Assembly (NCBI RefSeq): GCF_947623445.1
Contig: NC_135247.1
Coordinates: forward strand, 2,172,501-2,236,500
From: Clavelina lepadiformis
Lineage: Eukaryota > Chordata > Ascidiacea > Aplousobranchia > Clavelinidae
Direction: 5' to 3'
DNA length: 64,000 nucleotides
Notes under the pieces: generated by a model
Told to the model about the DNA's origin: nothing
Databases searched by the model: none
The model's input: only the letters and a program-made list of their open reading frames with translations
Made by a program: the position numbers and the translations under genes
Shown here: piece after piece, positions 1 through 64,000 of the stretch
Numbering within the stretch: position 1 is the stretch's first letter
Layout: every line of letters starts with the position of its first letter

Positions 1-257
1 GTTAAGTTGAGTGAACCAAACAACTTCGCATCTATATCAGGTTGATTGAAATTCTTTAACAAAAACCCCGTAAACTAGGCACGTCAATTAACCAGGGACT
101 CCCATTGCCTTAAAACCTAGCCTCTTCCTCATAGCAAGATTTATGACCTAACAAAGAATGGAACTTTTGAATAAGATATATTTCCAACACATCATAAGAG
201 CCAATTGAAATATTGACTAAAAGCAATCCAACACATAAATATCAAGAAGTGATGAAA

Positions 258-2423
258 TCACTGGCCATCCGGTTTGGTGATTGGACGATTCCAATCTGCC
301 GCAAATGGCTTAGGGAGTTCGTGTTTTTCAAAGTTGTATGGGTTTACTGGTTTTGGTCGGTCAGTTTGAATCTGCAAAATAATATACACTTTTTAATATA
401 ACAAAATAACAACTCAATCTATGGTTAACTTTTTAAATGGTGTAATTGTATTGAATATTTCATACAATAGATTCTTATTTGTTATGAAATTAGACTGTTT
501 CCAATGCAAAACGTAGGCAAATTTCACATAGGTACAGTTCCTATGAACTCACTTTCAAGTAACCTAACCTAAACAGTAAACACACATTGCTGCAAAAAAT
601 GTTAACTAGTGACACTTGCACATTACATTTGCATCGTACTGCTGACTATATATCACAAAACTTCATAGCACAAAATCTAACCGTAGTGTCCCGTTCCAAC
701 GGAAATTTAGCTTTGTCATATCCCAGTTTCTCATAAGCACACTTGTCAAACTTGAGCTGCTGGTCTCTGCAACTGAACAGATAAAATATTGCAATCAGAC
801 ATCAAACCAATATTCTTTTGGTTTTATACATTTTCACTATTTTTTCTTTATCAAATAATCATCACCAATTAATCAGTCAATCAAGTGGGAATATAGCTGA
901 ATAATATAAGAAATACTTACTAGGAAAAGCATCTTTCAGTGTTGTGCTCCAAGCACTGGGCAAATTTTAGGAAAGATTCTCCACAGACATCGGTAATCTT
1001 CCTACAAAACAAACCTCATTAATTTCAAAATATATAACCTAACAAATATCAATATGAACTGAAAAATTCCAAAAATATATAGTTAATAATTAAAATAGTA
1101 GGGTGTACTTGTAAAAGTTTTCGGCGCAATCTGCCACTTTTTCGTTGTATTTGAGACAACGACGTGGATCGTGGCCCTCCTCAGATTTACACAACATGAA
1201 CTCCTGATTGACGGGATTGCATTGTACCGCATACTGGAAAGCAGCTGCTTTTAAGGCATGAGAAGGTATGCCAAGCTGCATAAAAAGTAGTTGTTTTTAA
1301 TTGATAGACAATAAAGTATGTATGTAGTATGTCTGCCCATGGAACCTTATCTGTGACAAACTCAAAACTGTTCAGACAAAAACTATTACATAGAAAGCTA
1401 TATCAAATGATTACCTGCCATATATTGCTATACGGTGTGCAAGCATGCAAAAAACTAAAATTGCACAAGTGAGGAATGAAAATGAACAACACAAACTGTA
1501 GTCTAGGAATATAGGATATATGTTTTATGATGCCTTACTTCTTAAACTGAAAAAAAACCTACGCAAGGATGGAAAATTTGCAATTCGTGTGGTTAATATA
1601 AAATGTTCTGACTGCTCTAGCTCAGTGGTTCCCAACCTGCATGGGGTCTACGAAGGTGGCGCACAGAAAAGGAAATATTGCAGTTAGAGGTTATGGTCCG
1701 ACTGGCAGACTGGAAAGTATGGGAGTTTTTGACACGAAATCATACAAGCAAAGACCCAAGTTTTGGCATGATGGTCTGCACTGAAAACTTAACTTTTGTT
1801 TGTATATTTTAAATTGGCGTTCAAACAATCAACTTATCTTTGTTTGTTTACTATAATTTGACGTAAAGTTAAATAAGCTTGGTGTGCGCGTTCATCAATC
1901 TCGTGCGTGCTGGTGCTACGCTTTCCACCATGGGATGTTGGCCAAACTAGAAAGCATGGCACTTTTCAACGAGATCTTGGGGGTACAGTAAGCAAAATTC
2001 CGGTGTGCACACTGTAAAAAATCTTTTCTAATTATAAGTCAGTGAGACAATTGAGACTAATAGTTAGTCTTCCAACGAAAAGTATGGCTTATAGTTAGTC
2101 TCAATTGTCTCACTGACTTATAATTAGAAAAGATTTTTTACAGTGCAACAAACCAGCCAGTGTGCACCTATTTATTAGGTCTACATGGAAAATTTCCATA
2201 AAGAACTACCTAACTTTTTAACTTGGATTGTGAAGTTAAAAACATTTAGAAATTAGCTTCATACGACGGCAATTTTAAATAATGTATCACTTACATGGCC
2301 ACGCTTAATTGCTCGAAAAACATCTTTCAACTCGGGGTCGATTTTTTCCTTGATTCCTTCAGTATTTTCTAATTCATAGGGCGTACCAGGTATGTACGGT
2401 TCGACATTAAACATAGAAGTCAT
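258..2423 (-). CDS. NDUFA8: NDUFA8, mitochondrial complex I accessory subunit
   Basis: Small Cys-rich subunit of NADH:ubiquinone oxidoreductase that lies on the intermembrane-space side of the inner mitochondrial membrane. I read five minus-strand exons: 2423-2295, 1275-1109, 1001-921, 772-682 and 371-258. All have GT-AG borders and phases that join into 193 residues; human NDUFA8 has 172. All four CX9C motifs are present, two in exon 2 (CNPVNQEFMLC and CLKYNEKVADC), one in exon 3 (CGESFLKFAQC) and one in exon 4 (CRDQQLKFDKC). The family signatures LKAAA, EFMLC, DPRRCL and the C-terminal QTDRPKPVNPY are readable. The start at 2423 is the first ATG of the first exon; a second in-frame ATG lies three codons later at 2414. 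The N-terminal 43 residues match the family only weakly, so exon 1 is the least certain part. An intron of about 1 kb between exons 1 and 2 holds a hairpin element and a possible hAT fragment. Confidence 0.93.
1625..1690. mobile_element. possible hAT-type transposon end (fragment)
   Basis: Inside NDUFA8 intron 1, the stretch beginning cagtggttcccaacctg has the typical look of a hAT-family terminus, like the two better-supported copies at 51.1 and 51.8 kb. I found no matching opposite end and no target duplication, so this is at best one end or a worn copy. Confidence 0.35.
2010..2145. mobile_element. fold-back MITE-like inverted repeat
   Basis: A 136-bp element made of two perfect 51-base inverted arms (2010-2060 and 2095-2145) around a 34-base spacer, beginning CACTGTAAAAAATC. 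It sits in NDUFA8 intron 1. This is the structure of a short non-autonomous DNA transposon. I see no convincing target-site duplication, so the family is open. The perfect arms suggest a young insertion or sequence homogenisation. As RNA it would form a long perfect hairpin. Confidence 0.75.
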
Positions 2424-4347
2424 GTTACATTTCTTCCCAACACGCCTGTGTGCAAAACAACTTTCGCTAGGCTACTTCTGCTCTGAATTAAACGAAGTCC
2501 AACTACTTTCTATCACACTCCAATACCAAACTACAAGCAAGTCCGTCCTTGGGTCAACTTTAATTTACGGATTAGAAAACATAGCGGTTGTGAAATTACT
2601 GAAACAAATGGCGATGATGATGCAGTGTCAAAATATTTATATTTGGGTAACGAAAATCTTTAAGCGGTTTTAATTCGGCAAAAATTCTTTCTATAACTCA
2701 TTACAAAGGTAATAATGGCTTTTTGCAAGTTTCCAACTAAATAACGGTTTGTGTCACAAATAAATTTGCAAAGTATGCATTTTTTATGTAAATTGACTTG
2801 GGGTTCTACCAGTTTCGCAACGTATTGCTTAAGAAAATTAATAAATTGAAAATGTTTTCAATTTCGTACCCGAAAGGATCGGTACAATGAAACTACGTCA
2901 TACAGTTCAAAAGAAAATTGTGGAGACTTATTACCAAGATATTTTTTTTGTAGGAAGGGCACGTTAGTTTCTATGTAAGTTGATATTGGAAATCATTAAC
3001 TAAAAAATTTTACCAGGTTTTTAGTAGCATAAGTTAATATAAATTATGGTATGGTATAGTATCATAATCTTTATTCCCGGACTGGGAAAAGTCTTTGCAC
3101 AGCTTAAACTCGCAAATGATTCCTCATCGCTTGAGCTCCAGTTATCAGGCTAGTCGTTGAGCATGATCCGATTGATACGTTTTTTTGATGCTTTGTATTG
3201 TATTTCTCAAATTTGGAACTGTTCATCAGAACAACTAAACAGGAACAAACGTCATTAACTCCTTGTATAAGAGATTACAACAATGTCGTTACTGGGTATC
3301 TAACAACGGACCACAAACTGCGTTATTTCAAGTTCAGCGCTCCCACTCGGCTACCGAGCCTACAAGGTGTAATAATTATAGTTATATAACAACTAAAGAA
3401 ATAAATAATTGCCTATGTACATGCCTTAATAGGCATATACCCGCATATACTCACCTATCCACTTGGTAATGGGAGACTCATTTTTCACGACTTGTTGGAT
3501 TAAGATCCGGCTTTTATCGACAGCCGATTTGATCAACGTCGATTTGGTTGGCTGACTTCAAATCGTAACACAAAATGTAAATTTTGCAATTCGCTCAAAA
3601 ACATTGCCATACTGCATATTCATGGGGTGTGCAGTGCACATTTCGCTGTATAGCGCAGAAGTGCACAACCACGTAATGCATGATTTGTATAGACTAATTA
3701 TATTAGCCTAGCCTAGATTCTTACTACACAAATTGTCCCGTCGTTTGGTTTGTGCACTTCTGCACAAACAGCACAATACAACCATGCGGGCAAAGTTACT
3801 TGTTTAAGCGCGACAATTTATAATAAAAAGGAAATAATTAAGATTTGTATACACGCAGTCATGCCAACACTACTGTATCTGTGGGCACAATTTCAAAAAC
3901 AACCATCCTTTCCAATCGTTGTCTGACTATCTAAATTTATGTAATATCGGAAAGTGAGAAATTGCATATTAAGTTTTTACTTCAACCTTGCTATAGGCTG
4001 CTTAGGGGTTGATTTTGGACTTATTCGGCAATACTTATCCAATCAGAAATTGGTACTACAGGCCTACAACCTCACATTTTTTAAAGAAATCATCACAAGG
4101 CTGAGTTGACAAACTTCAAATTTGCTAAATTGTGATCCAAAAAAATATTCATTACTTATTTTTTCCGGTGTGATGCATTCCTGTTGCTTACGCACAGTGT
4201 TTTATTTAATTTTAACATATTTAACCGTGAAAGATTTTGACTGTGTTGCTGTTTAGATGAGCGTTGACTGTCAGATTGCCGACCCTGACTAACTAACAAG
4301 TGTTTTGTCGTGTAGGTTTTTTTGTCTAGGCTGCTTGAATCGTTGTA
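2424..4347. other. intergenic, no gene seen
   Basis: Divergent spacer between NDUFA8 (-) and the 553-residue gene (+). Short open frames here have no splice-linked partners and look random. A pyrimidine tract followed by TAG at 4327-4329 lies 18 bases before the downstream ATG and is a good 3' splice acceptor, either for a 5' UTR intron or for trans-splicing. Nothing else is assigned. Confidence 0.5.
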
Positions 4348-6009
4348 ATGGAAGCCGAGGAGGATGTTCTGGAGTACAAGTTTTATAAGGAAGATGAAAG
4401 GAGTGGTTTATCATCACCAAAACATCTGACTCCCATCTCAGTCATAAAAGATTTACCGTCTACTGATATCTTGGATTTTATGGAAACCGATATCATAGAT
4501 TTACTTCCTGAAATGCAGCCAGGAAAAAGGAAAATTGATGCAAATCACTTGAATATGGATATTCTAGAAACTATCCCTGGTAATGAAACGATGAAATGTA
4601 ATGCTCAATTCACTGCAAGTACACCTCAGGTCAATAAAAAGACACAAAACCATTGTAATAAGAATAATGCCGAAAAGCAATTTTCTAATGTATCGGTTTT
4701 GGACAATGTCATTACAAATGTTGATGTTGGCCACAAAGACAGGTCCTTACTTGACAAAGAAAACTCAGATCACAACTTCACCAACATCAGCTCCAGTTAT
4801 TCTGAAGCCGATATTTTAGAAATTATCTCAATAAATGATGCAACGAATCTTGCTAAACGTGGAACTTGCGGTGTTTCTGTTGGACTCGGCAATGTGCAAT
4901 GTGATGACAGTGAGAGCACGGACAGTTTAGAAAATGTTTCAGTAGAAAATCTAACTAATCTTACAGGAGACCATGCAGACATTTCAACCCTAAAAGATTC
5001 TGACGCTGAAAAAAATAATTGTGATGAAGTATTTGAAAATTCTTTGCTGGGAACAGACTCATTGCTTGGATGGGCCAAGGATACTAGTGAAGATATTATA
5101 GCAAAACTTCCTGCCTGTAGCAATATGTGTGAATCATTTAGTGCTAATAAGGTTTGCATAGCTGGAAACAGTGTACCGTGTTCTGGTCTTGTCAGAAGTG
5201 ACCCATCGGCTGATATAAGTACAGACTTTTTGTGTAATGACGCACTGGAAAATACACACAAAGTAGCAGATCATGAAAAGACGTTAACACAGTCATATTA
5301 TTCTGTACGAGAGCTAAACAATGCTGTGAAACGTATAAAACCTTTTTCACCTGATGAGCATTGGTTTTGGCTGAAGGTTGTGCAACAGATAAAAGTCAAA
5401 AAGGTTCCTGATTCTTCATTTTCATGTGAAAAAGAAGCGACGGCATTGCACTGTATGTGGGCCCTGAGCAAGGCAGGAGTGTCTGTTGTTAATGGATTAC
5501 ATAATGAAACTCTTTATCGCGCTGTTGTCAGTTTGTCTAAGTTACAGCCCACAAAACAGGAAGTATATGCATTGCATGAAGCAGAAGAGCATTCTATCAA
5601 TTTCAGTTTTAGCAAAACTGTGTGGAATGATATACAGAAATATGTTAAGAATCATGGTGCTTTGCATGTTGGACCTTGGAAAGATTATATTTTGAAACAA
5701 TTAAAAAAGACCAATGACGTTTGCCATTTTACATTCGTAAGGCAATATGTTTCTAAACGTCGACGTACTTTTGTATCGTTCACATGTTATGGCATTTGCT
5801 CGAGATGTAAGCTAAGGTTTAAACTGCAAATGAAAGGAAAAGCTACACTGCCAACAACTATAAAATTCGCAAGTAGCAAGAATTCCACCTGTCAAGTGGC
5901 TCCATTAACCACAGCCTTAAATAAAAGCATTCTAAAAGAAGAAATGTCAGGAAACAAAAAATTGAACAAAAGCATATTTCTTACTAAGGGTCTGAAAACA
6001 AAGAAATAA
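4348..6009 (+). CDS. intronless 553-residue protein, unrecognised
   Basis: A single uninterrupted 553-codon frame, by far the longest in the window, so it is very likely a real gene. I do not recognise the family. The N-terminal half is acidic and low in complexity, with recurring short motifs of the form D-I-(L/I)-(D/E)-x-(I/L): STDILD near residue 38, TDIID near 46, MDILETIP near 70, EADILEIIS near 153 and EDIIAKLP near 248. The second half looks folded and is rich in W and aromatic residues (HWFWLKVVQQIKVKK, GPWKDYILKQL). It then has a basic KRRRT patch near 469, a CYGICSRC cluster near 480-487 that could bind zinc, and a Lys-rich tail ending KKLNKSIFLTKGLKTKK. There is no signal peptide or membrane segment. 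It could be a nuclear protein, a processed gene copy or a domesticated transposon gene; the sequence alone does not decide. A splice acceptor lies 18 bases before the ATG. Confidence 0.7.
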   Translation: MEAEEDVLEYKFYKEDERSGLSSPKHLTPISVIKDLPSTDILDFMETDIIDLLPEMQPGKRKIDANHLNMDILETIPGNETMKCNAQFTASTPQVNKKTQNHCNKNNAEKQFSNVSVLDNVITNVDVGHKDRSLLDKENSDHNFTNISSSYSEADILEIISINDATNLAKRGTCGVSVGLGNVQCDDSESTDSLENVSVENLTNLTGDHADISTLKDSDAEKNNCDEVFENSLLGTDSLLGWAKDTSEDIIAKLPACSNMCESFSANKVCIAGNSVPCSGLVRSDPSADISTDFLCNDALENTHKVADHEKTLTQSYYSVRELNNAVKRIKPFSPDEHWFWLKVVQQIKVKKVPDSSFSCEKEATALHCMWALSKAGVSVVNGLHNETLYRAVVSLSKLQPTKQEVYALHEAEEHSINFSFSKTVWNDIQKYVKNHGALHVGPWKDYILKQLKKTNDVCHFTFVRQYVSKRRRTFVSFTCYGICSRCKLRFKLQMKGKATLPTTIKFASSKNSTCQVAPLTTALNKSILKEEMSGNKKLNKSIFLTKGLKTKK

Positions 6010-7763
6010 TTCATTTTTTTAGATTTTTATGCTTTGCTAGAGTTTTTTCATTTCACAAATTCCTGATTTCTTTTTTACTAAGATATGCTTTGCAGTATTT
6101 TTAATATATCAAATCAAGGGGCATGTTTAAATGTTTTTTTACGTTTTAAAGATATTTTTCATCTTATATGTGTTGTTGGTATTAGAAAGATAAGGTTTTA
6201 AAAATGTGTTCCGAGAATTTATACGAGTTATCAAATGTCATACTGCCTAGTTTTGTGAGCATTTTCTTAGTGTTTGTGCAGGTCTTTGACGAATAACTGT
6301 TAGTTTTCTTTATCCATTTTGTACGTATATGTATACATACCTATATATAATACGCCATATTACAAAGGCGAAAATAAGTTTCTTGACTTAAATTACATAT
6401 CCAGTCGATATTTTTAGTAGCGCACACTCACTAACATTGCTGTATGTATTTAAATCGAATCTGCTGACATTCTTTACTATGTTGCTCTGCCTGCTTTGAT
6501 ATCTGATCTAAAAGTTATTTTGTTTTTCTTTGTTCCTGCTACACTTAGGAAGCTAAACATTCACATAAAATTCAGTACAACTTTTTTACTTTATTTTTCT
6601 CTGTGGCTTATCTTCAAAGCATAAATCTGGATTATGTTTTTTTCGCCTTCATTGAAGCGATTTGTATCGTAAAACCTTGTGTGTAGATAAGTTAAGTTGA
6701 AAATTTTTGGAAAAATTTTGTTAACAAGCTCGAGATGTAACGTAGCTAGAAAAACATCTTAATTACACCATTACAATAAGATATGCCGTTTTTGTATCAT
6801 TACAGCTCACATGATTTTGACAAATTCCACACGGAAGAAGCACAAAGTTTGAGTATTGCATTATTCAGCTTTTTCCTTCGCTTTTTGTACTCATTTTCCC
6901 CCTTTTAGCTCCTTAAACATAAGTTTTATTGCGTGTGCATGGGGTAAGATGTTTCAGAGTAATTGGATTAATTTTACTAAATGCTAATTATATGATGTTA
7001 ATGTGATATCAATGGGGCGAAGAGTTAACAAGTTTTAAGACTTGTTATGTTTTAGTAATGAAATCTGCTCGTCTTGTCGCTACAATCCTTTGCCAGATTA
7101 TTATTGGTCGTGCAGTGCGACCAATTGTTTTCACCGTTTAATGTGTTATCTGTGGGTGTATATTTTAATTTTTGCTGCAATTTGTATAATATTTTTTTAT
7201 CTATTTAATCATGTCCACACAAAGGTGGTGATGACCTAAAATAATGACTGATCTACAAAACAGGATTTATGTAATCAGAGTTCCAATTTTTATTTGATTA
7301 AGACAATAATTATTTTTTTGCGATTTATAGAGGAATGTTTGTTAAATGTCACTCTTTTCAGTGCATAGTTTTAGGAAGGCAACATATTACAAATGTTTTT
7401 ATTTTTTAATGGTAAGCATGAGCTCTTGTTTTCTGGGCTTGCGCCATTTCATCTCAGAATTTTTATTACTTCCTACTTAATTCAAAGCTAATTCACAAAT
7501 GGCCTTGTGGTACAAAAATTAATTTTCTTTTTTCTTCATGTGGTTTGTAATTTTTTTTCAGGTGGGTTAAGCAGAACCGTTCTAAGAAGATTCTCTGCCA
7601 TTTTATAAATGTAGTATACATTAGGGAATTAAAAAAGAATTAAAGTAAAACTTTAATGGAGTCGCACAAATATTACATGTAAACCTACTTAAAGCCTTTC
7701 TTTGGCCGCGGCCTTTACAGTTGCAAGATATTTTCAATCAGTCAGATTTATTTCTGGAATATT
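6010..7763. other. 3' UTR and intergenic DNA, AT-rich
   Basis: AT-rich DNA between the 553-residue gene and GTPBP6. The front probably holds the 3' UTR of the upstream gene, but I see no clear AATAAA close to the stop. No conserved coding exon recognised. Confidence 0.5.
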
Positions 7764-10700
7764 TTGTTGACTGTCATGATTAAGTTTGTACAAAATGGTC
7801 TCCAATACACAAAACAGTCGTACCGAAATGCAAACAAATATTCCATGTTCCAGTTGAAGCAAGATGTACAAGCCAAATTGACATCTGAATGGTTCAAGCA
7901 CAGCTATACGACTGCAAGACTGCGAGATAACGTTCTGCTCCAACCGGCAAGATACAAATTGTTTGGCCATAAGCAAAGTGAAAAGGAATTTTCCACCAAG
8001 GATGATGACTCTGACACCACAAATGATGAACCACTGAAAGATTTTTTTGATGCCGAGTGGTCTTTGTTGAGTAGTGATCTGTATAAATTTGTCGATGAGA
8101 GCGTCTTTGTCATTCAACCCCATGTTGAAAGCAGTAAGTTGAGTTGTTTCCATATTTTTTATAAATTTCTCCATGTGGTACAAAGTTAACCTGCCAGCAC
8201 ACATTAATTTAACATTGATCTTGGACTTTGATATGATCAGGCTCTCAAAAGCTCACGACGCCTAAACTTCAACTTGAAGAATCCATTGCATTGGTGGAAA
8301 GTCTTCCAAGCTGGAAAGTTGTTGGAAAATTTCTGGGTTTGACAAAGTTGGTTTTTAACGTGATAGTGTGTTCATCAAAGTGAAAGTTAGTCTAGCTTTT
8401 GAGTTTTCGGTCTTGAACCAAGGCACTATGGCTGCACTGGTGCTCATGCATATTGCTATTTTAGGCATCCACACTCTCAATACATATTTCCCAAGAAACG
8501 TTTTGAAACTTTGTTGAGAAAAGCTGCTGTTATGCCGTCTTTTAGTGCAATCTTTTTAAGTGTGGAAAAGATGTCACCATTGCAGAAGGAAACATACAGA
8601 AAGGCTTTTAAAGTTGAAAAAATTTTCGATCGGTAATTATGTTTCCACGTTGTTACAAACAAACTTGATATTATCAACAATGATAAGTACTCAAAACTAA
8701 CACATGAAATTTTAAATTTTGTTATGATGATTGGTGCAAATAATTCCAGATACACGTTGGTGCTTCAAATATTTCGTTTGCGAGTTCGAACAAAAGAAGC
8801 CAAGCTCCAGGTGGCTTTAGCTGAAATGCCATATGTGAGAGCAATGCTGGCTGCCAAATCTTCTGGAAATTACCAGTAAGTATTATAAACGTAGCTTAGT
8901 TATAAGACTTATAAGGCTGTACCGGTAACCCCACAAAAAGCTTTTTGTTACAAGTCAATTGTTCGATTATCCTGAATTTGTGGTAAAACTTTTAACTCAT
9001 CATTTATTAAATGTAAGAGAGGGTCTGTTCTTAAAAGCAATGGAAGAAAATCCAAGCTTGACAGCGTAAAGGTTCAAAATCACTCGACCATGACCATTTG
9101 TTTTTCAAATTCTGAATGGTGAATAAAAGGTTCTACCCGATTTTATTTTCTTGACTATCTATTTCATTTTGTGTTAGTGCAGAAGACATTCGATTGTTGG
9201 TGAGTCATTTCAAGACAGAATAAATCAGGAGTTCCGTTTCAAAGAACAAAAACTGAAGAAACTCTTAAAATCTTTGAAGCAAAAGCGAGATGCTCATAGA
9301 GCGTCGAGGAAAAGAGCAAATGTGCCTGTGGTGGCCGTTGTAGGATACACAAATGCAGGTATATTTTGAATTCTCGCCTCTCTTTGGGAGCTTCAATTTT
9401 GAAAGCTGTGTCTGGTGAAACTGTTGTATGCTATTATTTGTTCTTCTTGCTGTTTTTGCAGGAATGTGAAATTTGAGTTTATTTTCTTATTCAATTAACA
9501 ATGTTCCATTGTTTATAACATCAGTATTAATGTACATCAAATTTACATACTTTACGTAACGTATGTGCTGTTACTATCTCACACAGCGTTTACTTTTATG
9601 CATCAGGTTGATCCTGGATGAGTTGTTAATGAGTTAAACTTGCTCTTAAAACAATGCGATGGCGTTTTGTTGTTGTGCTGATACTTAAACTTTTTGTGAT
9701 GTTGTCCAAAAACTCTGTCATGTATGTGTGTGTATATACAGGTAAAACCAGTCTGATCAAAGCATTAACTGCGTCAGAAACAATGGAACCGAAAGATCAA
9801 CTGTTTGCGACACTCGATGTCACTGCACATGCTGCTGTCTTACCCAATAATTTGAGGTGAGTGTGTAAAGGACACGACTTGTCTTATTTTACAATCAATT
9901 CACCCGTCTGTGTTCTTCCTATCTAGGTATGTTCTTGTGGACACGGTTGGTTTTCTCTCAGACTTACCTCATGAGCTATTCGATGCATTCTCAGCCACAA
10001 TGGAGGATATGCTACAAGCTGTAAGTAAAATATCGTTATTTTTTGTAACGATGTTTTGTCCAGTATACTGTGCTAGCTCGGCGTGTTGTTGGGGTTGATT
10101 GTTGTTGATTATTGCTTGATCGATTGTTCGCTAATTTGACTCCATTGATAGCGCGTTCATTCACCCCTGATAGCCAGTTAAGCATCACAGTACCAAAGCT
10201 AAACTGTCGATGTTTTGAATATTGATATGTTACTGTTTTCAAAGCACCTAATAAAGCTGCATTCGGATGACTGTTAATACCAGACTCCCAATATCAGACT
10301 CTCAATATCAAAACTAACGCGTTAAGCGCTGTAGTACGAATGACGTAATTCGGAAGTAATCAAACCGGGTCGCGTATATAAAACAGCACCAAAATATAGC
10401 ACAGCGCTTTTTGTTAAACACACAAAATGAAACACTAATAACATTACAATATCAATTAAATGCAGTAATGAGATGTTGCTCACAGCTGTTGAAGTTTGGT
10501 TTCCAGTAGAAGTTGCGAAATTATGCCTCTGTTTTAACGACCACCCGATGAAGCATTTAATGTTTTTATATTTCAGGATTTGATAATCCATGTTCGAGAC
10601 TCGAATCATCCAGATCACAGCAACCAACTGAGGAACGTGCTTCTCATCTTGTCTAATTTAAGACTCGAAGAAAGACTCCTGTCGAACATCATCGAAGTCC

Positions 10701-11176
10701 GAAACAAGATCGATCTTCTCCCGGTGAGGTAAGTGTCTGGACAACGCAATGAAGTCCCGCTTACTCTGGTTTAGAAAAATTTCAATTCCTCCAGAACGGA
10801 TGAAGACGGTGAGGTGGTGAACCTCCCTGAGGTCAGTTGGCCCAAATCGCAGCCACTTAGATTGAAAGGCGAGCAGGTAGACATGCGACCTGCTGTTATC
10901 TGTCGCGTGTCTGCAACTTCCGGAGCTGGGATCCGGACACTGATCAACCAGATCCAGAAGAGCATTATGCGAGTGACGAATCGACAGAGAGTTGTACTCT
11001 GTGTTCCAGCTGGTGGAAGCCACCTCCAATGGATTAGAAATCATGGTGCTGTGGAATCCGTCACTGGAGATGGTGATTACCATTTGAGTTTAACTGCCAT
11101 CGTAACCCAGGCTCAACTTCATAAATTTTTAGCTAATTTCGTTGATGTAAAAATAACTCAAGACGCCGTCTTCTAA
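7764..11176 (+). CDS. GTPBP6: GTPBP6, HflX-family GTPase
   Basis: Animal homologue of bacterial HflX; family members act on ribosomes, and human GTPBP6 works on mitochondrial ribosomes. Nine exons join in phase: 7764-8133, 8241-8346, 8465-8632, 8750-8875, 9183-9358, 9742-9856, 9927-10020, 10577-10728 and 10795-11176, giving 562 residues (human 516). Family landmarks: the HflX N-domain (SWKVVGKFLGLTK, AIFLSVEKMSPLQKE, RVRTKEAKLQVALAEMP), then G1 GYTNAGKTS split by the exon 5/6 junction, G2 LFATLDVT, G3 DTVGF, G4 NKID and G5 SATSGAG. Exon 2 ends at an unusual but phase-correct donor (AA|GTTGGT); the alternative GT a few bases upstream breaks the frame. The start at 7764 is the first ATG, and a basic N-terminus would suit mitochondrial import. 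The true N-terminus could lie in an unseen upstream exon. A candidate poly(A) signal (AATAAA) lies about 20 bases after the stop. Confidence 0.95.
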
Positions 11177-14100
11177 AAGACTGGATTTAAGGGCAATAAA
11201 AAGTTTTTTCCATTCTGTCAATATTTTTTCTATTTTGCGCTTAAAGCGTTCCATTTTTGCATTTCTTTCATCAACTATTCATCAATAAAACCAAAACACC
11301 AAACCGGTCAGTGTAATGACGCAAAACGCGAAGTTGAACAAACGCAAAGCACACAAACATTAATCAAGAGCTTTCTAAACAATGCACACTAATTTTTTGG
11401 CGCAGTCAGAATGCGTCAAAGGTCCTATTCTCTTGCCTTGTCTAAGTGTCGGCAGTGACACAGGCAGGGCGTTGTATCTTGGGCAAACAGGACCTGCCTG
11501 AAGTCGCGCTCTTGGACTTCCGCTCGGAGGCGCACTTCTCCTGGCTCTGCTGTCCGTTTCGCACAGTTTTGTCGGGCAGCGAAAGAACGTTTGGCACTGC
11601 AAGTAGTTCACTATGTGTGTTCAGTTTCTCACCTTGTAGGTTGTTGTTTAGGGGTTTTTATTCTCGGAATGAGTAAGCGTGAAATTGTTGTCAAGCTCTG
11701 CGGTAACTTGCTGCACTGAATTTAACAGTTTACGTTGCGTTTCCGAAATATTTGCTGAGATTTACCCAAATCGGATCGTGGTTTGCCAATTTTTTAGCAA
11801 TTGCCCAATGTCGAATAAAAATATCTACGGAAATCGCTGTAGATGCTGCAGGCCTGCAGCGTACTTTGGTCTCCCTCAAATTACACAGAGGTTTAAAACT
11901 AACCTTACCGATGCCTACGCCGGCCTTTCGTGGCGTGTGCCCGAACCTTGTTGTCTTCACCATCCCACGAAAAGCGGCAGGTACTTCTTGTGGCCACTGG
12001 TAACACGTGCGCTGCACGGTGTTGTGGGTGTAATTCACTTCCTGCTGATGTCTTCGTATCGGCACTGATGAATGTTCGGTTCGGTTTAAAGACGTTTGTC
12101 AACCGCCATGTTTTGTACGGTATATTGAGAAACTAGCGGTAAGAGACGTCCTACGTCGTACAAGGTATTTTCTGTCGCCTGTTTTTGTGGTAAATCTTAC
12201 CTCTTGGGTCAGCCGGGGTCATGTATTTAGCCATTTCTTTGGTATCGTGCTGGCAGGAGAAATTGGTCGATCCTGTGCAATATACAGAGAGTTGAAACAG
12301 TCGGCTTAATAAATTATCACGAAACTATGCTGCATTTTGCATATATTTGTGTGCACGGACGATTCGGCGATGATTTGTTCTTCCTCGCCAATCTTAAACA
12401 GGAAATAACTCAACGGCACCAACTGTCCGATACGTGTGCCTTGTATGATAAAATTTATTCTCGACTCAGATCGAAAAGATTAAAAGAGTTAATGAAATAA
12501 TCAAGAATTTAGAAATCTTTCTTACTTAAATGAGGAAGGGTTTCATGACACCGCAGCACAGGCAGCAATTGGTTGGGGTTCCAGATTCCAAACACCTTTG
12601 TGAAGCCAATTTTTAAACATGGGTTTTTCTGAGCAACTTACTAAAACATTACTGGTATTTATTGGTTAATATTATATTGTTAGGTTAGTAATTCTGTTAA
12701 TCCTACCTGATTCAGTCTGTTATAGGGACTTTGATAAACAAGGCCTACTGGCTGAGGATTTTGTCTTCTTGTCGGAGAATCCAATCTAGTTAATTCCCCC
12801 CTTTCAGCTTCTGTTGTAGCGCCAAGTATTCGATTCTTCAAGCCGTAATCATACAGCGTAATAGTTCGCGGCAGTTTGCTTCGTTTAGTAAATACGTTTG
12901 CCATCGTTCTAAATTTTCTGTACAGTCGAAAGTAGGCTATATTCGATTTTTTTGAAATAATTCGAGTTTAAAAATTGATCTACAAACTTCTGGGTATGCC
13001 CATCTAACCTTATATACTGAACTGCGGTAGAACCAAATTATAGACTAAACGCCTGTTCGCTGCTGGAATTCCTTTGTGTGCGTTACCAGGGCCTTTAACA
13101 ACGTGAAAACACGCCCATACATGAACTCGGCGATTAACGTGTCGAAATAAAACATCCAAAACCGCTGGTTGGGTTGCTATAAACTTAGTACATTTTTCTC
13201 TAAGTAATTTTGTGTCCTTACCTTAGTTTTTGATGCGTTTTCTTTTCTTGGGGTTCATATCTGCGCCGTTTTTGTTGGTTAAGTTCAATTAATTTTTTGA
13301 GTTTGTTTACTTTGATGATAATGTCGTAACCATACCTATAGTGATGTAATACTTGATAATTATGACATAGACTAGATCACTAGAGGATGGATATGTGCAA
13401 ATATTTACCTCGCTTTAAAATTAAATTCATTTTTCTATTTCCCTTTAAATGGCAGATGACATTGTGACGTGACATAAACGTTTGTCAAGATGTTAAGATA
13501 GTTTCTACAGAGCAATTAAAGGATAATTTGAAGAGAAAAACTTTTTCTTTGCGATTGCACCTCGTTAATAGTTCGGCGGTGAATAAAATCTCCGCATTCT
13601 CAGAGAGAGAAGTGAAATTCGTAAATATTTCACCAGAGCTCCAACCACGCTTTGATTCATTTCATCCCAAATAGTTTTGGGTTTCCAAATTTTTGAGGCT
13701 CCAAGCTTGTAACATCTCGTTGCCTTGGCATTTTTGTGTAAACCCAGTCTTAGTGACCTGGTTCAATTATGTTTCAGTATTTTACCTAAATTCATTACAT
13801 GTTAAGAATAAAAAGACAAAAATCCACGCTTTGTATAGAGTGGACTATAGAGGTAACCGTAACACGTTAAAGGTACCCCTTGAGTAGAAAGGCTTTGGTT
13901 TGATATTACGGCGGCCCGCCTGCTACGTATAAAGCGGTGCAGCAAATAGACTTACAGAATCATGGAATGTAGCGGTATAGGCTACACTTGCGGTTAAATT
14001 TTCCAAACACATCTTCAAATCTATAAAGAGCTTTTGATATTTGATGCCGATGAGGAAGCCAAGCAGTGACGTAACCTTCCTTTTATTGTCTTCACATTGC

Positions 14101-14600
14101 CGCGTATATTTCCCGGTTTGTCTGGAAGAAATAGATTGATGGTCTATCTGAGATAAGCAGCAACGTGTTAATAACTTGCATGACTTTAAAAAAGCCTTGG
14201 ATATTTTATAAACTGAAAAAATTTGATTTTGCTGTCCGAAAACATGAAAATATTTTGTTTAGTCAGTTAAATTTTCTCATATTGCTATAGGTGACGTCGC
14301 ATTGCTGGTTGCATGTGCAGTTATGTAAAATCCGTTGGTCAGAATAGTCCATGTTCAGTTGCAGTGATAATGGTCGTTCAGTTTGGCAGCAGACAACGTT
14401 GATTTAGGCATCTCTTTACCAGTTCTGTTGGTGAGCTGCAAGGCACAGTTTTGTCAAGTTTTAACTAGTTTCTACACAATTCGTCGAAATGCAGACAATA
14501 GAGCATTTATTGATTTTTAAATAATTTTTTAAAGTGACAAATCTATTTCGCTTGAATGTTACAGCAGGCTAAGTTTCAAAACATATAACAATAAAGCAAA
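11177..14600. other. mostly unassigned interval
   Basis: About 3.4 kb between GTPBP6 and the Cys-rich membrane protein gene. The stretch 11440-12100 is richer in GC than its surroundings and open in several frames on both strands, but none resembles a known protein. One possible minus-strand exon (12707-12904) is listed separately. No RNA gene recognised. Confidence 0.4.
12707..12904 (-). CDS. possible first coding exon of an unknown gene
   Basis: An ATG-started minus-strand frame of 66 codons ends at CAG|GTAGGA, a good donor. The peptide starts MANVFTKRSKLPRTITLYDY and has a natural composition. A possible next exon lies at about 12617-12529 on the same strand; it starts after a CAG acceptor, reads NPCLKIGFTKVFGIWNP and ends at a GTAAGA donor. 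I do not recognise the protein and cannot follow it further. It could be chance. Confidence 0.3.
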
Positions 14601-17293
14601 ATGAAAAAATCGCTTCACGTCATCAAGATTCTATTTATGATGTGGCTGTTTTCAAACAAAGTTCTTGTAAGTATGTGTTTATATACAGCATTGGGACATT
14701 AAGACTATACCCCACGACACCACCACGATGACAAGCAACAAATTTTATCGTTTCAACATGCATTTGCTGTCAGGTTATCCGTTTGGAAACTATTTTCAAT
14801 AAACCGTCCTTGATTGTTTCAGGCCGACTCGGAATGCATGGAATTAAGTAGCGGTGTGAAACGTCAAGTCCAATGCACCGGTGAGACAATCGTTTTCTTT
14901 TGTTATTTTGAGCATTTTTACGAAATCTGTAACATTTCAAACTTCCCCTCAGGTCTAGCCCCGTTCTGCTGTGCCACCGGCTGCTGCCAAACCAAAGACA
15001 ACCCTTTGTTGAACCAATGGTGTAAGTTGAATTCCTGCTACTGACATTCCACTCATTCTTCTTCTCCGCCTGATATGTACAGAACCACCTTATAATTTTG
15101 CAAAGCGAATGCTCCTGCCTGTCTTGTTTTTTTCGGCACTCTATAAAAATGTCCCTCTGCTTACGCAATAGTTCTTCTGTGTTTGCAAGTGCATGTGTAA
15201 CAAAAGCGATTTTGCTTGCATGCGCCTGTTTTGGTCAGCAGGGATCGCGATCGCATCGATGTTCGTTATCTTCCCGGTTGTGCTCATGGGATGGTGCTTC
15301 CCCGGTTCTTTGTGCTGTCTTCTTCCCTGTTGCTGTGTGGACGCACACGACGGCGAGAGCACTGTTCTTCTCGGATCTTCGTCTTCTTCTTCGAGCGAGA
15401 GCGGCGAAGTTCATGTTTCAATCGACGAGACCTCCTCAAGTGACTCTTACTAAACTTCGGACTTGGTTTCAATGCAGATCTTTAAGTTTTATCATGATTC
15501 TGCGCATCCGTTTGTGCCAAATGCTCGCTTATCGCTGCTAATATAAAAGATCCTGCTTAATTATTGTTTCTGCTTGGGCATGCTCGCAGTGTTTGTTGAC
15601 TTAGGCCTAGATAATATACTGTTATTGCGCAGCATTGTTGGATTGATGATAATAATAACAACACAGCAATTAACGGCTGCTGGTTTATGCTTGGAATGCC
15701 GTTGTTTGTTGCTTTGCACAGAACTCGTTGATTGTCAAACACAGTTGGTTTTATTTTAATTGCTGATTGCAAACCACCAAGAGACGCTCAAAGAAAATCC
15801 GTATAGAAGTGATTAATAGAAGAAGTTGAACAATTGAAGATAATGGTTGCAAGATATTATTTTATCGTTAAAAGGGTCACTTGTATTTTCTACATTTTCA
15901 CCTCCTACTGTAAATATTTAGGGCTATGGCTTTCTGTTTCATGTGGATTTATGCTCCTTGTCACCGTCGTCGCTCTCCTAACCTGCAAGATCCATCGCTC
16001 CCGGAAGTGCTCGTGTTGCTCAACAGCGCCCCATAGCGAAACTGATCCGTTGCTTCTGGGTGCGACCATGACGTCAGCGTCATCTACAACGTCGCCATCA
16101 CCATCGATTGTCCGTCGACTTCAGCAGTTTCGGGACAAAATAAAAAACATTGAAGAAGAAGGAGCAAAAGATAATGACGATATCATGGAGAACAAACCAG
16201 GTGCTCACTTATACAGTCAGAGCTTTGTAAAGATCCCAGTTGCGCATCGTAGCCTCCTACTTTGGCTGGGATCACGTTCTATAAGTCGTTCAGTTTCAAG
16301 AAAATAATTTACTTCACCCCCGTATAAATGAATTAAATTTACTCGGCCCATTTGTCGAATGTCGCATCATATTTAACACAGTTTTATTACCAACACACTT
16401 TTGATTCCGATTGAATCCGTAAATTCTCTTCCTTGCATCTACCCACAGATTATCCAAATTCAAAACCATGCTGCAGAGATGCGGTGCACTCCTTTATAAG
16501 AAGAGTAACGGTCAGTTATGAATGCGCTCCAACGACATCTAGAGGCGAAGATCGAGCATCTTTACTTGAAACATTAAATTTGAAAAGGTATCACGTCAAT
16601 AAAGTCGCATCAAATCGAAAAGTTATACTTAATGATTTAAACCTATAACTTATGGAAGTTTTGCCTCTTCGCTTTGCGTTGTGTTGCTGTAACTCGGTAT
16701 GCGCTTCTTCCCATTGATCTTATTGTTAATGCTTTGCTATTTCTTTTCTTTGTATTACCAGCAAAGATGAAGACGTACTAACAAGTCAGAATACAGTTCA
16801 ACTTGACGACTTCGATTCGAACAAAATGCCTTTTGAAAGCAGCGGAAACTTGGCGCCAATTTGTGAGGGACACGATGCCGACAATCAAAGTTTCATCACC
16901 GAAATGGATTTCGCTTACGGTAGATGGCGCCCCCCTGCCAATTTCGTCTATTCTCGAACCTCCACCGTCTTCACTGACGCTTCTTGCGAATCCGAAGTGG
17001 AGCTTATTAGGGCGCTAAGTTTGACGGATCTTAATGAGGAAAATGAGGACAACTACCTGGGATTCGAAAGTGCGGAAAGCAGTGAGTCTAACGCCTCGGA
17101 AAAACTTTCCTACTACCCAGAAGGTGACCCAAGCCAGGCCAATGGCACTAACGGACTCTTTGACGAGCGCCTATGCGTACCCTCGTCACCTAGTGGTGAC
17201 CGGAACGAGTTGAAACCAAGCGATACTTATACGGTCTGTCAGCGAGACTTCTCCATCGCGTACAAATATGACGCAAAGCCTAAGAAAAATTGA
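14601..17293 (+). CDS. Cys-rich single-pass membrane protein, long isoform
   Basis: Six exons join in phase: 14601-14666, 14823-14880, 14953-15021, 15922-16200, 16449-16587 and 16762-17293, giving 380 residues. Exon 1 encodes a signal peptide (MKKSLHVIKILFMMWLF). Exons 2-3 form a tiny Cys-rich ectodomain with the pattern C-x13-C-x5-CC-x3-CC (FCCATGCC). Exon 4 encodes a transmembrane helix starting WLWLSVSCGFML, then a Cys-rich juxtamembrane stretch and a dileucine-type motif (ETDPLLLG). The remaining roughly 300 residues are a Ser/Asp/Glu-rich cytoplasmic tail without a domain I recognise. The layout resembles small CC-type membrane proteins (Shisa-like, WBP1/VOPP1-like), but I see no PPxY motif, so I do not assign a family. 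An AATAAA lies shortly after the stop, near 17360. Exon 4 has an apparent alternative partner at 15242. Confidence 0.72.
15242..15453 (+). CDS. alternative terminal exon (short isoform) of the Cys-rich membrane protein
   Basis: This exon follows a CAG acceptor in the same phase as the long-isoform exon at 15922 and likewise starts with GG, completing a Trp codon. It encodes a transmembrane helix (WIAIASMFVIFPVVLMGW), a Cys-rich juxtamembrane stretch (CCLLPCCC), a dileucine-type motif (ESTVLLG), a poly-Ser acidic tail and its own stop. Joined to exons 1-3 it gives a 134-residue protein. The order W, TM helix, Cys cluster, H, E-x3-LLG, Ser-rich matches the 15922 exon, which suggests a tandem exon duplication with mutually exclusive use. 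No transcript evidence is available to me. Confidence 0.62.
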
Positions 17294-20200
17294 TCGTTTC
17301 TGGGTCAAGCTCGATTGCTTGGAAGGCGTGATGATGGTGATGCGCTCCGGGGAATCCCAAAATAAATCTTAGAATTAGAAGAGATTTCCTGTTTGTTTGT
17401 TTATTTTGTTGTGATAACTATGGACGTATCGATGATTTCAATTGTTTCCAGTCGGAGATTCTGTGTCGTTTTTAATATTTTTCGACAAACGTCGAAAAGT
17501 TTGTGGCCATTCGTTGGCAAAACTTCGACGATGTTTTGTTTGTTAGAGTGAACATCCAGTTGACGTCATGTCGCTTGCTGTCATTCATTAATATAACAAT
17601 AACACATATAGGCAATTACATTAACCAGAGTAGTACTGCCCCGTATGAGGGAACCGGATTTGTTACGCTCTTCCTCGCCAGCGACACCACTGGCAAGATT
17701 ATTATCATTAAAGAAATATGAGTCTATAATCCACGGGGTCGTGGAAACATTTTTGCCGCGTTGCGCAATCGTTGTGATGTACTCAAGCAAGACATTAACG
17801 ACGACTGCTTTTGTTCCGTGACTTTGGCGAACAGTTTCAAATTCGCAGTAGACCACATAAAAGGTAACATAAAAAATAAAATATGCTTCTGTTAAAAAAT
17901 GCACATCGACAAGCCGGGTTTCAAGCAGTGAGGAAGCATCATCGAGATTAAGTCGTGCAAAAAAATTTGTAAATCCGAAGATAAAGATTTCGATAAAGGC
18001 AATCATACCAGTAGCTATTGATTTGTCACATTTATGAATTTTTTTTAACCCAAAACTAATTTTGAATCACGACGTACCCTAGATTACCGCTTATTGTACC
18101 TCGTCAAAATGTACGCGATAACTGTTAATTGAGAAAGCCATTAAGCAAATAGGAACTGTTTTTGTAAATCATTCAACAGCAACCATGAACCTAGTGAAAT
18201 GGTCAACTATAACCACTAAAAGCCAGGAAACGTTGAAAAGCAAACTATAAACACAAAACGGTTAATCTTGCTAAAGATCGATGGTTGAAAATGACAATCG
18301 AATACGGAAATTTGAGATTCTTAAGGTATTTCGTATTAAGTTTATGAATGCGCTAAATTTGTCCAAAATAAATTAATTAAACCATTCTCTGGAAGCTAAT
18401 TTCCGATTTGCATTAGGTTTATTGACTCGGTTTTAATTCATCAATTTTTCAGGCGCCGATTTTTACTGGCCGTCTTGATCTAAAGATGGTTGCCAAGGAA
18501 ACGACTGAAAATTATTGCCTGATATCAAGCAATAGCGATTTTGACCTTTATTCCTAACTCTCCGCTATAAAAGCCTTAATAAAAGGACCATGTCATAACA
18601 ACTAAAGGTTATGCTTTTTGAATGTTGATGGTTGCTTTAGCTTCTGCGGTAAAACAAACAAAACAATTTACATTTAAATTTCGTTTGCGGCTTGGAATTT
18701 GACAAAATTTAATCTACGCTCGTAGTTGTTACAAAGCTACCTGCTTTCAATGAATTTTTCACGGCTATCTTATTATAGTGGTCAAATGTATGCTATAATC
18801 TAAAATCAGTTTAGTGAAAACATTGTGGAAATAATACGTCATTTGGCAAATCGCTGTTAAAGGTTGTCGGGAAATTTATCACCACATCGCCCGGTTTACG
18901 TTCTTCAGAGAATTTGTTTTACAATTTTCCCACCAGCTGCCGCTTTAATTTAGTGGATAGTCAAATCCCTTTCCGCATCCCAAGGACGCATTGAACATCT
19001 AATACAGCATTATAAAGATATGTTTAGTTCTTAACATGACTTGTAGACGGGTTTAGCGTAGGGTAAGGCCCATTAATTGGCGTCTCTAAGGCTCAAATCA
19101 CTAAATAATCTAATTTAGAGAGCGCACGGTCGAGGTTGATCCCAGACAAGAAATAGAATGTTAGTTGCATGAAATCAAAACTACCCCACTAGACAGTCTG
19201 TTTAACTCTCAAAAGTCTAGGCTAGGCTACAGGTGTGCTTAGCATCCATGAGTAGCCTAAGGTTTTAGACCGTAAAAGCTGAGCTATTGCAATTCGAAAG
19301 TGGCAGCTGTACGTGGCCTTTACATCTCCGTTACAAGGCGGAACTCTAAACAAAAAAACCTTTCCACGAAAGGTTGATAGGTTGTTAAGAAGTTGTAGCT
19401 TGTACATGTGCTGAGAATCTAGTCTCGATTGTTCTTTAATCTTGGATTTTTAACTGGCGTAAAATTACAACGTTTATTCATGAAAATTTTTGTAACTGGT
19501 AAAAATACTTGGGCATAGCATCCGGTATATCGTGAGTTTCCGTATCACTTTATAGCGTCCTGGTGATCTATTCTGTAGTTGAATGCGTCATACAAATGTT
19601 CTCGATTATATCGCCGTTATGTTGCGTTTGCTTCATCAGGTCTGACGTAAAAGAAAACAATGTTTTCATTTCTGACTGCTGTAGTTGGTTCCAGCATTTT
19701 AGCATTCCAAGGTATTTTAGCTTCTGCGCTAAAGATTTCGTGCGAATCCGGAAGTTAATGGTAGCAAGGCATATAACTTACGAGGGCCATAAACTTAAAC
19801 GCAGTATCAAGTTGAGCGGGTATGAAAAAGGAAAAGAAACAGGTTAATTAGTACTCATGATTAAAGGTGTGTTTTGGAAGATCTCGACTATTCAAACTAA
19901 ATATGCTTACGTGGTAAAAAGTGAAGGCCTGAAATTAAATTAGCTGTGACATGTATGCGTGAGCATAAATCTAAAAACACTTGATAGTTGTTATAGTTAC
20001 AGTAAGTGAGACCCATTCAAGCGTGAAATGTAAACGTGAAAGTAAACGAATGAGAAGAATATAAACAAAGCAATAATTTTGTCCATGAGACATTTATTTA
20101 CTTAAAAATTTTTTAATCGGATTAATTCTTAAATTATTCAAAAACGAAGAGCCTAACTGCGTAAATGGATACCACTTTGGTGTAGGTGATAGACTATTTC

Positions 20201-22645
20201 AATTTCAATTTGGTAAAACAACTGTGACATCCAGACACCTCTGAAATATGCCTTTCACAGGATTGACCCATACTTGGTCCTTTCACCGTTGCCGTCTTTT
20301 CAGCATGATTTGGATTACCCGGCATACTGTGGTACTTTTGGAATATTTATTATGAAATTGATAGAGGCTTTTTTAAGACCAACATTAGGCCAGCCACGGG
20401 TTAGAGTCAAGTATCACAAGAACAAAACAAATTCAGTATCTTGTTGTTTTTTGTTGTCATTCCTTTGCTACAGCCAGAGCGCCGGAACGCTGTAAGGCGA
20501 CAAGGGCATTTTTCATACTTTTGTTCTCATTCTGGGTAAATGTTTTTCAAGGTCATTGCAGTTTGGTTTAAGTAGATTGCCTTGGTTACATATACCGTAT
20601 ACGTCATCGTCTGTGATCAAATGCAATGCAAAAATATGACTTGCTTTATCGATGAATTCTTTCTTTTGATATGAAAAGATTTTCTTTCTTATCTTTTATG
20701 CCATATACTGACGCAACTACCTTCAGTCAACAGACGACATTAACGAAGAAAAGAGCAAGGGATCATCTCTACTTTGCACTCGTGCGAAGGTAATTACCCG
20801 CAAAATTGGCAAACGCTTTGTAAGCCATGATGGGCAAACACAAGCTGTCGACTTGCTACCACATTTTTTAGCTGATTTTCGTGGTTTCGAAAGCAGTCAA
20901 ATGGATCTTCAAAAAACGAAAGCCAAATTGAATTGGCTTTGCGGACGTAAATCGTTGAAATTTTACGGATCGCCGGCCCTCAATTAGATCCCTACGCTTC
21001 ATGCTGTCGCGCTAAGTAGGTAACACGTGACGTGACATGGTGCTTGTAGATGTGGCACCGCGATAACTGATACTGTGTTTCTGTTGGAGTTTATCAATCT
21101 TTAATGGATGCAAAGGCATTAAATATGAACTGACAGGAAAAGAGTCTTAAGCAGCTTCATTAAGAGGAAAAAGTTATAAAAAGATTTTGCACGGAATGTT
21201 TCGTGATGAAACTTCCGCAGTCAGCAAAGGACAATACCTCCAAGATAGTTCTTAAAATGTCAGCTCACTTGCCTGCTGTAATCGTAACAAAAGTATTGAC
21301 TATTAGGTCGAGAACTTCCGTAACTAAGCGGTAGAAACAATGGCAGTTACAGTAGAGATACGATTGTCGTATTCACTTTGAGACAGCAGCGTGTCTTTTC
21401 ACAAGTTTATCTGACTAGTTCTATAGAAAAACATCGGCATAAAACAATTGTGATGTCAAATCGGAAGGAGAAAATCTTAATGTTTGGTCTTGTTAGAGCA
21501 AATGCGTCAAGAGAGCTATAGCAATCGGCACTAGACAAAGCATGAAAGCGTTTCGAAGGCAGCCCTATCACCGTTCCACACAATAATTATCCTAATAACC
21601 CGGGCATTATGCATTCAGTAGCCTACTATCAAGTGACACCAGGGTACGTCTGAATCCAATTGTTTCTAGTGTAAGGTTTCCCGCTTCAGCTGAACTGAAT
21701 GGTATTCAGGTCGGTCGTATGTTACGGTTACCCAAAACAAGGCATATATAATCAATTGTTTTAGCGCGCTGTGCTATGAAATCATTACATCAAACAGTGG
21801 TTTGCTAGAGGTAGGCCCTTCGAGCTTATGTGTGTTATAAACGACTCGTGAGGATTGCTACGACTGTAGCTTGACAGTAACGTGAACGTTGCATAAACGC
21901 TTGAAAAGCAGTAGAAATGTTTCACGGTCAAGGGGTTGATGATGTATTTTGCAGTGTTTCGTGTGACGTGTTTACTCACTTGATGACCGTTAACCTCTCT
22001 AGTTGTTGTGCAAACTTTCACGAGTTATTTTTGTTGCGCTTGACCGGAATCCAATGAAGGCAAGGTCGGGCGGTGAAGCTGCATTCTGCGACCCTGTGAG
22101 ACCGGTTTAAACAAATTTCCGATTGATAGTTGAATAAACTACGATGGCACGGTAGAATAACAGCGAAATGATCTATTACGCACATACCAACGCTGAAACA
22201 ATTTGTCAAGTTCAGGAATGCTCACCCATCTCAAAGAACTGAAAAATACATCTTAAAGAACTGGATGGGAAAGATTTATGACGTAGTACGTAGTAGTATC
22301 AACTAACAATCGAACATGATGTAGGGTGCATTTTTACTTGCGACCCGAAGGGTCAAAACGAGCGAAACGAGTTCCAAAAATTTTGTTTTATTCCATTTCG
22401 TAAGAGACAGCATAGTTAAAATCAGCATTTTGCGAAAATTGCGATGTTTTCAGTTATTAGATGAGATTAAGTTACTTTTATGTTGTATAACATAGGATGT
22501 GAATTATGGGAAGCGAAGGAATAAGGAAAAGGAAACCCAGAATACTTTCTAACGACGACCTAAGCACTTGCAGGCATCGGCCAATAAAATCGCGTTACGT
22601 CATCGCTTAACAGATTATCTTAACGTTTGTTTCAGATACTTAAGC
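17294..22645. other. long interval without a recognised gene
   Basis: About 5.3 kb of AT-rich DNA. A minus-strand open frame at 17581-18006 is long for chance (141 codons), but it has no recognisable domain and no spliced partners I can find. The end near 22570-22645 contains AG acceptors just before the GPCR start and probably holds its 5' UTR exons. Confidence 0.4.
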
Positions 22646-25600
22646 ATGGATCAAAATAATTCAACTATTTACGCTTTAATGAATGAAACAAATGGAATGG
22701 CGACAACAGATACTGCCGGTTCGTTTCCAACAGGCCCGCGGCACCTTGCAATTGACGCGGTAAGTGTGATTTTGTACAAAATAGGTGAATTTTCCGCGGT
22801 GGTATCTGTTAGTGTATCATATTTTAGGTCAAATGATTTTTTTGTAGTCTGTTTTTTATCAAAAAGTTTGAGCGTAAACGTCTCTGTGTTACGAAACCAC
22901 AATGGAATACGACACGAAAACGTCATATCAATGCCCTATCACAAATGACTTAAAATGAAAGCAAACACTGTGTTGCGTTATAATACGAGTAAAATGCTCC
23001 ACCGACCCAGAAAAAGCAGCATAAACAGATGAAAAGAAAATCTTTATCGATACATTTCCTGCAGTGTGATGACGTTTTATATGTCGCAACTGTCTTAATC
23101 GAACGTCTCAACAATTATGATTTGTAGGAAGTGGCGATGCCTGCTGCAACCGCGGCAAGTGGTGCGTCAGGTGTTCCAACAGATGATCATGTTTAGGCGT
23201 TGACGCTAGACAAGCCAAGCAATTATACCTACAACGTATCACTATACGGTGACGAACCCAGGCCTATACACACATTTATACGGGACTTTGTCGGTCTTGT
23301 AAGATTTTCACCTTCACATTTCGATTGTCAAGTACGTATTCTTTTGTGAAGCCCTGTGTACTTTCTAAAATTTTGACTGTATAGGTTTAAGGCCGTTATT
23401 CGAAACGGAGAAGCTTTTTTATGTGGAAGTCACGTCAACGGTTAAGTCTGTAGCCATTCACCAGCATACAGCGTTGTATGAGTGTAACAATAGTGTCGGT
23501 AAACTTGTGCTCACAAATTATAATAAACAACATAGCGAAGATGACACGTGGAAAAGATTAAAAAATCTGGCATTATTCAATGTCATTTATGTTCAATGCA
23601 GAATTTGACTTGATGACTTGTGTAGATTTGGGAAATAATTTTTGCTTCGCATTTACGAGATTCGAACGTAACGCGAAGTTCGAAAAAAATGTAAAGTTTT
23701 CGAACAAAACAATTTAAAAATTTGTTATGATTTTATGAAAACATAATTTTGCTATTTGCTGTACACTAAAATATTTCCAACATACTTGTCTTGGAAAAAT
23801 AATGAGTTTTATTGGTTTAGCAGCAATGCAAATGCGGTTGGATGAAGGCTTAAAGCTCGCAAGCACTGATTTAAAGTCAAACTTGAGCGGTTTTTCAAAT
23901 TAAACAAAAAATGTCGAAATTTGTTCCGGTTTTATGCCTTTAATCCGTAAAATGAAGCAATAAATGACATACGTGACGTAATACAAAATTGTGTAAACGT
24001 GTGGAAGCAAAACTTTACTGTCTCCGCCTCAACCAGCTTCCCCGACGCATAGGAACGATTCTCTGACGTCATTGAAAGTAGCCAACCAGGCAAATCAATA
24101 ACCATAAAGAGTAGTAATTCAATAGTATGATTAAATTTAAATTCTTGTTCGGCCAAACCGTTTCAATATACACAGTCTCGTGATCAAATTTTTAACTACG
24201 TCACGGCCATCCAAAGGTCAAGTGCGTTCATCATATCATTCGTTACACAATTACGCTTCGACCCCTTATACAAATATCTATCGGTTGCCCACTGCCGAAA
24301 TTTCTATGAGTTTACACTTAAACGTTTTAAGAATTTTATAAATCGAAGTTTGAAAGTGTTGTGTTTTGCAGCAAAAATATCCTTTCTTTCTCCATAGTTA
24401 TTTGCCCTAGCTGCGCATATTTCCTATTTTACTCGCAAATGATTTGTTTTTACCGTAAACGTAATTAAAACCTAATCACCCTTTACCTATTTACAAGACC
24501 ATGAAATAGTTTCCGATACGAGCGCACTGTAGTTTGTTTTTGTTTTTAAGAACAGACCGCGAAAAATCAGAAATCATGTTGTCAGTAATAAAGACGATTT
24601 TGCGCTCCCTTTGCACTTCATTACAAAAATCAATAATAGCTACATGAGCCTGATCAGTAGAAATTGCGCCGTGAGTTCATGTCAGAGTTCCCACGCTAAA
24701 TTGGCCACCACAAACAATATATCGATGGTCAACTGTTTGTACGATGGTGTAATTAATAACCGAGCATCAAAACATCAAGACCAACCGTTTATTATTGCGA
24801 CAGGTCTTTGTGACTCATTCCAGCTCAACTATTCTTACGTCTGGACACTCCATATGTGTAAAAATGGTCAAATCCATTCAATATGAAATAATAACTGGTT
24901 TGAATGATTAATCGACGTCGGGTTTATTATATGTACGAAGTATATATACGTATCCTTTTATGAAATACATTCAGGGTAGTTTGGCGAAAATTTACAGACA
25001 ACTCATAATTATCACTTGTTCTCTGACAACCACTGACCGCTGTTTCACTGTCTTGCTATTAAGCCATAAGATAATTGGTTAAATATGATTCTATAAACCG
25101 CGTCCGGCCATATAAGGCGAAATGACGTAAAGAACCTTAACGTTGTCACTTTGTGTTGACGAATCTCCTCCTGTTTGCAGAAGTCAGGCATCGCGATTCC
25201 GATTGTCATGTTTTGCCTCGGGGTCTTCAGCAACATCTTAGCGATCGGGATCCTACTCCATTACAAAGTCAAGGGGAATCCCCAACATACGTCAATGTCA
25301 GCCAATCAATGCAACTATCAGCCGTCACGTGACCTGGAAGCAAGCGCCCAGGACTTGAGAGTGGAAGGTCGGTGTGATGATGTCGTTTGATTCGTTGTTG
25401 TTTTGCTAAGAGATTAAAATCGTCTTGTTAAAGTCATTCTAACCCCGAAATTAAACGACCTTGGTTGACTCCAATTTAGGTCAGGTTGAGACGATGACGT
25501 AAGTGCAGTTGACAGCTACTTTACGTCATAGGGTCCAGGAGGCCGTCATCGGCGAGTCCGTCTCAGAGGAGAAGATCCAGAAGCAAAATGAAGTTCGGGG

Positions 25601-28600
25601 CTTTCCACACCCTGGTCCTCACGTTGGCGATCTTGGACTTAACCGGGACGCTTTTCACGAGTCCCCTGACCTTTCTTCTTTACGGCGAAAATATTCACAT
25701 CGAGGTGGGTTTTGTAGGATCCTTGTGGGGCTGAAATATTAAAAAATAAAAAGCTTTTTTATCCTTCAACAACACACAAAAGAAGAAAAGAAGCGCAGGT
25801 TTTTCTTTAATTATTTCATAACAATCAGTAACAACAATCAATTTAAAGTTGTTTTCTTGACGCGTGCGCTTTGAAAATATCTTCAAGGGTTTATTTTCAA
25901 TTTTTAGGATTACGGTGGCGTGGCTTTGTGCCACTACAGCGCCTTCGCTATGTTGTTTTTTGGCTTTTCAACGATGGCAATGGTGATGGCGATGTCTGTG
26001 GAAAGGCTGCTTAGTATTCGGCATCCTTATTATTATCACAACAAAGCGACGCCTAAGAAGGTGAAAAAGTTTGTGGAAGAATGCTCAGTAGTTTGTTTAC
26101 CCTTGGTGTGTAAAGAGCGGAGGGGTTCTGTAAAATCTTATAAAAATGGTCGCTTTGCACGATATATGATGAATCACGAGTTTGCATTCACAACATCTGC
26201 GGTAACTGTAACGCATCCTGCTATAACTTCAATATTTCGCTTAATTAAGTTCGCTGTTAGCTCATGTTGATGTGTTTCTACGCTCATATTTTCTTGTTAT
26301 GTTCGTTGGAGAATGTGTTTATTTGATAGGGATAGTGGATGCGTTTGTCTCAGGGGTTTTACACGTGGTCAAATTCGTCGAAAAACACTTTGAAAACACA
26401 ACCTATTTCTTCGAACTATCCCTTGAAGAAATGCTAAAGTGTGTACTTGACAGCGATGATGTCACAGAAAAATATTTCAATGCAAAATACTTGCGATGTT
26501 TAGACTTTTGTCTTGGTAGTTGCGCTTAGCGTAAAACCCCTAAATCTGACAAAAAATATTTCCAGGTTGACTTATAGTGCTCGTAAAATAGCCATATGGG
26601 AATTGGTTTCCACCAACCGGGAGAAATCGTTATTTGTCTGTAAACTTAACCCTTTCTTGGGTCAAACTCTTATTAATAGGACGGTTTCTAAACTTTTTTA
26701 ACCTGATGAACATGACACCAACAGATAAAGCAGTTTTTGAAGTGATTACGTAATATCGTTTAAAATCTCAACGAACTCGACATGCTTTGTGTGAAAGTTC
26801 AAATGTTTTTGAGGCCTCCTTTGACTGATGTAGTGTTGGCAAGAAACTCCGTAATAACTTCAATATTTCTCCATTTTAGGCGATCGTGGCCTCTCTAGCC
26901 ATACTCTTTGCCACGGCAATACTCTGTTCCCTTCCAAGTCTCGGTTTCGGCGAAATTAGACCCATGTACCCCCATTCTTGGTGCTTCGCCAATTGGAATG
27001 CGACAGAACCCAAAGATCAGGTAACCTACCGTGCATTCTTCAGTTTGGATGGGTCTTGAAAAGATGGAGATGTTTTCGCGTCACGCTGATGTCGTAAAAT
27101 TGTTAACTGCGCCGTTCAATAAGAGAAATGTTCTTACGCTGTAGAACTCTTTTGGTCATGCTTTCTATTTCGTTGAAGAGAACTCGCAAAATTACTCGGC
27201 GGTTGATCGGCTTTCCAAGTGAATCAGCATCCTTGTCATACATTGTAACCGTGTCAAGTTTCTTGTCTGCTAGGTTATAACCTTTTGTTCTATTGACATT
27301 TTGGTGTAGGCTTTACCGCTGCTGTAACAACTCGTTTCGCGCGTTATTGGTTTCGAAGTAATTACGTCACGTTTATGTAATGACTAACAATGACGTTGTA
27401 TTTAGATATTACGAGCTTCTGCGTAGTTAAATGGAATTGCATCGTTATTTTATTGACTGCTTTCTTCGTCTTGTCTGAACTGAAGTACGTATATGGCGGC
27501 TATTACGTCACTACTACGGAGTTTTTCAACGCAGGCAATAAATTTAAAAGATTTAATTTAATTTTTGATTTTAACTGTAATGGAACTTGGGATACGAGGC
27601 CTTGTTTTCGTGGGGTTACTGACCTTTCTACGCCGAGGTGGGAATTGGTCTTCAAATGTATACAAGTTGTCTTGATCAAACGCCGTAAACAGGTTGAGTC
27701 GCGTGATATGATTTCTTGTAAATTTGGGAACTTCGGCGACGGTTGTACGCCTTGAAATTGAGCTCTTGTCATAAGTATTTTAATGCCCATTGATGTGCTC
27801 TATGAGATGCTTTCTGAAACCAGAGTGTATTCTTTAAGTGTCAAACATTCGTCGCTCGTGTTAAGTCTCATTGTCGCGTTGCCCCGTTATTCAATTACAA
27901 TTCGTCTGAAGCAAACCTTAATTTAATTGTTCCGAAAAATACTTGAAATTGAAAAGTACCTTGTGGTTCGGTTAGTCAAGTCCTTTAAGGGTAGTCTGGA
28001 ATTCACCGTCTACATTATATGTGTTGTGTCACAATTAATCAAGAAACAGCTCATGGAACCGACGGTTTGACGTATTTGTGGCTTCGAAAATCAATTTCAA
28101 AGTCATTCGTTATTGATCATGAGCCTTTGCGGTCATTGCTCTTTGATATAATTGTGATTAAATCGTACATTCATTTGCGGTACGCTAACTTCACCATGTT
28201 ATTGGCAAATGCTGTCCATGTCTAGTTCCCGATATAACCCACAGCCTTGTAACTGCAACATGTATATAATGAACAGGGTCGTACTTCCTTGTTTTGTATG
28301 GTTAGGTTGCCCTCTTAGCTGGTGATACCTCATGATGCGATAAGTAACGTACAGATTCTGAAAATATAGTCTAATACTGGGCCAATTTGTCAATTAACGT
28401 TTCCATTTATTTTCCGTAAGTTTTAGAAGCACGCTAAGGCCGTGTTTCGCGCAAAGACCGGAACAACACGACTCAGACACGAAGTAGGGATGAATTTAAT
28501 TATTTAAGAAAATCAGTCAAGAATTTAACGATTGATTGTTATCATTTTACATTTTCCTCTGCAGGCGTTCAACTACTTGTACGTGGTCCTCGGTATCTGC

Positions 28601-30573
28601 ATGCTCATCGTCACACTGGTGTGTAATACAAGCGTCATCAAAGGTCTTGTGAATATGAAAAAAAGGTGAGATGATTTAACCGTCGTTTTCGCCATAGCCC
28701 TGTGGTGAAATTGTGGGACTCGGAAAAAGTTTTTGCCCTGATTATTATAACTGGCAGCAAATTTTAGCGCATTAAAAGGTCATTCTCATGTATTTCTCGT
28801 CCGGTGTATTCGATAACTTCACACAATCACACTTTAATTTGCGCAAAACTATACCACATTACGGTGACATTGCATTGTCACTGTTACACCAGTTCAAAAA
28901 ACTCGAATAAGTTAAAGTGACGAGTACTTAATCAAATTACCGCCGTTTCACTTATGTTTGTGAGTTTTACAGTTCGACGTCTATGAAAAGCCTGCGTTAT
29001 AACAATACGCTACCGTGGCTGTGTATCTAAAACACAACAATGCTTTGTTTGTACAGCATAAAGCCAGTGAGCAAATACCGCAGACGGAAATTTACTGTCG
29101 AGTCGCAGATGATAATTCAGCTGCTCGTTATCACCAGCATATTTGTCATCTGCTGGTTGCCCCTAATGGTAAGCGTCTATAGACTGCATGAGATTTCGGT
29201 CGGATTTGTATGTCTCATGAGAAGCAGTCACCCCTTCTCAATTTTTGCGAATTGATTTAAAGTTTTGTATAATGTTAAATGAAATTAGTCTATTTTCCGT
29301 TGTTTCATATATTTCGAAAGTCGTGCTGAAAATAAATAATTTTGTTTTTCAGATTCGCATTCTAATTAATCAGCTTGGTCATGAGAAGTTCCCAGAAGGG
29401 GACAGAGTGGCGGTGTGGTTGGTGGCTGCCAACCCAGTGCTTGACCCCTGGGTAAGTAGAAATAGAATTTATTACGGAGAAGTTATTTTAGAATTTTCGA
29501 AAAACATTTCTGAGGGAATTTGGGTTAGCCCGCATAAAGTTTGGCCAAGACAAAAAACGATAAATTTATTTTGATACAATTGCACAAAAATATTTGGTGG
29601 ATACCTATTTCAACGAAATAATGCGAAAAGAATTATATTTCACGTTTGATACGCAAACGGCCATCACCCTAGCAACGTCCATTAGAGAGACCGCAAAAAG
29701 CAAAAATTTATTGGTATTTTGGAATGAACAAAACACATGGTAGAGCTAAATTTAAAATTTAGTGACGTGTTTTTAACTCAGTAAAGTAAACGCGCGTTGC
29801 TTATGTGATTTATTTTCGTGTCATTTTCTACGTAAATATGACGAATTAGCTAACGAAATTTTGGTAGATTCTGCGTCATTAGAAAAGAGGCGAAAGGTCT
29901 CAACCTAATATATAAACGACATAAGAATGTGAATTAGACGTTTGTTTTGTTCATTGAAACCTCAGGTAGCGATGAGAATCCGAAATAGATCTGGTATTTA
30001 TAGAATGCCATTCACTTCGGCAACAATACCACCGGTTTAAACCAAACAAACGAAAAATAGGCAACCAAACATACAATAGCCTATAATTAGCCTATAATTT
30101 TGCTGCTAGTAATTACTACTTTCCTACTACCACCGCTACTACTGCTGATGTTTATTTCTACAACTTTACCTGTTTTACTATTGCTATATTACGTCGACGA
30201 ATGGCCCAGACGGTACACACCAAAGTAACTTAACTTTCTTACCGCAATTCAGACTCCCCTGACCACCGCTTGTTACCTTAGAATTCTTTAACGTTCTTAT
30301 TCTTGCGGCTCGCAGGTGTATATCCTGTTCCGCTCTACAGTGAAGCGTCAGGTTTTAGGAGTCTTGAGGAAACTTTTCTGCCGGAAACCACAACGAAGAG
30401 ACTCCTCAAGCTGGGTGAGCAAAAGAAGTTCTCCCCAGTATTCACCGCAAGCTCTGAGCAGCAGAAGAGACACCCGCATCACTGTTTTCCATCCTCCTGG
30501 CGGAGACAAGAGTCCCAATAACAAGGGGAATTACTTAACAGTTGATTCCTGTTATTTAAAGGTTAATGTTTAG
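22646..30573 (+). CDS. prostaglandin E receptor-like GPCR (prostanoid family)
   Basis: Class A receptor for a lipid ligand, probably a prostanoid, at the plasma membrane. Nine coding exons join in phase: 22646-22759, 25181-25367, 25532-25704, 25908-26060, 26880-27020, 28565-28665, 29057-29168, 29353-29451 and 30316-30573, giving 445 residues. The N-terminus has sequons (NNST, NET) but no signal peptide. TM1 has GVFSN; TM2 has LAILDLTGTLFTSP; TM3 starts with the disulfide Cys (CHYSAF) and ends MSVERLLSIRHPYYY, the prostanoid variant of DRY. ECL2 has SWCFANW, TM6 has FVICWLP and TM7 has NPVLDPWVYILFR. These best match EP2/EP4-type receptors. Oddities: ICL1 is about 55 residues long, basic and Ser-rich (about 10 is usual), and the conserved TM7 Arg five residues before NP is Trp. 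A strong acceptor (gtttgtttcag) ends 10 bases before the ATG. Confidence 0.88.
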
Positions 30574-33157
30574 ACGCTTCAATTTGCACAGAAATGGTTC
30601 TACCCTGACATGGCTGTTCAGTAAAGGTCGTGTGTGTAAGAACCGACTTTGCCATTTCTGTTCAAACCTGCCGTGCTTATGGCTGTTTCGGAAGGTTGTA
30701 TGAAACAGCGTGCAGCTGTTCAACCTGTCTCCGGGCTTATTCCACCATACTACAGAGACTATTTTAATTCACCTGGCTTGTCGCTCCTTGTAAATACTCC
30801 CGCCAACGATACTGTGTTCCAGATTTCGTTAATTGCTCTATGCAGATATTTGTCCCGAATGCACTTGGCCTGCCGAAGATTCTTTTGTGTCTAATGTCCT
30901 ATTATTTTTGTTCCTTGCATTTCATGGTGTTTGATGCTAAGTGGTTGACAGCATGTACATTCTTGGCAGCTTATGACAGACACTTGCTATGCCGTTTTGC
31001 ACAATGTTTTTGTGATTAAACCCACACTGTGTCCATGAGAGCTTTTCAATGATCACTTTCTACAGCATAATGTTTAATTCATGCAAGGATTATAGGTTTT
31101 GAACGAATTAGGAAAATGATGATTAAAGTCACGAAGCACCGACGATCTCTACAAACTAGCTGACCATAAAACAACACCTTTGAATATAAATTTATATTAA
31201 TTCTGCCAAAAGACGGTTTTCATACACTGCGTTACTGCTGCCCCTTAACGGAAGCGTAATATTTTAAATATTTCCACAAGGTAGATGCCTTTTTACATGT
31301 CTCGATAAAGTAAACGCAGTTTTTTTATACAAATTTACATAACCGTAGCAATTTGCTTATGCAACGGTCAGTGGATTAATTAACGATCTACTACGCCATC
31401 TATTTGTTAATGATATGTCGTGTAATGTATTTATTTGTCCCAAACGTGGAAGATATTGGCCACCATTGTATCGGTGAGGTCTTCTAATTTATGTGACGTA
31501 ATAAAAACATGATTTGATGATAAAGAAACAATGCAACAGAAACAACTTGACTCAGTTAAAATATCCGAGAAGTAAAAGGTATTTACTGTTATATGATAAA
31601 GAGCTCAGGATTTGTCGTATTGTGGAATAAAAGATATAACAAAAAATGTCCTACTCGAAAAGGTGAGACAAAACAAACTTTACTTATCGACGTTGACGCG
31701 TTTTATGTTGACATCCATCTCACCTGTAGTTCGGAGAAGCCTTTTCAAACAACAGCTTGCAACAGCGCCATGAACGAGGCATTCTTCCCAATACTGAAAT
31801 ACACCAGTGATACAACATGCACATTGGCGCGTGGTGGAACTCATCCAACGCACAAAATTACGGATACAGCAAGCATTTTAGTTATAAGTTTTTCAACCTT
31901 GTGTTAAAAGCTGCTTTATGACGGAATAATGTTGACCATATTGATTACCGGTACGATCATTTTATCTGTGTCTTTTCTTTTTTTCCTATAGTAGTTATAT
32001 CACTATCTTTGTTGCATTCTGTGTCCTAAATACAACTCATCAATTCGTCTTTCATACGAAGCTTTAATTTTATCTGTTACATGAAAAATTTATGTATTTC
32101 TGCGTCTCCTTGACTGAGTGAATAAGTCTTCTTAAAAAATCTAATTAACCGTTTTTTTGCGATCAAAAGGTTGCACAGATAATGAAAACAAAATAAACGG
32201 TAAAACACTTATGCAAGTAAATCAGCGTGAGTGGAAGAATATTGCATCAAGCAGCCTTTGAGCTTCAACTACATTTAACGATTTCACTTGATTTTGCATA
32301 TGTAGGTCAGAGGTGTTGCATTTCTCATTATCTTCTCCTATCTCTCCTTTTGTTCATTGGCGACATCTTCCGGTTGTTCGAGGAACAATACTGTCAAACA
32401 AATAGAGTTGCGCTCATTGAAACATCCTTTGTTTTTGAATTCGACGATTACAGTCGAAGATTTGGAAATAATCAGGAAAGAGAACTATTTATCCATAAAG
32501 GCGCGATTTCAAACCATCAAGTAGAAAATTTATTGTGTGATTCTTTAAAACTACTGTAAAGTGCTTCTAACGCTGCAAAAAACATTTGCATTTTTAATAA
32601 TATTCTGGTGATGCCTCGTGCCAAATAGTCGCAATAAAGCTCACACTCTAGCTGTGCAATGTGCGGAGTTGTTGTTAAATTGTATATTCTACGTGAAAAT
32701 GACAAATTAACAGTAGCTATTTCATTGAACACCGGATCGGTGAACACCGCAGACAAAGTTTATAGCCATGTTATAGTTATAAGCTTTACTTAAAACAATG
32801 GAACTGACCATCTTTTGCAGCTCAATTTCTCGGAAGGTAAAAGCCAAATTACCGTTGTTGAGGTCTTTGGAACGGGCAGTAACCAAATCCCTGGTATTAC
32901 AAGAAGATGTTAAAGTTTCGAGTGAAACGGTTCAACAAAATGAAAATGTACCTACCTTCGGTGTCGGTTGTTTCTCTCCGGTATATTCCACTTACCTGTA
33001 ATTTCATTGGCAGGATACTCCTGATAAATCTTGTGAAGTTTGTAAGAAATCGCTTTCTACAGAAAGCCTATATTTTTGCGCGATTATACTGTAGCTTTTC
33101 CTATAGCATTGACGTTTTCCGAACTGACGGTACTTCCGTGAAATCGAGCAACAGAAA
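30574..33157. other. GPCR 3' UTR and gene-free interval
   Basis: Convergent spacer between the GPCR (+) and integrin-like gene A (-). Open frames at 31593-31907 and 32227-32559 are not supported by domains or splice partners. I looked on the minus strand for further integrin exons of gene A (propeller repeats with D-x-D/N-x-D-G-x2-D, legs, transmembrane helix) and saw none. Part of a dispersed repeat lies near 32350-32420. Confidence 0.45.
32345..32425 (+). repeat. dispersed repeat copy 1
   Basis: The stretch around ttggcgacatcttccggttg matches, at roughly 80% by eye, the reverse complement of about 54275-54355, where the same words (tggcgacatctcccggttgc) occur. A shared repeat of unknown family; in both copies the frame would read GDI(S/F)RL(L/F)EE. 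Confidence 0.45.
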
Positions 33158-36100
33158 TCAACAATAGGACATAACACGTTCCGTGTCACCAGGACCAACA
33201 CACATACACATAATACTCTCACCAACACAGACAACCCACTTGTCAACTATCCTACTTACCGCTGGATTTTGCTTGATGGAGAATCCGTATTGAGCGTTCC
33301 ATAACTCGTTCAAAACGTCAGCAGAACTTGACGAACCTAATCATGGCAAAATTGCTTAAGTGCATTTATTTTATTGTTAATCGAAAACGTCCTCTCTTAT
33401 CGATGGAGAACTTCAAAATGGGTGAAATCGGACAATAATTTTGGGAATTCGGCATCAGCGTCATATACCTTCTAATACTGTGCTTATGTCTGTCTGTAAT
33501 TGACCAGCTATCTCCGATAAAGCATCGAAGTTTACTGCAAAGTAAACTCGTTCGTTGGTGGTCGTGCCTGTGGCAATTGTCTGGAAAACACGAAAGTTGA
33601 ATTTTAACGTCGATGCCACAAGTCTGATGAGAAACGACTTAGTTAAACTTATGAATGGAATGATTGAACAAGTCTTAGACTCTTGCATATAGAGGGCGTT
33701 AGGGCAGAAATCAAACGTTGAAAGCAATAATAGTTGACGTGTAGCCGTTTTTAAGTTTTAAATTTCCGGAAAATATTTTAAGAATCTGTATTTAAAAATT
33801 GCTTTCTAAGAAAAAATAAAGCAATATATCCTTCAAATGCTTACCCGTAGTTCATTGATGTTGGCACCTCCAACGCCAACGGCAAACGTCAGAATATCCA
33901 ACGATCTTGCATAGTCAGCGCTACCACTTAATTTATTTGAGTCTGATGACCTGTAGCGAGAGCAAAGCAAAAGTAAATATTATATTGCTGTTTCATCAAA
34001 GCTTGTTTACGTATAAAGCGAACTTTAACAGCTGCGTCCAATTAGTATTCTTAGAACACACAAAAATAATAGGAACGCATAAATACTTACGCTCCGTCAG
34101 TTAAAAGAATGAGGACTTTCTGTCGATCTGATGTTGAGAATTGACCAACTGCTGTACGCAAGGCCGCAGCGGTATATGTGGAACCATAATCGTACACAAT
34201 AGCATCCACGGCTGCCTGAAATACAAAACAAGAACTAATATTTCTGTAAGCTCCATCCTGAATAGTTTTAAGTAATTTACGAAACAAGGTTGCCACTTAC
34301 CTCAAATTTCCTCTGATCCGTGAATTGACCAAGAGTAACTTCCACGGTGGTCATGTCTTTACTGTATAATAGTAGGATGAAGATGAATTTCTACGTTTAC
34401 GAATATTTATCATGAAATAAAGTAAATTTTTAAAAGATAAATCCACAATACGCTTGCCTTAAACCAAAGAAAGTTATCAGCAACGGCTGTATAAGGGTTT
34501 AGGGTATAAGGGTAAAAAGGATTTTTAATAACACGTATTGGTTAAGCAGTTATTACCAAAATTGTATCGCAAGTTTGACCGCCTATTATGACGATTATGG
34601 CGGCTATGATGAGATCAAAATATAAAACGATATACTTGTTAACCAAGGTTTGAATTAACTATAGGGTTAATTAATACGTATTCATAAGTAGTAGATTAGC
34701 AGTAAGTAATCTTTACTTTTGAGTATAGGAATTTGACAGTTGACTGAACATGAACTGGTAAAGCATTCTTGTTTTTACGGTGCCAGTTACCAGTTACCAA
34801 TTCCAGACTAGGCAAGCGGCAACAGCCAAGAGTTAGCTGTAGCTTTGCGTACATATTCCCAACAGCACTAGGTGCCGCCGCCATCTTCGTCATAATTAAG
34901 CGATAAATTTACAATTTTGTTCCACTTGTTTATGGCAGTAACTTCTTAAGCACTACATATTAGTACAATGTCATTCAAATCCTTTCTTCAGTGTGAACAG
35001 TGCTGACTAACAACTACTCTCTAATTTAAGGACAACTTGTTTTTGGAATTCCCACTATATTAATTTCTTAAGTTGAATCTCAAAATAGGTCGAGATAGGA
35101 CGTAAATAAATCATAGAATATGCAATTTGCTAATATAGATATATGTATATACAGAAGGAATTTGAAGTTGAAGGAAAAGAAGGACGATTTTGAAGTTTGG
35201 TTTTACTAGTTAGCTATGCTCACCTTGAATAGGTGATGACACCGATCCTTGTCGAACCGTCCTCGATGCGGAAATATCTCGAAAATTCTTTTGTCCATTT
35301 TCTCACCAAGTTGAAATTGTCATATCCAATCGATCCAGATGCGTCGAGCAGAAAAATCAGATCAACATTTTGAGTGGTTGGACAGGCTTTGATAAAATAG
35401 TTCAATAGAATTATATAGGTTTTATAGGTAATCATAGGTTTTTTTGTGAGACGAATTTTAAATCTAATTATACAAGACCGTCTACTACAGTCTTTGATAT
35501 TTGATGAAGTGCCAAGTTATTACTTCCTGGTATGTTATTGTACTTTGCATATATCGTAAACATAAACGATTGTTCGCTTCGTGTCATCGATTGTGTGTGA
35601 TTTCCTTGTTCAAACAATTTACACTTTGGAACTGTTAATTTAAAGCTTAAACGAATTTTCTACGCAAGCTAAATTTTACTAAAAACTAAAAACCTATCCA
35701 AACACAATAAAGTTGATAGACACAGGAAAGACCAGTTAAGGTCAAACTTTTGAAGACAAGAAACTTATATTAAGCTGTATAATCATATGCCACAAATATA
35801 ATTCAAAATCCAACCAAACTCATTACCATTGGCGATGGTCTTTGGGTCGCTCTCCCACCGGCCAGTTGTTGATTTTAAACGGTAGCAATAACCTGGAAAG
35901 AATTCCCTGTTTCCACATTCCTGGCGTCTTGTTGATGCACAAACCTGTGTGTTATTTTCAACAGTGGGAAAGGATTGAGTTCAGTTATTAGCATTGCGCA
36001 CGAAAGTATTGTGTCATGAAATTTTGTGTTAATTTTGAAAAGTTATCAGTTTATCACTAACAATTAAGTCTTCGTCAGCGGCCATTTCGATCTTCTGTCC

Positions 36101-36846
36101 AAGCGAATCTCCTGCTTTTGTTTCTGGGACATCTCTGATCTTGTAACAGTCTCTTCCACCTTCGCTGGTTAATCTCGGGTTGAATGAGAATGGACATTGG
36201 AAAATTTCGCCTTTGTAATCTAGAAACATTCTCTACTTATAATGTTGTTGAATATATTTAGTTAATCAAGTTTAAGATTTCTTTTTTAACAATGAGCCTA
36301 GATTAGTTAAAGTATTAAACTTGGTCGCCATTTTTTTCGTCTTTGAAAACATTTTTGTCGACCTGTTACTTGAAACCGAATAAGTTTAAGCAACTTTATG
36401 TTTGCCTTATCGATAGACCATGCTTTTATAACGTTCAAGGAATAGAAGCGATACAAAAACCTGTTGAAGAACCAATGGGTGGTTTCGAGGCCAATCTTGT
36501 GCCATTTGCTTTGGGTGCTCCGATTACAAGGCTGTGATCAGTATATATCATTGTGTTCATCATCAAACTCAAATCGCAGTTAATATTACCACGTTGATTT
36601 ATTTCAGCTTAACATCACAATAAAAAGCGCTTATTTTCTCACTGACCTTGTATTTCCTTTAACACTTTTTATTTGGTATCCGAAGAACTTTCCAGCACTA
36701 CGTTCTGCGGTAGAGGTTTCACTTGATGTTGAATCTGCTGGCGGCGTTATAATTCTCATCAAATTCTCGTCCACGGCAATGTTAAAGCCACAAACTGAGC
36801 TTGTCAAAATTAGTAAGAAATAAATCTCAAAGTTGAAAGGAAACAT
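33158..36846 (-). CDS. integrin alpha-like I-domain gene A (N-terminal half only)
   Basis: Ten exons on the minus strand, all phase-compatible: 36846-36647, 36531-36461, 36219-36062, 35944-35827, 35386-35224, 34361-34301, 34215-34091, 33950-33845, 33580-33469 and 33336-33260 (397 codons). Order: signal peptide ending SSVCG; first propeller blades (FNIAVDEN, KFFGYQI, VIGAPKANG, IFQCPFSFNP, CGNREFFPGYCYRL); I domain with MIDAS residues DASGS, the Thr of TYTAAAL and the Asp of LLTDGA; then NERVYF and the post-I exon (NAQYGFSIKQN) that matches the short stretch after the I domain in vertebrate alpha-1/alpha-2. Integrins continue for another 600-700 residues, but no such exons are visible downstream. 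If the last donor (GTAAGT) is not used, the frame runs 33 more codons to a stop at 33158. Closest paralogue: D. Its 5' end faces gene B about 2.1 kb away. Confidence 0.8.
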
Positions 36847-38974
36847 CGTTTTGTTTGTGGGGTCTCGTAGTCACTTGTTCAATGATGAATTTCTGTTGTT
36901 GACGCGTTGTTTTATGTAGATAAAACTGAAAAACCAACAAACCCTTTTTTATTTTTAGGACTTTATTTGCATAATTTTTATTCAAGTTTACAAATTCACT
37001 GAAGTGTTACAGTTGCTCGACTGACCTTATATGGACATGATTATTATTTTTAGCGTAAACTAGTATAGTTTAGTATATAGTAGTATATATATATATATAT
37101 ATAGTATAGTTTAGCAAAGTACTAGTATAGTATACACAGTATAGTTGATTCCAAATACATCTTTATGTCGTCTACATGTGATATTCTTTATATGGATTTA
37201 CCACTGGGTATACGGTATGTGAGTAAGCCATAGCATGTTTCAACGTTACAGTACATAACAAGTGTTTCGAAACCGTTTTTTAATTAACCATGGTTTATGT
37301 AAACATAATCTTATCACGTAAAGTTATCTAAGTTAGTTATTTAAAAATTTTCAGGAATATGCAAATTTTATAAAATTTGCCGCCATATGTAAATTGATTT
37401 TATTGTTATATTTTCTACACTTTACTTAATTAACATAGTTTATGAACATTCGGGTTTCCGACGGTTCTAGCATCTATACCTTAAGTCTATGCAGTATATT
37501 TATAGGATAATAATAGGCGATTATATGCTGATTTTATTCAAATACAACTCAACACATAGTCCAGATTATTTTGAAAAGCTAAAACATGAAATGAGGTAAA
37601 AGCAAAAAGAACAAAAGGTCATAGGATTTTCAAATTTCAGAAAAGAATGAGGAATTTCGTCATATTTTCTTCTATTCCGTACTAATTTCCAGAGAATACA
37701 AACTTGTGTCGGAACCGAGTCCAATGTGTTGTTGCTGAAGCGTCATCAATCCAGTGAAAAATCCGTATTGCTGCTTTTGTTGTACTTTCGTCTGTAGAAG
37801 AAGATCGCGTTCCGCTTTAGACGCAGATGATGATCTGACCGATAATGACGTAATGCTGAAATGTCGTCAGTATCTGCTAAGAAGTTTTGGATGTTTTCTC
37901 TCCTGTTTTAAGGGACAGAAACTTTATTTGCGTGGCGTCATCTAACGAGCAAATGTTTTAACCCATTTATCAATCTAATATAACGGAGCTACAATTTTTC
38001 CAGACCATATTCCGATTATTTGAGGCAAAACCGAAACCATTTGACTAAATACAATATTTCATGATGGACTTTTAGCTCTTAATCAGCCAGTAAATGCGGA
38101 CTTATTAAAGAATGGTATAATGGATAACACCCAGATTAGAAGATAACTTGCTTTTGTTGTGAATTTAATTGTTGTTTTGTTTTGTTTTGTTTTGTGTTTA
38201 ATCATGGAATGTGCCTGTGTTGGGACCCGAGCACGTCGGTGGTACGCCTGTAGCCTTGTTTAGCCCGTTGAGGTCTTGTTTGTTGTATTGAGTTGCCATT
38301 TGCTTTTTTTGACTTATCATAGCCTATTATTTGGTCTTTTGTTTAGGTAATATGTTTTAGAAGTTTGATGAAGTTTAAATAAAGTTAGTTGTTATGATAA
38401 ACTTCAACTTTCCTTTGACAGAAATAAATTTTTTAAAGTAGGCTAACTAGAATATTTTAGAAAATATTTCCTTCACTGTAGGCCAATATTCAAAGCATAA
38501 AGGTATACTTTTGTTGTTTCCATAGTTACAAATATTTTATATAGCCTACGCTTGCTTACAGTTACTGGTATTTCAAGCCTTTGTTAAAGACATACCAAAC
38601 TATAGGTCTACCATGACAAAATATTTTTCTATAACTGCATGATTCATTGGCAGGAAATTGCTAACTCATGTTGCAGCCGCAACTGATGAACGTAACTTAA
38701 CACAAATAAAAAAGAATTGAATAATTTGCTGGAGATCAAAGACTGAGTAAGCAATGATTTTGTTTCCTGTTGCATCACGTATCGATTGAAACGTGCTGAG
38801 TGTCAATGTCAATGCTTAGTTTGATAATGATAATAATGTTAATTAGCATTGTTTTATGTCTTGTCAGACAAGATCAGTTTAAACCGCAGTAGATATCTTT
38901 TTTGTGACATTGGTCAATTTTTTCCAGGTCGGCCACAAGAGTATAGATTAAACTAGATTGTTATAAGTTTGAAA
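36847..38974. promoter_or_regulatory. divergent intergenic region of genes A and B
   Basis: Head-to-head spacer of 2.1 kb that must hold both promoters. It contains a TA-rich microsatellite near 37076-37106, a short (GTTTT)n run near 38175-38196 and an AT-rich remainder. I can name no transcription-factor site. It shows no obvious match to the equivalent C/D spacer, unlike the genes on either side. Confidence 0.4.
37075..37106. repeat. TA microsatellite
   Basis: A run of alternating TA with flanking tatag units between genes A and B. Confidence 0.85.
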
Positions 38975-41505
38975 ATGATTTTTCAAACACAATTGGTAGT
39001 TTTTGTTACATTGCTGTTGTCTGCCAGTGCGTTTAACATTATAACGCAAATAGACAATGTCCAATTTCTTCAGCATTTGTACAACGATAAAATGAATACC
39101 ACTAATGGAACATCTGCGACCTACAATTTTACGATGACGTTTTTTGGTTACAAACTGGACATTTTGAAGTCGAATTTAAGTGACAGGTGAAAAAAATTGA
39201 AAAGTAAAATTTTAAACTGCAAGTGTATGTTACAAAGTACGTATGGGTTTCTAGGTTGTACGTCGGTGCTCCGAAAGCTTACAGGCCTCAACCAAGCCAA
39301 CAACCTTCATCTGCAGGTATAGGCAAAGCTAATTACAACTATAGCATTCAATCTTGATCACACTAATTTTTCTGTTTTCATTTTTTTTTATTTTTTTGGT
39401 GCTGAATTGTGATAAATTCTTGCGCAACTCTATATGTAAATTTGTATGGTACATGCTGTTATTTCGTCAAGAAACGTTTCAACTGTTACAGACTAAGTTT
39501 ATGTTTCAGATGCAAATGGTGACATTTTATCCTGTTCTTTAAGCAAAAGTTATTTTCATCCTGCATCCTCCATGCTTTCTTCTTGTACATCCGTAGATCC
39601 TCTTCCAGGCTCTCAATTAAGTGATTCGGCGGGACAGACTGTAGCTGTTAAGCCTAACAATGCGTTGCGTGCAAGTAGCTTTTTGCTAAGTTAGATTTAC
39701 ACCAAAATTTCTGACCAAAGTTTTTTAAACTCAAACTTTAGCAAATTCAAAACAACTCCAAAAGTCTGTTCAACTTTCAGTTGAGATTTTGTTTTAATTA
39801 AAACTTCTTAACTTATCATGCCAGTTAGCGGTTTTCATGTTAGGATATATCATTAATGCCTTATGAGTTTTCGATTTTAACTTCTATTGCCAGTTGAGTT
39901 TATTAGAGCAAAATGTAAACTTGCTTTTATGATGTTCCGTTAAATTAAGCTAAATTATAGCATTGTTTCTCAATGCAGGCCTGTGCACACAACAGACCGC
40001 AGAGCTGCCGAGGTAACGTTTTCTCTCCTGGACACTGTTACACCAAGAGCATTCCTGGGATGTGGGCACCAGACCCGTACACTAGAGATGCTCAACGTAT
40101 GTATTTGGTTGTAGGCGTAACAACAAATGGTAATCATGTATAAGTCGTAAAACATACGTGATTTATCAAAAGTATTTTTCGTTTTATAACTTGGACCAGA
40201 AAAAGGTTGTTCTAAAAATTATTTATTAACCATCTCCAATTATGTTTCCAGTTTGCCCTGACGTAGACTTTATCATCGTGTTGGACTCTTCCTTTTCCAT
40301 CGGGTTGGAAAATTTTGAGATGGTTAAAAATTGGACCAAGGAAGTAGCTCGCCACTTTGACATAAGTTTAGAGAAAAACCGAATAGGTGTGAACACATTT
40401 TCAGGGTACGGCTTGAAGTTGAAGATTTAAATCTGTACTCTGCTGTCTGAGTAAAGAAAAAATAAAAAAGAAACTTTCTGGGATTTCAGAGATTTATCCT
40501 GCGTTGGTGAAAATATTGGGCGGACATGGATATCACTGGGTGAATTCACAAATCAAAGGAATTTTGAAGTAAAAAAAAATTCGAACTTTTTAACTTTCCT
40601 CATTCCATGGAAATTTTAATTTTATGAATTTCGCGGTATAGAGCCACCACGAAACAATCTAATCATCGTTTCTTATGCAGGTGGCATCATGTAGTTACAT
40701 TGCCTTTCACAAATCTTGCTATGTTTAGGACGCTGTTAGTAGCATTCCTTATTTAAACCCTATGGGTACTTGTACCGCGACGGCTTTGAATTACACCGCC
40801 GCCCAGTTCTCAGACGGTAACAGGAGAAAAGTGATCATATTACTAACAGATGGGGTGTAAGTGTGAGATGCTGAAAATAATTTGATCATAACGTGTATTT
40901 GACTTTTATGCTCACAGACTGTTAAATTACACCACACGGCTTGTGTTTCGACCTGAAATATTTTCTTTGTAAAAATTCCGCATTGTTGTTTTAACCATGA
41001 TCTTAGATCCAGTGAATCAGCCGAGCTTCCAATCACAGCTAAATATGTGAGGTCGCTTGGTATCTTCACTTTTGCTGTTGGAGTCGACGCCGCCAGAATA
41101 AGTGAATTGCAGGTAAGTTCGAAGACAATTGCCCAATCATGATGAATAGAAGCTCAGCCGCTTCCTGTGCATCCCATGTAAGGGAGTTGCATTTTACGCA
41201 GATTATAGCAACTGGCAGGAACACTTCTGAACGAGTTTACTTCACCTCGGACTTCGGTGCTTTGCTCAACATCTCTGAGGAACTTTTCATGGATCTGAGT
41301 TCGATAGCATTGGAAGGTATCACCTTGTGCTTCTTGCTGCTGTGCTTCTAAATCAACAGTTGTATTTGATATAAACGAGTGATTTATGAAAATTTGGTAA
41401 TGGAAATTCTGTTTAGGTTTTGAATCCACTTCAGTAAACTTCCGTGACGCGCAATATGGATTTTCAATACAAGTTGACCAGGTGAAAGTATATTTCAACA
41501 CATAG
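38975..41505 (+). CDS. integrin alpha-like I-domain gene B (N-terminal half only)
   Basis: Ten exons: 38975-39186, 39255-39316, 39510-39670, 39979-40096, 40252-40405, 40490-40568, 40729-40856, 41007-41112, 41202-41316 and 41417-41481 (400 codons). Same order and phases as gene A: signal peptide (LLLSASA), propeller start (FNIITQ, FFGYKLDI, LYVGAPKAY, GDILSCSLS, SCRGNVFSPGHCY), I domain with MIDAS DSSFS, Thr in TCTATAL and Asp in LLTDGV, then GRNTSERVYF and AQYGFSIQVDQ. Exon 3 ends at CGT|GCAAGT, a GC-AG intron; C has a normal GT there. After the last exon the frame passes through the donor GTGAAA and stops after seven codons (VKVYFNT, stop 41503-41505). An AATAAA lies about 200 bases downstream (near 41712). 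No further integrin exon is visible before gene C, which lies in opposite orientation. Closest paralogue: C, including intron sequence. Confidence 0.8.
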
Positions 41506-42599
41506 GCCTAGTCATACAGTTTATGATATACTCGATTTACTGGCTTGGAACCCAGTAGCAATTACAGAGAGATATCGGTTGTTTTGCGCGTTGGCATGTT
41601 CACTGTTTTGTGTGCTTGTTTCGTGTGCTTGCATCTGTCGATGTATGATATTGTCTTGAGGTACGGTTACAAAACAATAACAATACGCGATTAGAGGTTT
41701 AGCAAATCCAGCCAATAAAATGAACCTTGTCGAAGTCATGCAAGCAACAAAAAAATATAAATATACCAGATACTCGGCGGTATCTTAATTTTAACGGCCA
41801 TCGCTAAGAGATGAAGGTTGTCTGAAGACAGAGCATACAAAAGTAAGTTGGGTTGCATTTTTACAGCGAGAACACAAAGGCCATGTAATACATTTACTCT
41901 TTTCAGCTTTAAAAATAACCAACGTAGGAAAAAGCAGAAACATTAACCCTACCAAACAGTAGAAGAAATTTGGTTTTCAGAAGCACTTACTGTAGGTTGG
42001 TGGGTTCTGTATTGGCTAATGTTTAACATCTGTTTGAATATGAGTATTTTTAAAATTTTAAGTTGTTCTTATATCTTTCCTTGAATTAATTTGACATATC
42101 TTTCATACATTTTTTGTTTTAGATATTTCTCTCGCTCTGAAGTAGCGACGTTATATGCAACAAGATGTTCACTTCTTCTTCTCCTCTCGTTTTTGTGTTT
42201 TAGTTCACCGGTGTAATATGCCTTTAATTCAAGCTGTGAATAGACATTCTATCTGATATATCTGATATATTATTTTCAATGAGTCCAGCAAACGTTAGAT
42301 AGAAATTGTTTATGTAGTTAATGGCAGGACTGGCCTCAAACCGATGCAAGGGATGTCACCGCATTGGTCCTCACAATTTTCGGAACCCATCACTACTTCG
42401 CTCCAAAATAGTGATAAAAACTTAGGCTTTCATATTGGGCAAATTTCATTGCTATTTTGTTTAAGACTCTACGTGCTATGAAGTTGTCGAAAGGTTCCAC
42501 GTTGATTCAACCACTGATGTTCCGAGATCGATTTCTGAAAAATTTCAGTTTATTTTCAAATTCTATTGCCTTTTGATGATATGAGTCTTGATTAAAGCC

Positions 42600-42690
42600 A
42601 ACTGCGTTAGTCGCGTCGTAGCTCGCCATAGTTTTTACAGTAATCTGAGTAAAAGGTTGTGGGTTCAGATCCCTCTGCAGCCGTATTATT
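42600..42690 (+). repeat. tRNA-derived SINE-like head
   Basis: An A-box-like tagctcgcc is followed about 40 bases later by a B-box-like gggttcagatccc, the internal pol III promoter layout of a tRNA. The stems do not pair well, so this is a tRNA-derived SINE or a relic rather than a working tRNA. Confidence 0.45.
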
Positions 42691-42972
42691 ATATCTTTCT
42701 TCTTTTTAAACTTAACAGCTGATGCATCGTCGTTGGTTATATTCGTTACATCACATCGTTTCAGGTTCGATTCCAGGCCTTGGGAGAAAGAGAAATGGGA
42801 AAGAAGGGCATAAACGAACTTTAAAGCAAAATGAAAATAAATATTTAGCATAATCGTAAAAAAAAACTTAGTCTTCTTGCCTCACTAACTAATGTAACTA
42901 TAACCTGTATAGCCTTAACGTCATGATTTATACTGTTACAAAGTTTGGCAACAAGACGACTCCGTAGTTAGT

Positions 42973-43044
42973 GAGGGTACTCCGCAACGGTAGCGCATCC
43001 GACTCCAGATCAGGTGCTTAAGAGTTCAAATCACGCCCGGGTCA
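42973..43044 (+). repeat. tRNA-Trp-like pseudogene or SINE head
   Basis: The stretches gcaacggtagcgc, gactccagatcag and gttcaaatcacg match the D arm, the CCA anticodon arm and the T loop of animal tRNA-Trp. The acceptor stem and T stem do not pair (the 3' end gggtcac lacks its 5' partner), so it is degenerate: a tRNA-Trp pseudogene or the head of a SINE. Confidence 0.6.
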
Positions 43045-44031
43045 CTTCTTCTTTTTATCTCGATGTCATGACACTGACGAACGGTTTCAGGTCAATTTAA
43101 CCCTGGAAGAATAAATTCAGGATGACCCAACCGACATAACTTGATAGTAAGATAACATTAGAAGATAATATAAGACAACCTTGAGTTGAATATGACCCTT
43201 GAGATCAATTATTCTTGGTATCATCTCATGTTGGTGGAGCTGACCTGAATTCACCAGCCACCATGACGAACAAAGTGCTACACGGAGCAGTCGCAATCTA
43301 TTGCTTGTGCGCCCGTTGTTCTCAGAGGTCACAAAAAAGATAATATAGGTGCAAAGGATCCTTGGTTTCGAGTTATCACACACTTTAGCTTTTGTATTTT
43401 TTAATTTTTTTTACGATGTCCACGCGGTATCCATTTGCGTGAAGGTTTAAAGTGTGTCCTGCAAACAAATATTCCAGTTGTTGTTTGTGTTTATTTGTTG
43501 TTCCAGTTGTTATTTGTCACTATGGTCTTTAGTCAAGACCATGCCTAAACTACAGCTTACGATGATAGCTGACTCCATTGTGAGATACGAGCTCTTCCCA
43601 AAAGCATAAAGACGGCCGCCACGCAATAAATAGTTCTTTGAACCCCTTGTATTTCGTTGCTACAAATATACAACACTACTCACTTCGGCATGTCCCGAAG
43701 TTTATTTTCAGCATCCAATAGGTGCCACTGAAGCAGGGACTTTCAGAAAGTGGCAAGTAATATCATTTCGCATACCTGCGTTTGCGTAATACTTCAGCAA
43801 GCTATATTTGTATAATCGCCTAAATTTCTAATTGTTGCTCTGTAACCGGACCGCAAGACAAAAAATACGTCGACGTATCTTCAAGCGAACAAAACAAGCG
43901 CACATACACACATGCACACTAAGAACCAACCAGCAAACACATCGACATGCAAAGTTACTGATACCTTTCTGCTGTTAAAGCTGGTTTCCAAGCCAAAAAA
44001 TTGTTTTGTCTAATTATCAAAAGTTATATAA

Positions 44032-46672
44032 TCATGTGTGTACAGTTACTTTCACCTGGTCAACTTGTATTGAAAATCCATATTGCGCGTCACGGAAGTT
44101 TACTGAAGTGGATTCAAAACCTAAACAGAATTTCCATTACCGAATTTTCATAAATCACTCTTTTATATCAAATACAACTGTTGTTGTAGAAGCACAGCAA
44201 TGAGAAGCACAAGGTGATACCTTCCAATGCTATCGAACTCAGATCCATGAAAAGTTCCTCAGAGATGTTGAGCAAAGCACCGAAGTCCGAGGTGAAGTAA
44301 ACTCGTTCAGAAGTGTTCCTGCCAGTTGCTATAATCTGCGTAAAATGCAACTCTATTACAAGGGATGTCCAGAAAGTGGCTGAGCTTCTATTCATCATGA
44401 TTGGGCGATTGTCTTCGAACTTACCTGCAATTCACTTATTCTGGCGGCGTCGACTCCAACAGCAAAAGTGAAGATACCAAGCGACCTTACATATTTAGCT
44501 GTGATTGGAAGCTCGGCTGATTCACTGGATCTAAGATCATACTTAAAGCAACAATGCGGAATTTTTACAAAGAAAATATTTCAGGTCGAAACACACAGCC
44601 GTGTGGTGTAATTTAACAATCTGTGAGCATAAAAGTCAAATACACGTTATGGTCGAATTATTTTCAGCATCTCACACTTACACCCCATCTGTTAGTAATA
44701 TGATCACTTTTCTCCTGTTACCGTCTGAGAACTGGGGGGCGGTGTAATTCAAAGCCGTTGCAGTGCACGTAGCCACAGGGTTAATGTAGGTGATGTTATT
44801 AACAGCGTTCTAAAAGCAAAAAGATTTTATAAAAAGCTATATAACTATATGAAGCCATCTTGCATAAGAAAGATGATTAGAAGGTTTGTGCGGTGGTCAG
44901 TTCTATATCGTGGGAATCATAAGACTAAAATATTTTCGTGCAATTAAGAATAATAAATAATAAAATACAAATTTTGTTTTTACTTTGAAATCTGTTTGAT
45001 TTGTGAATTGCCCCAGTGTTATCCATGTCCGCACAATACTTTCCCCCACGCAGTTAAAATCCCTGAATAATCAAAATAATTTTAGAGATTGTCTTTGCAC
45101 AGATGGAAAGATACAAAATAAGCACCTATCTCCAAGCCGTACCCTGAAAATGTATTCACACCCACTCGGGTTTTCCCTTGACTTATATCAAAGAGACGTA
45201 CAACCTCCTTGGTCCAATTTTTAACCATGTCAAAATTTTCCAACCCGATAGAAAAGGAAGAGTCCAACACGATGATGAAGTCCACTTCAGGGCAAACTGG
45301 AAAAAATAAATTGACAAGTTAAAACGAATCAGTTTTAAAGCAACTTCTATATGTAGTTAAACTAGCACAATAACCTTTACTTGTTTAACCGAAAGATGGG
45401 CAAATTTAAGCTAACAGAATATTTTCGAAAAACGTATGAGAAACATTTTCTACAATATCAGTTGTTGCTATGCCTATAACCAAATACATACGTTGAGCAT
45501 CTCTAGTGTACGGGTCTGGTGCCCATGTCCCAGCAATGCTCTTGGTGTAACAGTGTCCAGGAGTGAAAACGTTACCTCGGCAGCTTTGCGGTCTCTTATA
45601 TGCACAGGCCTGGGTACAAAAATGCTAATTAACTGATATAAACGACTGGACTTTACGAAACGGGTCTTTAGTAAACAAAATGTTCAAGTTCAATAAAATA
45701 TTTTCAGTTGTCTGAAGTTTAAGTTAAAAAAATTGATCTAATGAGTTCTCAGTGTAGGTCTACGTTTAACAGTCTATGTTTAACACAAACAGCTTACACG
45801 AAGGGTGCCATTTGGCTCAACTTCAAAATTCTGACCGGCAGAATCACTTAATTGAGAGCCTGGTAGAGGATCAACGGAGGTACAAGACGAAAGCATAGAC
45901 TCAGGAGCAGAAAATATTTCGCTTAAAGAGCAGGATAAAATGTCACCGTTTGCGTCTGAAAAACAAACTTATAACAGTTAAAAGATTCCTTGACGGAACA
46001 CAAGTGCGTATCAAACAAATAAACGTGAAGATGCGTACGAGTAACTAACTATCAACATAAAAATTTAAGATGAAAACATGGCATTAAAGGACTCCGTAAA
46101 GATTCAGTCAGAGTAACCAAGGGCAATTAAAACTGTACCCAACTTTACCCATACCTTCACATTAAGTTATTTGGGGTTGATTGATTTTTATCATGCAAGC
46201 ATACATTGACGATTGACATGTGTATGAATTATCAAATTTCACCACAAGAGTAATTTGAAGAAATTAAAAAAGAAAGATTAATGACATCACGATTGAATAC
46301 TATAGTTGTAATTAGCTTTGCCCATACCTGCAGATGAAGGTTGTTGGCTAGGTTGAGGCCTGTAAGCTTTCGGGGCACCGACGTACAACCTAAAACAGAA
46401 CATAAATATACTTCACTTCACTAACAATTTAAACGTTTATTGTTTCATTCATTGACTTGCCTCTCGCTTGAATTCGACTTCAAAATGTCCAGTTTGTAAC
46501 CAAAAAACGTCATCGTAAAATTGTAGGTCGCAGATGTTCCATTAGTGGTATTCATTGCATCGTTGTACGAATGCTGAAGAACTTGGACATTGTCTAATTG
46601 CGTTATAATGTTAAACCCATTGGCAAACAACAGCAGTGTAACAAGAAACAGCAAATTTACTTGAATAGTCAT
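44032..46672 (-). CDS. integrin alpha-like I-domain gene C (N-terminal half only)
   Basis: Ten minus-strand exons: 46672-46461, 46389-46328, 45955-45798, 45609-45492, 45296-45143, 45062-44984, 44809-44682, 44530-44425, 44335-44221 and 44120-44056 (399 codons). Near copy of B in exons and several introns (for example the 9/10 intron differs by only a few bases). Signal peptide (LLLFANG), FNIITQLDNVQ, FFGYKLDI, LYVGAPKAYR, I domain with MIDAS DSSFS, Thr in TCTATAL and Asp in LLTDGV, then AQYGFSIQVDQ. Exon 1 ends at AG|GCAAGT, a GC-AG donor; B has GT at this junction. An in-frame upstream ATG at 46738 exists, but the one at 46672 places a signal peptide at the N-terminus. Past the last exon the frame stops after seven codons (VKVTVHT, stop 44034-44032), at the same aligned position as in B but with a different stop codon. 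Its 5' end faces gene D. Confidence 0.8.
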
Positions 46673-49357
46673 CCTTAAAATTTTATGATTCTGATAAATC
46701 CTATATTTTTTTTTGTTCAACTGAATATCATTTCTCAAGTTAACAAAATCTTGCCAGCTGTGGCTAAAATCATGCTGATTCGTCTAACTGAAACAAAACG
46801 CAAAGTAATGCAAACTAACATTATCATGACTTTGCCATACGCATTGGGATTGACCATCCCAGTTCAACTGAAGCGTGATGTTACAGGAAATGAAGGCATA
46901 ACTTTACCTCGACCTTTGTCCTCTGTTTGCCTTCAGTTTTTTCATCCAATACAGCTGTAGATGAATGGTGAGCTCGCAACATAAATTGCCCACTTCCTGC
47001 CGCCAATCCACGTCTTTCTAAAAATATTTTGTTATGGTTGGTAGTTTGATATATCTGTACGATATAGCGCAGAGAAACTTAATATACAAGCAACAGTAAC
47101 AAACAAATAAACTTGGCATTCGCGTACTTACTTATTATGTCTCACAAACGAATTTTTCTTAAAATATGAATATTTGGTGATGCCTATAATCTTACTTGGG
47201 GTAACCTCTTATACTGGCAATGAGAAACTTTGTAACTCTGTAATTAACATTTTACCCATAACCGTATTGTCTCGGTTGCAATTGCGGCTTATAAAAAATT
47301 TTGTACCATCATTTCCGCGGCTCACATTCAAAAGCGGTTAACAATCGAAGGCGGCTTAGATTTTTATCACACCGAAATTGTATCTGCTCGTGGAGAATAG
47401 AAAGCATTGCATATTGAAAAGACTCGCTATAACTTATCCTTATGTAACCTGTTTGAGATATTGTCGTGGAGAGTTAAATTGAACTTGGTGAGCGGTTCAA
47501 AAATGAACAGATTAAACACTTAAATGGTGCATATAATAGAAACATATATCAAAGGTACACATTCATACAAGTAGAAAGTACCTGACAAAGGTTACTATAT
47601 CGAGTGAACGGAAAAATGTTGATACAAGTGTTCTTTGGATATTTATCGCACAGAGTAAACGAATTTTATGCAACACACCACATGCATTTCAGCTTCAGGA
47701 ACGCACAGACGCCAGCGACACGTCGATCGCAGTTTTACAAACATTGTGTACATTATTGTGTAAATTGATGTGTCTAGTACGACAGTACAAAGAAAGTTTC
47801 AAAACTGATAAAACGCATTTTGCTTTTCACAACCAGAGCTCCACAAACTTTGCACTTTTCCCAGGAAACTCCCAGGAAGTTCCAAGAAAGTTCCCAGCGT
47901 ACGAGGAAGTTTTCAGCGACTTTGTCTACGTCAAACTCAAAAGAAAAGCTTCCTTTGAAGATGTAATGACAAAGAATCACGACAGCAGGACGTTAAGGAA
48001 ATGTGCCATTTATAACGACATTTACTTTCCTGCTGGGTTACAAACTGTAAATGGCCGAAATCAAAGGTCTTGAGACTACAAAATCTTATTGCTTACTCAT
48101 GGCAAACGTGCATAGTGCAGGTGTTAAAACACCTTTTAAATTATATACTTCAGAAAATGTGTTAAGAGTTACGGCTCAAGAGTAAAACGAATATTCTATG
48201 CTGTAAAATAACGATATAATTCTTGGCGTTCGGCAGGGAGACAATGTTGTTTATTTAAAGCAAAGTTTTGCGAAAATCAGCAAATCGCATCATGCATGCT
48301 AGACAACAACAACTTCTTTTTCAGATTGTAGAGCAATTTGTTTACATTATTGCTGTAAGTTTAGCTGCAAAACTGATATTGCAGAGTGTCGGGTCAGTAC
48401 CCACGTCATAATGCCTTTTTTTAACGTTTTTTGTTCTGAATATCTAACTAGGAAAGTGCGGATACTGCGGATAACCCTTGTCTACAACTCGATTAAATAG
48501 CGATGGACGACTACTATGCATGATTTTCGTTGTTGGAAGCACACCATCAGACGTTTTCTCTCAATGCTTGACAATTTATTAGAAGGACAAGAAACCTTCA
48601 TTCTTAGACGACTATATGATGTTGACTATGTCACTATGGTCAATGTTCATAAATCATAACAAAGCCGTGTTGCTTTTATAGCAGATAATGTTGCAATTAT
48701 TATGGTCGATTAAGGGATCGAGATCAAAAAAGGCGATGAACGGAAAGAATGAAAACGTACAAACGCTTGTGACTCCCAAAAACAGGGTTCGTAAGGGGGC
48801 TATGGCTTAACACCAATCCTCCCAAACGCACCGGTGTAGATAAACAATACCATATATAATTATTTATTCATATATCGAACTATAGAGCACTGCATAAAGT
48901 GAACGGAGGTGAGGGTGACAAATGTGGTATCGCACAGATTAAACTAGTTTTATGCAACATACAACACGTGAATCAGGTACATTATAAAATTTATATTCGT
49001 GACACTTGCAACATACGTATTTGGAATCCAAATTCGCTATAATTTTGTATTTCGGAAATTGCTGATGCTAACGCTACAATTTTATTGCATGATAAGAATA
49101 TAGCTGGAACTATAACAGAATATTGTGTAAGCTGTGTAGCGGAAACATAACTATGCATACAGGTTTAGTCTGAGGTCGTGAACGCTTTTAACAATTTCCT
49201 AAATTCACGAGGAAGTATGCGCAAAAAGGTGGTTTCCGTCTAAAAATAGAAACGCTTTTCTTGTTTTTCTTCACTTTTTACAAGAAAACAACGCGCCACT
49301 AACAAAGCTGATCAGTGAAAAAGCGGACAGCGAAGTTGAAAGAACCCATACCAAAAG
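46673..49357. promoter_or_regulatory. divergent intergenic region of genes C and D
   Basis: Head-to-head spacer of 2.7 kb holding both promoters. A stretch of roughly 90 bases occurs twice in the same direction (about 47602-47695 and 48898-48982), sharing agtgaacgga, atcgcacag and ttttatgcaacac words. A 109-codon open frame at 47744-48073 has no recognisable domain, and I do not call it a gene. Confidence 0.4.
48088..48125 (+). repeat. short dispersed repeat
   Basis: The words ttgcttactcatggcaaacg, then tgca, recur at about 55704-55732 with one or two changes. Family unknown. Confidence 0.35.
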
Positions 49358-51148
49358 ATGTTTTATTTCAACTTTGAAATTTGTTTATTATTATATTTGA
49401 CAAGCTCAGTTTGCGGCTTTAACTTTGCCGTGGACGAGAACTTGATAAGAAACATAACGCCGCCAGCAGATGCAACATCAAGTGAAACCTCCACCGCAGA
49501 ACGTAGTGCTGGAAAGTTCTTTGGATACCAAATACAAACTCTTAATAGAGATGGTTATATAAGGTTAGCGAGAAAATGTGCTCTTTGTATGTAAAATAAA
49601 GGCTCCAATGAACCAAATTAGTAATTCGATAAATTGTAAACAGTTTGAGTTCAATTTAAAACATCATTGTGTTGATCACAGCTTCATAGTCGGAGCACCC
49701 AACGCAAATGACACAAAATTGGTCCCGAAATTATCTGTTGGATCTTCAACAGGTTTTTAATTTAATTTTCAAAAAATGTTTTCAATGACGAAAGAAATAA
49801 CAACAAAAGTTAGCAGAAAGGAAACGAAACTTTAAATTTAATTATTAGGAAAAGTGAGCTAAAGCTCAAGTCATCAAAAAGTTTCAAAGGGCGCTAACAA
49901 ACGACATTTTCAGATTACAAAGGTAAAATTTTCCAATGTCCGTTCTCATTCAACCCGAGATTAACCAGCGAAGGTGGAAGAGACTGTTACAAGATCAGAG
50001 ATGTTCCAGAAACAAAAGCAGGAGATTCGCTTGGACAGAAGATCGAAATAGCCGCTGACGAAGACTTAATTGTTATTGATAACTTTTTTAATTTAGCATA
50101 AAAGTTTATGACACTATAATTTCGTTCGCAATGCTAATACCTATAATACCAAGCTTATACCTATAGACTATTTCAAATAACACACAGGCCTGTGCATCAA
50201 CAAGACGCCAAGATTGTGGAAAAACAGACTTTGTCCCAGGTTCTTGCTTCCGATTAAAATCAACAACTGGAAGGTGGGAAAGTGACCCAAAGACCACCGC
50301 CAACGGTAAAGAGAATGCTTGGGGTTTAAATCATGTTTGTGTGATGTGTGGGCTTCCGTAAGTTTTCAAACATATTTGTGAGGTTTGACTATACAGCTTA
50401 ATGGTTTTCTTGTTTCTATCAGTATTATTGGGTTTACTGTAGCTGTAACCCACATATTTGGTTACGTACGCTCCTATTTACATTTCTTCAAACCTTTGAC
50501 TTAACCTTGCGCCTGGTTTTGTAATTAATTCCATTTAAAACGTTTGCCAAGAATTTTATCACAAACAACAGCTCAGCGGTGTTTTTTGAAAAAAATCACA
50601 CACAGCAGGAAGTAAACATTCAATGCATGACAAGCATTACGTCATACCAGGAAGTGTTGAACTAACTTTGACTTTTCGTCAAATGCCATCGCCTGTAGTC
50701 GACGTTCTCACATATTTAGATACAAGTTCATCGATGTCAATTTACTTGCACAAAAACGTTTCTTTTTGTAATTCTTTTTCATAGTTTGTCCGACCCCACA
50801 TGTTGATCTGATTTTTCTCCTCGACGCATCTGCATCGATTGGATATGACAATTTCAGCTTGGTTAAAGATTGGACAAAAGAATTTTCGAGATATTTCAGC
50901 ATCGAGGACGGTTCAACAACGGTCGGTGTCATCACCTATTCAGGGTGAGCTTAACCAAATAATAAATTTTACGTATAATAATCATTAATCTGTGGTGGAA
51001 ATGACATTTTTTTCCTATTTGCATAGTGTGTTTATTTCTATCTGTCTGCATGGCGAGTAACAATTTGATGAGTGATCCCCGCATAAGAGACGACTTTTAA
51101 TCAGTCACAGACTTTAAAGTTTTAAATTTTAAAATAGTTACTTTAATT

Positions 51149-51495
51149 CAGTGGTTTTCAGCCTGGGGGTTATGACCCCATGGGTATCATTAGGCTTTTT
51201 TCGAGGGGTCGAGAGAGCTTTCGATGTACCTTAGAAAATATTTCAGTCAAATATATTTATAAATAAATTTGTATTTCATGAGAGAACCATTTAAATTTGA
51301 TCCCCTGGAAACAACTGTTTTTAGTTTCTATACACGAGTCTTTGTTCAACAGCATTATCATTTAGTCATTTATAGTTTGCTATTGTGAATGCACGACATC
51401 AATACATATATTTAGCTGGAAATTTTGAAAGAGGGCTGTTTGATTATATTGTGTTGCAAAATGGGTCGCAGTATGAAGAAAGTTCGAAACTATTG
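51149..51495. mobile_element. non-autonomous hAT-type element in gene D intron 5
   Basis: Starts cagtggttttcagcctgggg and ends with an imperfect inverted match (caatag on the reverse strand). It is flanked by an 8-bp duplication with one mismatch (ctttaatt at 51141-51148, ctttagtt at 51496-51503), the hAT target length. No coding capacity at 347 bp. Confidence 0.65.
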
Positions 51496-51769
51496 CTTTA
51501 GTTGATAACAAATAGTTAATCACAGAATGAATGGCACATCTTCGTGGTATATTCGCGTAAGGACTGATCTTTCAACAGTAATGGTAATGAAGTTTTAACT
51601 TCAGAAACATTTATCACAATTTATAACCAACAATTATAGAATGATTGGCGAATCTTTGTGGTCCTCTTACTATAAAGCTACGACCACCGTGGAAATTACT
51701 CTTGGTCAGTTCACGGATCAGAGGAGATTTGAGGTAAATGGCGACATTGCTTCGTAGGTTACTTTAAAC

Positions 51770-52223
51770 CAGGGCTTCCCAAACTGGGGGTCGCGACCCC
51801 GCAAGGGGTCGCGTAACGAACTTCAGGGGTCGCAGAGCGTATACCAATTTTACACGAAGTACAAAATACAATCGAAACAAAATATCGTTCCAGCCTAATC
51901 AACATTGAAACCGCCTTGAGACCAGCATTAACAGATATTGAGCCACGGCTGGACTTGCTTTGTAGCAGAAAGCAGTCGCATCAATCACACTGAATAAATG
52001 TGTGTGCTTTTTTGTTTCCAGTAGCCTATATATGTGTAAAGTAGTAAGTAGACTTTGAGTACTGGTTGCTTGAATTCAGCCTTTACTCTTTGCATCTCAA
52101 TAAATTTCACTAATGACTAATGTATGTTTCGCACTGCTAATTTAATCAATTTAAACGTGAAGGGTCGCGGAAAACTTCAGAAGTTTGAAAGGGGTCGCGA
52201 GCAAAAAAGTTTGGGAAGCCCTG
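51770..52223. mobile_element. non-autonomous hAT-type element in gene D intron 6
   Basis: A 454-bp element with terminal inverted repeats CAGGGCTTCCCAAAC and GTTTGGGAAGCCCTG, flanked by a perfect 8-bp duplication CTTTAAAC (51762-51769 and 52224-52231). No coding capacity. The equivalent intron of gene A (34216-34300) is 85 bases long against 547 here; the difference, 462, equals the element plus one duplication. A has a single near-copy of the target (CTTAAAAC), so A is the empty site. Confidence 0.92.
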
Positions 52224-52810
52224 CTTTAAACTATTCAGGATTGAGCTTACAAAAATATTACTTTTTGTTTTGTATTTCAGGCAGCCGTAGATGATATTGA
52301 ATACGAATATGGTCCAGCCACATATACCGCTGCGGCCTTGCGTACAGCAGTTGGTCAATTCTCAACATCGGATCGACAAAAAGTTCTCATTCTATTAACT
52401 GACGGAGCGTAAGTGTTTCAGTTGTCCATATCGTTTCGTTAAATTTCAAAATATTGAAACGGCGCAATTATCTCTATTCGTGACGTAAGCAATGTAATAT
52501 TGCTTTGTTTTCGTTACAGATCAATTGATTCGAAGAATTTAAGTGACAGCGCTAACTATGCAAGATCATTGGATATCTTGACGTTTGCCGTTGGCGTTGG
52601 AGCAGCCAACATCAAAGAACTACGGGTAAGCATTTGAAGGATATAGACTGCTGGTATTGTTGTAGACAGTTACAGTAATTGCTTTTTTAATGGTACACTG
52701 TCATTTTGTTAAACACTTTAATTAAACACGAAAAGTGAGGCCTAAAAGAAACACCTAAAATGGTTACATGTTTAAATCGCACATGTTTATTCTGTTTTGT
52801 GTTTAAATGT

Positions 52811-52885
52811 TGTTGGTGTTTACTAACTAGGTGTTTATTATCTTTGGTGTTTACGTGTTTACTAACTAGGTGTTTACTATTTTAT
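52811..52885 (+). repeat. short tandem duplication
   Basis: Two adjacent copies of a roughly 35-base unit containing gtgtttactaactaggtgtt, in the damaged 3' part of gene D. Confidence 0.7.
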
Positions 52886-52949
52886 GCGTATTGTTACTTG
52901 GCAGTCAAAATTTCCAAAATAGCGTTTATTACAGCAGTGCAACAGAAAC

Positions 52950-53115
52950 AAGGCAGGTACAATCACGGGCGCCGGAATTATTTTTGGCAAGGGGCAAAAT
53001 TCGATAAAAGGGCACTTTTTGAATGTCATTTTGGAAAATAAAGAAAGAAAAGGGGGCAATGGCCTCTCTGCGCTTCCTCTTCCGGCATCCGTGAGTAATA
53101 ATAATAATAACAACC
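52950..53115. repeat. retroposon-like insertion ending in a TAA run
   Basis: A stretch unlike its neighbours (cgggcgccggaatt, agggggcaatggcc) that ends in (TAA)n at about 53095-53111, immediately before the surviving half of exon 10 of gene D. A simple-repeat tail is typical of LINE or SINE 3' ends; I do not recognise the family. The left border is not clear. Confidence 0.5.
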
Positions 53116-53197
53116 GCCCGTTTCGAACGAGTTATGGAACGCTCAGTATGGATTCGCTCTAAATCGAAATGCAGTAGTAAGTACGGTAAAACGTTAA

Positions 53198-56100
53198 ACT
53201 TTGGAGGCATATTTTCGCGTGCGTGTATATTTGGTGCGTGTTGTTGCGGGCACGTCCGTCATGTCTGTCTGTTTGTCTGCCTGTCAGTGATGTATGTCTG
53301 TCGTGTCTGCTCTGTTGTTGGTTTGTGTCGCCTAATTTCGCACAAGAAAATCTACTTTCGAGTAAAGGATTGCTGAAAAAACGCCCATGCTTTCGCAATG
53401 CCGCAAAGTATTTATAGGTTTCCAAAAATTAGCATAAATTTCAAGAAACTCCTCAAAAGGTATCACGTTGATAAAACTACAGGTAAGTTTGTCATGAACG
53501 AAACTCGCAACAAGCCCATGGGGTGCAGGTTAGTATATTTTTATTTTGTTACATCATGCGACTTAAAACTCCAACATCTTCTTGTAATAGCAGGGATTCG
53601 ATTACAATCTATTCCCAAGATCTCAGCATCAGCAAATTGGTTTTTCCTTCCGAAACATTTCGGCTGCCACAAATGGTGAGTTATATTGCGGCCGAGTTGT
53701 TAGTATTGGGACTGTAATTCTTTAAGCTCTCGTTTCTGTGTCAGATGTGTAATATCAGATGTGCATCAGCAAACTGGTTATACTTTTCGAAAAGGCAGAC
53801 TACAGCAAATGGTAAGATACTTTTGTTATTATAATAGTTTTAATAGTTTCAGTATGAAACAAGGCTACTTGTACATTTATACATACCTTCACCAATGGAC
53901 TGGTGTCACTCGAAATATTGATTGTTAATTCATGTTTACATAGAATTTGAAAAAGAGAAATATTGTAGAAGCAGAAAATGATTTGACACAAAGAATCGTT
54001 AAAAGAATATTGAAAATCGGAAATGGGACGTTTTTGCCGCTCAAATTTCCACTCGTACCATTGTGCGGACAAAATTCGACTGTGCTGTGAGTAATGTGAA
54101 TAACAATCTGTGTTTCCTTTCGGTACCAGGTACAACCGAGAGGTCAACGGCAGAGTTTTTGCAATGTTAGAAGCACTTCCCAGTAGTTTTGAAATATCAC
54201 ACATACACTTTTTTACCAAAACATTCCCAGTCTTTGGGTGAGTTTGTTCTTTCACATCAATAATTTGAAATAACGATTTAATTCAGTTTGCACAACTTCG
54301 TTTTTGACAGTAAGTTTTTCCTCCAGCAACCGGGAGATGTCGCCAGAGAACAAACCAAGAGTGGCGGTGAAAAAAAACGGATTGGAAAAGTTCGAAGATT
54401 TATCATCCAAAGTCTTAGTGTGGTTTCTGGCTAAAACTGCATAGCAAGGAAATAGAAGTTTTTCGTTCAATGTTTGGAAATTTCCTTTTTTCTAGGTGGT
54501 AGTTGCCGGTGCAAAAACCCTGGTTTGATTTTAGAACAAATTGATATTTAAATTGTTTACTGTAAAAATAAAACGAAATCTTTATCATTCAGATGATTGT
54601 TGCTCAGTTATCTAAAGAATTATATTTTCCACTTTCAAAGGTAGTTAATAGCATATTCTCATTATTTATTATCAGACCTCGTTCCAACTCTGAGAAAGAA
54701 GATATCTGGAAGAAACCAAGTTTTTTTTCCAAAAATACTGCTTTTTCCCACCTTTATAACTTCCAGTTGTAGTAAATTAAATGTCAGTAAAGTGAGTTCA
54801 ATGCGGTTTTTATCAAGTTTATTGTAGTTAAGATTGTGAAGACATGAAATAAGCAACTTAACTTTAAAGTTATTTCACTGCATCAGGTTGAACACAGCAT
54901 CTTCAAAGTCATAATAGGAATCACTTTTTGAATCTCATCTACAATCTTTTTTCTGTTTACGGCATTTCGCTTTTTTCAATTTATGAAAAATAGCTTTGTT
55001 TTGTTTGGGGCTGAGCATTTGGAAAAACGAAATTTGTGTCAAAATAAATACTTTGCTGTGAAAACGTTTGCAAAACTTATTATGAATGCCTTTGACAATA
55101 TCCTTTGTATGCAGAGGATTGCAGCATCGCGATAAGTTGTTTAGTCCAGAAAGTAAGACGTATTTATACATTAATATAATGCCAGGCGAATGTGGTAAAA
55201 AAGTTTGCAAATTCGTCAATTTTACAAAGTAAGCAAAGGTGTCGTTCACCTAAAATGAGAAGAAAACATTTTGTTTCGTTTCACTCGGGGAATGGCTTTG
55301 GTCGCCCCGAGAAGTAAACTCGCTACTGTGGGGGTTGGCATGAGCATGACTCTGCATGAGGTTTTCAGCAGGTTCATCTTCCAGGAACGAAACATTGAGA
55401 TGCGGATGCATTGAACCTATGATTGTAGAAGACGGACAGCATACATTTTCCCGAAAATGAAATTCTACAACTGCATGACGATGTCAGCATTTAATTAGCA
55501 ATTTGTCCCAGTAATTTTGTGTATCCCAAAACATTCCTGAATTCATAAAAATGTTTCTGGTTGGAAGTTTAAAGTAGTCAGATTATTGTCATTTTGGATT
55601 ACGCGTTTTGGAAATCCGGACTGGCCTTTGAGTTATGTCATGGACCACCAGTAGCGGAACTCCGGTGCCGAGATATCATTCTACACAGCATAGCACCGCC
55701 CATGTTGCTTACTCATAGCAAACGTGCAGTGATGGTAAAATAATCAACGATTAAACAATGCAGTATTGCGCTAGTTTCTTGAGTGAAGACAGAAAGCAGT
55801 GTTATCTTATTATACTAAAGCTTTGACACATAATACATCGCTCTTATGCTGCGAAGAATGAAAATCTCTTCGTTCCTGACTTTCTCAACTCGCTTTGACA
55901 TTGAATTTACAAGCTATTGACATTTTTGAGTGATTTCTTTTAACATAAATCAATGTACGTCATATGCGAATAACATCCTCAATTGCCTTATTCATGTTGG
56001 TAGAATCTACAGCAACGACAACAAATAAACTCCTATGAAATTCTTTTGGAAGAAATTATCTATTACAGAAGCAATACAGCAAAGCATACTCTTACAAACG

Positions 56101-57334
56101 CAAGCAAAAGAGAGTGACAACTACAATAATTGCTCGGTGGCTTAGTTGGTACAAAAGCTATCAAAGCATTCAACAAATTGTTTACCTTTAAGTTAAAAAT
56201 GCATCATTGCTTAACAGTTGTTTGACATCTAACATAAAGGGCAGGCTTTCTGCAAAATTATGAGCCAGAGCACGTAATTAATGTTTTGTCTGTGGCTCTG
56301 TTAGTGTATAATAAGTCAGCAAGTAAAGTCCTCCTACGCATAAACGGCACATTTGATCGAATGTTTGGCCCAATGTATATTCAAATCGCTTGTTATTCTT
56401 CTTTAACGCATTTCGAGTTATCGTAATTGGATAATTGACGATCCCTTAATTGTTAATTGTTTTATAGAAAGTGTTTAGGCCTATTTGACAGCATGTATTC
56501 TACATCGCAGACATAATCACGACCGACAGGAAATTAAACTCATCCGCGGTACATCATGGTATGAGTATTGTGACGGTGCGATTAATTTACTAAACAATAA
56601 AAGATAAACTTTTTCGCAAAATAATGTCACGTTTCTGCGCTCAAACAACTTTTGCTCTTAATATTCATTGAGTAACAGCTGTGTGATCGTGTGACTACTT
56701 TAGTGGTTGTATATAGTCGTTTACGAAGGAACAGTATATTCATTGTTTTTTAATTAATGTTTGAGTGGTGAAAACCACAGTATATATGTTCTTTGCTTGT
56801 AGAGTCCATGTAAAATTTTTATTTTAAAAACATGTCAAATAAATTTTCCTTGATAATTTCAAGAAAGAGTTTAAGCATTTTTGTAATTAATTGCGTAGCA
56901 AGAGAGTCTGTTATTAGACGGGAATTAAAAAGAACAATATTTCTCATCAACCGAGATGAAAAACAACAGAGATCTACAAAATGTCCAGCCAATACGTAAA
57001 TTCATTTCTACCATTTACTTGCACAACCAAACACAATCTCGTGAATATGAAAAGTATGATGAAAGAATGGTAATTGATAGAACTGGTCATACAGGAATTT
57101 TGCCAGACAGGAATGAAACTTTTCCCCATAGTTAGAATAAAGTAAGCAAGGTTTAGTAACCCATGAACCGGTAAAACACTTAGCAACATTAGCTTGTTAC
57201 TTGCCTTTGTACAGTAAATAATACAGGAGACAACTTTATGTTACAGAAGATATTTTTAGTTTACAAAAGACAGTAGCAAGGGTTATTTTAAACATTACCA
57301 ACCATTACGCGGCGAGGCGTAACAACTGGATGCA
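53198..57334. other. gene-free interval between D and E
   Basis: About 4.1 kb without a recognised gene. TGTCTG-rich DNA at 53255-53325. The second dispersed repeat copy (about 54275-54355, minus) lies here, along with a short repeat near 55704 and a tRNA-like A box near 56130. No integrin exons seen on either strand. Confidence 0.45.
54275..54355 (-). repeat. dispersed repeat copy 2
   Basis: Reverse complement shares tggcgacatc, ccggttg and actgtcaaa words, in order, with 32345-32425. Extends an uncertain distance either side. Family unknown. Confidence 0.45.
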
Positions 57335-60300
57335 ATGGCAAGTAAGGTTGTTGTTTTCACAACTCTGCTCGGTTGCTGCTGGTGCTACAACATTGAAACT
57401 AGCGGCCGCTACATCAAGTACATTCAGTCACCGATTCTGTCAATTGGTGTGGAACGCGTTCCTGACAGTGGCCCAGTTTTCCCAGAGATTACGCCATCTT
57501 ATTTTGGTTATGATTTTCAACTCCGACCTGGCCCCGGTCAAACTTTCAGGTAAGGAATATGAAATAATTTTCAAACTAAGTAGTGATGGTATAGGCTAAA
57601 AATATAACGTTAATGAAACCACTTGACTTCTTTTGCTTTTGATGTATAGGTGGTGAGTATAGGTTTTGGGTGTAGCTTTTAACTTAGGTATTAGTTTGTC
57701 CAAGAATAACAGAAGCATTTATCGTTGATTGTTCATTGCTTTTGCATAACGGTTTTTATGGTGAAGTTATCGTCTAAAACTAACAAGTAACATCATCAGA
57801 AAATGTAAAGTAACATTTTCCATTTATGTTCGTTGAATTTGAAGTAGTATAAGGGCCTTGTTTAGATTGCGAACTTTCTCTGCGATCTTTTGATTCCTGG
57901 TCACGTTCCAAAAGATCGTGTTTCCGTCGCACGTCCTGCAAAGGCTACGCGTTGATTTCATTATATTCTTTCGACTGTATTTAGGTTGAGATATAAACAG
58001 AATGGACTTGCTTTGGCAAAAACGTGAATTTATTATCCGGATAAGAACATTTAAAGATCTCTATTTACCGTCCGATTACTAACTATGTGTCAGCAAGTTA
58101 CTTGTGGGACGTGCGGTGCACTTACGCTATCACTGCCGTTTTGCGACCATGTCAATCAATCAATGCCTTTATGACGTAGGTTTTACGTCAAACCTCCGGA
58201 TGTAAAGGGTTACAAATATGTAGTTTTCTACAAATATGTAAGGAAATGTGAAAGGTTAAAAGCTTTCATCTAAAAATTTTTTTCTGCCAATTTGGTAATC
58301 ACATACAACGTCGTTTCAATTTGTACCATGCAATTAGCTTATTCCGGAAAGGAATAAGCCAAAAAACCTATTATGTTTTAAACTGTCGACATTGATAAAT
58401 CTGTTTCAAATTACCGCCATATGGTCTTCCACTGCTACTTCCCCGGCGGTGTTGATATGTAATTTAGTTCATACCAAACAGTATGACAAATTACTGAAGT
58501 TATTTTCAAACAGAGTTGAGATCAGTTTTTATTCCAGGATACAGTTCCTTTACAATAGCAGCAACCTCTGTTATGTGCAAACGAAACTTATTCTATGCGA
58601 ATCGACATTTACGTGAAAAAGTTTCAAGAAAATGTGGAAACTTTCACACAAGTTTTCCACAATTCTGTCAAAATTCTCCCTTATATAGCGATCCACCCAG
58701 TCCAAAGTCACTTACATAGTGCTTTGACACAAATATGAATGGACATGAAATCATTTGACAGCTGCTTGCTCAATCACAACAAAACCTTAACTCCACACTA
58801 CGCCGTATAGATACACCACACATGTCGGCATAAGTAGTCTGCAGTCATCAAATACTTAACACCTTAAAAGAATTTTTGCGTTAATGCAAACTAATGCTAT
58901 GAAATATCTTAAGTGACTGAGATTTGAATTTTTTATCAGTATTAGAAGTGTCTCAGTTTTTAAAAATGATGGACTTCAGGCATGTGCAGGATGCCTAATA
59001 ACACTAACACTTTGTGTGAAAACAGGTTAAATCTATACAGCAGCGTCTTTGCATTATTTCGGTTATTAACCATGATCGATCGTGTTTTACAGCGATAAAT
59101 TTAAAAGTAAAATCTGCTTTTTTAACTTTTAGCGTAATCGCTGGCGCACCGAAAACGTCAGACGCCAGACGACTTTCTTCTCAAGACGGATCAAACTCCT
59201 TATCAAGTGAGTTTCAACGTATGGTTGGTGAACAACATCTTTTAATGTAGGCTAGTACAGTAAATTTTAGTGGCTATTGGAGTATCCCTGCTTTGTTTTC
59301 GATCGTTATACTGCATAGTGAAGTGATAAGCATATTGTGAGTATGATATGATTTTTATTTAAGCTTTTACTAGGAAAGTTGCATTTAAATAAACTTGTAA
59401 GGAGTTGGGTTGTATTCATTTAAGTTACGCTGTCTTCATTTGTACAGTGTAGTTCTGACTTAAAATGTCGAAATATTTCTTCATCGGTTTTAGCAACTGG
59501 TGACGTGCTAACCTGTCGAAGTGGTTTCCCCCCGCCTTCTCCTCTTTGTTCTTCTATCGTTCCTCAACCTGTTAGCCCTGGTGACAATTACGGCCTTAAT
59601 GTGGAAGTAGGCAGAGATTCTACATTGCACGTAAGTGTACAACCTTTGTTGTGTATCGTTTGGAAATGTTCCTCTTTAGCAGTTAAAGAGTTAAAGACAG
59701 AGAACTTGTTGTTAAAACTAGAAAGCAGCTATAGCTCTGAAATGTTGAGCTATAAACAGTTACAACCTTGAGCTTATTCCCCTATGTTCCATCAGGCTTG
59801 TTCACCAACGAAGGAACAGAGCTGTCCTCCGGTTCAGTATAGTCCTGGGTTTTGCTACAGACGACGGAGGAACAGAGCGGAATGGGAAGCAGATCCCCGA
59901 ACGCAAGAACTCGGTGAAAAATCTTTTAAATTTTTACTTGACATACTGTAATTTGGTTCTAAGATAAAAAATTTCCTTGGACCATGTCTTACAATCATTC
60001 AATTGACTTAGCATGTCCACCAATTAACTTGGATCTAATCTTCCTACTTGATGGTTCGGAATCCGTCGGACCAGTCAACTTTGAAACTGTGAAGGACTGG
60101 ACCGTTAATGTTTCTAGGAGTTTCGACATTAGGGATGGGTCAACCCGTATCGGTGTGGTGCAGTATTCTCATCTTGATGTAGATCGAAATGGCAGGTTTG
60201 ATTGTCATTGAACTTACTTTTCTTGATTACTTCTTATATCTTTGATACTCTCAGTGCTGCGATATTATCATTTTCGGAAAAAATCTACATCAGTGGCTTT

Positions 60301-62751
60301 CAATTTTTTCTGATCGCTTATATGCCGGCGAGAAGGTTTTTGTTATTGTCGCTGCGTAGTTTGGTGGAGAATCACCGATTTAGAAAGATCGGTATACGAC
60401 CGTGCACGTGCCTTGCTTTTGTTTGTTTCGCTGCATTCCTGGTTGTGTTTGGAAACTCAGTAAAGCATCTAATTTGTACAGGCCTCTCGCCAGACAAAGA
60501 AATATTGTTACCGAAATTGAACTTGGGGCTCAAAACAATTTCAATGATTTTACGGTAAGCTTAAACTAACGTTGGACAATTCGACAGCTTTTAGACAGTC
60601 ATTGTGGAGCTTTTCCTCTATCAACAAATCTTAAAGTATCAGGGAAATGGAAGTACAGCACAGTATAATCGTTACAAAGTTCCAAATCTTACCCCATTTT
60701 TATACTATTTTATTTGCAGAGAGCCGTGGAAGGAATTAAACTTCAGGCATTCACCACCTATACTGCTCACGCTTTGAACAAAACCGTCGATGACTTTGAG
60801 AGTTCTCCACGGTTTGGTGACAGCAGCACAGCCAAGGTCCTGATTCTTCTCACCGATGGCAAGTAAGCGGGCACAGATATTGTTTTCACACTTGAGGTGC
60901 AAAAACACGAAGATCCTTGCACAGCTGAACATGTATAAGCTACGGTATACTATCTCGGCTCCCGTGTCCGCTTTAAGTATGTGGCTCCTTGTTACGTAAT
61001 GGTTCCGGGTGTGTTGCATAATCCTAATCTTTTGTTAGTATAGGTTACTACATGGTGGTGAGTTACACATGCATTCGATTTTCTATAGGTCGGATGATCA
61101 AGCGTATTTAGCTGATAGCGCCAACTACGTTAGAAGTTTGGGTATAACCACGTTTTCCGTAGGCGTCGGCGACATTAATATTAATGAACTGAGGGTAAGA
61201 AAAGCTTCTTCTTGTGTTAGAATTTGTTTCATTTTTAATGGTGCAAATGTACAGTATAAATGATTACAATATTGCACCTAGATTTTATCATAATATATAC
61301 GGTTTTAACTTATAGCCATACATGAAACGCTGCAAAGATTGAGATTCTAAGACAGAAATTATGTGTTGCTTATGATTAGGCTGCGCAAGGCCTAACGCAT
61401 TATATGTGAAGGTTCCATGCGCTTTACATACGAAAGCGTTTGCCTCGTTTGCGCCGCACATGATTTGCCGAAGGTTTAGGAGTTATTTGCGACTCATGAA
61501 TGGAAAAGGAGCTTGTGGTTCGAAGATAGGTTTTCGTTATTATTTCTATAACTTGGTACACGAAAGACGATTTGTAATTAATTCAACAAATCATTATAAA
61601 CAATATCAGAAATTCAGTGTGTTTTAATCCTGGATTGTGTAATGTGTTCACTTTTAATCTTGTTGGTGTTAAATGACGGCTTTAATGAAAAGATATGTTA
61701 CAGGACAACATACAGAACTAACATAAAAATCTTTTCTTTGAGTTGTGTCTGCTTGCCTTAGACCTGTGTTTTTCATTCGTTAATTTTATTTGTCTACTCT
61801 GTGTAAACTACGATGTGAAAACTAATTGCGCTAAATGCTTGACGGTTGCATAACAGATAACCCTTGATATGATAACTGATTGCTGGAGAGTCACAGCAAT
61901 CGAAAAACTGAAGTTTTGTTTTCAATGAATAATGGTACTTTGTTGAAGGTGGGTTTAAACGAGGGTAAAGAGTGGTTCATTAAATGGATTTAGCGTGACT
62001 GGCCAATTGTCAAGTGTGGCCGGATGTTACTTTTCAACGCATGCGCCACCCATATTTGTAAGGCATACGGTTGGGATATAGGTTGTTTTTCACGTGTGGA
62101 TTTTGTGAGGACCGCAAACAAACATGTTAGCCACATAAAAACTTCTGTCTGAGTTTGAAGAAATTCCTTTAGCTTTCTCCTATATGTTTACAGCTAAATG
62201 CATTAAACATGCGAGTATGACTGTAATTTGTTTTTGTTATAGACGGTTGCGACAGGCACTGACACAGATGAGCGGGTTTATTTCGCGAATGATTTTGACG
62301 GTTTGAACGAAGTTGCCGGCAAGCTTAGAGCAGCTATTCTATCATTTGTGTTGGAAGGTGAAGGAGTTTTTATATTCCCTACCAAAGCTTGCATCCTTGT
62401 ATGCTGTATTTTAGCTCTTATAAATTTACAATTCGAATATAAAAAACCTGCATCACTTTCACAAAAGGTACAATTGCGACTGGAGGCGGACCATCATACC
62501 AGTTAGAAGTGGCTGAAACCGGAATCTCCATTCATGCATCTCGGACGGTAAACTACATAAACTTCGGTTGGAAAATTAGGTGTACCATTGTGTGTGTGGG
62601 AGCGAATGTTGGCTGTATGTTTGTCGTCGTTTGCTTGTATGTCCATGTTTTGTCCTGTACGCGCAAGCTCGAAACATCGCAATTTTCAAGCGATTACGTG
62701 CAAATTGCCAAACATTTTGGTAATTTATCCATCTATGAAACAAGAACATAG
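57335..62751 (+). CDS. integrin alpha-like I-domain gene E (N-terminal half, possibly anchored)
   Basis: Ten exons in the shared phase pattern: 57335-57549, 59133-59206, 59494-59630, 59796-59913, 60012-60195, 60482-60554, 60720-60862, 61089-61194, 62243-62357 and 62468-62547 (415 codons). Signal peptide (VVVFTTLLGCCWC), then propeller start (YFGYDFQL, VIAGAPKTS, GDVLTC, CPPVQYSPGFCYRR), I domain with MIDAS DGSES, Thr in TTYTAHAL and Asp in LLTDGK, then TDERVYFAND, and a post-I exon whose YQLEVAETGISIHAS matches the alpha-1/alpha-2 stretch FQMEMSQTGFSAHYS very well. This is the most divergent and most integrin-like copy, and it stands alone. If the last donor (ACG|GTAAAC) is skipped, the frame continues 67 codons to 62751 through a hydrophobic run (VGCMFVVVCLYVHVL) followed by CTRKLE, which could act as a membrane anchor. 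Otherwise the next exon is beyond the window or missing. Confidence 0.78.
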
Positions 62752-64000
62752 GCCCAGTGATGAAATAACAAAGGTAAGTGAACCAGGCGAGGTCATTCAA
62801 ATCCTGCTCCGGGCAATATCTAATTTTACCCACTCAAAGGAATAACACAGGTCAGTTCCCTGTTCCAACTGAAATGTAATATAAAACGATTTTGTCAGCT
62901 TTTTCTTGGTGACTTACTTTTTGTCTAACAGCTCCAGGCAAAACGTTCAAGCTAAGTCAGCTACTTTACCAAGCTATCTTTTGATGTTGACCAAACCTTC
63001 AATTATACGCTTTGTGGACAACAACGGTATTCGATTCTTTTAACTTGTTTGGTAAGATGATTTGAGAACGTCAAATTTGTTCAAACAGGGAAAATTGTGT
63101 TTGTTATTAGATAATGACGTAGCGTCCCGTGCAACCACACTTTCAAGCTTAGGTGTCATATTTAAACCATGTTTATTCAATAGATTCGATTTATCTAATG
63201 CAAATGACTAGAAGTTAATCAAAATGTCAATGGAAAGCTTTGCAAGACCATCAACTTCTAGAGTCGGTGCAGTGGCGTGGCGCATCTGGTTGAAAGGAAA
63301 TACCCAAAATTCTTCATATGCTCATATGCAAGGAATCAGATATTACAATAACGCAAATGATTATTTATCAATGAACTTGGAAGGCCGCTGATAATTTTTC
63401 ACATTGGATCATTAACAAACAATCCTACATTACTTCTTTCCGTGCTAAACCCACGGAGATGGTTGCAAAGTGCCCTAGAATGATCCGTTAGTAACATCAC
63501 ACTTTGTATGCTCTCCTTTTATGACAATAGTGACGTGAGGATTTGGAACGCGGATCATAAGTATAAGTCTGTCTTCTTGCCAACAATGCCTACATTACGT
63601 GGTCCGTTCAATACCAAAGAATTGCAGTCGTGCCAGGTGCAACAAGATGAGAAGTTATCAAGATCTTCTGGCATGCAAATATGGATGAGCAATGTCCGAA
63701 ATTATCCATATTGCAAATGAAATGAAACATCTTATCTTCGCAGTTTTTAACCCACTGCACTAAGCTTTTTTCATTCCACGATTATGAGTTTCTGAGGGAC
63801 GAACATAAATTAAACTTCAGTCTAATGTATTTCTTGTTTTATATATAAGCGAGGTACCTCATAAACAGCAATTTTTAAACGCGATGACAAACCAACACGT
63901 CCTTGCTACATGCTGAATCAATCGACTGAAACTCCGCAAAATTATCTTGCTTGCCGGGTGGCAGCAAAGACTTCAAGCAAGGACAAGTGGAATTTTTCGC
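62752..64000. other. no feature seen
   Basis: Downstream of gene E. I searched by eye for the next integrin propeller exon on the plus strand and found none. The 70-codon open frame at 63508-63720 has no recognisable domain. Confidence 0.4.

Follow-up and report, generated by a model that had tools for sequence, protein, structure and literature searches.

Anatomy of the head-gene cluster

The window, by which we mean the whole 64,000-nucleotide stretch of chromosome 8 (C8) of the ascidian Clavelina lepadiformis analyzed here, contains a five-member cluster of integrin-alpha heads (A-E), comprising four intact copies (A, B, C and E) and one broken copy (D). Each intact copy encodes integrin-alpha blades 1-2, an I domain with a complete MIDAS and a post-I exon bearing the motif LEG. 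The features, in window coordinates, are as follows:

36846-33260, minus strand: head gene A, ten exons, 397 aa; exons 1-5 at 36846-36647, 36531-36461, 36219-36062, 35944-35827 and 35386-35224; exons 6-10 at 34361-34301, 34215-34091, 33950-33845, 33580-33469 and 33336-33260
33188-33247, minus strand: T/G-rich tract downstream of A exon 10, with 80% T+G over 60 nt
38975-41481, plus strand: head gene B, ten exons, 400 aa; exons 1-5 at 38975-39186, 39255-39316, 39510-39670, 39979-40096 and 40252-40405; exons 6-10 at 40490-40568, 40729-40856, 41007-41112, 41202-41316 and 41417-41481
41571-41630, plus strand: T/G-rich tract downstream of B exon 10, with 78% T+G
46672-44056, minus strand: head gene C, convergent with B, ten exons, 399 aa; exons 1-5 at 46672-46461, 46389-46328, 45955-45798, 45609-45492 and 45296-45143; exons 6-10 at 45062-44984, 44809-44682, 44530-44425, 44335-44221 and 44120-44056
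43888-43947, minus strand: T/G-rich tract downstream of C exon 10, with 83% T+G
49358-53183, plus strand: D, a degenerate copy nearest to A, with exons 1-5 readable at 49358-50944
51673-51733, plus strand: D exon 6, acceptor lost
52281-52408 and 52520-52625, plus strand: D exons 7 and 8, present
about 53119-53183, plus strand: remnant of D exon 10, beside a TAA repeat
57335-62547, plus strand: head gene E, ten exons, 415 aa; exons 1-5 at 57335-57549, 59133-59206, 59494-59630, 59796-59913 and 60012-60195; exons 6-10 at 60482-60554, 60720-60862, 61089-61194, 62243-62357 and 62468-62547
62548-62751, plus strand: read-through past exon 10 of E, 67 aa and a stop, with which public model P0001 (482 aa) terminates
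62579-62638, plus strand: T/G-rich tract downstream of E exon 10, with 78% T+G, within the read-through frame

The four intact copies all yield open spliced models and share identical exon end phases (2,1,0,1,2,0,2,0,1,0), their introns being GT-AG apart from the third intron of B and the first of C, which have GC donors. The original prediction had ascribed these ten exons and an intact MIDAS to all five paralogues, a description that fits the four intact copies but not D, whose MIDAS letters lie in a broken frame. It had also placed the convergent B and C about 2.5 kb apart, in agreement with the 2.57 kb that separates their exon-10 ends. The N terminus of the four intact copies is hydrophobic as judged by eye, and no public protein model of B or C occurs among the matches listed.

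In copy D, the AG seen at the exon-6 acceptor of A is altered, which breaks the frame, and no match to exon 9 was found at the D locus; given the lost acceptor, the absent exon 9 and the remnant of exon 10, D is most plausibly a pseudogene. A and D remain alike past exon 10 (32957-32796 versus 53527-53688, 74% identical, plus two shorter blocks), but we dropped these blocks as candidate exons because they hold no integrin-like frame and because A and D resemble each other in their introns as well (up to 84% over 443 bases, an intron included). To the left of A, a Pfam 7tm_1 fragment on the plus strand (25908-26267; 30.1 bits against a cut-off of 30.5, E 4e-7) makes an adjoining GPCR plausible; a Pfam search of two batches of ten further open reading frames returned one 7tm_1 fragment, two matches below cut-off and nothing else.

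The CSP..Q.C..PG.CY segment and the FFGY start of blades 1-2 are present in the short heads: F57, G58 and Y59 do not vary across the 12 short forms compared, the four intact copies among them, and neither do six cysteines between the N terminus and the beginning of the I domain (C104, C115, C144, C152, C162 and C183). The MIDAS (DxSxS, T, D) is complete in all 16 short forms compared, again including the four intact copies, and Pfam VWA scores reach 124, 95 and 109 bits for A, B and E, the three copies scored. LEG or MEG follows helix 7 in 14 of the 16 (13 by script, P0013 by eye), with LEG in A, B, C and E; only P0006 and P0021 lack it. Since this internal-ligand glutamate acts on the integrin beta subunit, its retention may point to some tie with a beta chain, a point against free-standing short heads. 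Among solved structures, CD11c and CD11b are the ones matched across all three parts, namely the blades, the I domain and the post-I 'EGT..GFS' segment, the alignment to CD11c beginning at query residue 97, and the headpieces of CD11b, CD11c and CD11a top a Foldseek fold search, bearing out the predicted origin from integrin alpha. AlphaFold2 scores are below 50 for the mature N terminus and about 40-76 for the rest of the N-terminal unit, which lends no support to an independent fold of this unit.

Searches for the integrin body and the ends of the genes

None of the 34 matches to PF01839 (FG-GAP) in the whole genome lies in the window, the closest on C8 being at 6.48 Mb, more than 4 Mb off; likewise, none of the eight whole-genome matches to PF08441 (thigh) at E up to 1 falls there. 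Three ascidian integrin bodies (903, 887 and 899 aa), used as queries against the window and 27 loci, match only three of these loci (L017, L018 and L019), all of them parts of two full-length alpha-I loci. With the three bodies as queries, neither the window nor its flanks, searched over 10 kb to the left (C8:2162501-2172500) and 25.5 kb to the right (to C8:2262000), show any of blades 3-7, legs, a transmembrane helix or a GFFKS tail, and fragments of the full-length gene H detect no body exon downstream of A-E. The same body queries do recover on C8 both H (6.484-6.490 Mb, with transmembrane helix and GFFKS) and J (15.248-15.255 Mb). Two matches to the transmembrane query were set aside as weak chance hits, one in another frame of exon 3 of E (E 0.05) and one on the other strand at about 14.7 kb (E 0.65). 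The absence of the remaining blades, legs, helix and tail that had been anticipated is thus upheld by profile and body searches across the window. The same can be said of the claim that the genes truly end, inasmuch as the stretches searched hold no body and the public models of A and E, together with other models in Clavelina and Styela, end alike.

The donors that follow exon 10 read GTAAGT in A, GTGAAA in B and C, and GTAAAC in E. The public models of A and E, which are themselves predictions, measure 430 and 482 aa and equal our spliced models plus read-through of this donor, amounting to 33 aa in the model of A (P0008). The donor of A is still a good 5' splice site and B, C and E keep the GT, none of which a read-through gene would need, and this counts against a short gene. 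Read through in the same way, B and C would run for 7 codons before a stop. The tail of the public model of G, a sister copy elsewhere on C8, matches a terminal exon at C8:6472729, whereas the terminal exon of copy F ('SV', stop) was not found with one acceptor pattern over 9.4 kb. As to the soluble or unusually anchored forms that had been predicted, the tails of the public F, G, P0007 and P0009 models show no hydrophobic stretch by eye (two of them were also scored for hydropathy), while the read-through tail of E is hydrophobic. Poly(A) signals are listed downstream of exon 10 and have no proof value.

Recurrence, descent and constraint

Head-only models recur elsewhere in Clavelina, namely F (C8:6.449-6.454 Mb), G (C8:6.465-6.473 Mb) and models at C3:1.336-1.340, C7:9.80 and C8:14.82 Mb, so that the genome holds at least nine placed head-only loci against at least two alpha-I loci with a body. 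Styela has four such models, one of them without the first exons. A further head-only model, P0009 (427 aa), lies on a contig of 1661 nt that looks like a transcript, judging by its size, as the 377 nt left over are far too few for nine introns.

On a tree of 20 heads of long and short form, where the full-length relatives are Clavelina H (P0016) and Phallusia P0017 and J is a distant relative, the short heads do not form one clade. The well-supported branches require at least three changes between long and short, and a single origin of all short heads is unsupported; when the labels were shuffled, 193 of 500 trials scored as low as the real tree, that is, there is no extra clustering. The long branches flagged (J and Ciona head 1) render this tree uncertain.

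Ratios of dN/dS are usable only for the pairs B/C and A/D, synonymous sites being saturated or nearly so in the pairs with A or E (five of six). B and C differ with a dN/dS of 0.39 and an excess of synonymous changes (Fisher p 4e-6), the ratio falling to 0.25 over exons 5-6, although exon 1 shows 19 nonsynonymous and 3 synonymous differences; for A and D the value over exons 1-5 is 0.44. The B/C figures support the action of purifying selection on these two copies. The expectation of selected I domains in all five copies accordingly stands for this pair and fails for one of the five, the pseudogene D.

Interpretation of the short heads

The reading that we favor, and which we deem reasonably probable, takes the four intact copies to be complete short genes, derived from head cassettes of alpha-I integrins whose body was repeatedly lost, that likely encode secreted proteins binding through the MIDAS. 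The source would be exons 1-10 of ascidian alpha-I integrins, a cassette closed by a phase-0 donor directly ahead of blade 3; this cassette would have been multiplied by duplication, while blades 3-7, legs, membrane helix and tail, which make up the body, would have been lost more than once. Truncation of the protein may have followed two routes, either by reading some codons into former intron 10, as in the public models of A and E, or through a small terminal exon, as in G. The product, most likely secreted and of about 400 aa, would consist of a signal peptide, a six-cysteine N-terminal unit corresponding to former blades 1-2 and the I domain, and could bind its ligand via the metal site of the latter, needing no integrin stalk. 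Such a protein might serve in the blood as a soluble adhesin, opsonin or decoy. The suggested immune or self/non-self role draws on the many ascidian alpha-I integrin ESTs that stem from blood cells, according to the accessible text of PMC1145181, and on the inclusion of ascidian integrins among complement receptors in an excerpt of PMC5465252. Taken with its recurrence in the genome and in Styela, the Clavelina cluster suggests, at the level of sequence, that receptor parts gave rise to a family of binding proteins that are short and probably secreted.

Alternatively, each head could be a 5' module driven by a promoter of its own and bearing its own signal peptide, with an exon-10 donor that is spliced, in cis over a long distance or in trans, to a constant body, a few bodies then serving many heads. 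That A, B, C and E retain one phase-0 exon-10 boundary, GT donors and LEG would be in line with such a system, as would the position of G, on the same strand as H and about 13 kb upstream of its first body exon, and the modular look of two Ciona models: P0015 comprises head 1, part of head 2 and a body, whereas P0023 joins head 1 (93.2% identical to head 1 of P0015, 48.0% to head 2) straight to a body 97.2% identical over the 290 residues compared. Nevertheless, the searched flanks hold no body, no FG-GAP match lies within 4 Mb, the copies occur in both orientations, so that cis splicing could not serve all of them, and the public models of F and G have their own ends; the Ciona pair could also be two similar tandem genes, as Ci_alpha5-8 are in the portion of PMC1145181 available. 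We therefore regard shared-body splicing as possible but unlikely. It is doubtful, too, that all five copies are partial duplicates decaying into pseudogenes, a state that D has already reached. The lack of public models of B and C among the matches listed and the nonsynonymous excess in their exon 1 speak for decay, as does the fact that unequal tandem duplication commonly yields partial copies without the 3' half; against it stand four of five copies open across ten exons and some 1.2 kb of coding sequence, the dN/dS of B and C over the whole head and over exons 5-6, and the head-only models on other chromosomes and in Styela.

We consider it distinctly unlikely that the T/G-rich tract encodes a Cys/Val-rich membrane helix, which would turn the heads into legless I-domain receptors. 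Seven of eight short copies tested have the tract (A, B, C, E, F, G and P0002), the eighth, P0019, not clearly so. Ranked by T/G content among the ten post-donor stretches, it comes first in each intact copy of the window, though in E with a margin of just 0.78 to 0.77, and full-length H lacks it at the corresponding place (0.57). The read-through tails of E, P0002 and P0011 attain best Kyte-Doolittle means over 19 residues of 2.43 (E, IVCVGANVGCMFVVVCLYV), 2.74 and 3.21. Yet a T/G repeat yields Cys-Val whatever the frame, the values for A and P0019 are just 1.47 and 0.46, the tail of E is not structured (AlphaFold2 pLDDT 26-35 in ten-residue blocks), B and C stop early, and the public models of F and G end in different tails; a membrane helix in every copy was dropped, the tract being out of frame in B, C, F and G. 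Highly improbable is the view that these are ordinary full-length integrins with exons too diverged or distant to detect. Short exons and long introns may well escape a search that reached 10 kb and 25.5 kb into the flanks, but the same queries find the body of J despite its distant kinship, two bodies, each with about 2.7 kb of coding sequence, would have to fit into the 2.57 kb between B and C, and the genome-wide FG-GAP search is empty near the window.

A broader proposal, which we rate as rather unlikely, would have alpha-I integrins consist of two gene modules, a ten-exon head and a body, joined at the phase-0 boundary, with heads that multiply independently and serve either spliced onto a shared body or free, the LEG of free heads acting on beta chains in trans. 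If this were true, Ciona and G above H would exemplify alternative heads on a shared body, free heads would end by reading into intron 10, and secreted heads would tune full receptors via the LEG glutamate on beta chains.

Returning to complete short genes, the integrin I domain arose early in chordates, is common to tunicates and vertebrates and forms the basis of leukocyte receptors. A head without stalk, anchor and perhaps partner raises the question of whether an I domain and two blades suffice for function, and the short heads offer a natural test of the purpose of the internal-ligand glutamate. Ascidian integrin counts would also need rereading, in that head-only loci lie beside alpha-I loci with a body.

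The VWA fold of the window heads is shared by secreted proteins such as collagen VI, matrilin and mussel PTMP1. To our knowledge, these carry no integrin blades. The I/LEGT internal-ligand motif of vertebrate leukocyte integrins has no conserved counterpart in collagen or other VWA proteins, as the accessible part of PMC12422189 has it. CD11a/b/c (alphaL, alphaM and alphaX) match best when blades, I domain and post-I segment are taken together but, unlike the window heads, are long, beta2-paired membrane receptors. Similarly, the ascidian alpha-I (alphaA) subunits (Halocynthia alpha1, Ciona alpha1-8) have in common with the window heads the N-terminal blades, MIDAS I domain and post-I segment, whereas all eight Ciona subunits possess, in the text available from PMC1145181, the other major features, including membrane helix and cytoplasmic motif, that the window copies lack. 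A functional likeness may be seen in DAF-2B of C. elegans, which keeps the ligand-binding part of a receptor without its anchor and signaling parts and is used as a decoy, although it is described in the available portion of PMC7041946 as an isoform of one receptor gene and the window heads are separate genes. Some short heads are publicly named matrilin-1-like or vitrin-like, reflecting the VWA fold.

Structure and ends of the short genes

The window spans C8:2172501-2236500 on Clavelina lepadiformis chromosome 8 (C8). Its five integrin-alpha head copies (A to E) were rebuilt manually from three-frame displays, with every splice checked. The original prediction that five paralogues share ten exons with identical phases holds for A, B, C and E, whose manual models stay open through all ten exons, the exon ends falling in phases 2,1,0,1,2,0,2,0,1,0, and fails for D, where the AG in front of exon 6 is altered, no sequence matches exon 9 of the other copies and a mere remnant of exon 10 lies next to a TAA repeat; D being broken at exons 6, 9 and 10, four of the five copies are intact. 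GC donors follow B exon 3 (window 39670) and C exon 1 (window 46461), and the intron after D exon 6 carries an insert (window 51770-52223) with inverted ends CAGGGCTTCCCAAACT / AGTTTGGGAAGCCCTG, presumably akin to a non-autonomous hAT element. The window also holds a 556-aa open frame (4339-6006, plus strand) for which a Pfam search gave no match.

The public models of A (P0008) and E (P0001) equal our manual models extended straight through the exon-10 donor, by 33 and 67 aa respectively, and the head-only models P0002 and P0019 likewise equal such a read-through, which in B and C would meet a stop after 7 codons. For F and G, head-only sister copies at C8:6.45-6.47 Mb, the last residues of the public G model correspond to a short terminal exon behind an AG at C8:6472729, and the end residues of the public F model differ from those expected by read-through, its last exon not being found when 9.4 kb were searched with one acceptor pattern. 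The full-length alpha-I locus H is spliced at the exon-10 boundary (FDK, then GTAAGC).

Exon 10 is followed by a T/G-rich tract, scored as the T+G fraction of the best 60 nt inside the 180 nt after each donor. Among the ten donors of each copy the exon-10 tract ranks highest in A (0.80), B (0.78), C (0.83) and E (0.78, with a runner-up donor at 0.77); random 180-nt stretches reach 0.78, 0.80 and 0.83 in 0.6%, 0.3% and 0.1% of cases, and the value after exon 10 of H is 0.57. The tract was first noticed in A-E, and F, G, P0002 and P0019, tested afterwards over 400 nt, gave 0.77, 0.77, 0.87 and 0.70, the first three within the top 3% of random stretches and P0019 outside (19%), all these results being non-independent because the copies are related by descent. 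A splicing signal, coding of a hydrophobic tail and shared descent are candidate explanations of the tract.

The missing body and the head-only relatives

C8 carries two full alpha-I integrins, each having blades, a membrane helix and GFFKS: H, at C8:6.478-6.490 Mb and represented by the 1361-aa public model P0016, and J, at C8:15.248-15.256 Mb. When three ascidian bodies (blades 3-7, legs, membrane helix and tail), taken from Clavelina, Ciona and Phallusia, served as queries for the window plus 27 fetched loci, head-only loci outside the window being read for only about 3 to 9 kb past the last exon, matches at E up to 0.1 arose in 3 of the 28 sequences, every one H or J. The window gave none, and the C8 match of a whole-genome FG-GAP profile search nearest to it is more than 4 Mb off, bearing out the earlier claim that the rest of the integrin is absent there. 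The copies differ in this from the eight Ciona alpha-I chains, which are reported to have the remaining major integrin features in common (PMC1145181). In J, a long Ser/Thr-rich open frame behind blade 3 (L019, C8:15.2540-15.2549 Mb) forms an unusual propeller insertion; LEG, the internal-ligand glutamate motif after the I domain, was not found in the J frames read (L019).

Protein searches returned 13 proteins at E up to 1e-3 from 3896 candidates (query E) and 14 at E up to 1e-20 from 6430 candidates (12-row alignment); A and E were themselves among the matches, and no public protein for B or C was.

Head-only models outside the window
P0002, C3:1.336 Mb: Clavelina; protein search
P0003 and P0004 (F and G), C8:6.45-6.47 Mb: Clavelina; protein search
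P0006, C7:9.80 Mb: Clavelina, exon 10 skipped; protein search
P0011: Clavelina; protein search
P0019, C8:14.82 Mb: Clavelina; third protein search
P0021: Clavelina; third protein search
P0007, P0010, P0012 and P0013: Styela, P0013 without first exons; protein search
P0009: on a 1661-nt contig; protein search

P0005 (Styela), with two VWA domains and no blades, and P0014 were both classed as not head-only. The head-only models stop 7 to 75 residues past the post-I 'GFS'-like segment, P0006 excepted. Placeable head-only loci in Clavelina number nine (A, B, C, E, F, G, P0002, P0006, P0019) versus two with bodies, a count of placed loci only, outside which lie I-domain matches on further chromosomes. 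Clusters of integrin-like I-domain exons occur at C8:4.20-4.33 and C8:19.07-19.10 Mb (L021-L031), with bodies absent in the stretches read; chromosome 8 is given as 19.51 Mb of a 210.1-Mb assembly in PMC10884593. A search of titles and abstract openings, with subscription literature mostly outside its scope, turned up no publication dealing with integrin alpha genes that are head-only.

Selection, probable gene conversion and descent

The expectation that the I domains are under selection is sustained for B versus C (dN/dS 0.39 overall and 0.25 in exons 5-6; excess of synonymous changes, p 4e-6 on rounded counts), with exon 1 (window 38975-39186 and 46672-46461) as the exception, its 19 nonsynonymous and 3 synonymous changes running opposite to the whole gene. 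For A versus D, dN/dS is 0.44 in exons 1-5. At least two short genes appear to be maintained by selection. The 3' part of B and C looks recently gene-converted, because it is near-identical (1 synonymous difference in the 96 codons of exons 8-10) while exons 1-6 have diverged (61 nonsynonymous and 42 synonymous changes); along 188 codons that take in introns (window 40941-41505 and 44596-44032), the two share 90-93% similarity in each of the three tblastx frames, in a block that begins before exon 8 and falls off just beyond exon 10.

In a tree built from 20 heads, of which 15 are short and 5 long, the short heads do not form one clade, strong branches requiring at least three long/short changes, an exact number that is soft given the long branches flagged on the tree. 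The full-length Phallusia P0017 groups among E, F, G and P0002, the Styela P0012 groups with H and Ciona, and short and long labels cluster no better than when shuffled (193 of 500 shuffles as low). The simplest account is that the body was lost repeatedly from duplicated heads, leaving short genes behind.

Protein anatomy and possibly separable modules

Alignments of E with CD11c and CD11b start at the first blades or the pre-I segment, span the I domain and end at the post-I segment; a collagen VI chain outscores both, owing to its many VWA domains, and VWA-type domains are the only Pfam matches above cut-off in A, B and E, the heads tested. AlphaFold2 predictions for E (17-row alignment) give pLDDT of about 86-96 in the I domain, 40-75 in the N-terminal unit and 26-35 in the read-through tail, and the I domain and N-terminal unit of F (16 rows) resemble those of E. 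The top Foldseek matches are CD11b, CD11c and CD11a headpieces, with a high rmsd (9.5-13), so that they do not establish the domain arrangement.

MIDAS is complete in 16/16 short forms, and LEG or MEG is present in 14 of the 16 (13 by script and P0013 by eye), being absent from P0006 and P0021. Predicted secretion and putative MIDAS-dependent binding follow from this anatomy. Retention of the LEG glutamate is odd in a protein without a beta partner, since its part in full integrins is to engage the MIDAS of the beta subunit (PMC12422189); the same paper reports no conserved LEG-motif match in other VWA proteins. Ascidian integrins are named as complement receptors in a review (PMC5465252), and many Ciona alpha-I ESTs are reported to come from blood cells (PMC1145181).

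The Ciona public models P0015 and P0023, with apparently two different heads and one body, suggest that head and body may be separable modules meeting at the same boundary, although a pair of tandem genes would give the same picture. In Clavelina, G lies upstream of the head and body of H on the same strand (C8:6.4646-6.4903 Mb, L015-L018), the single place seen where head switching in cis would be easy.
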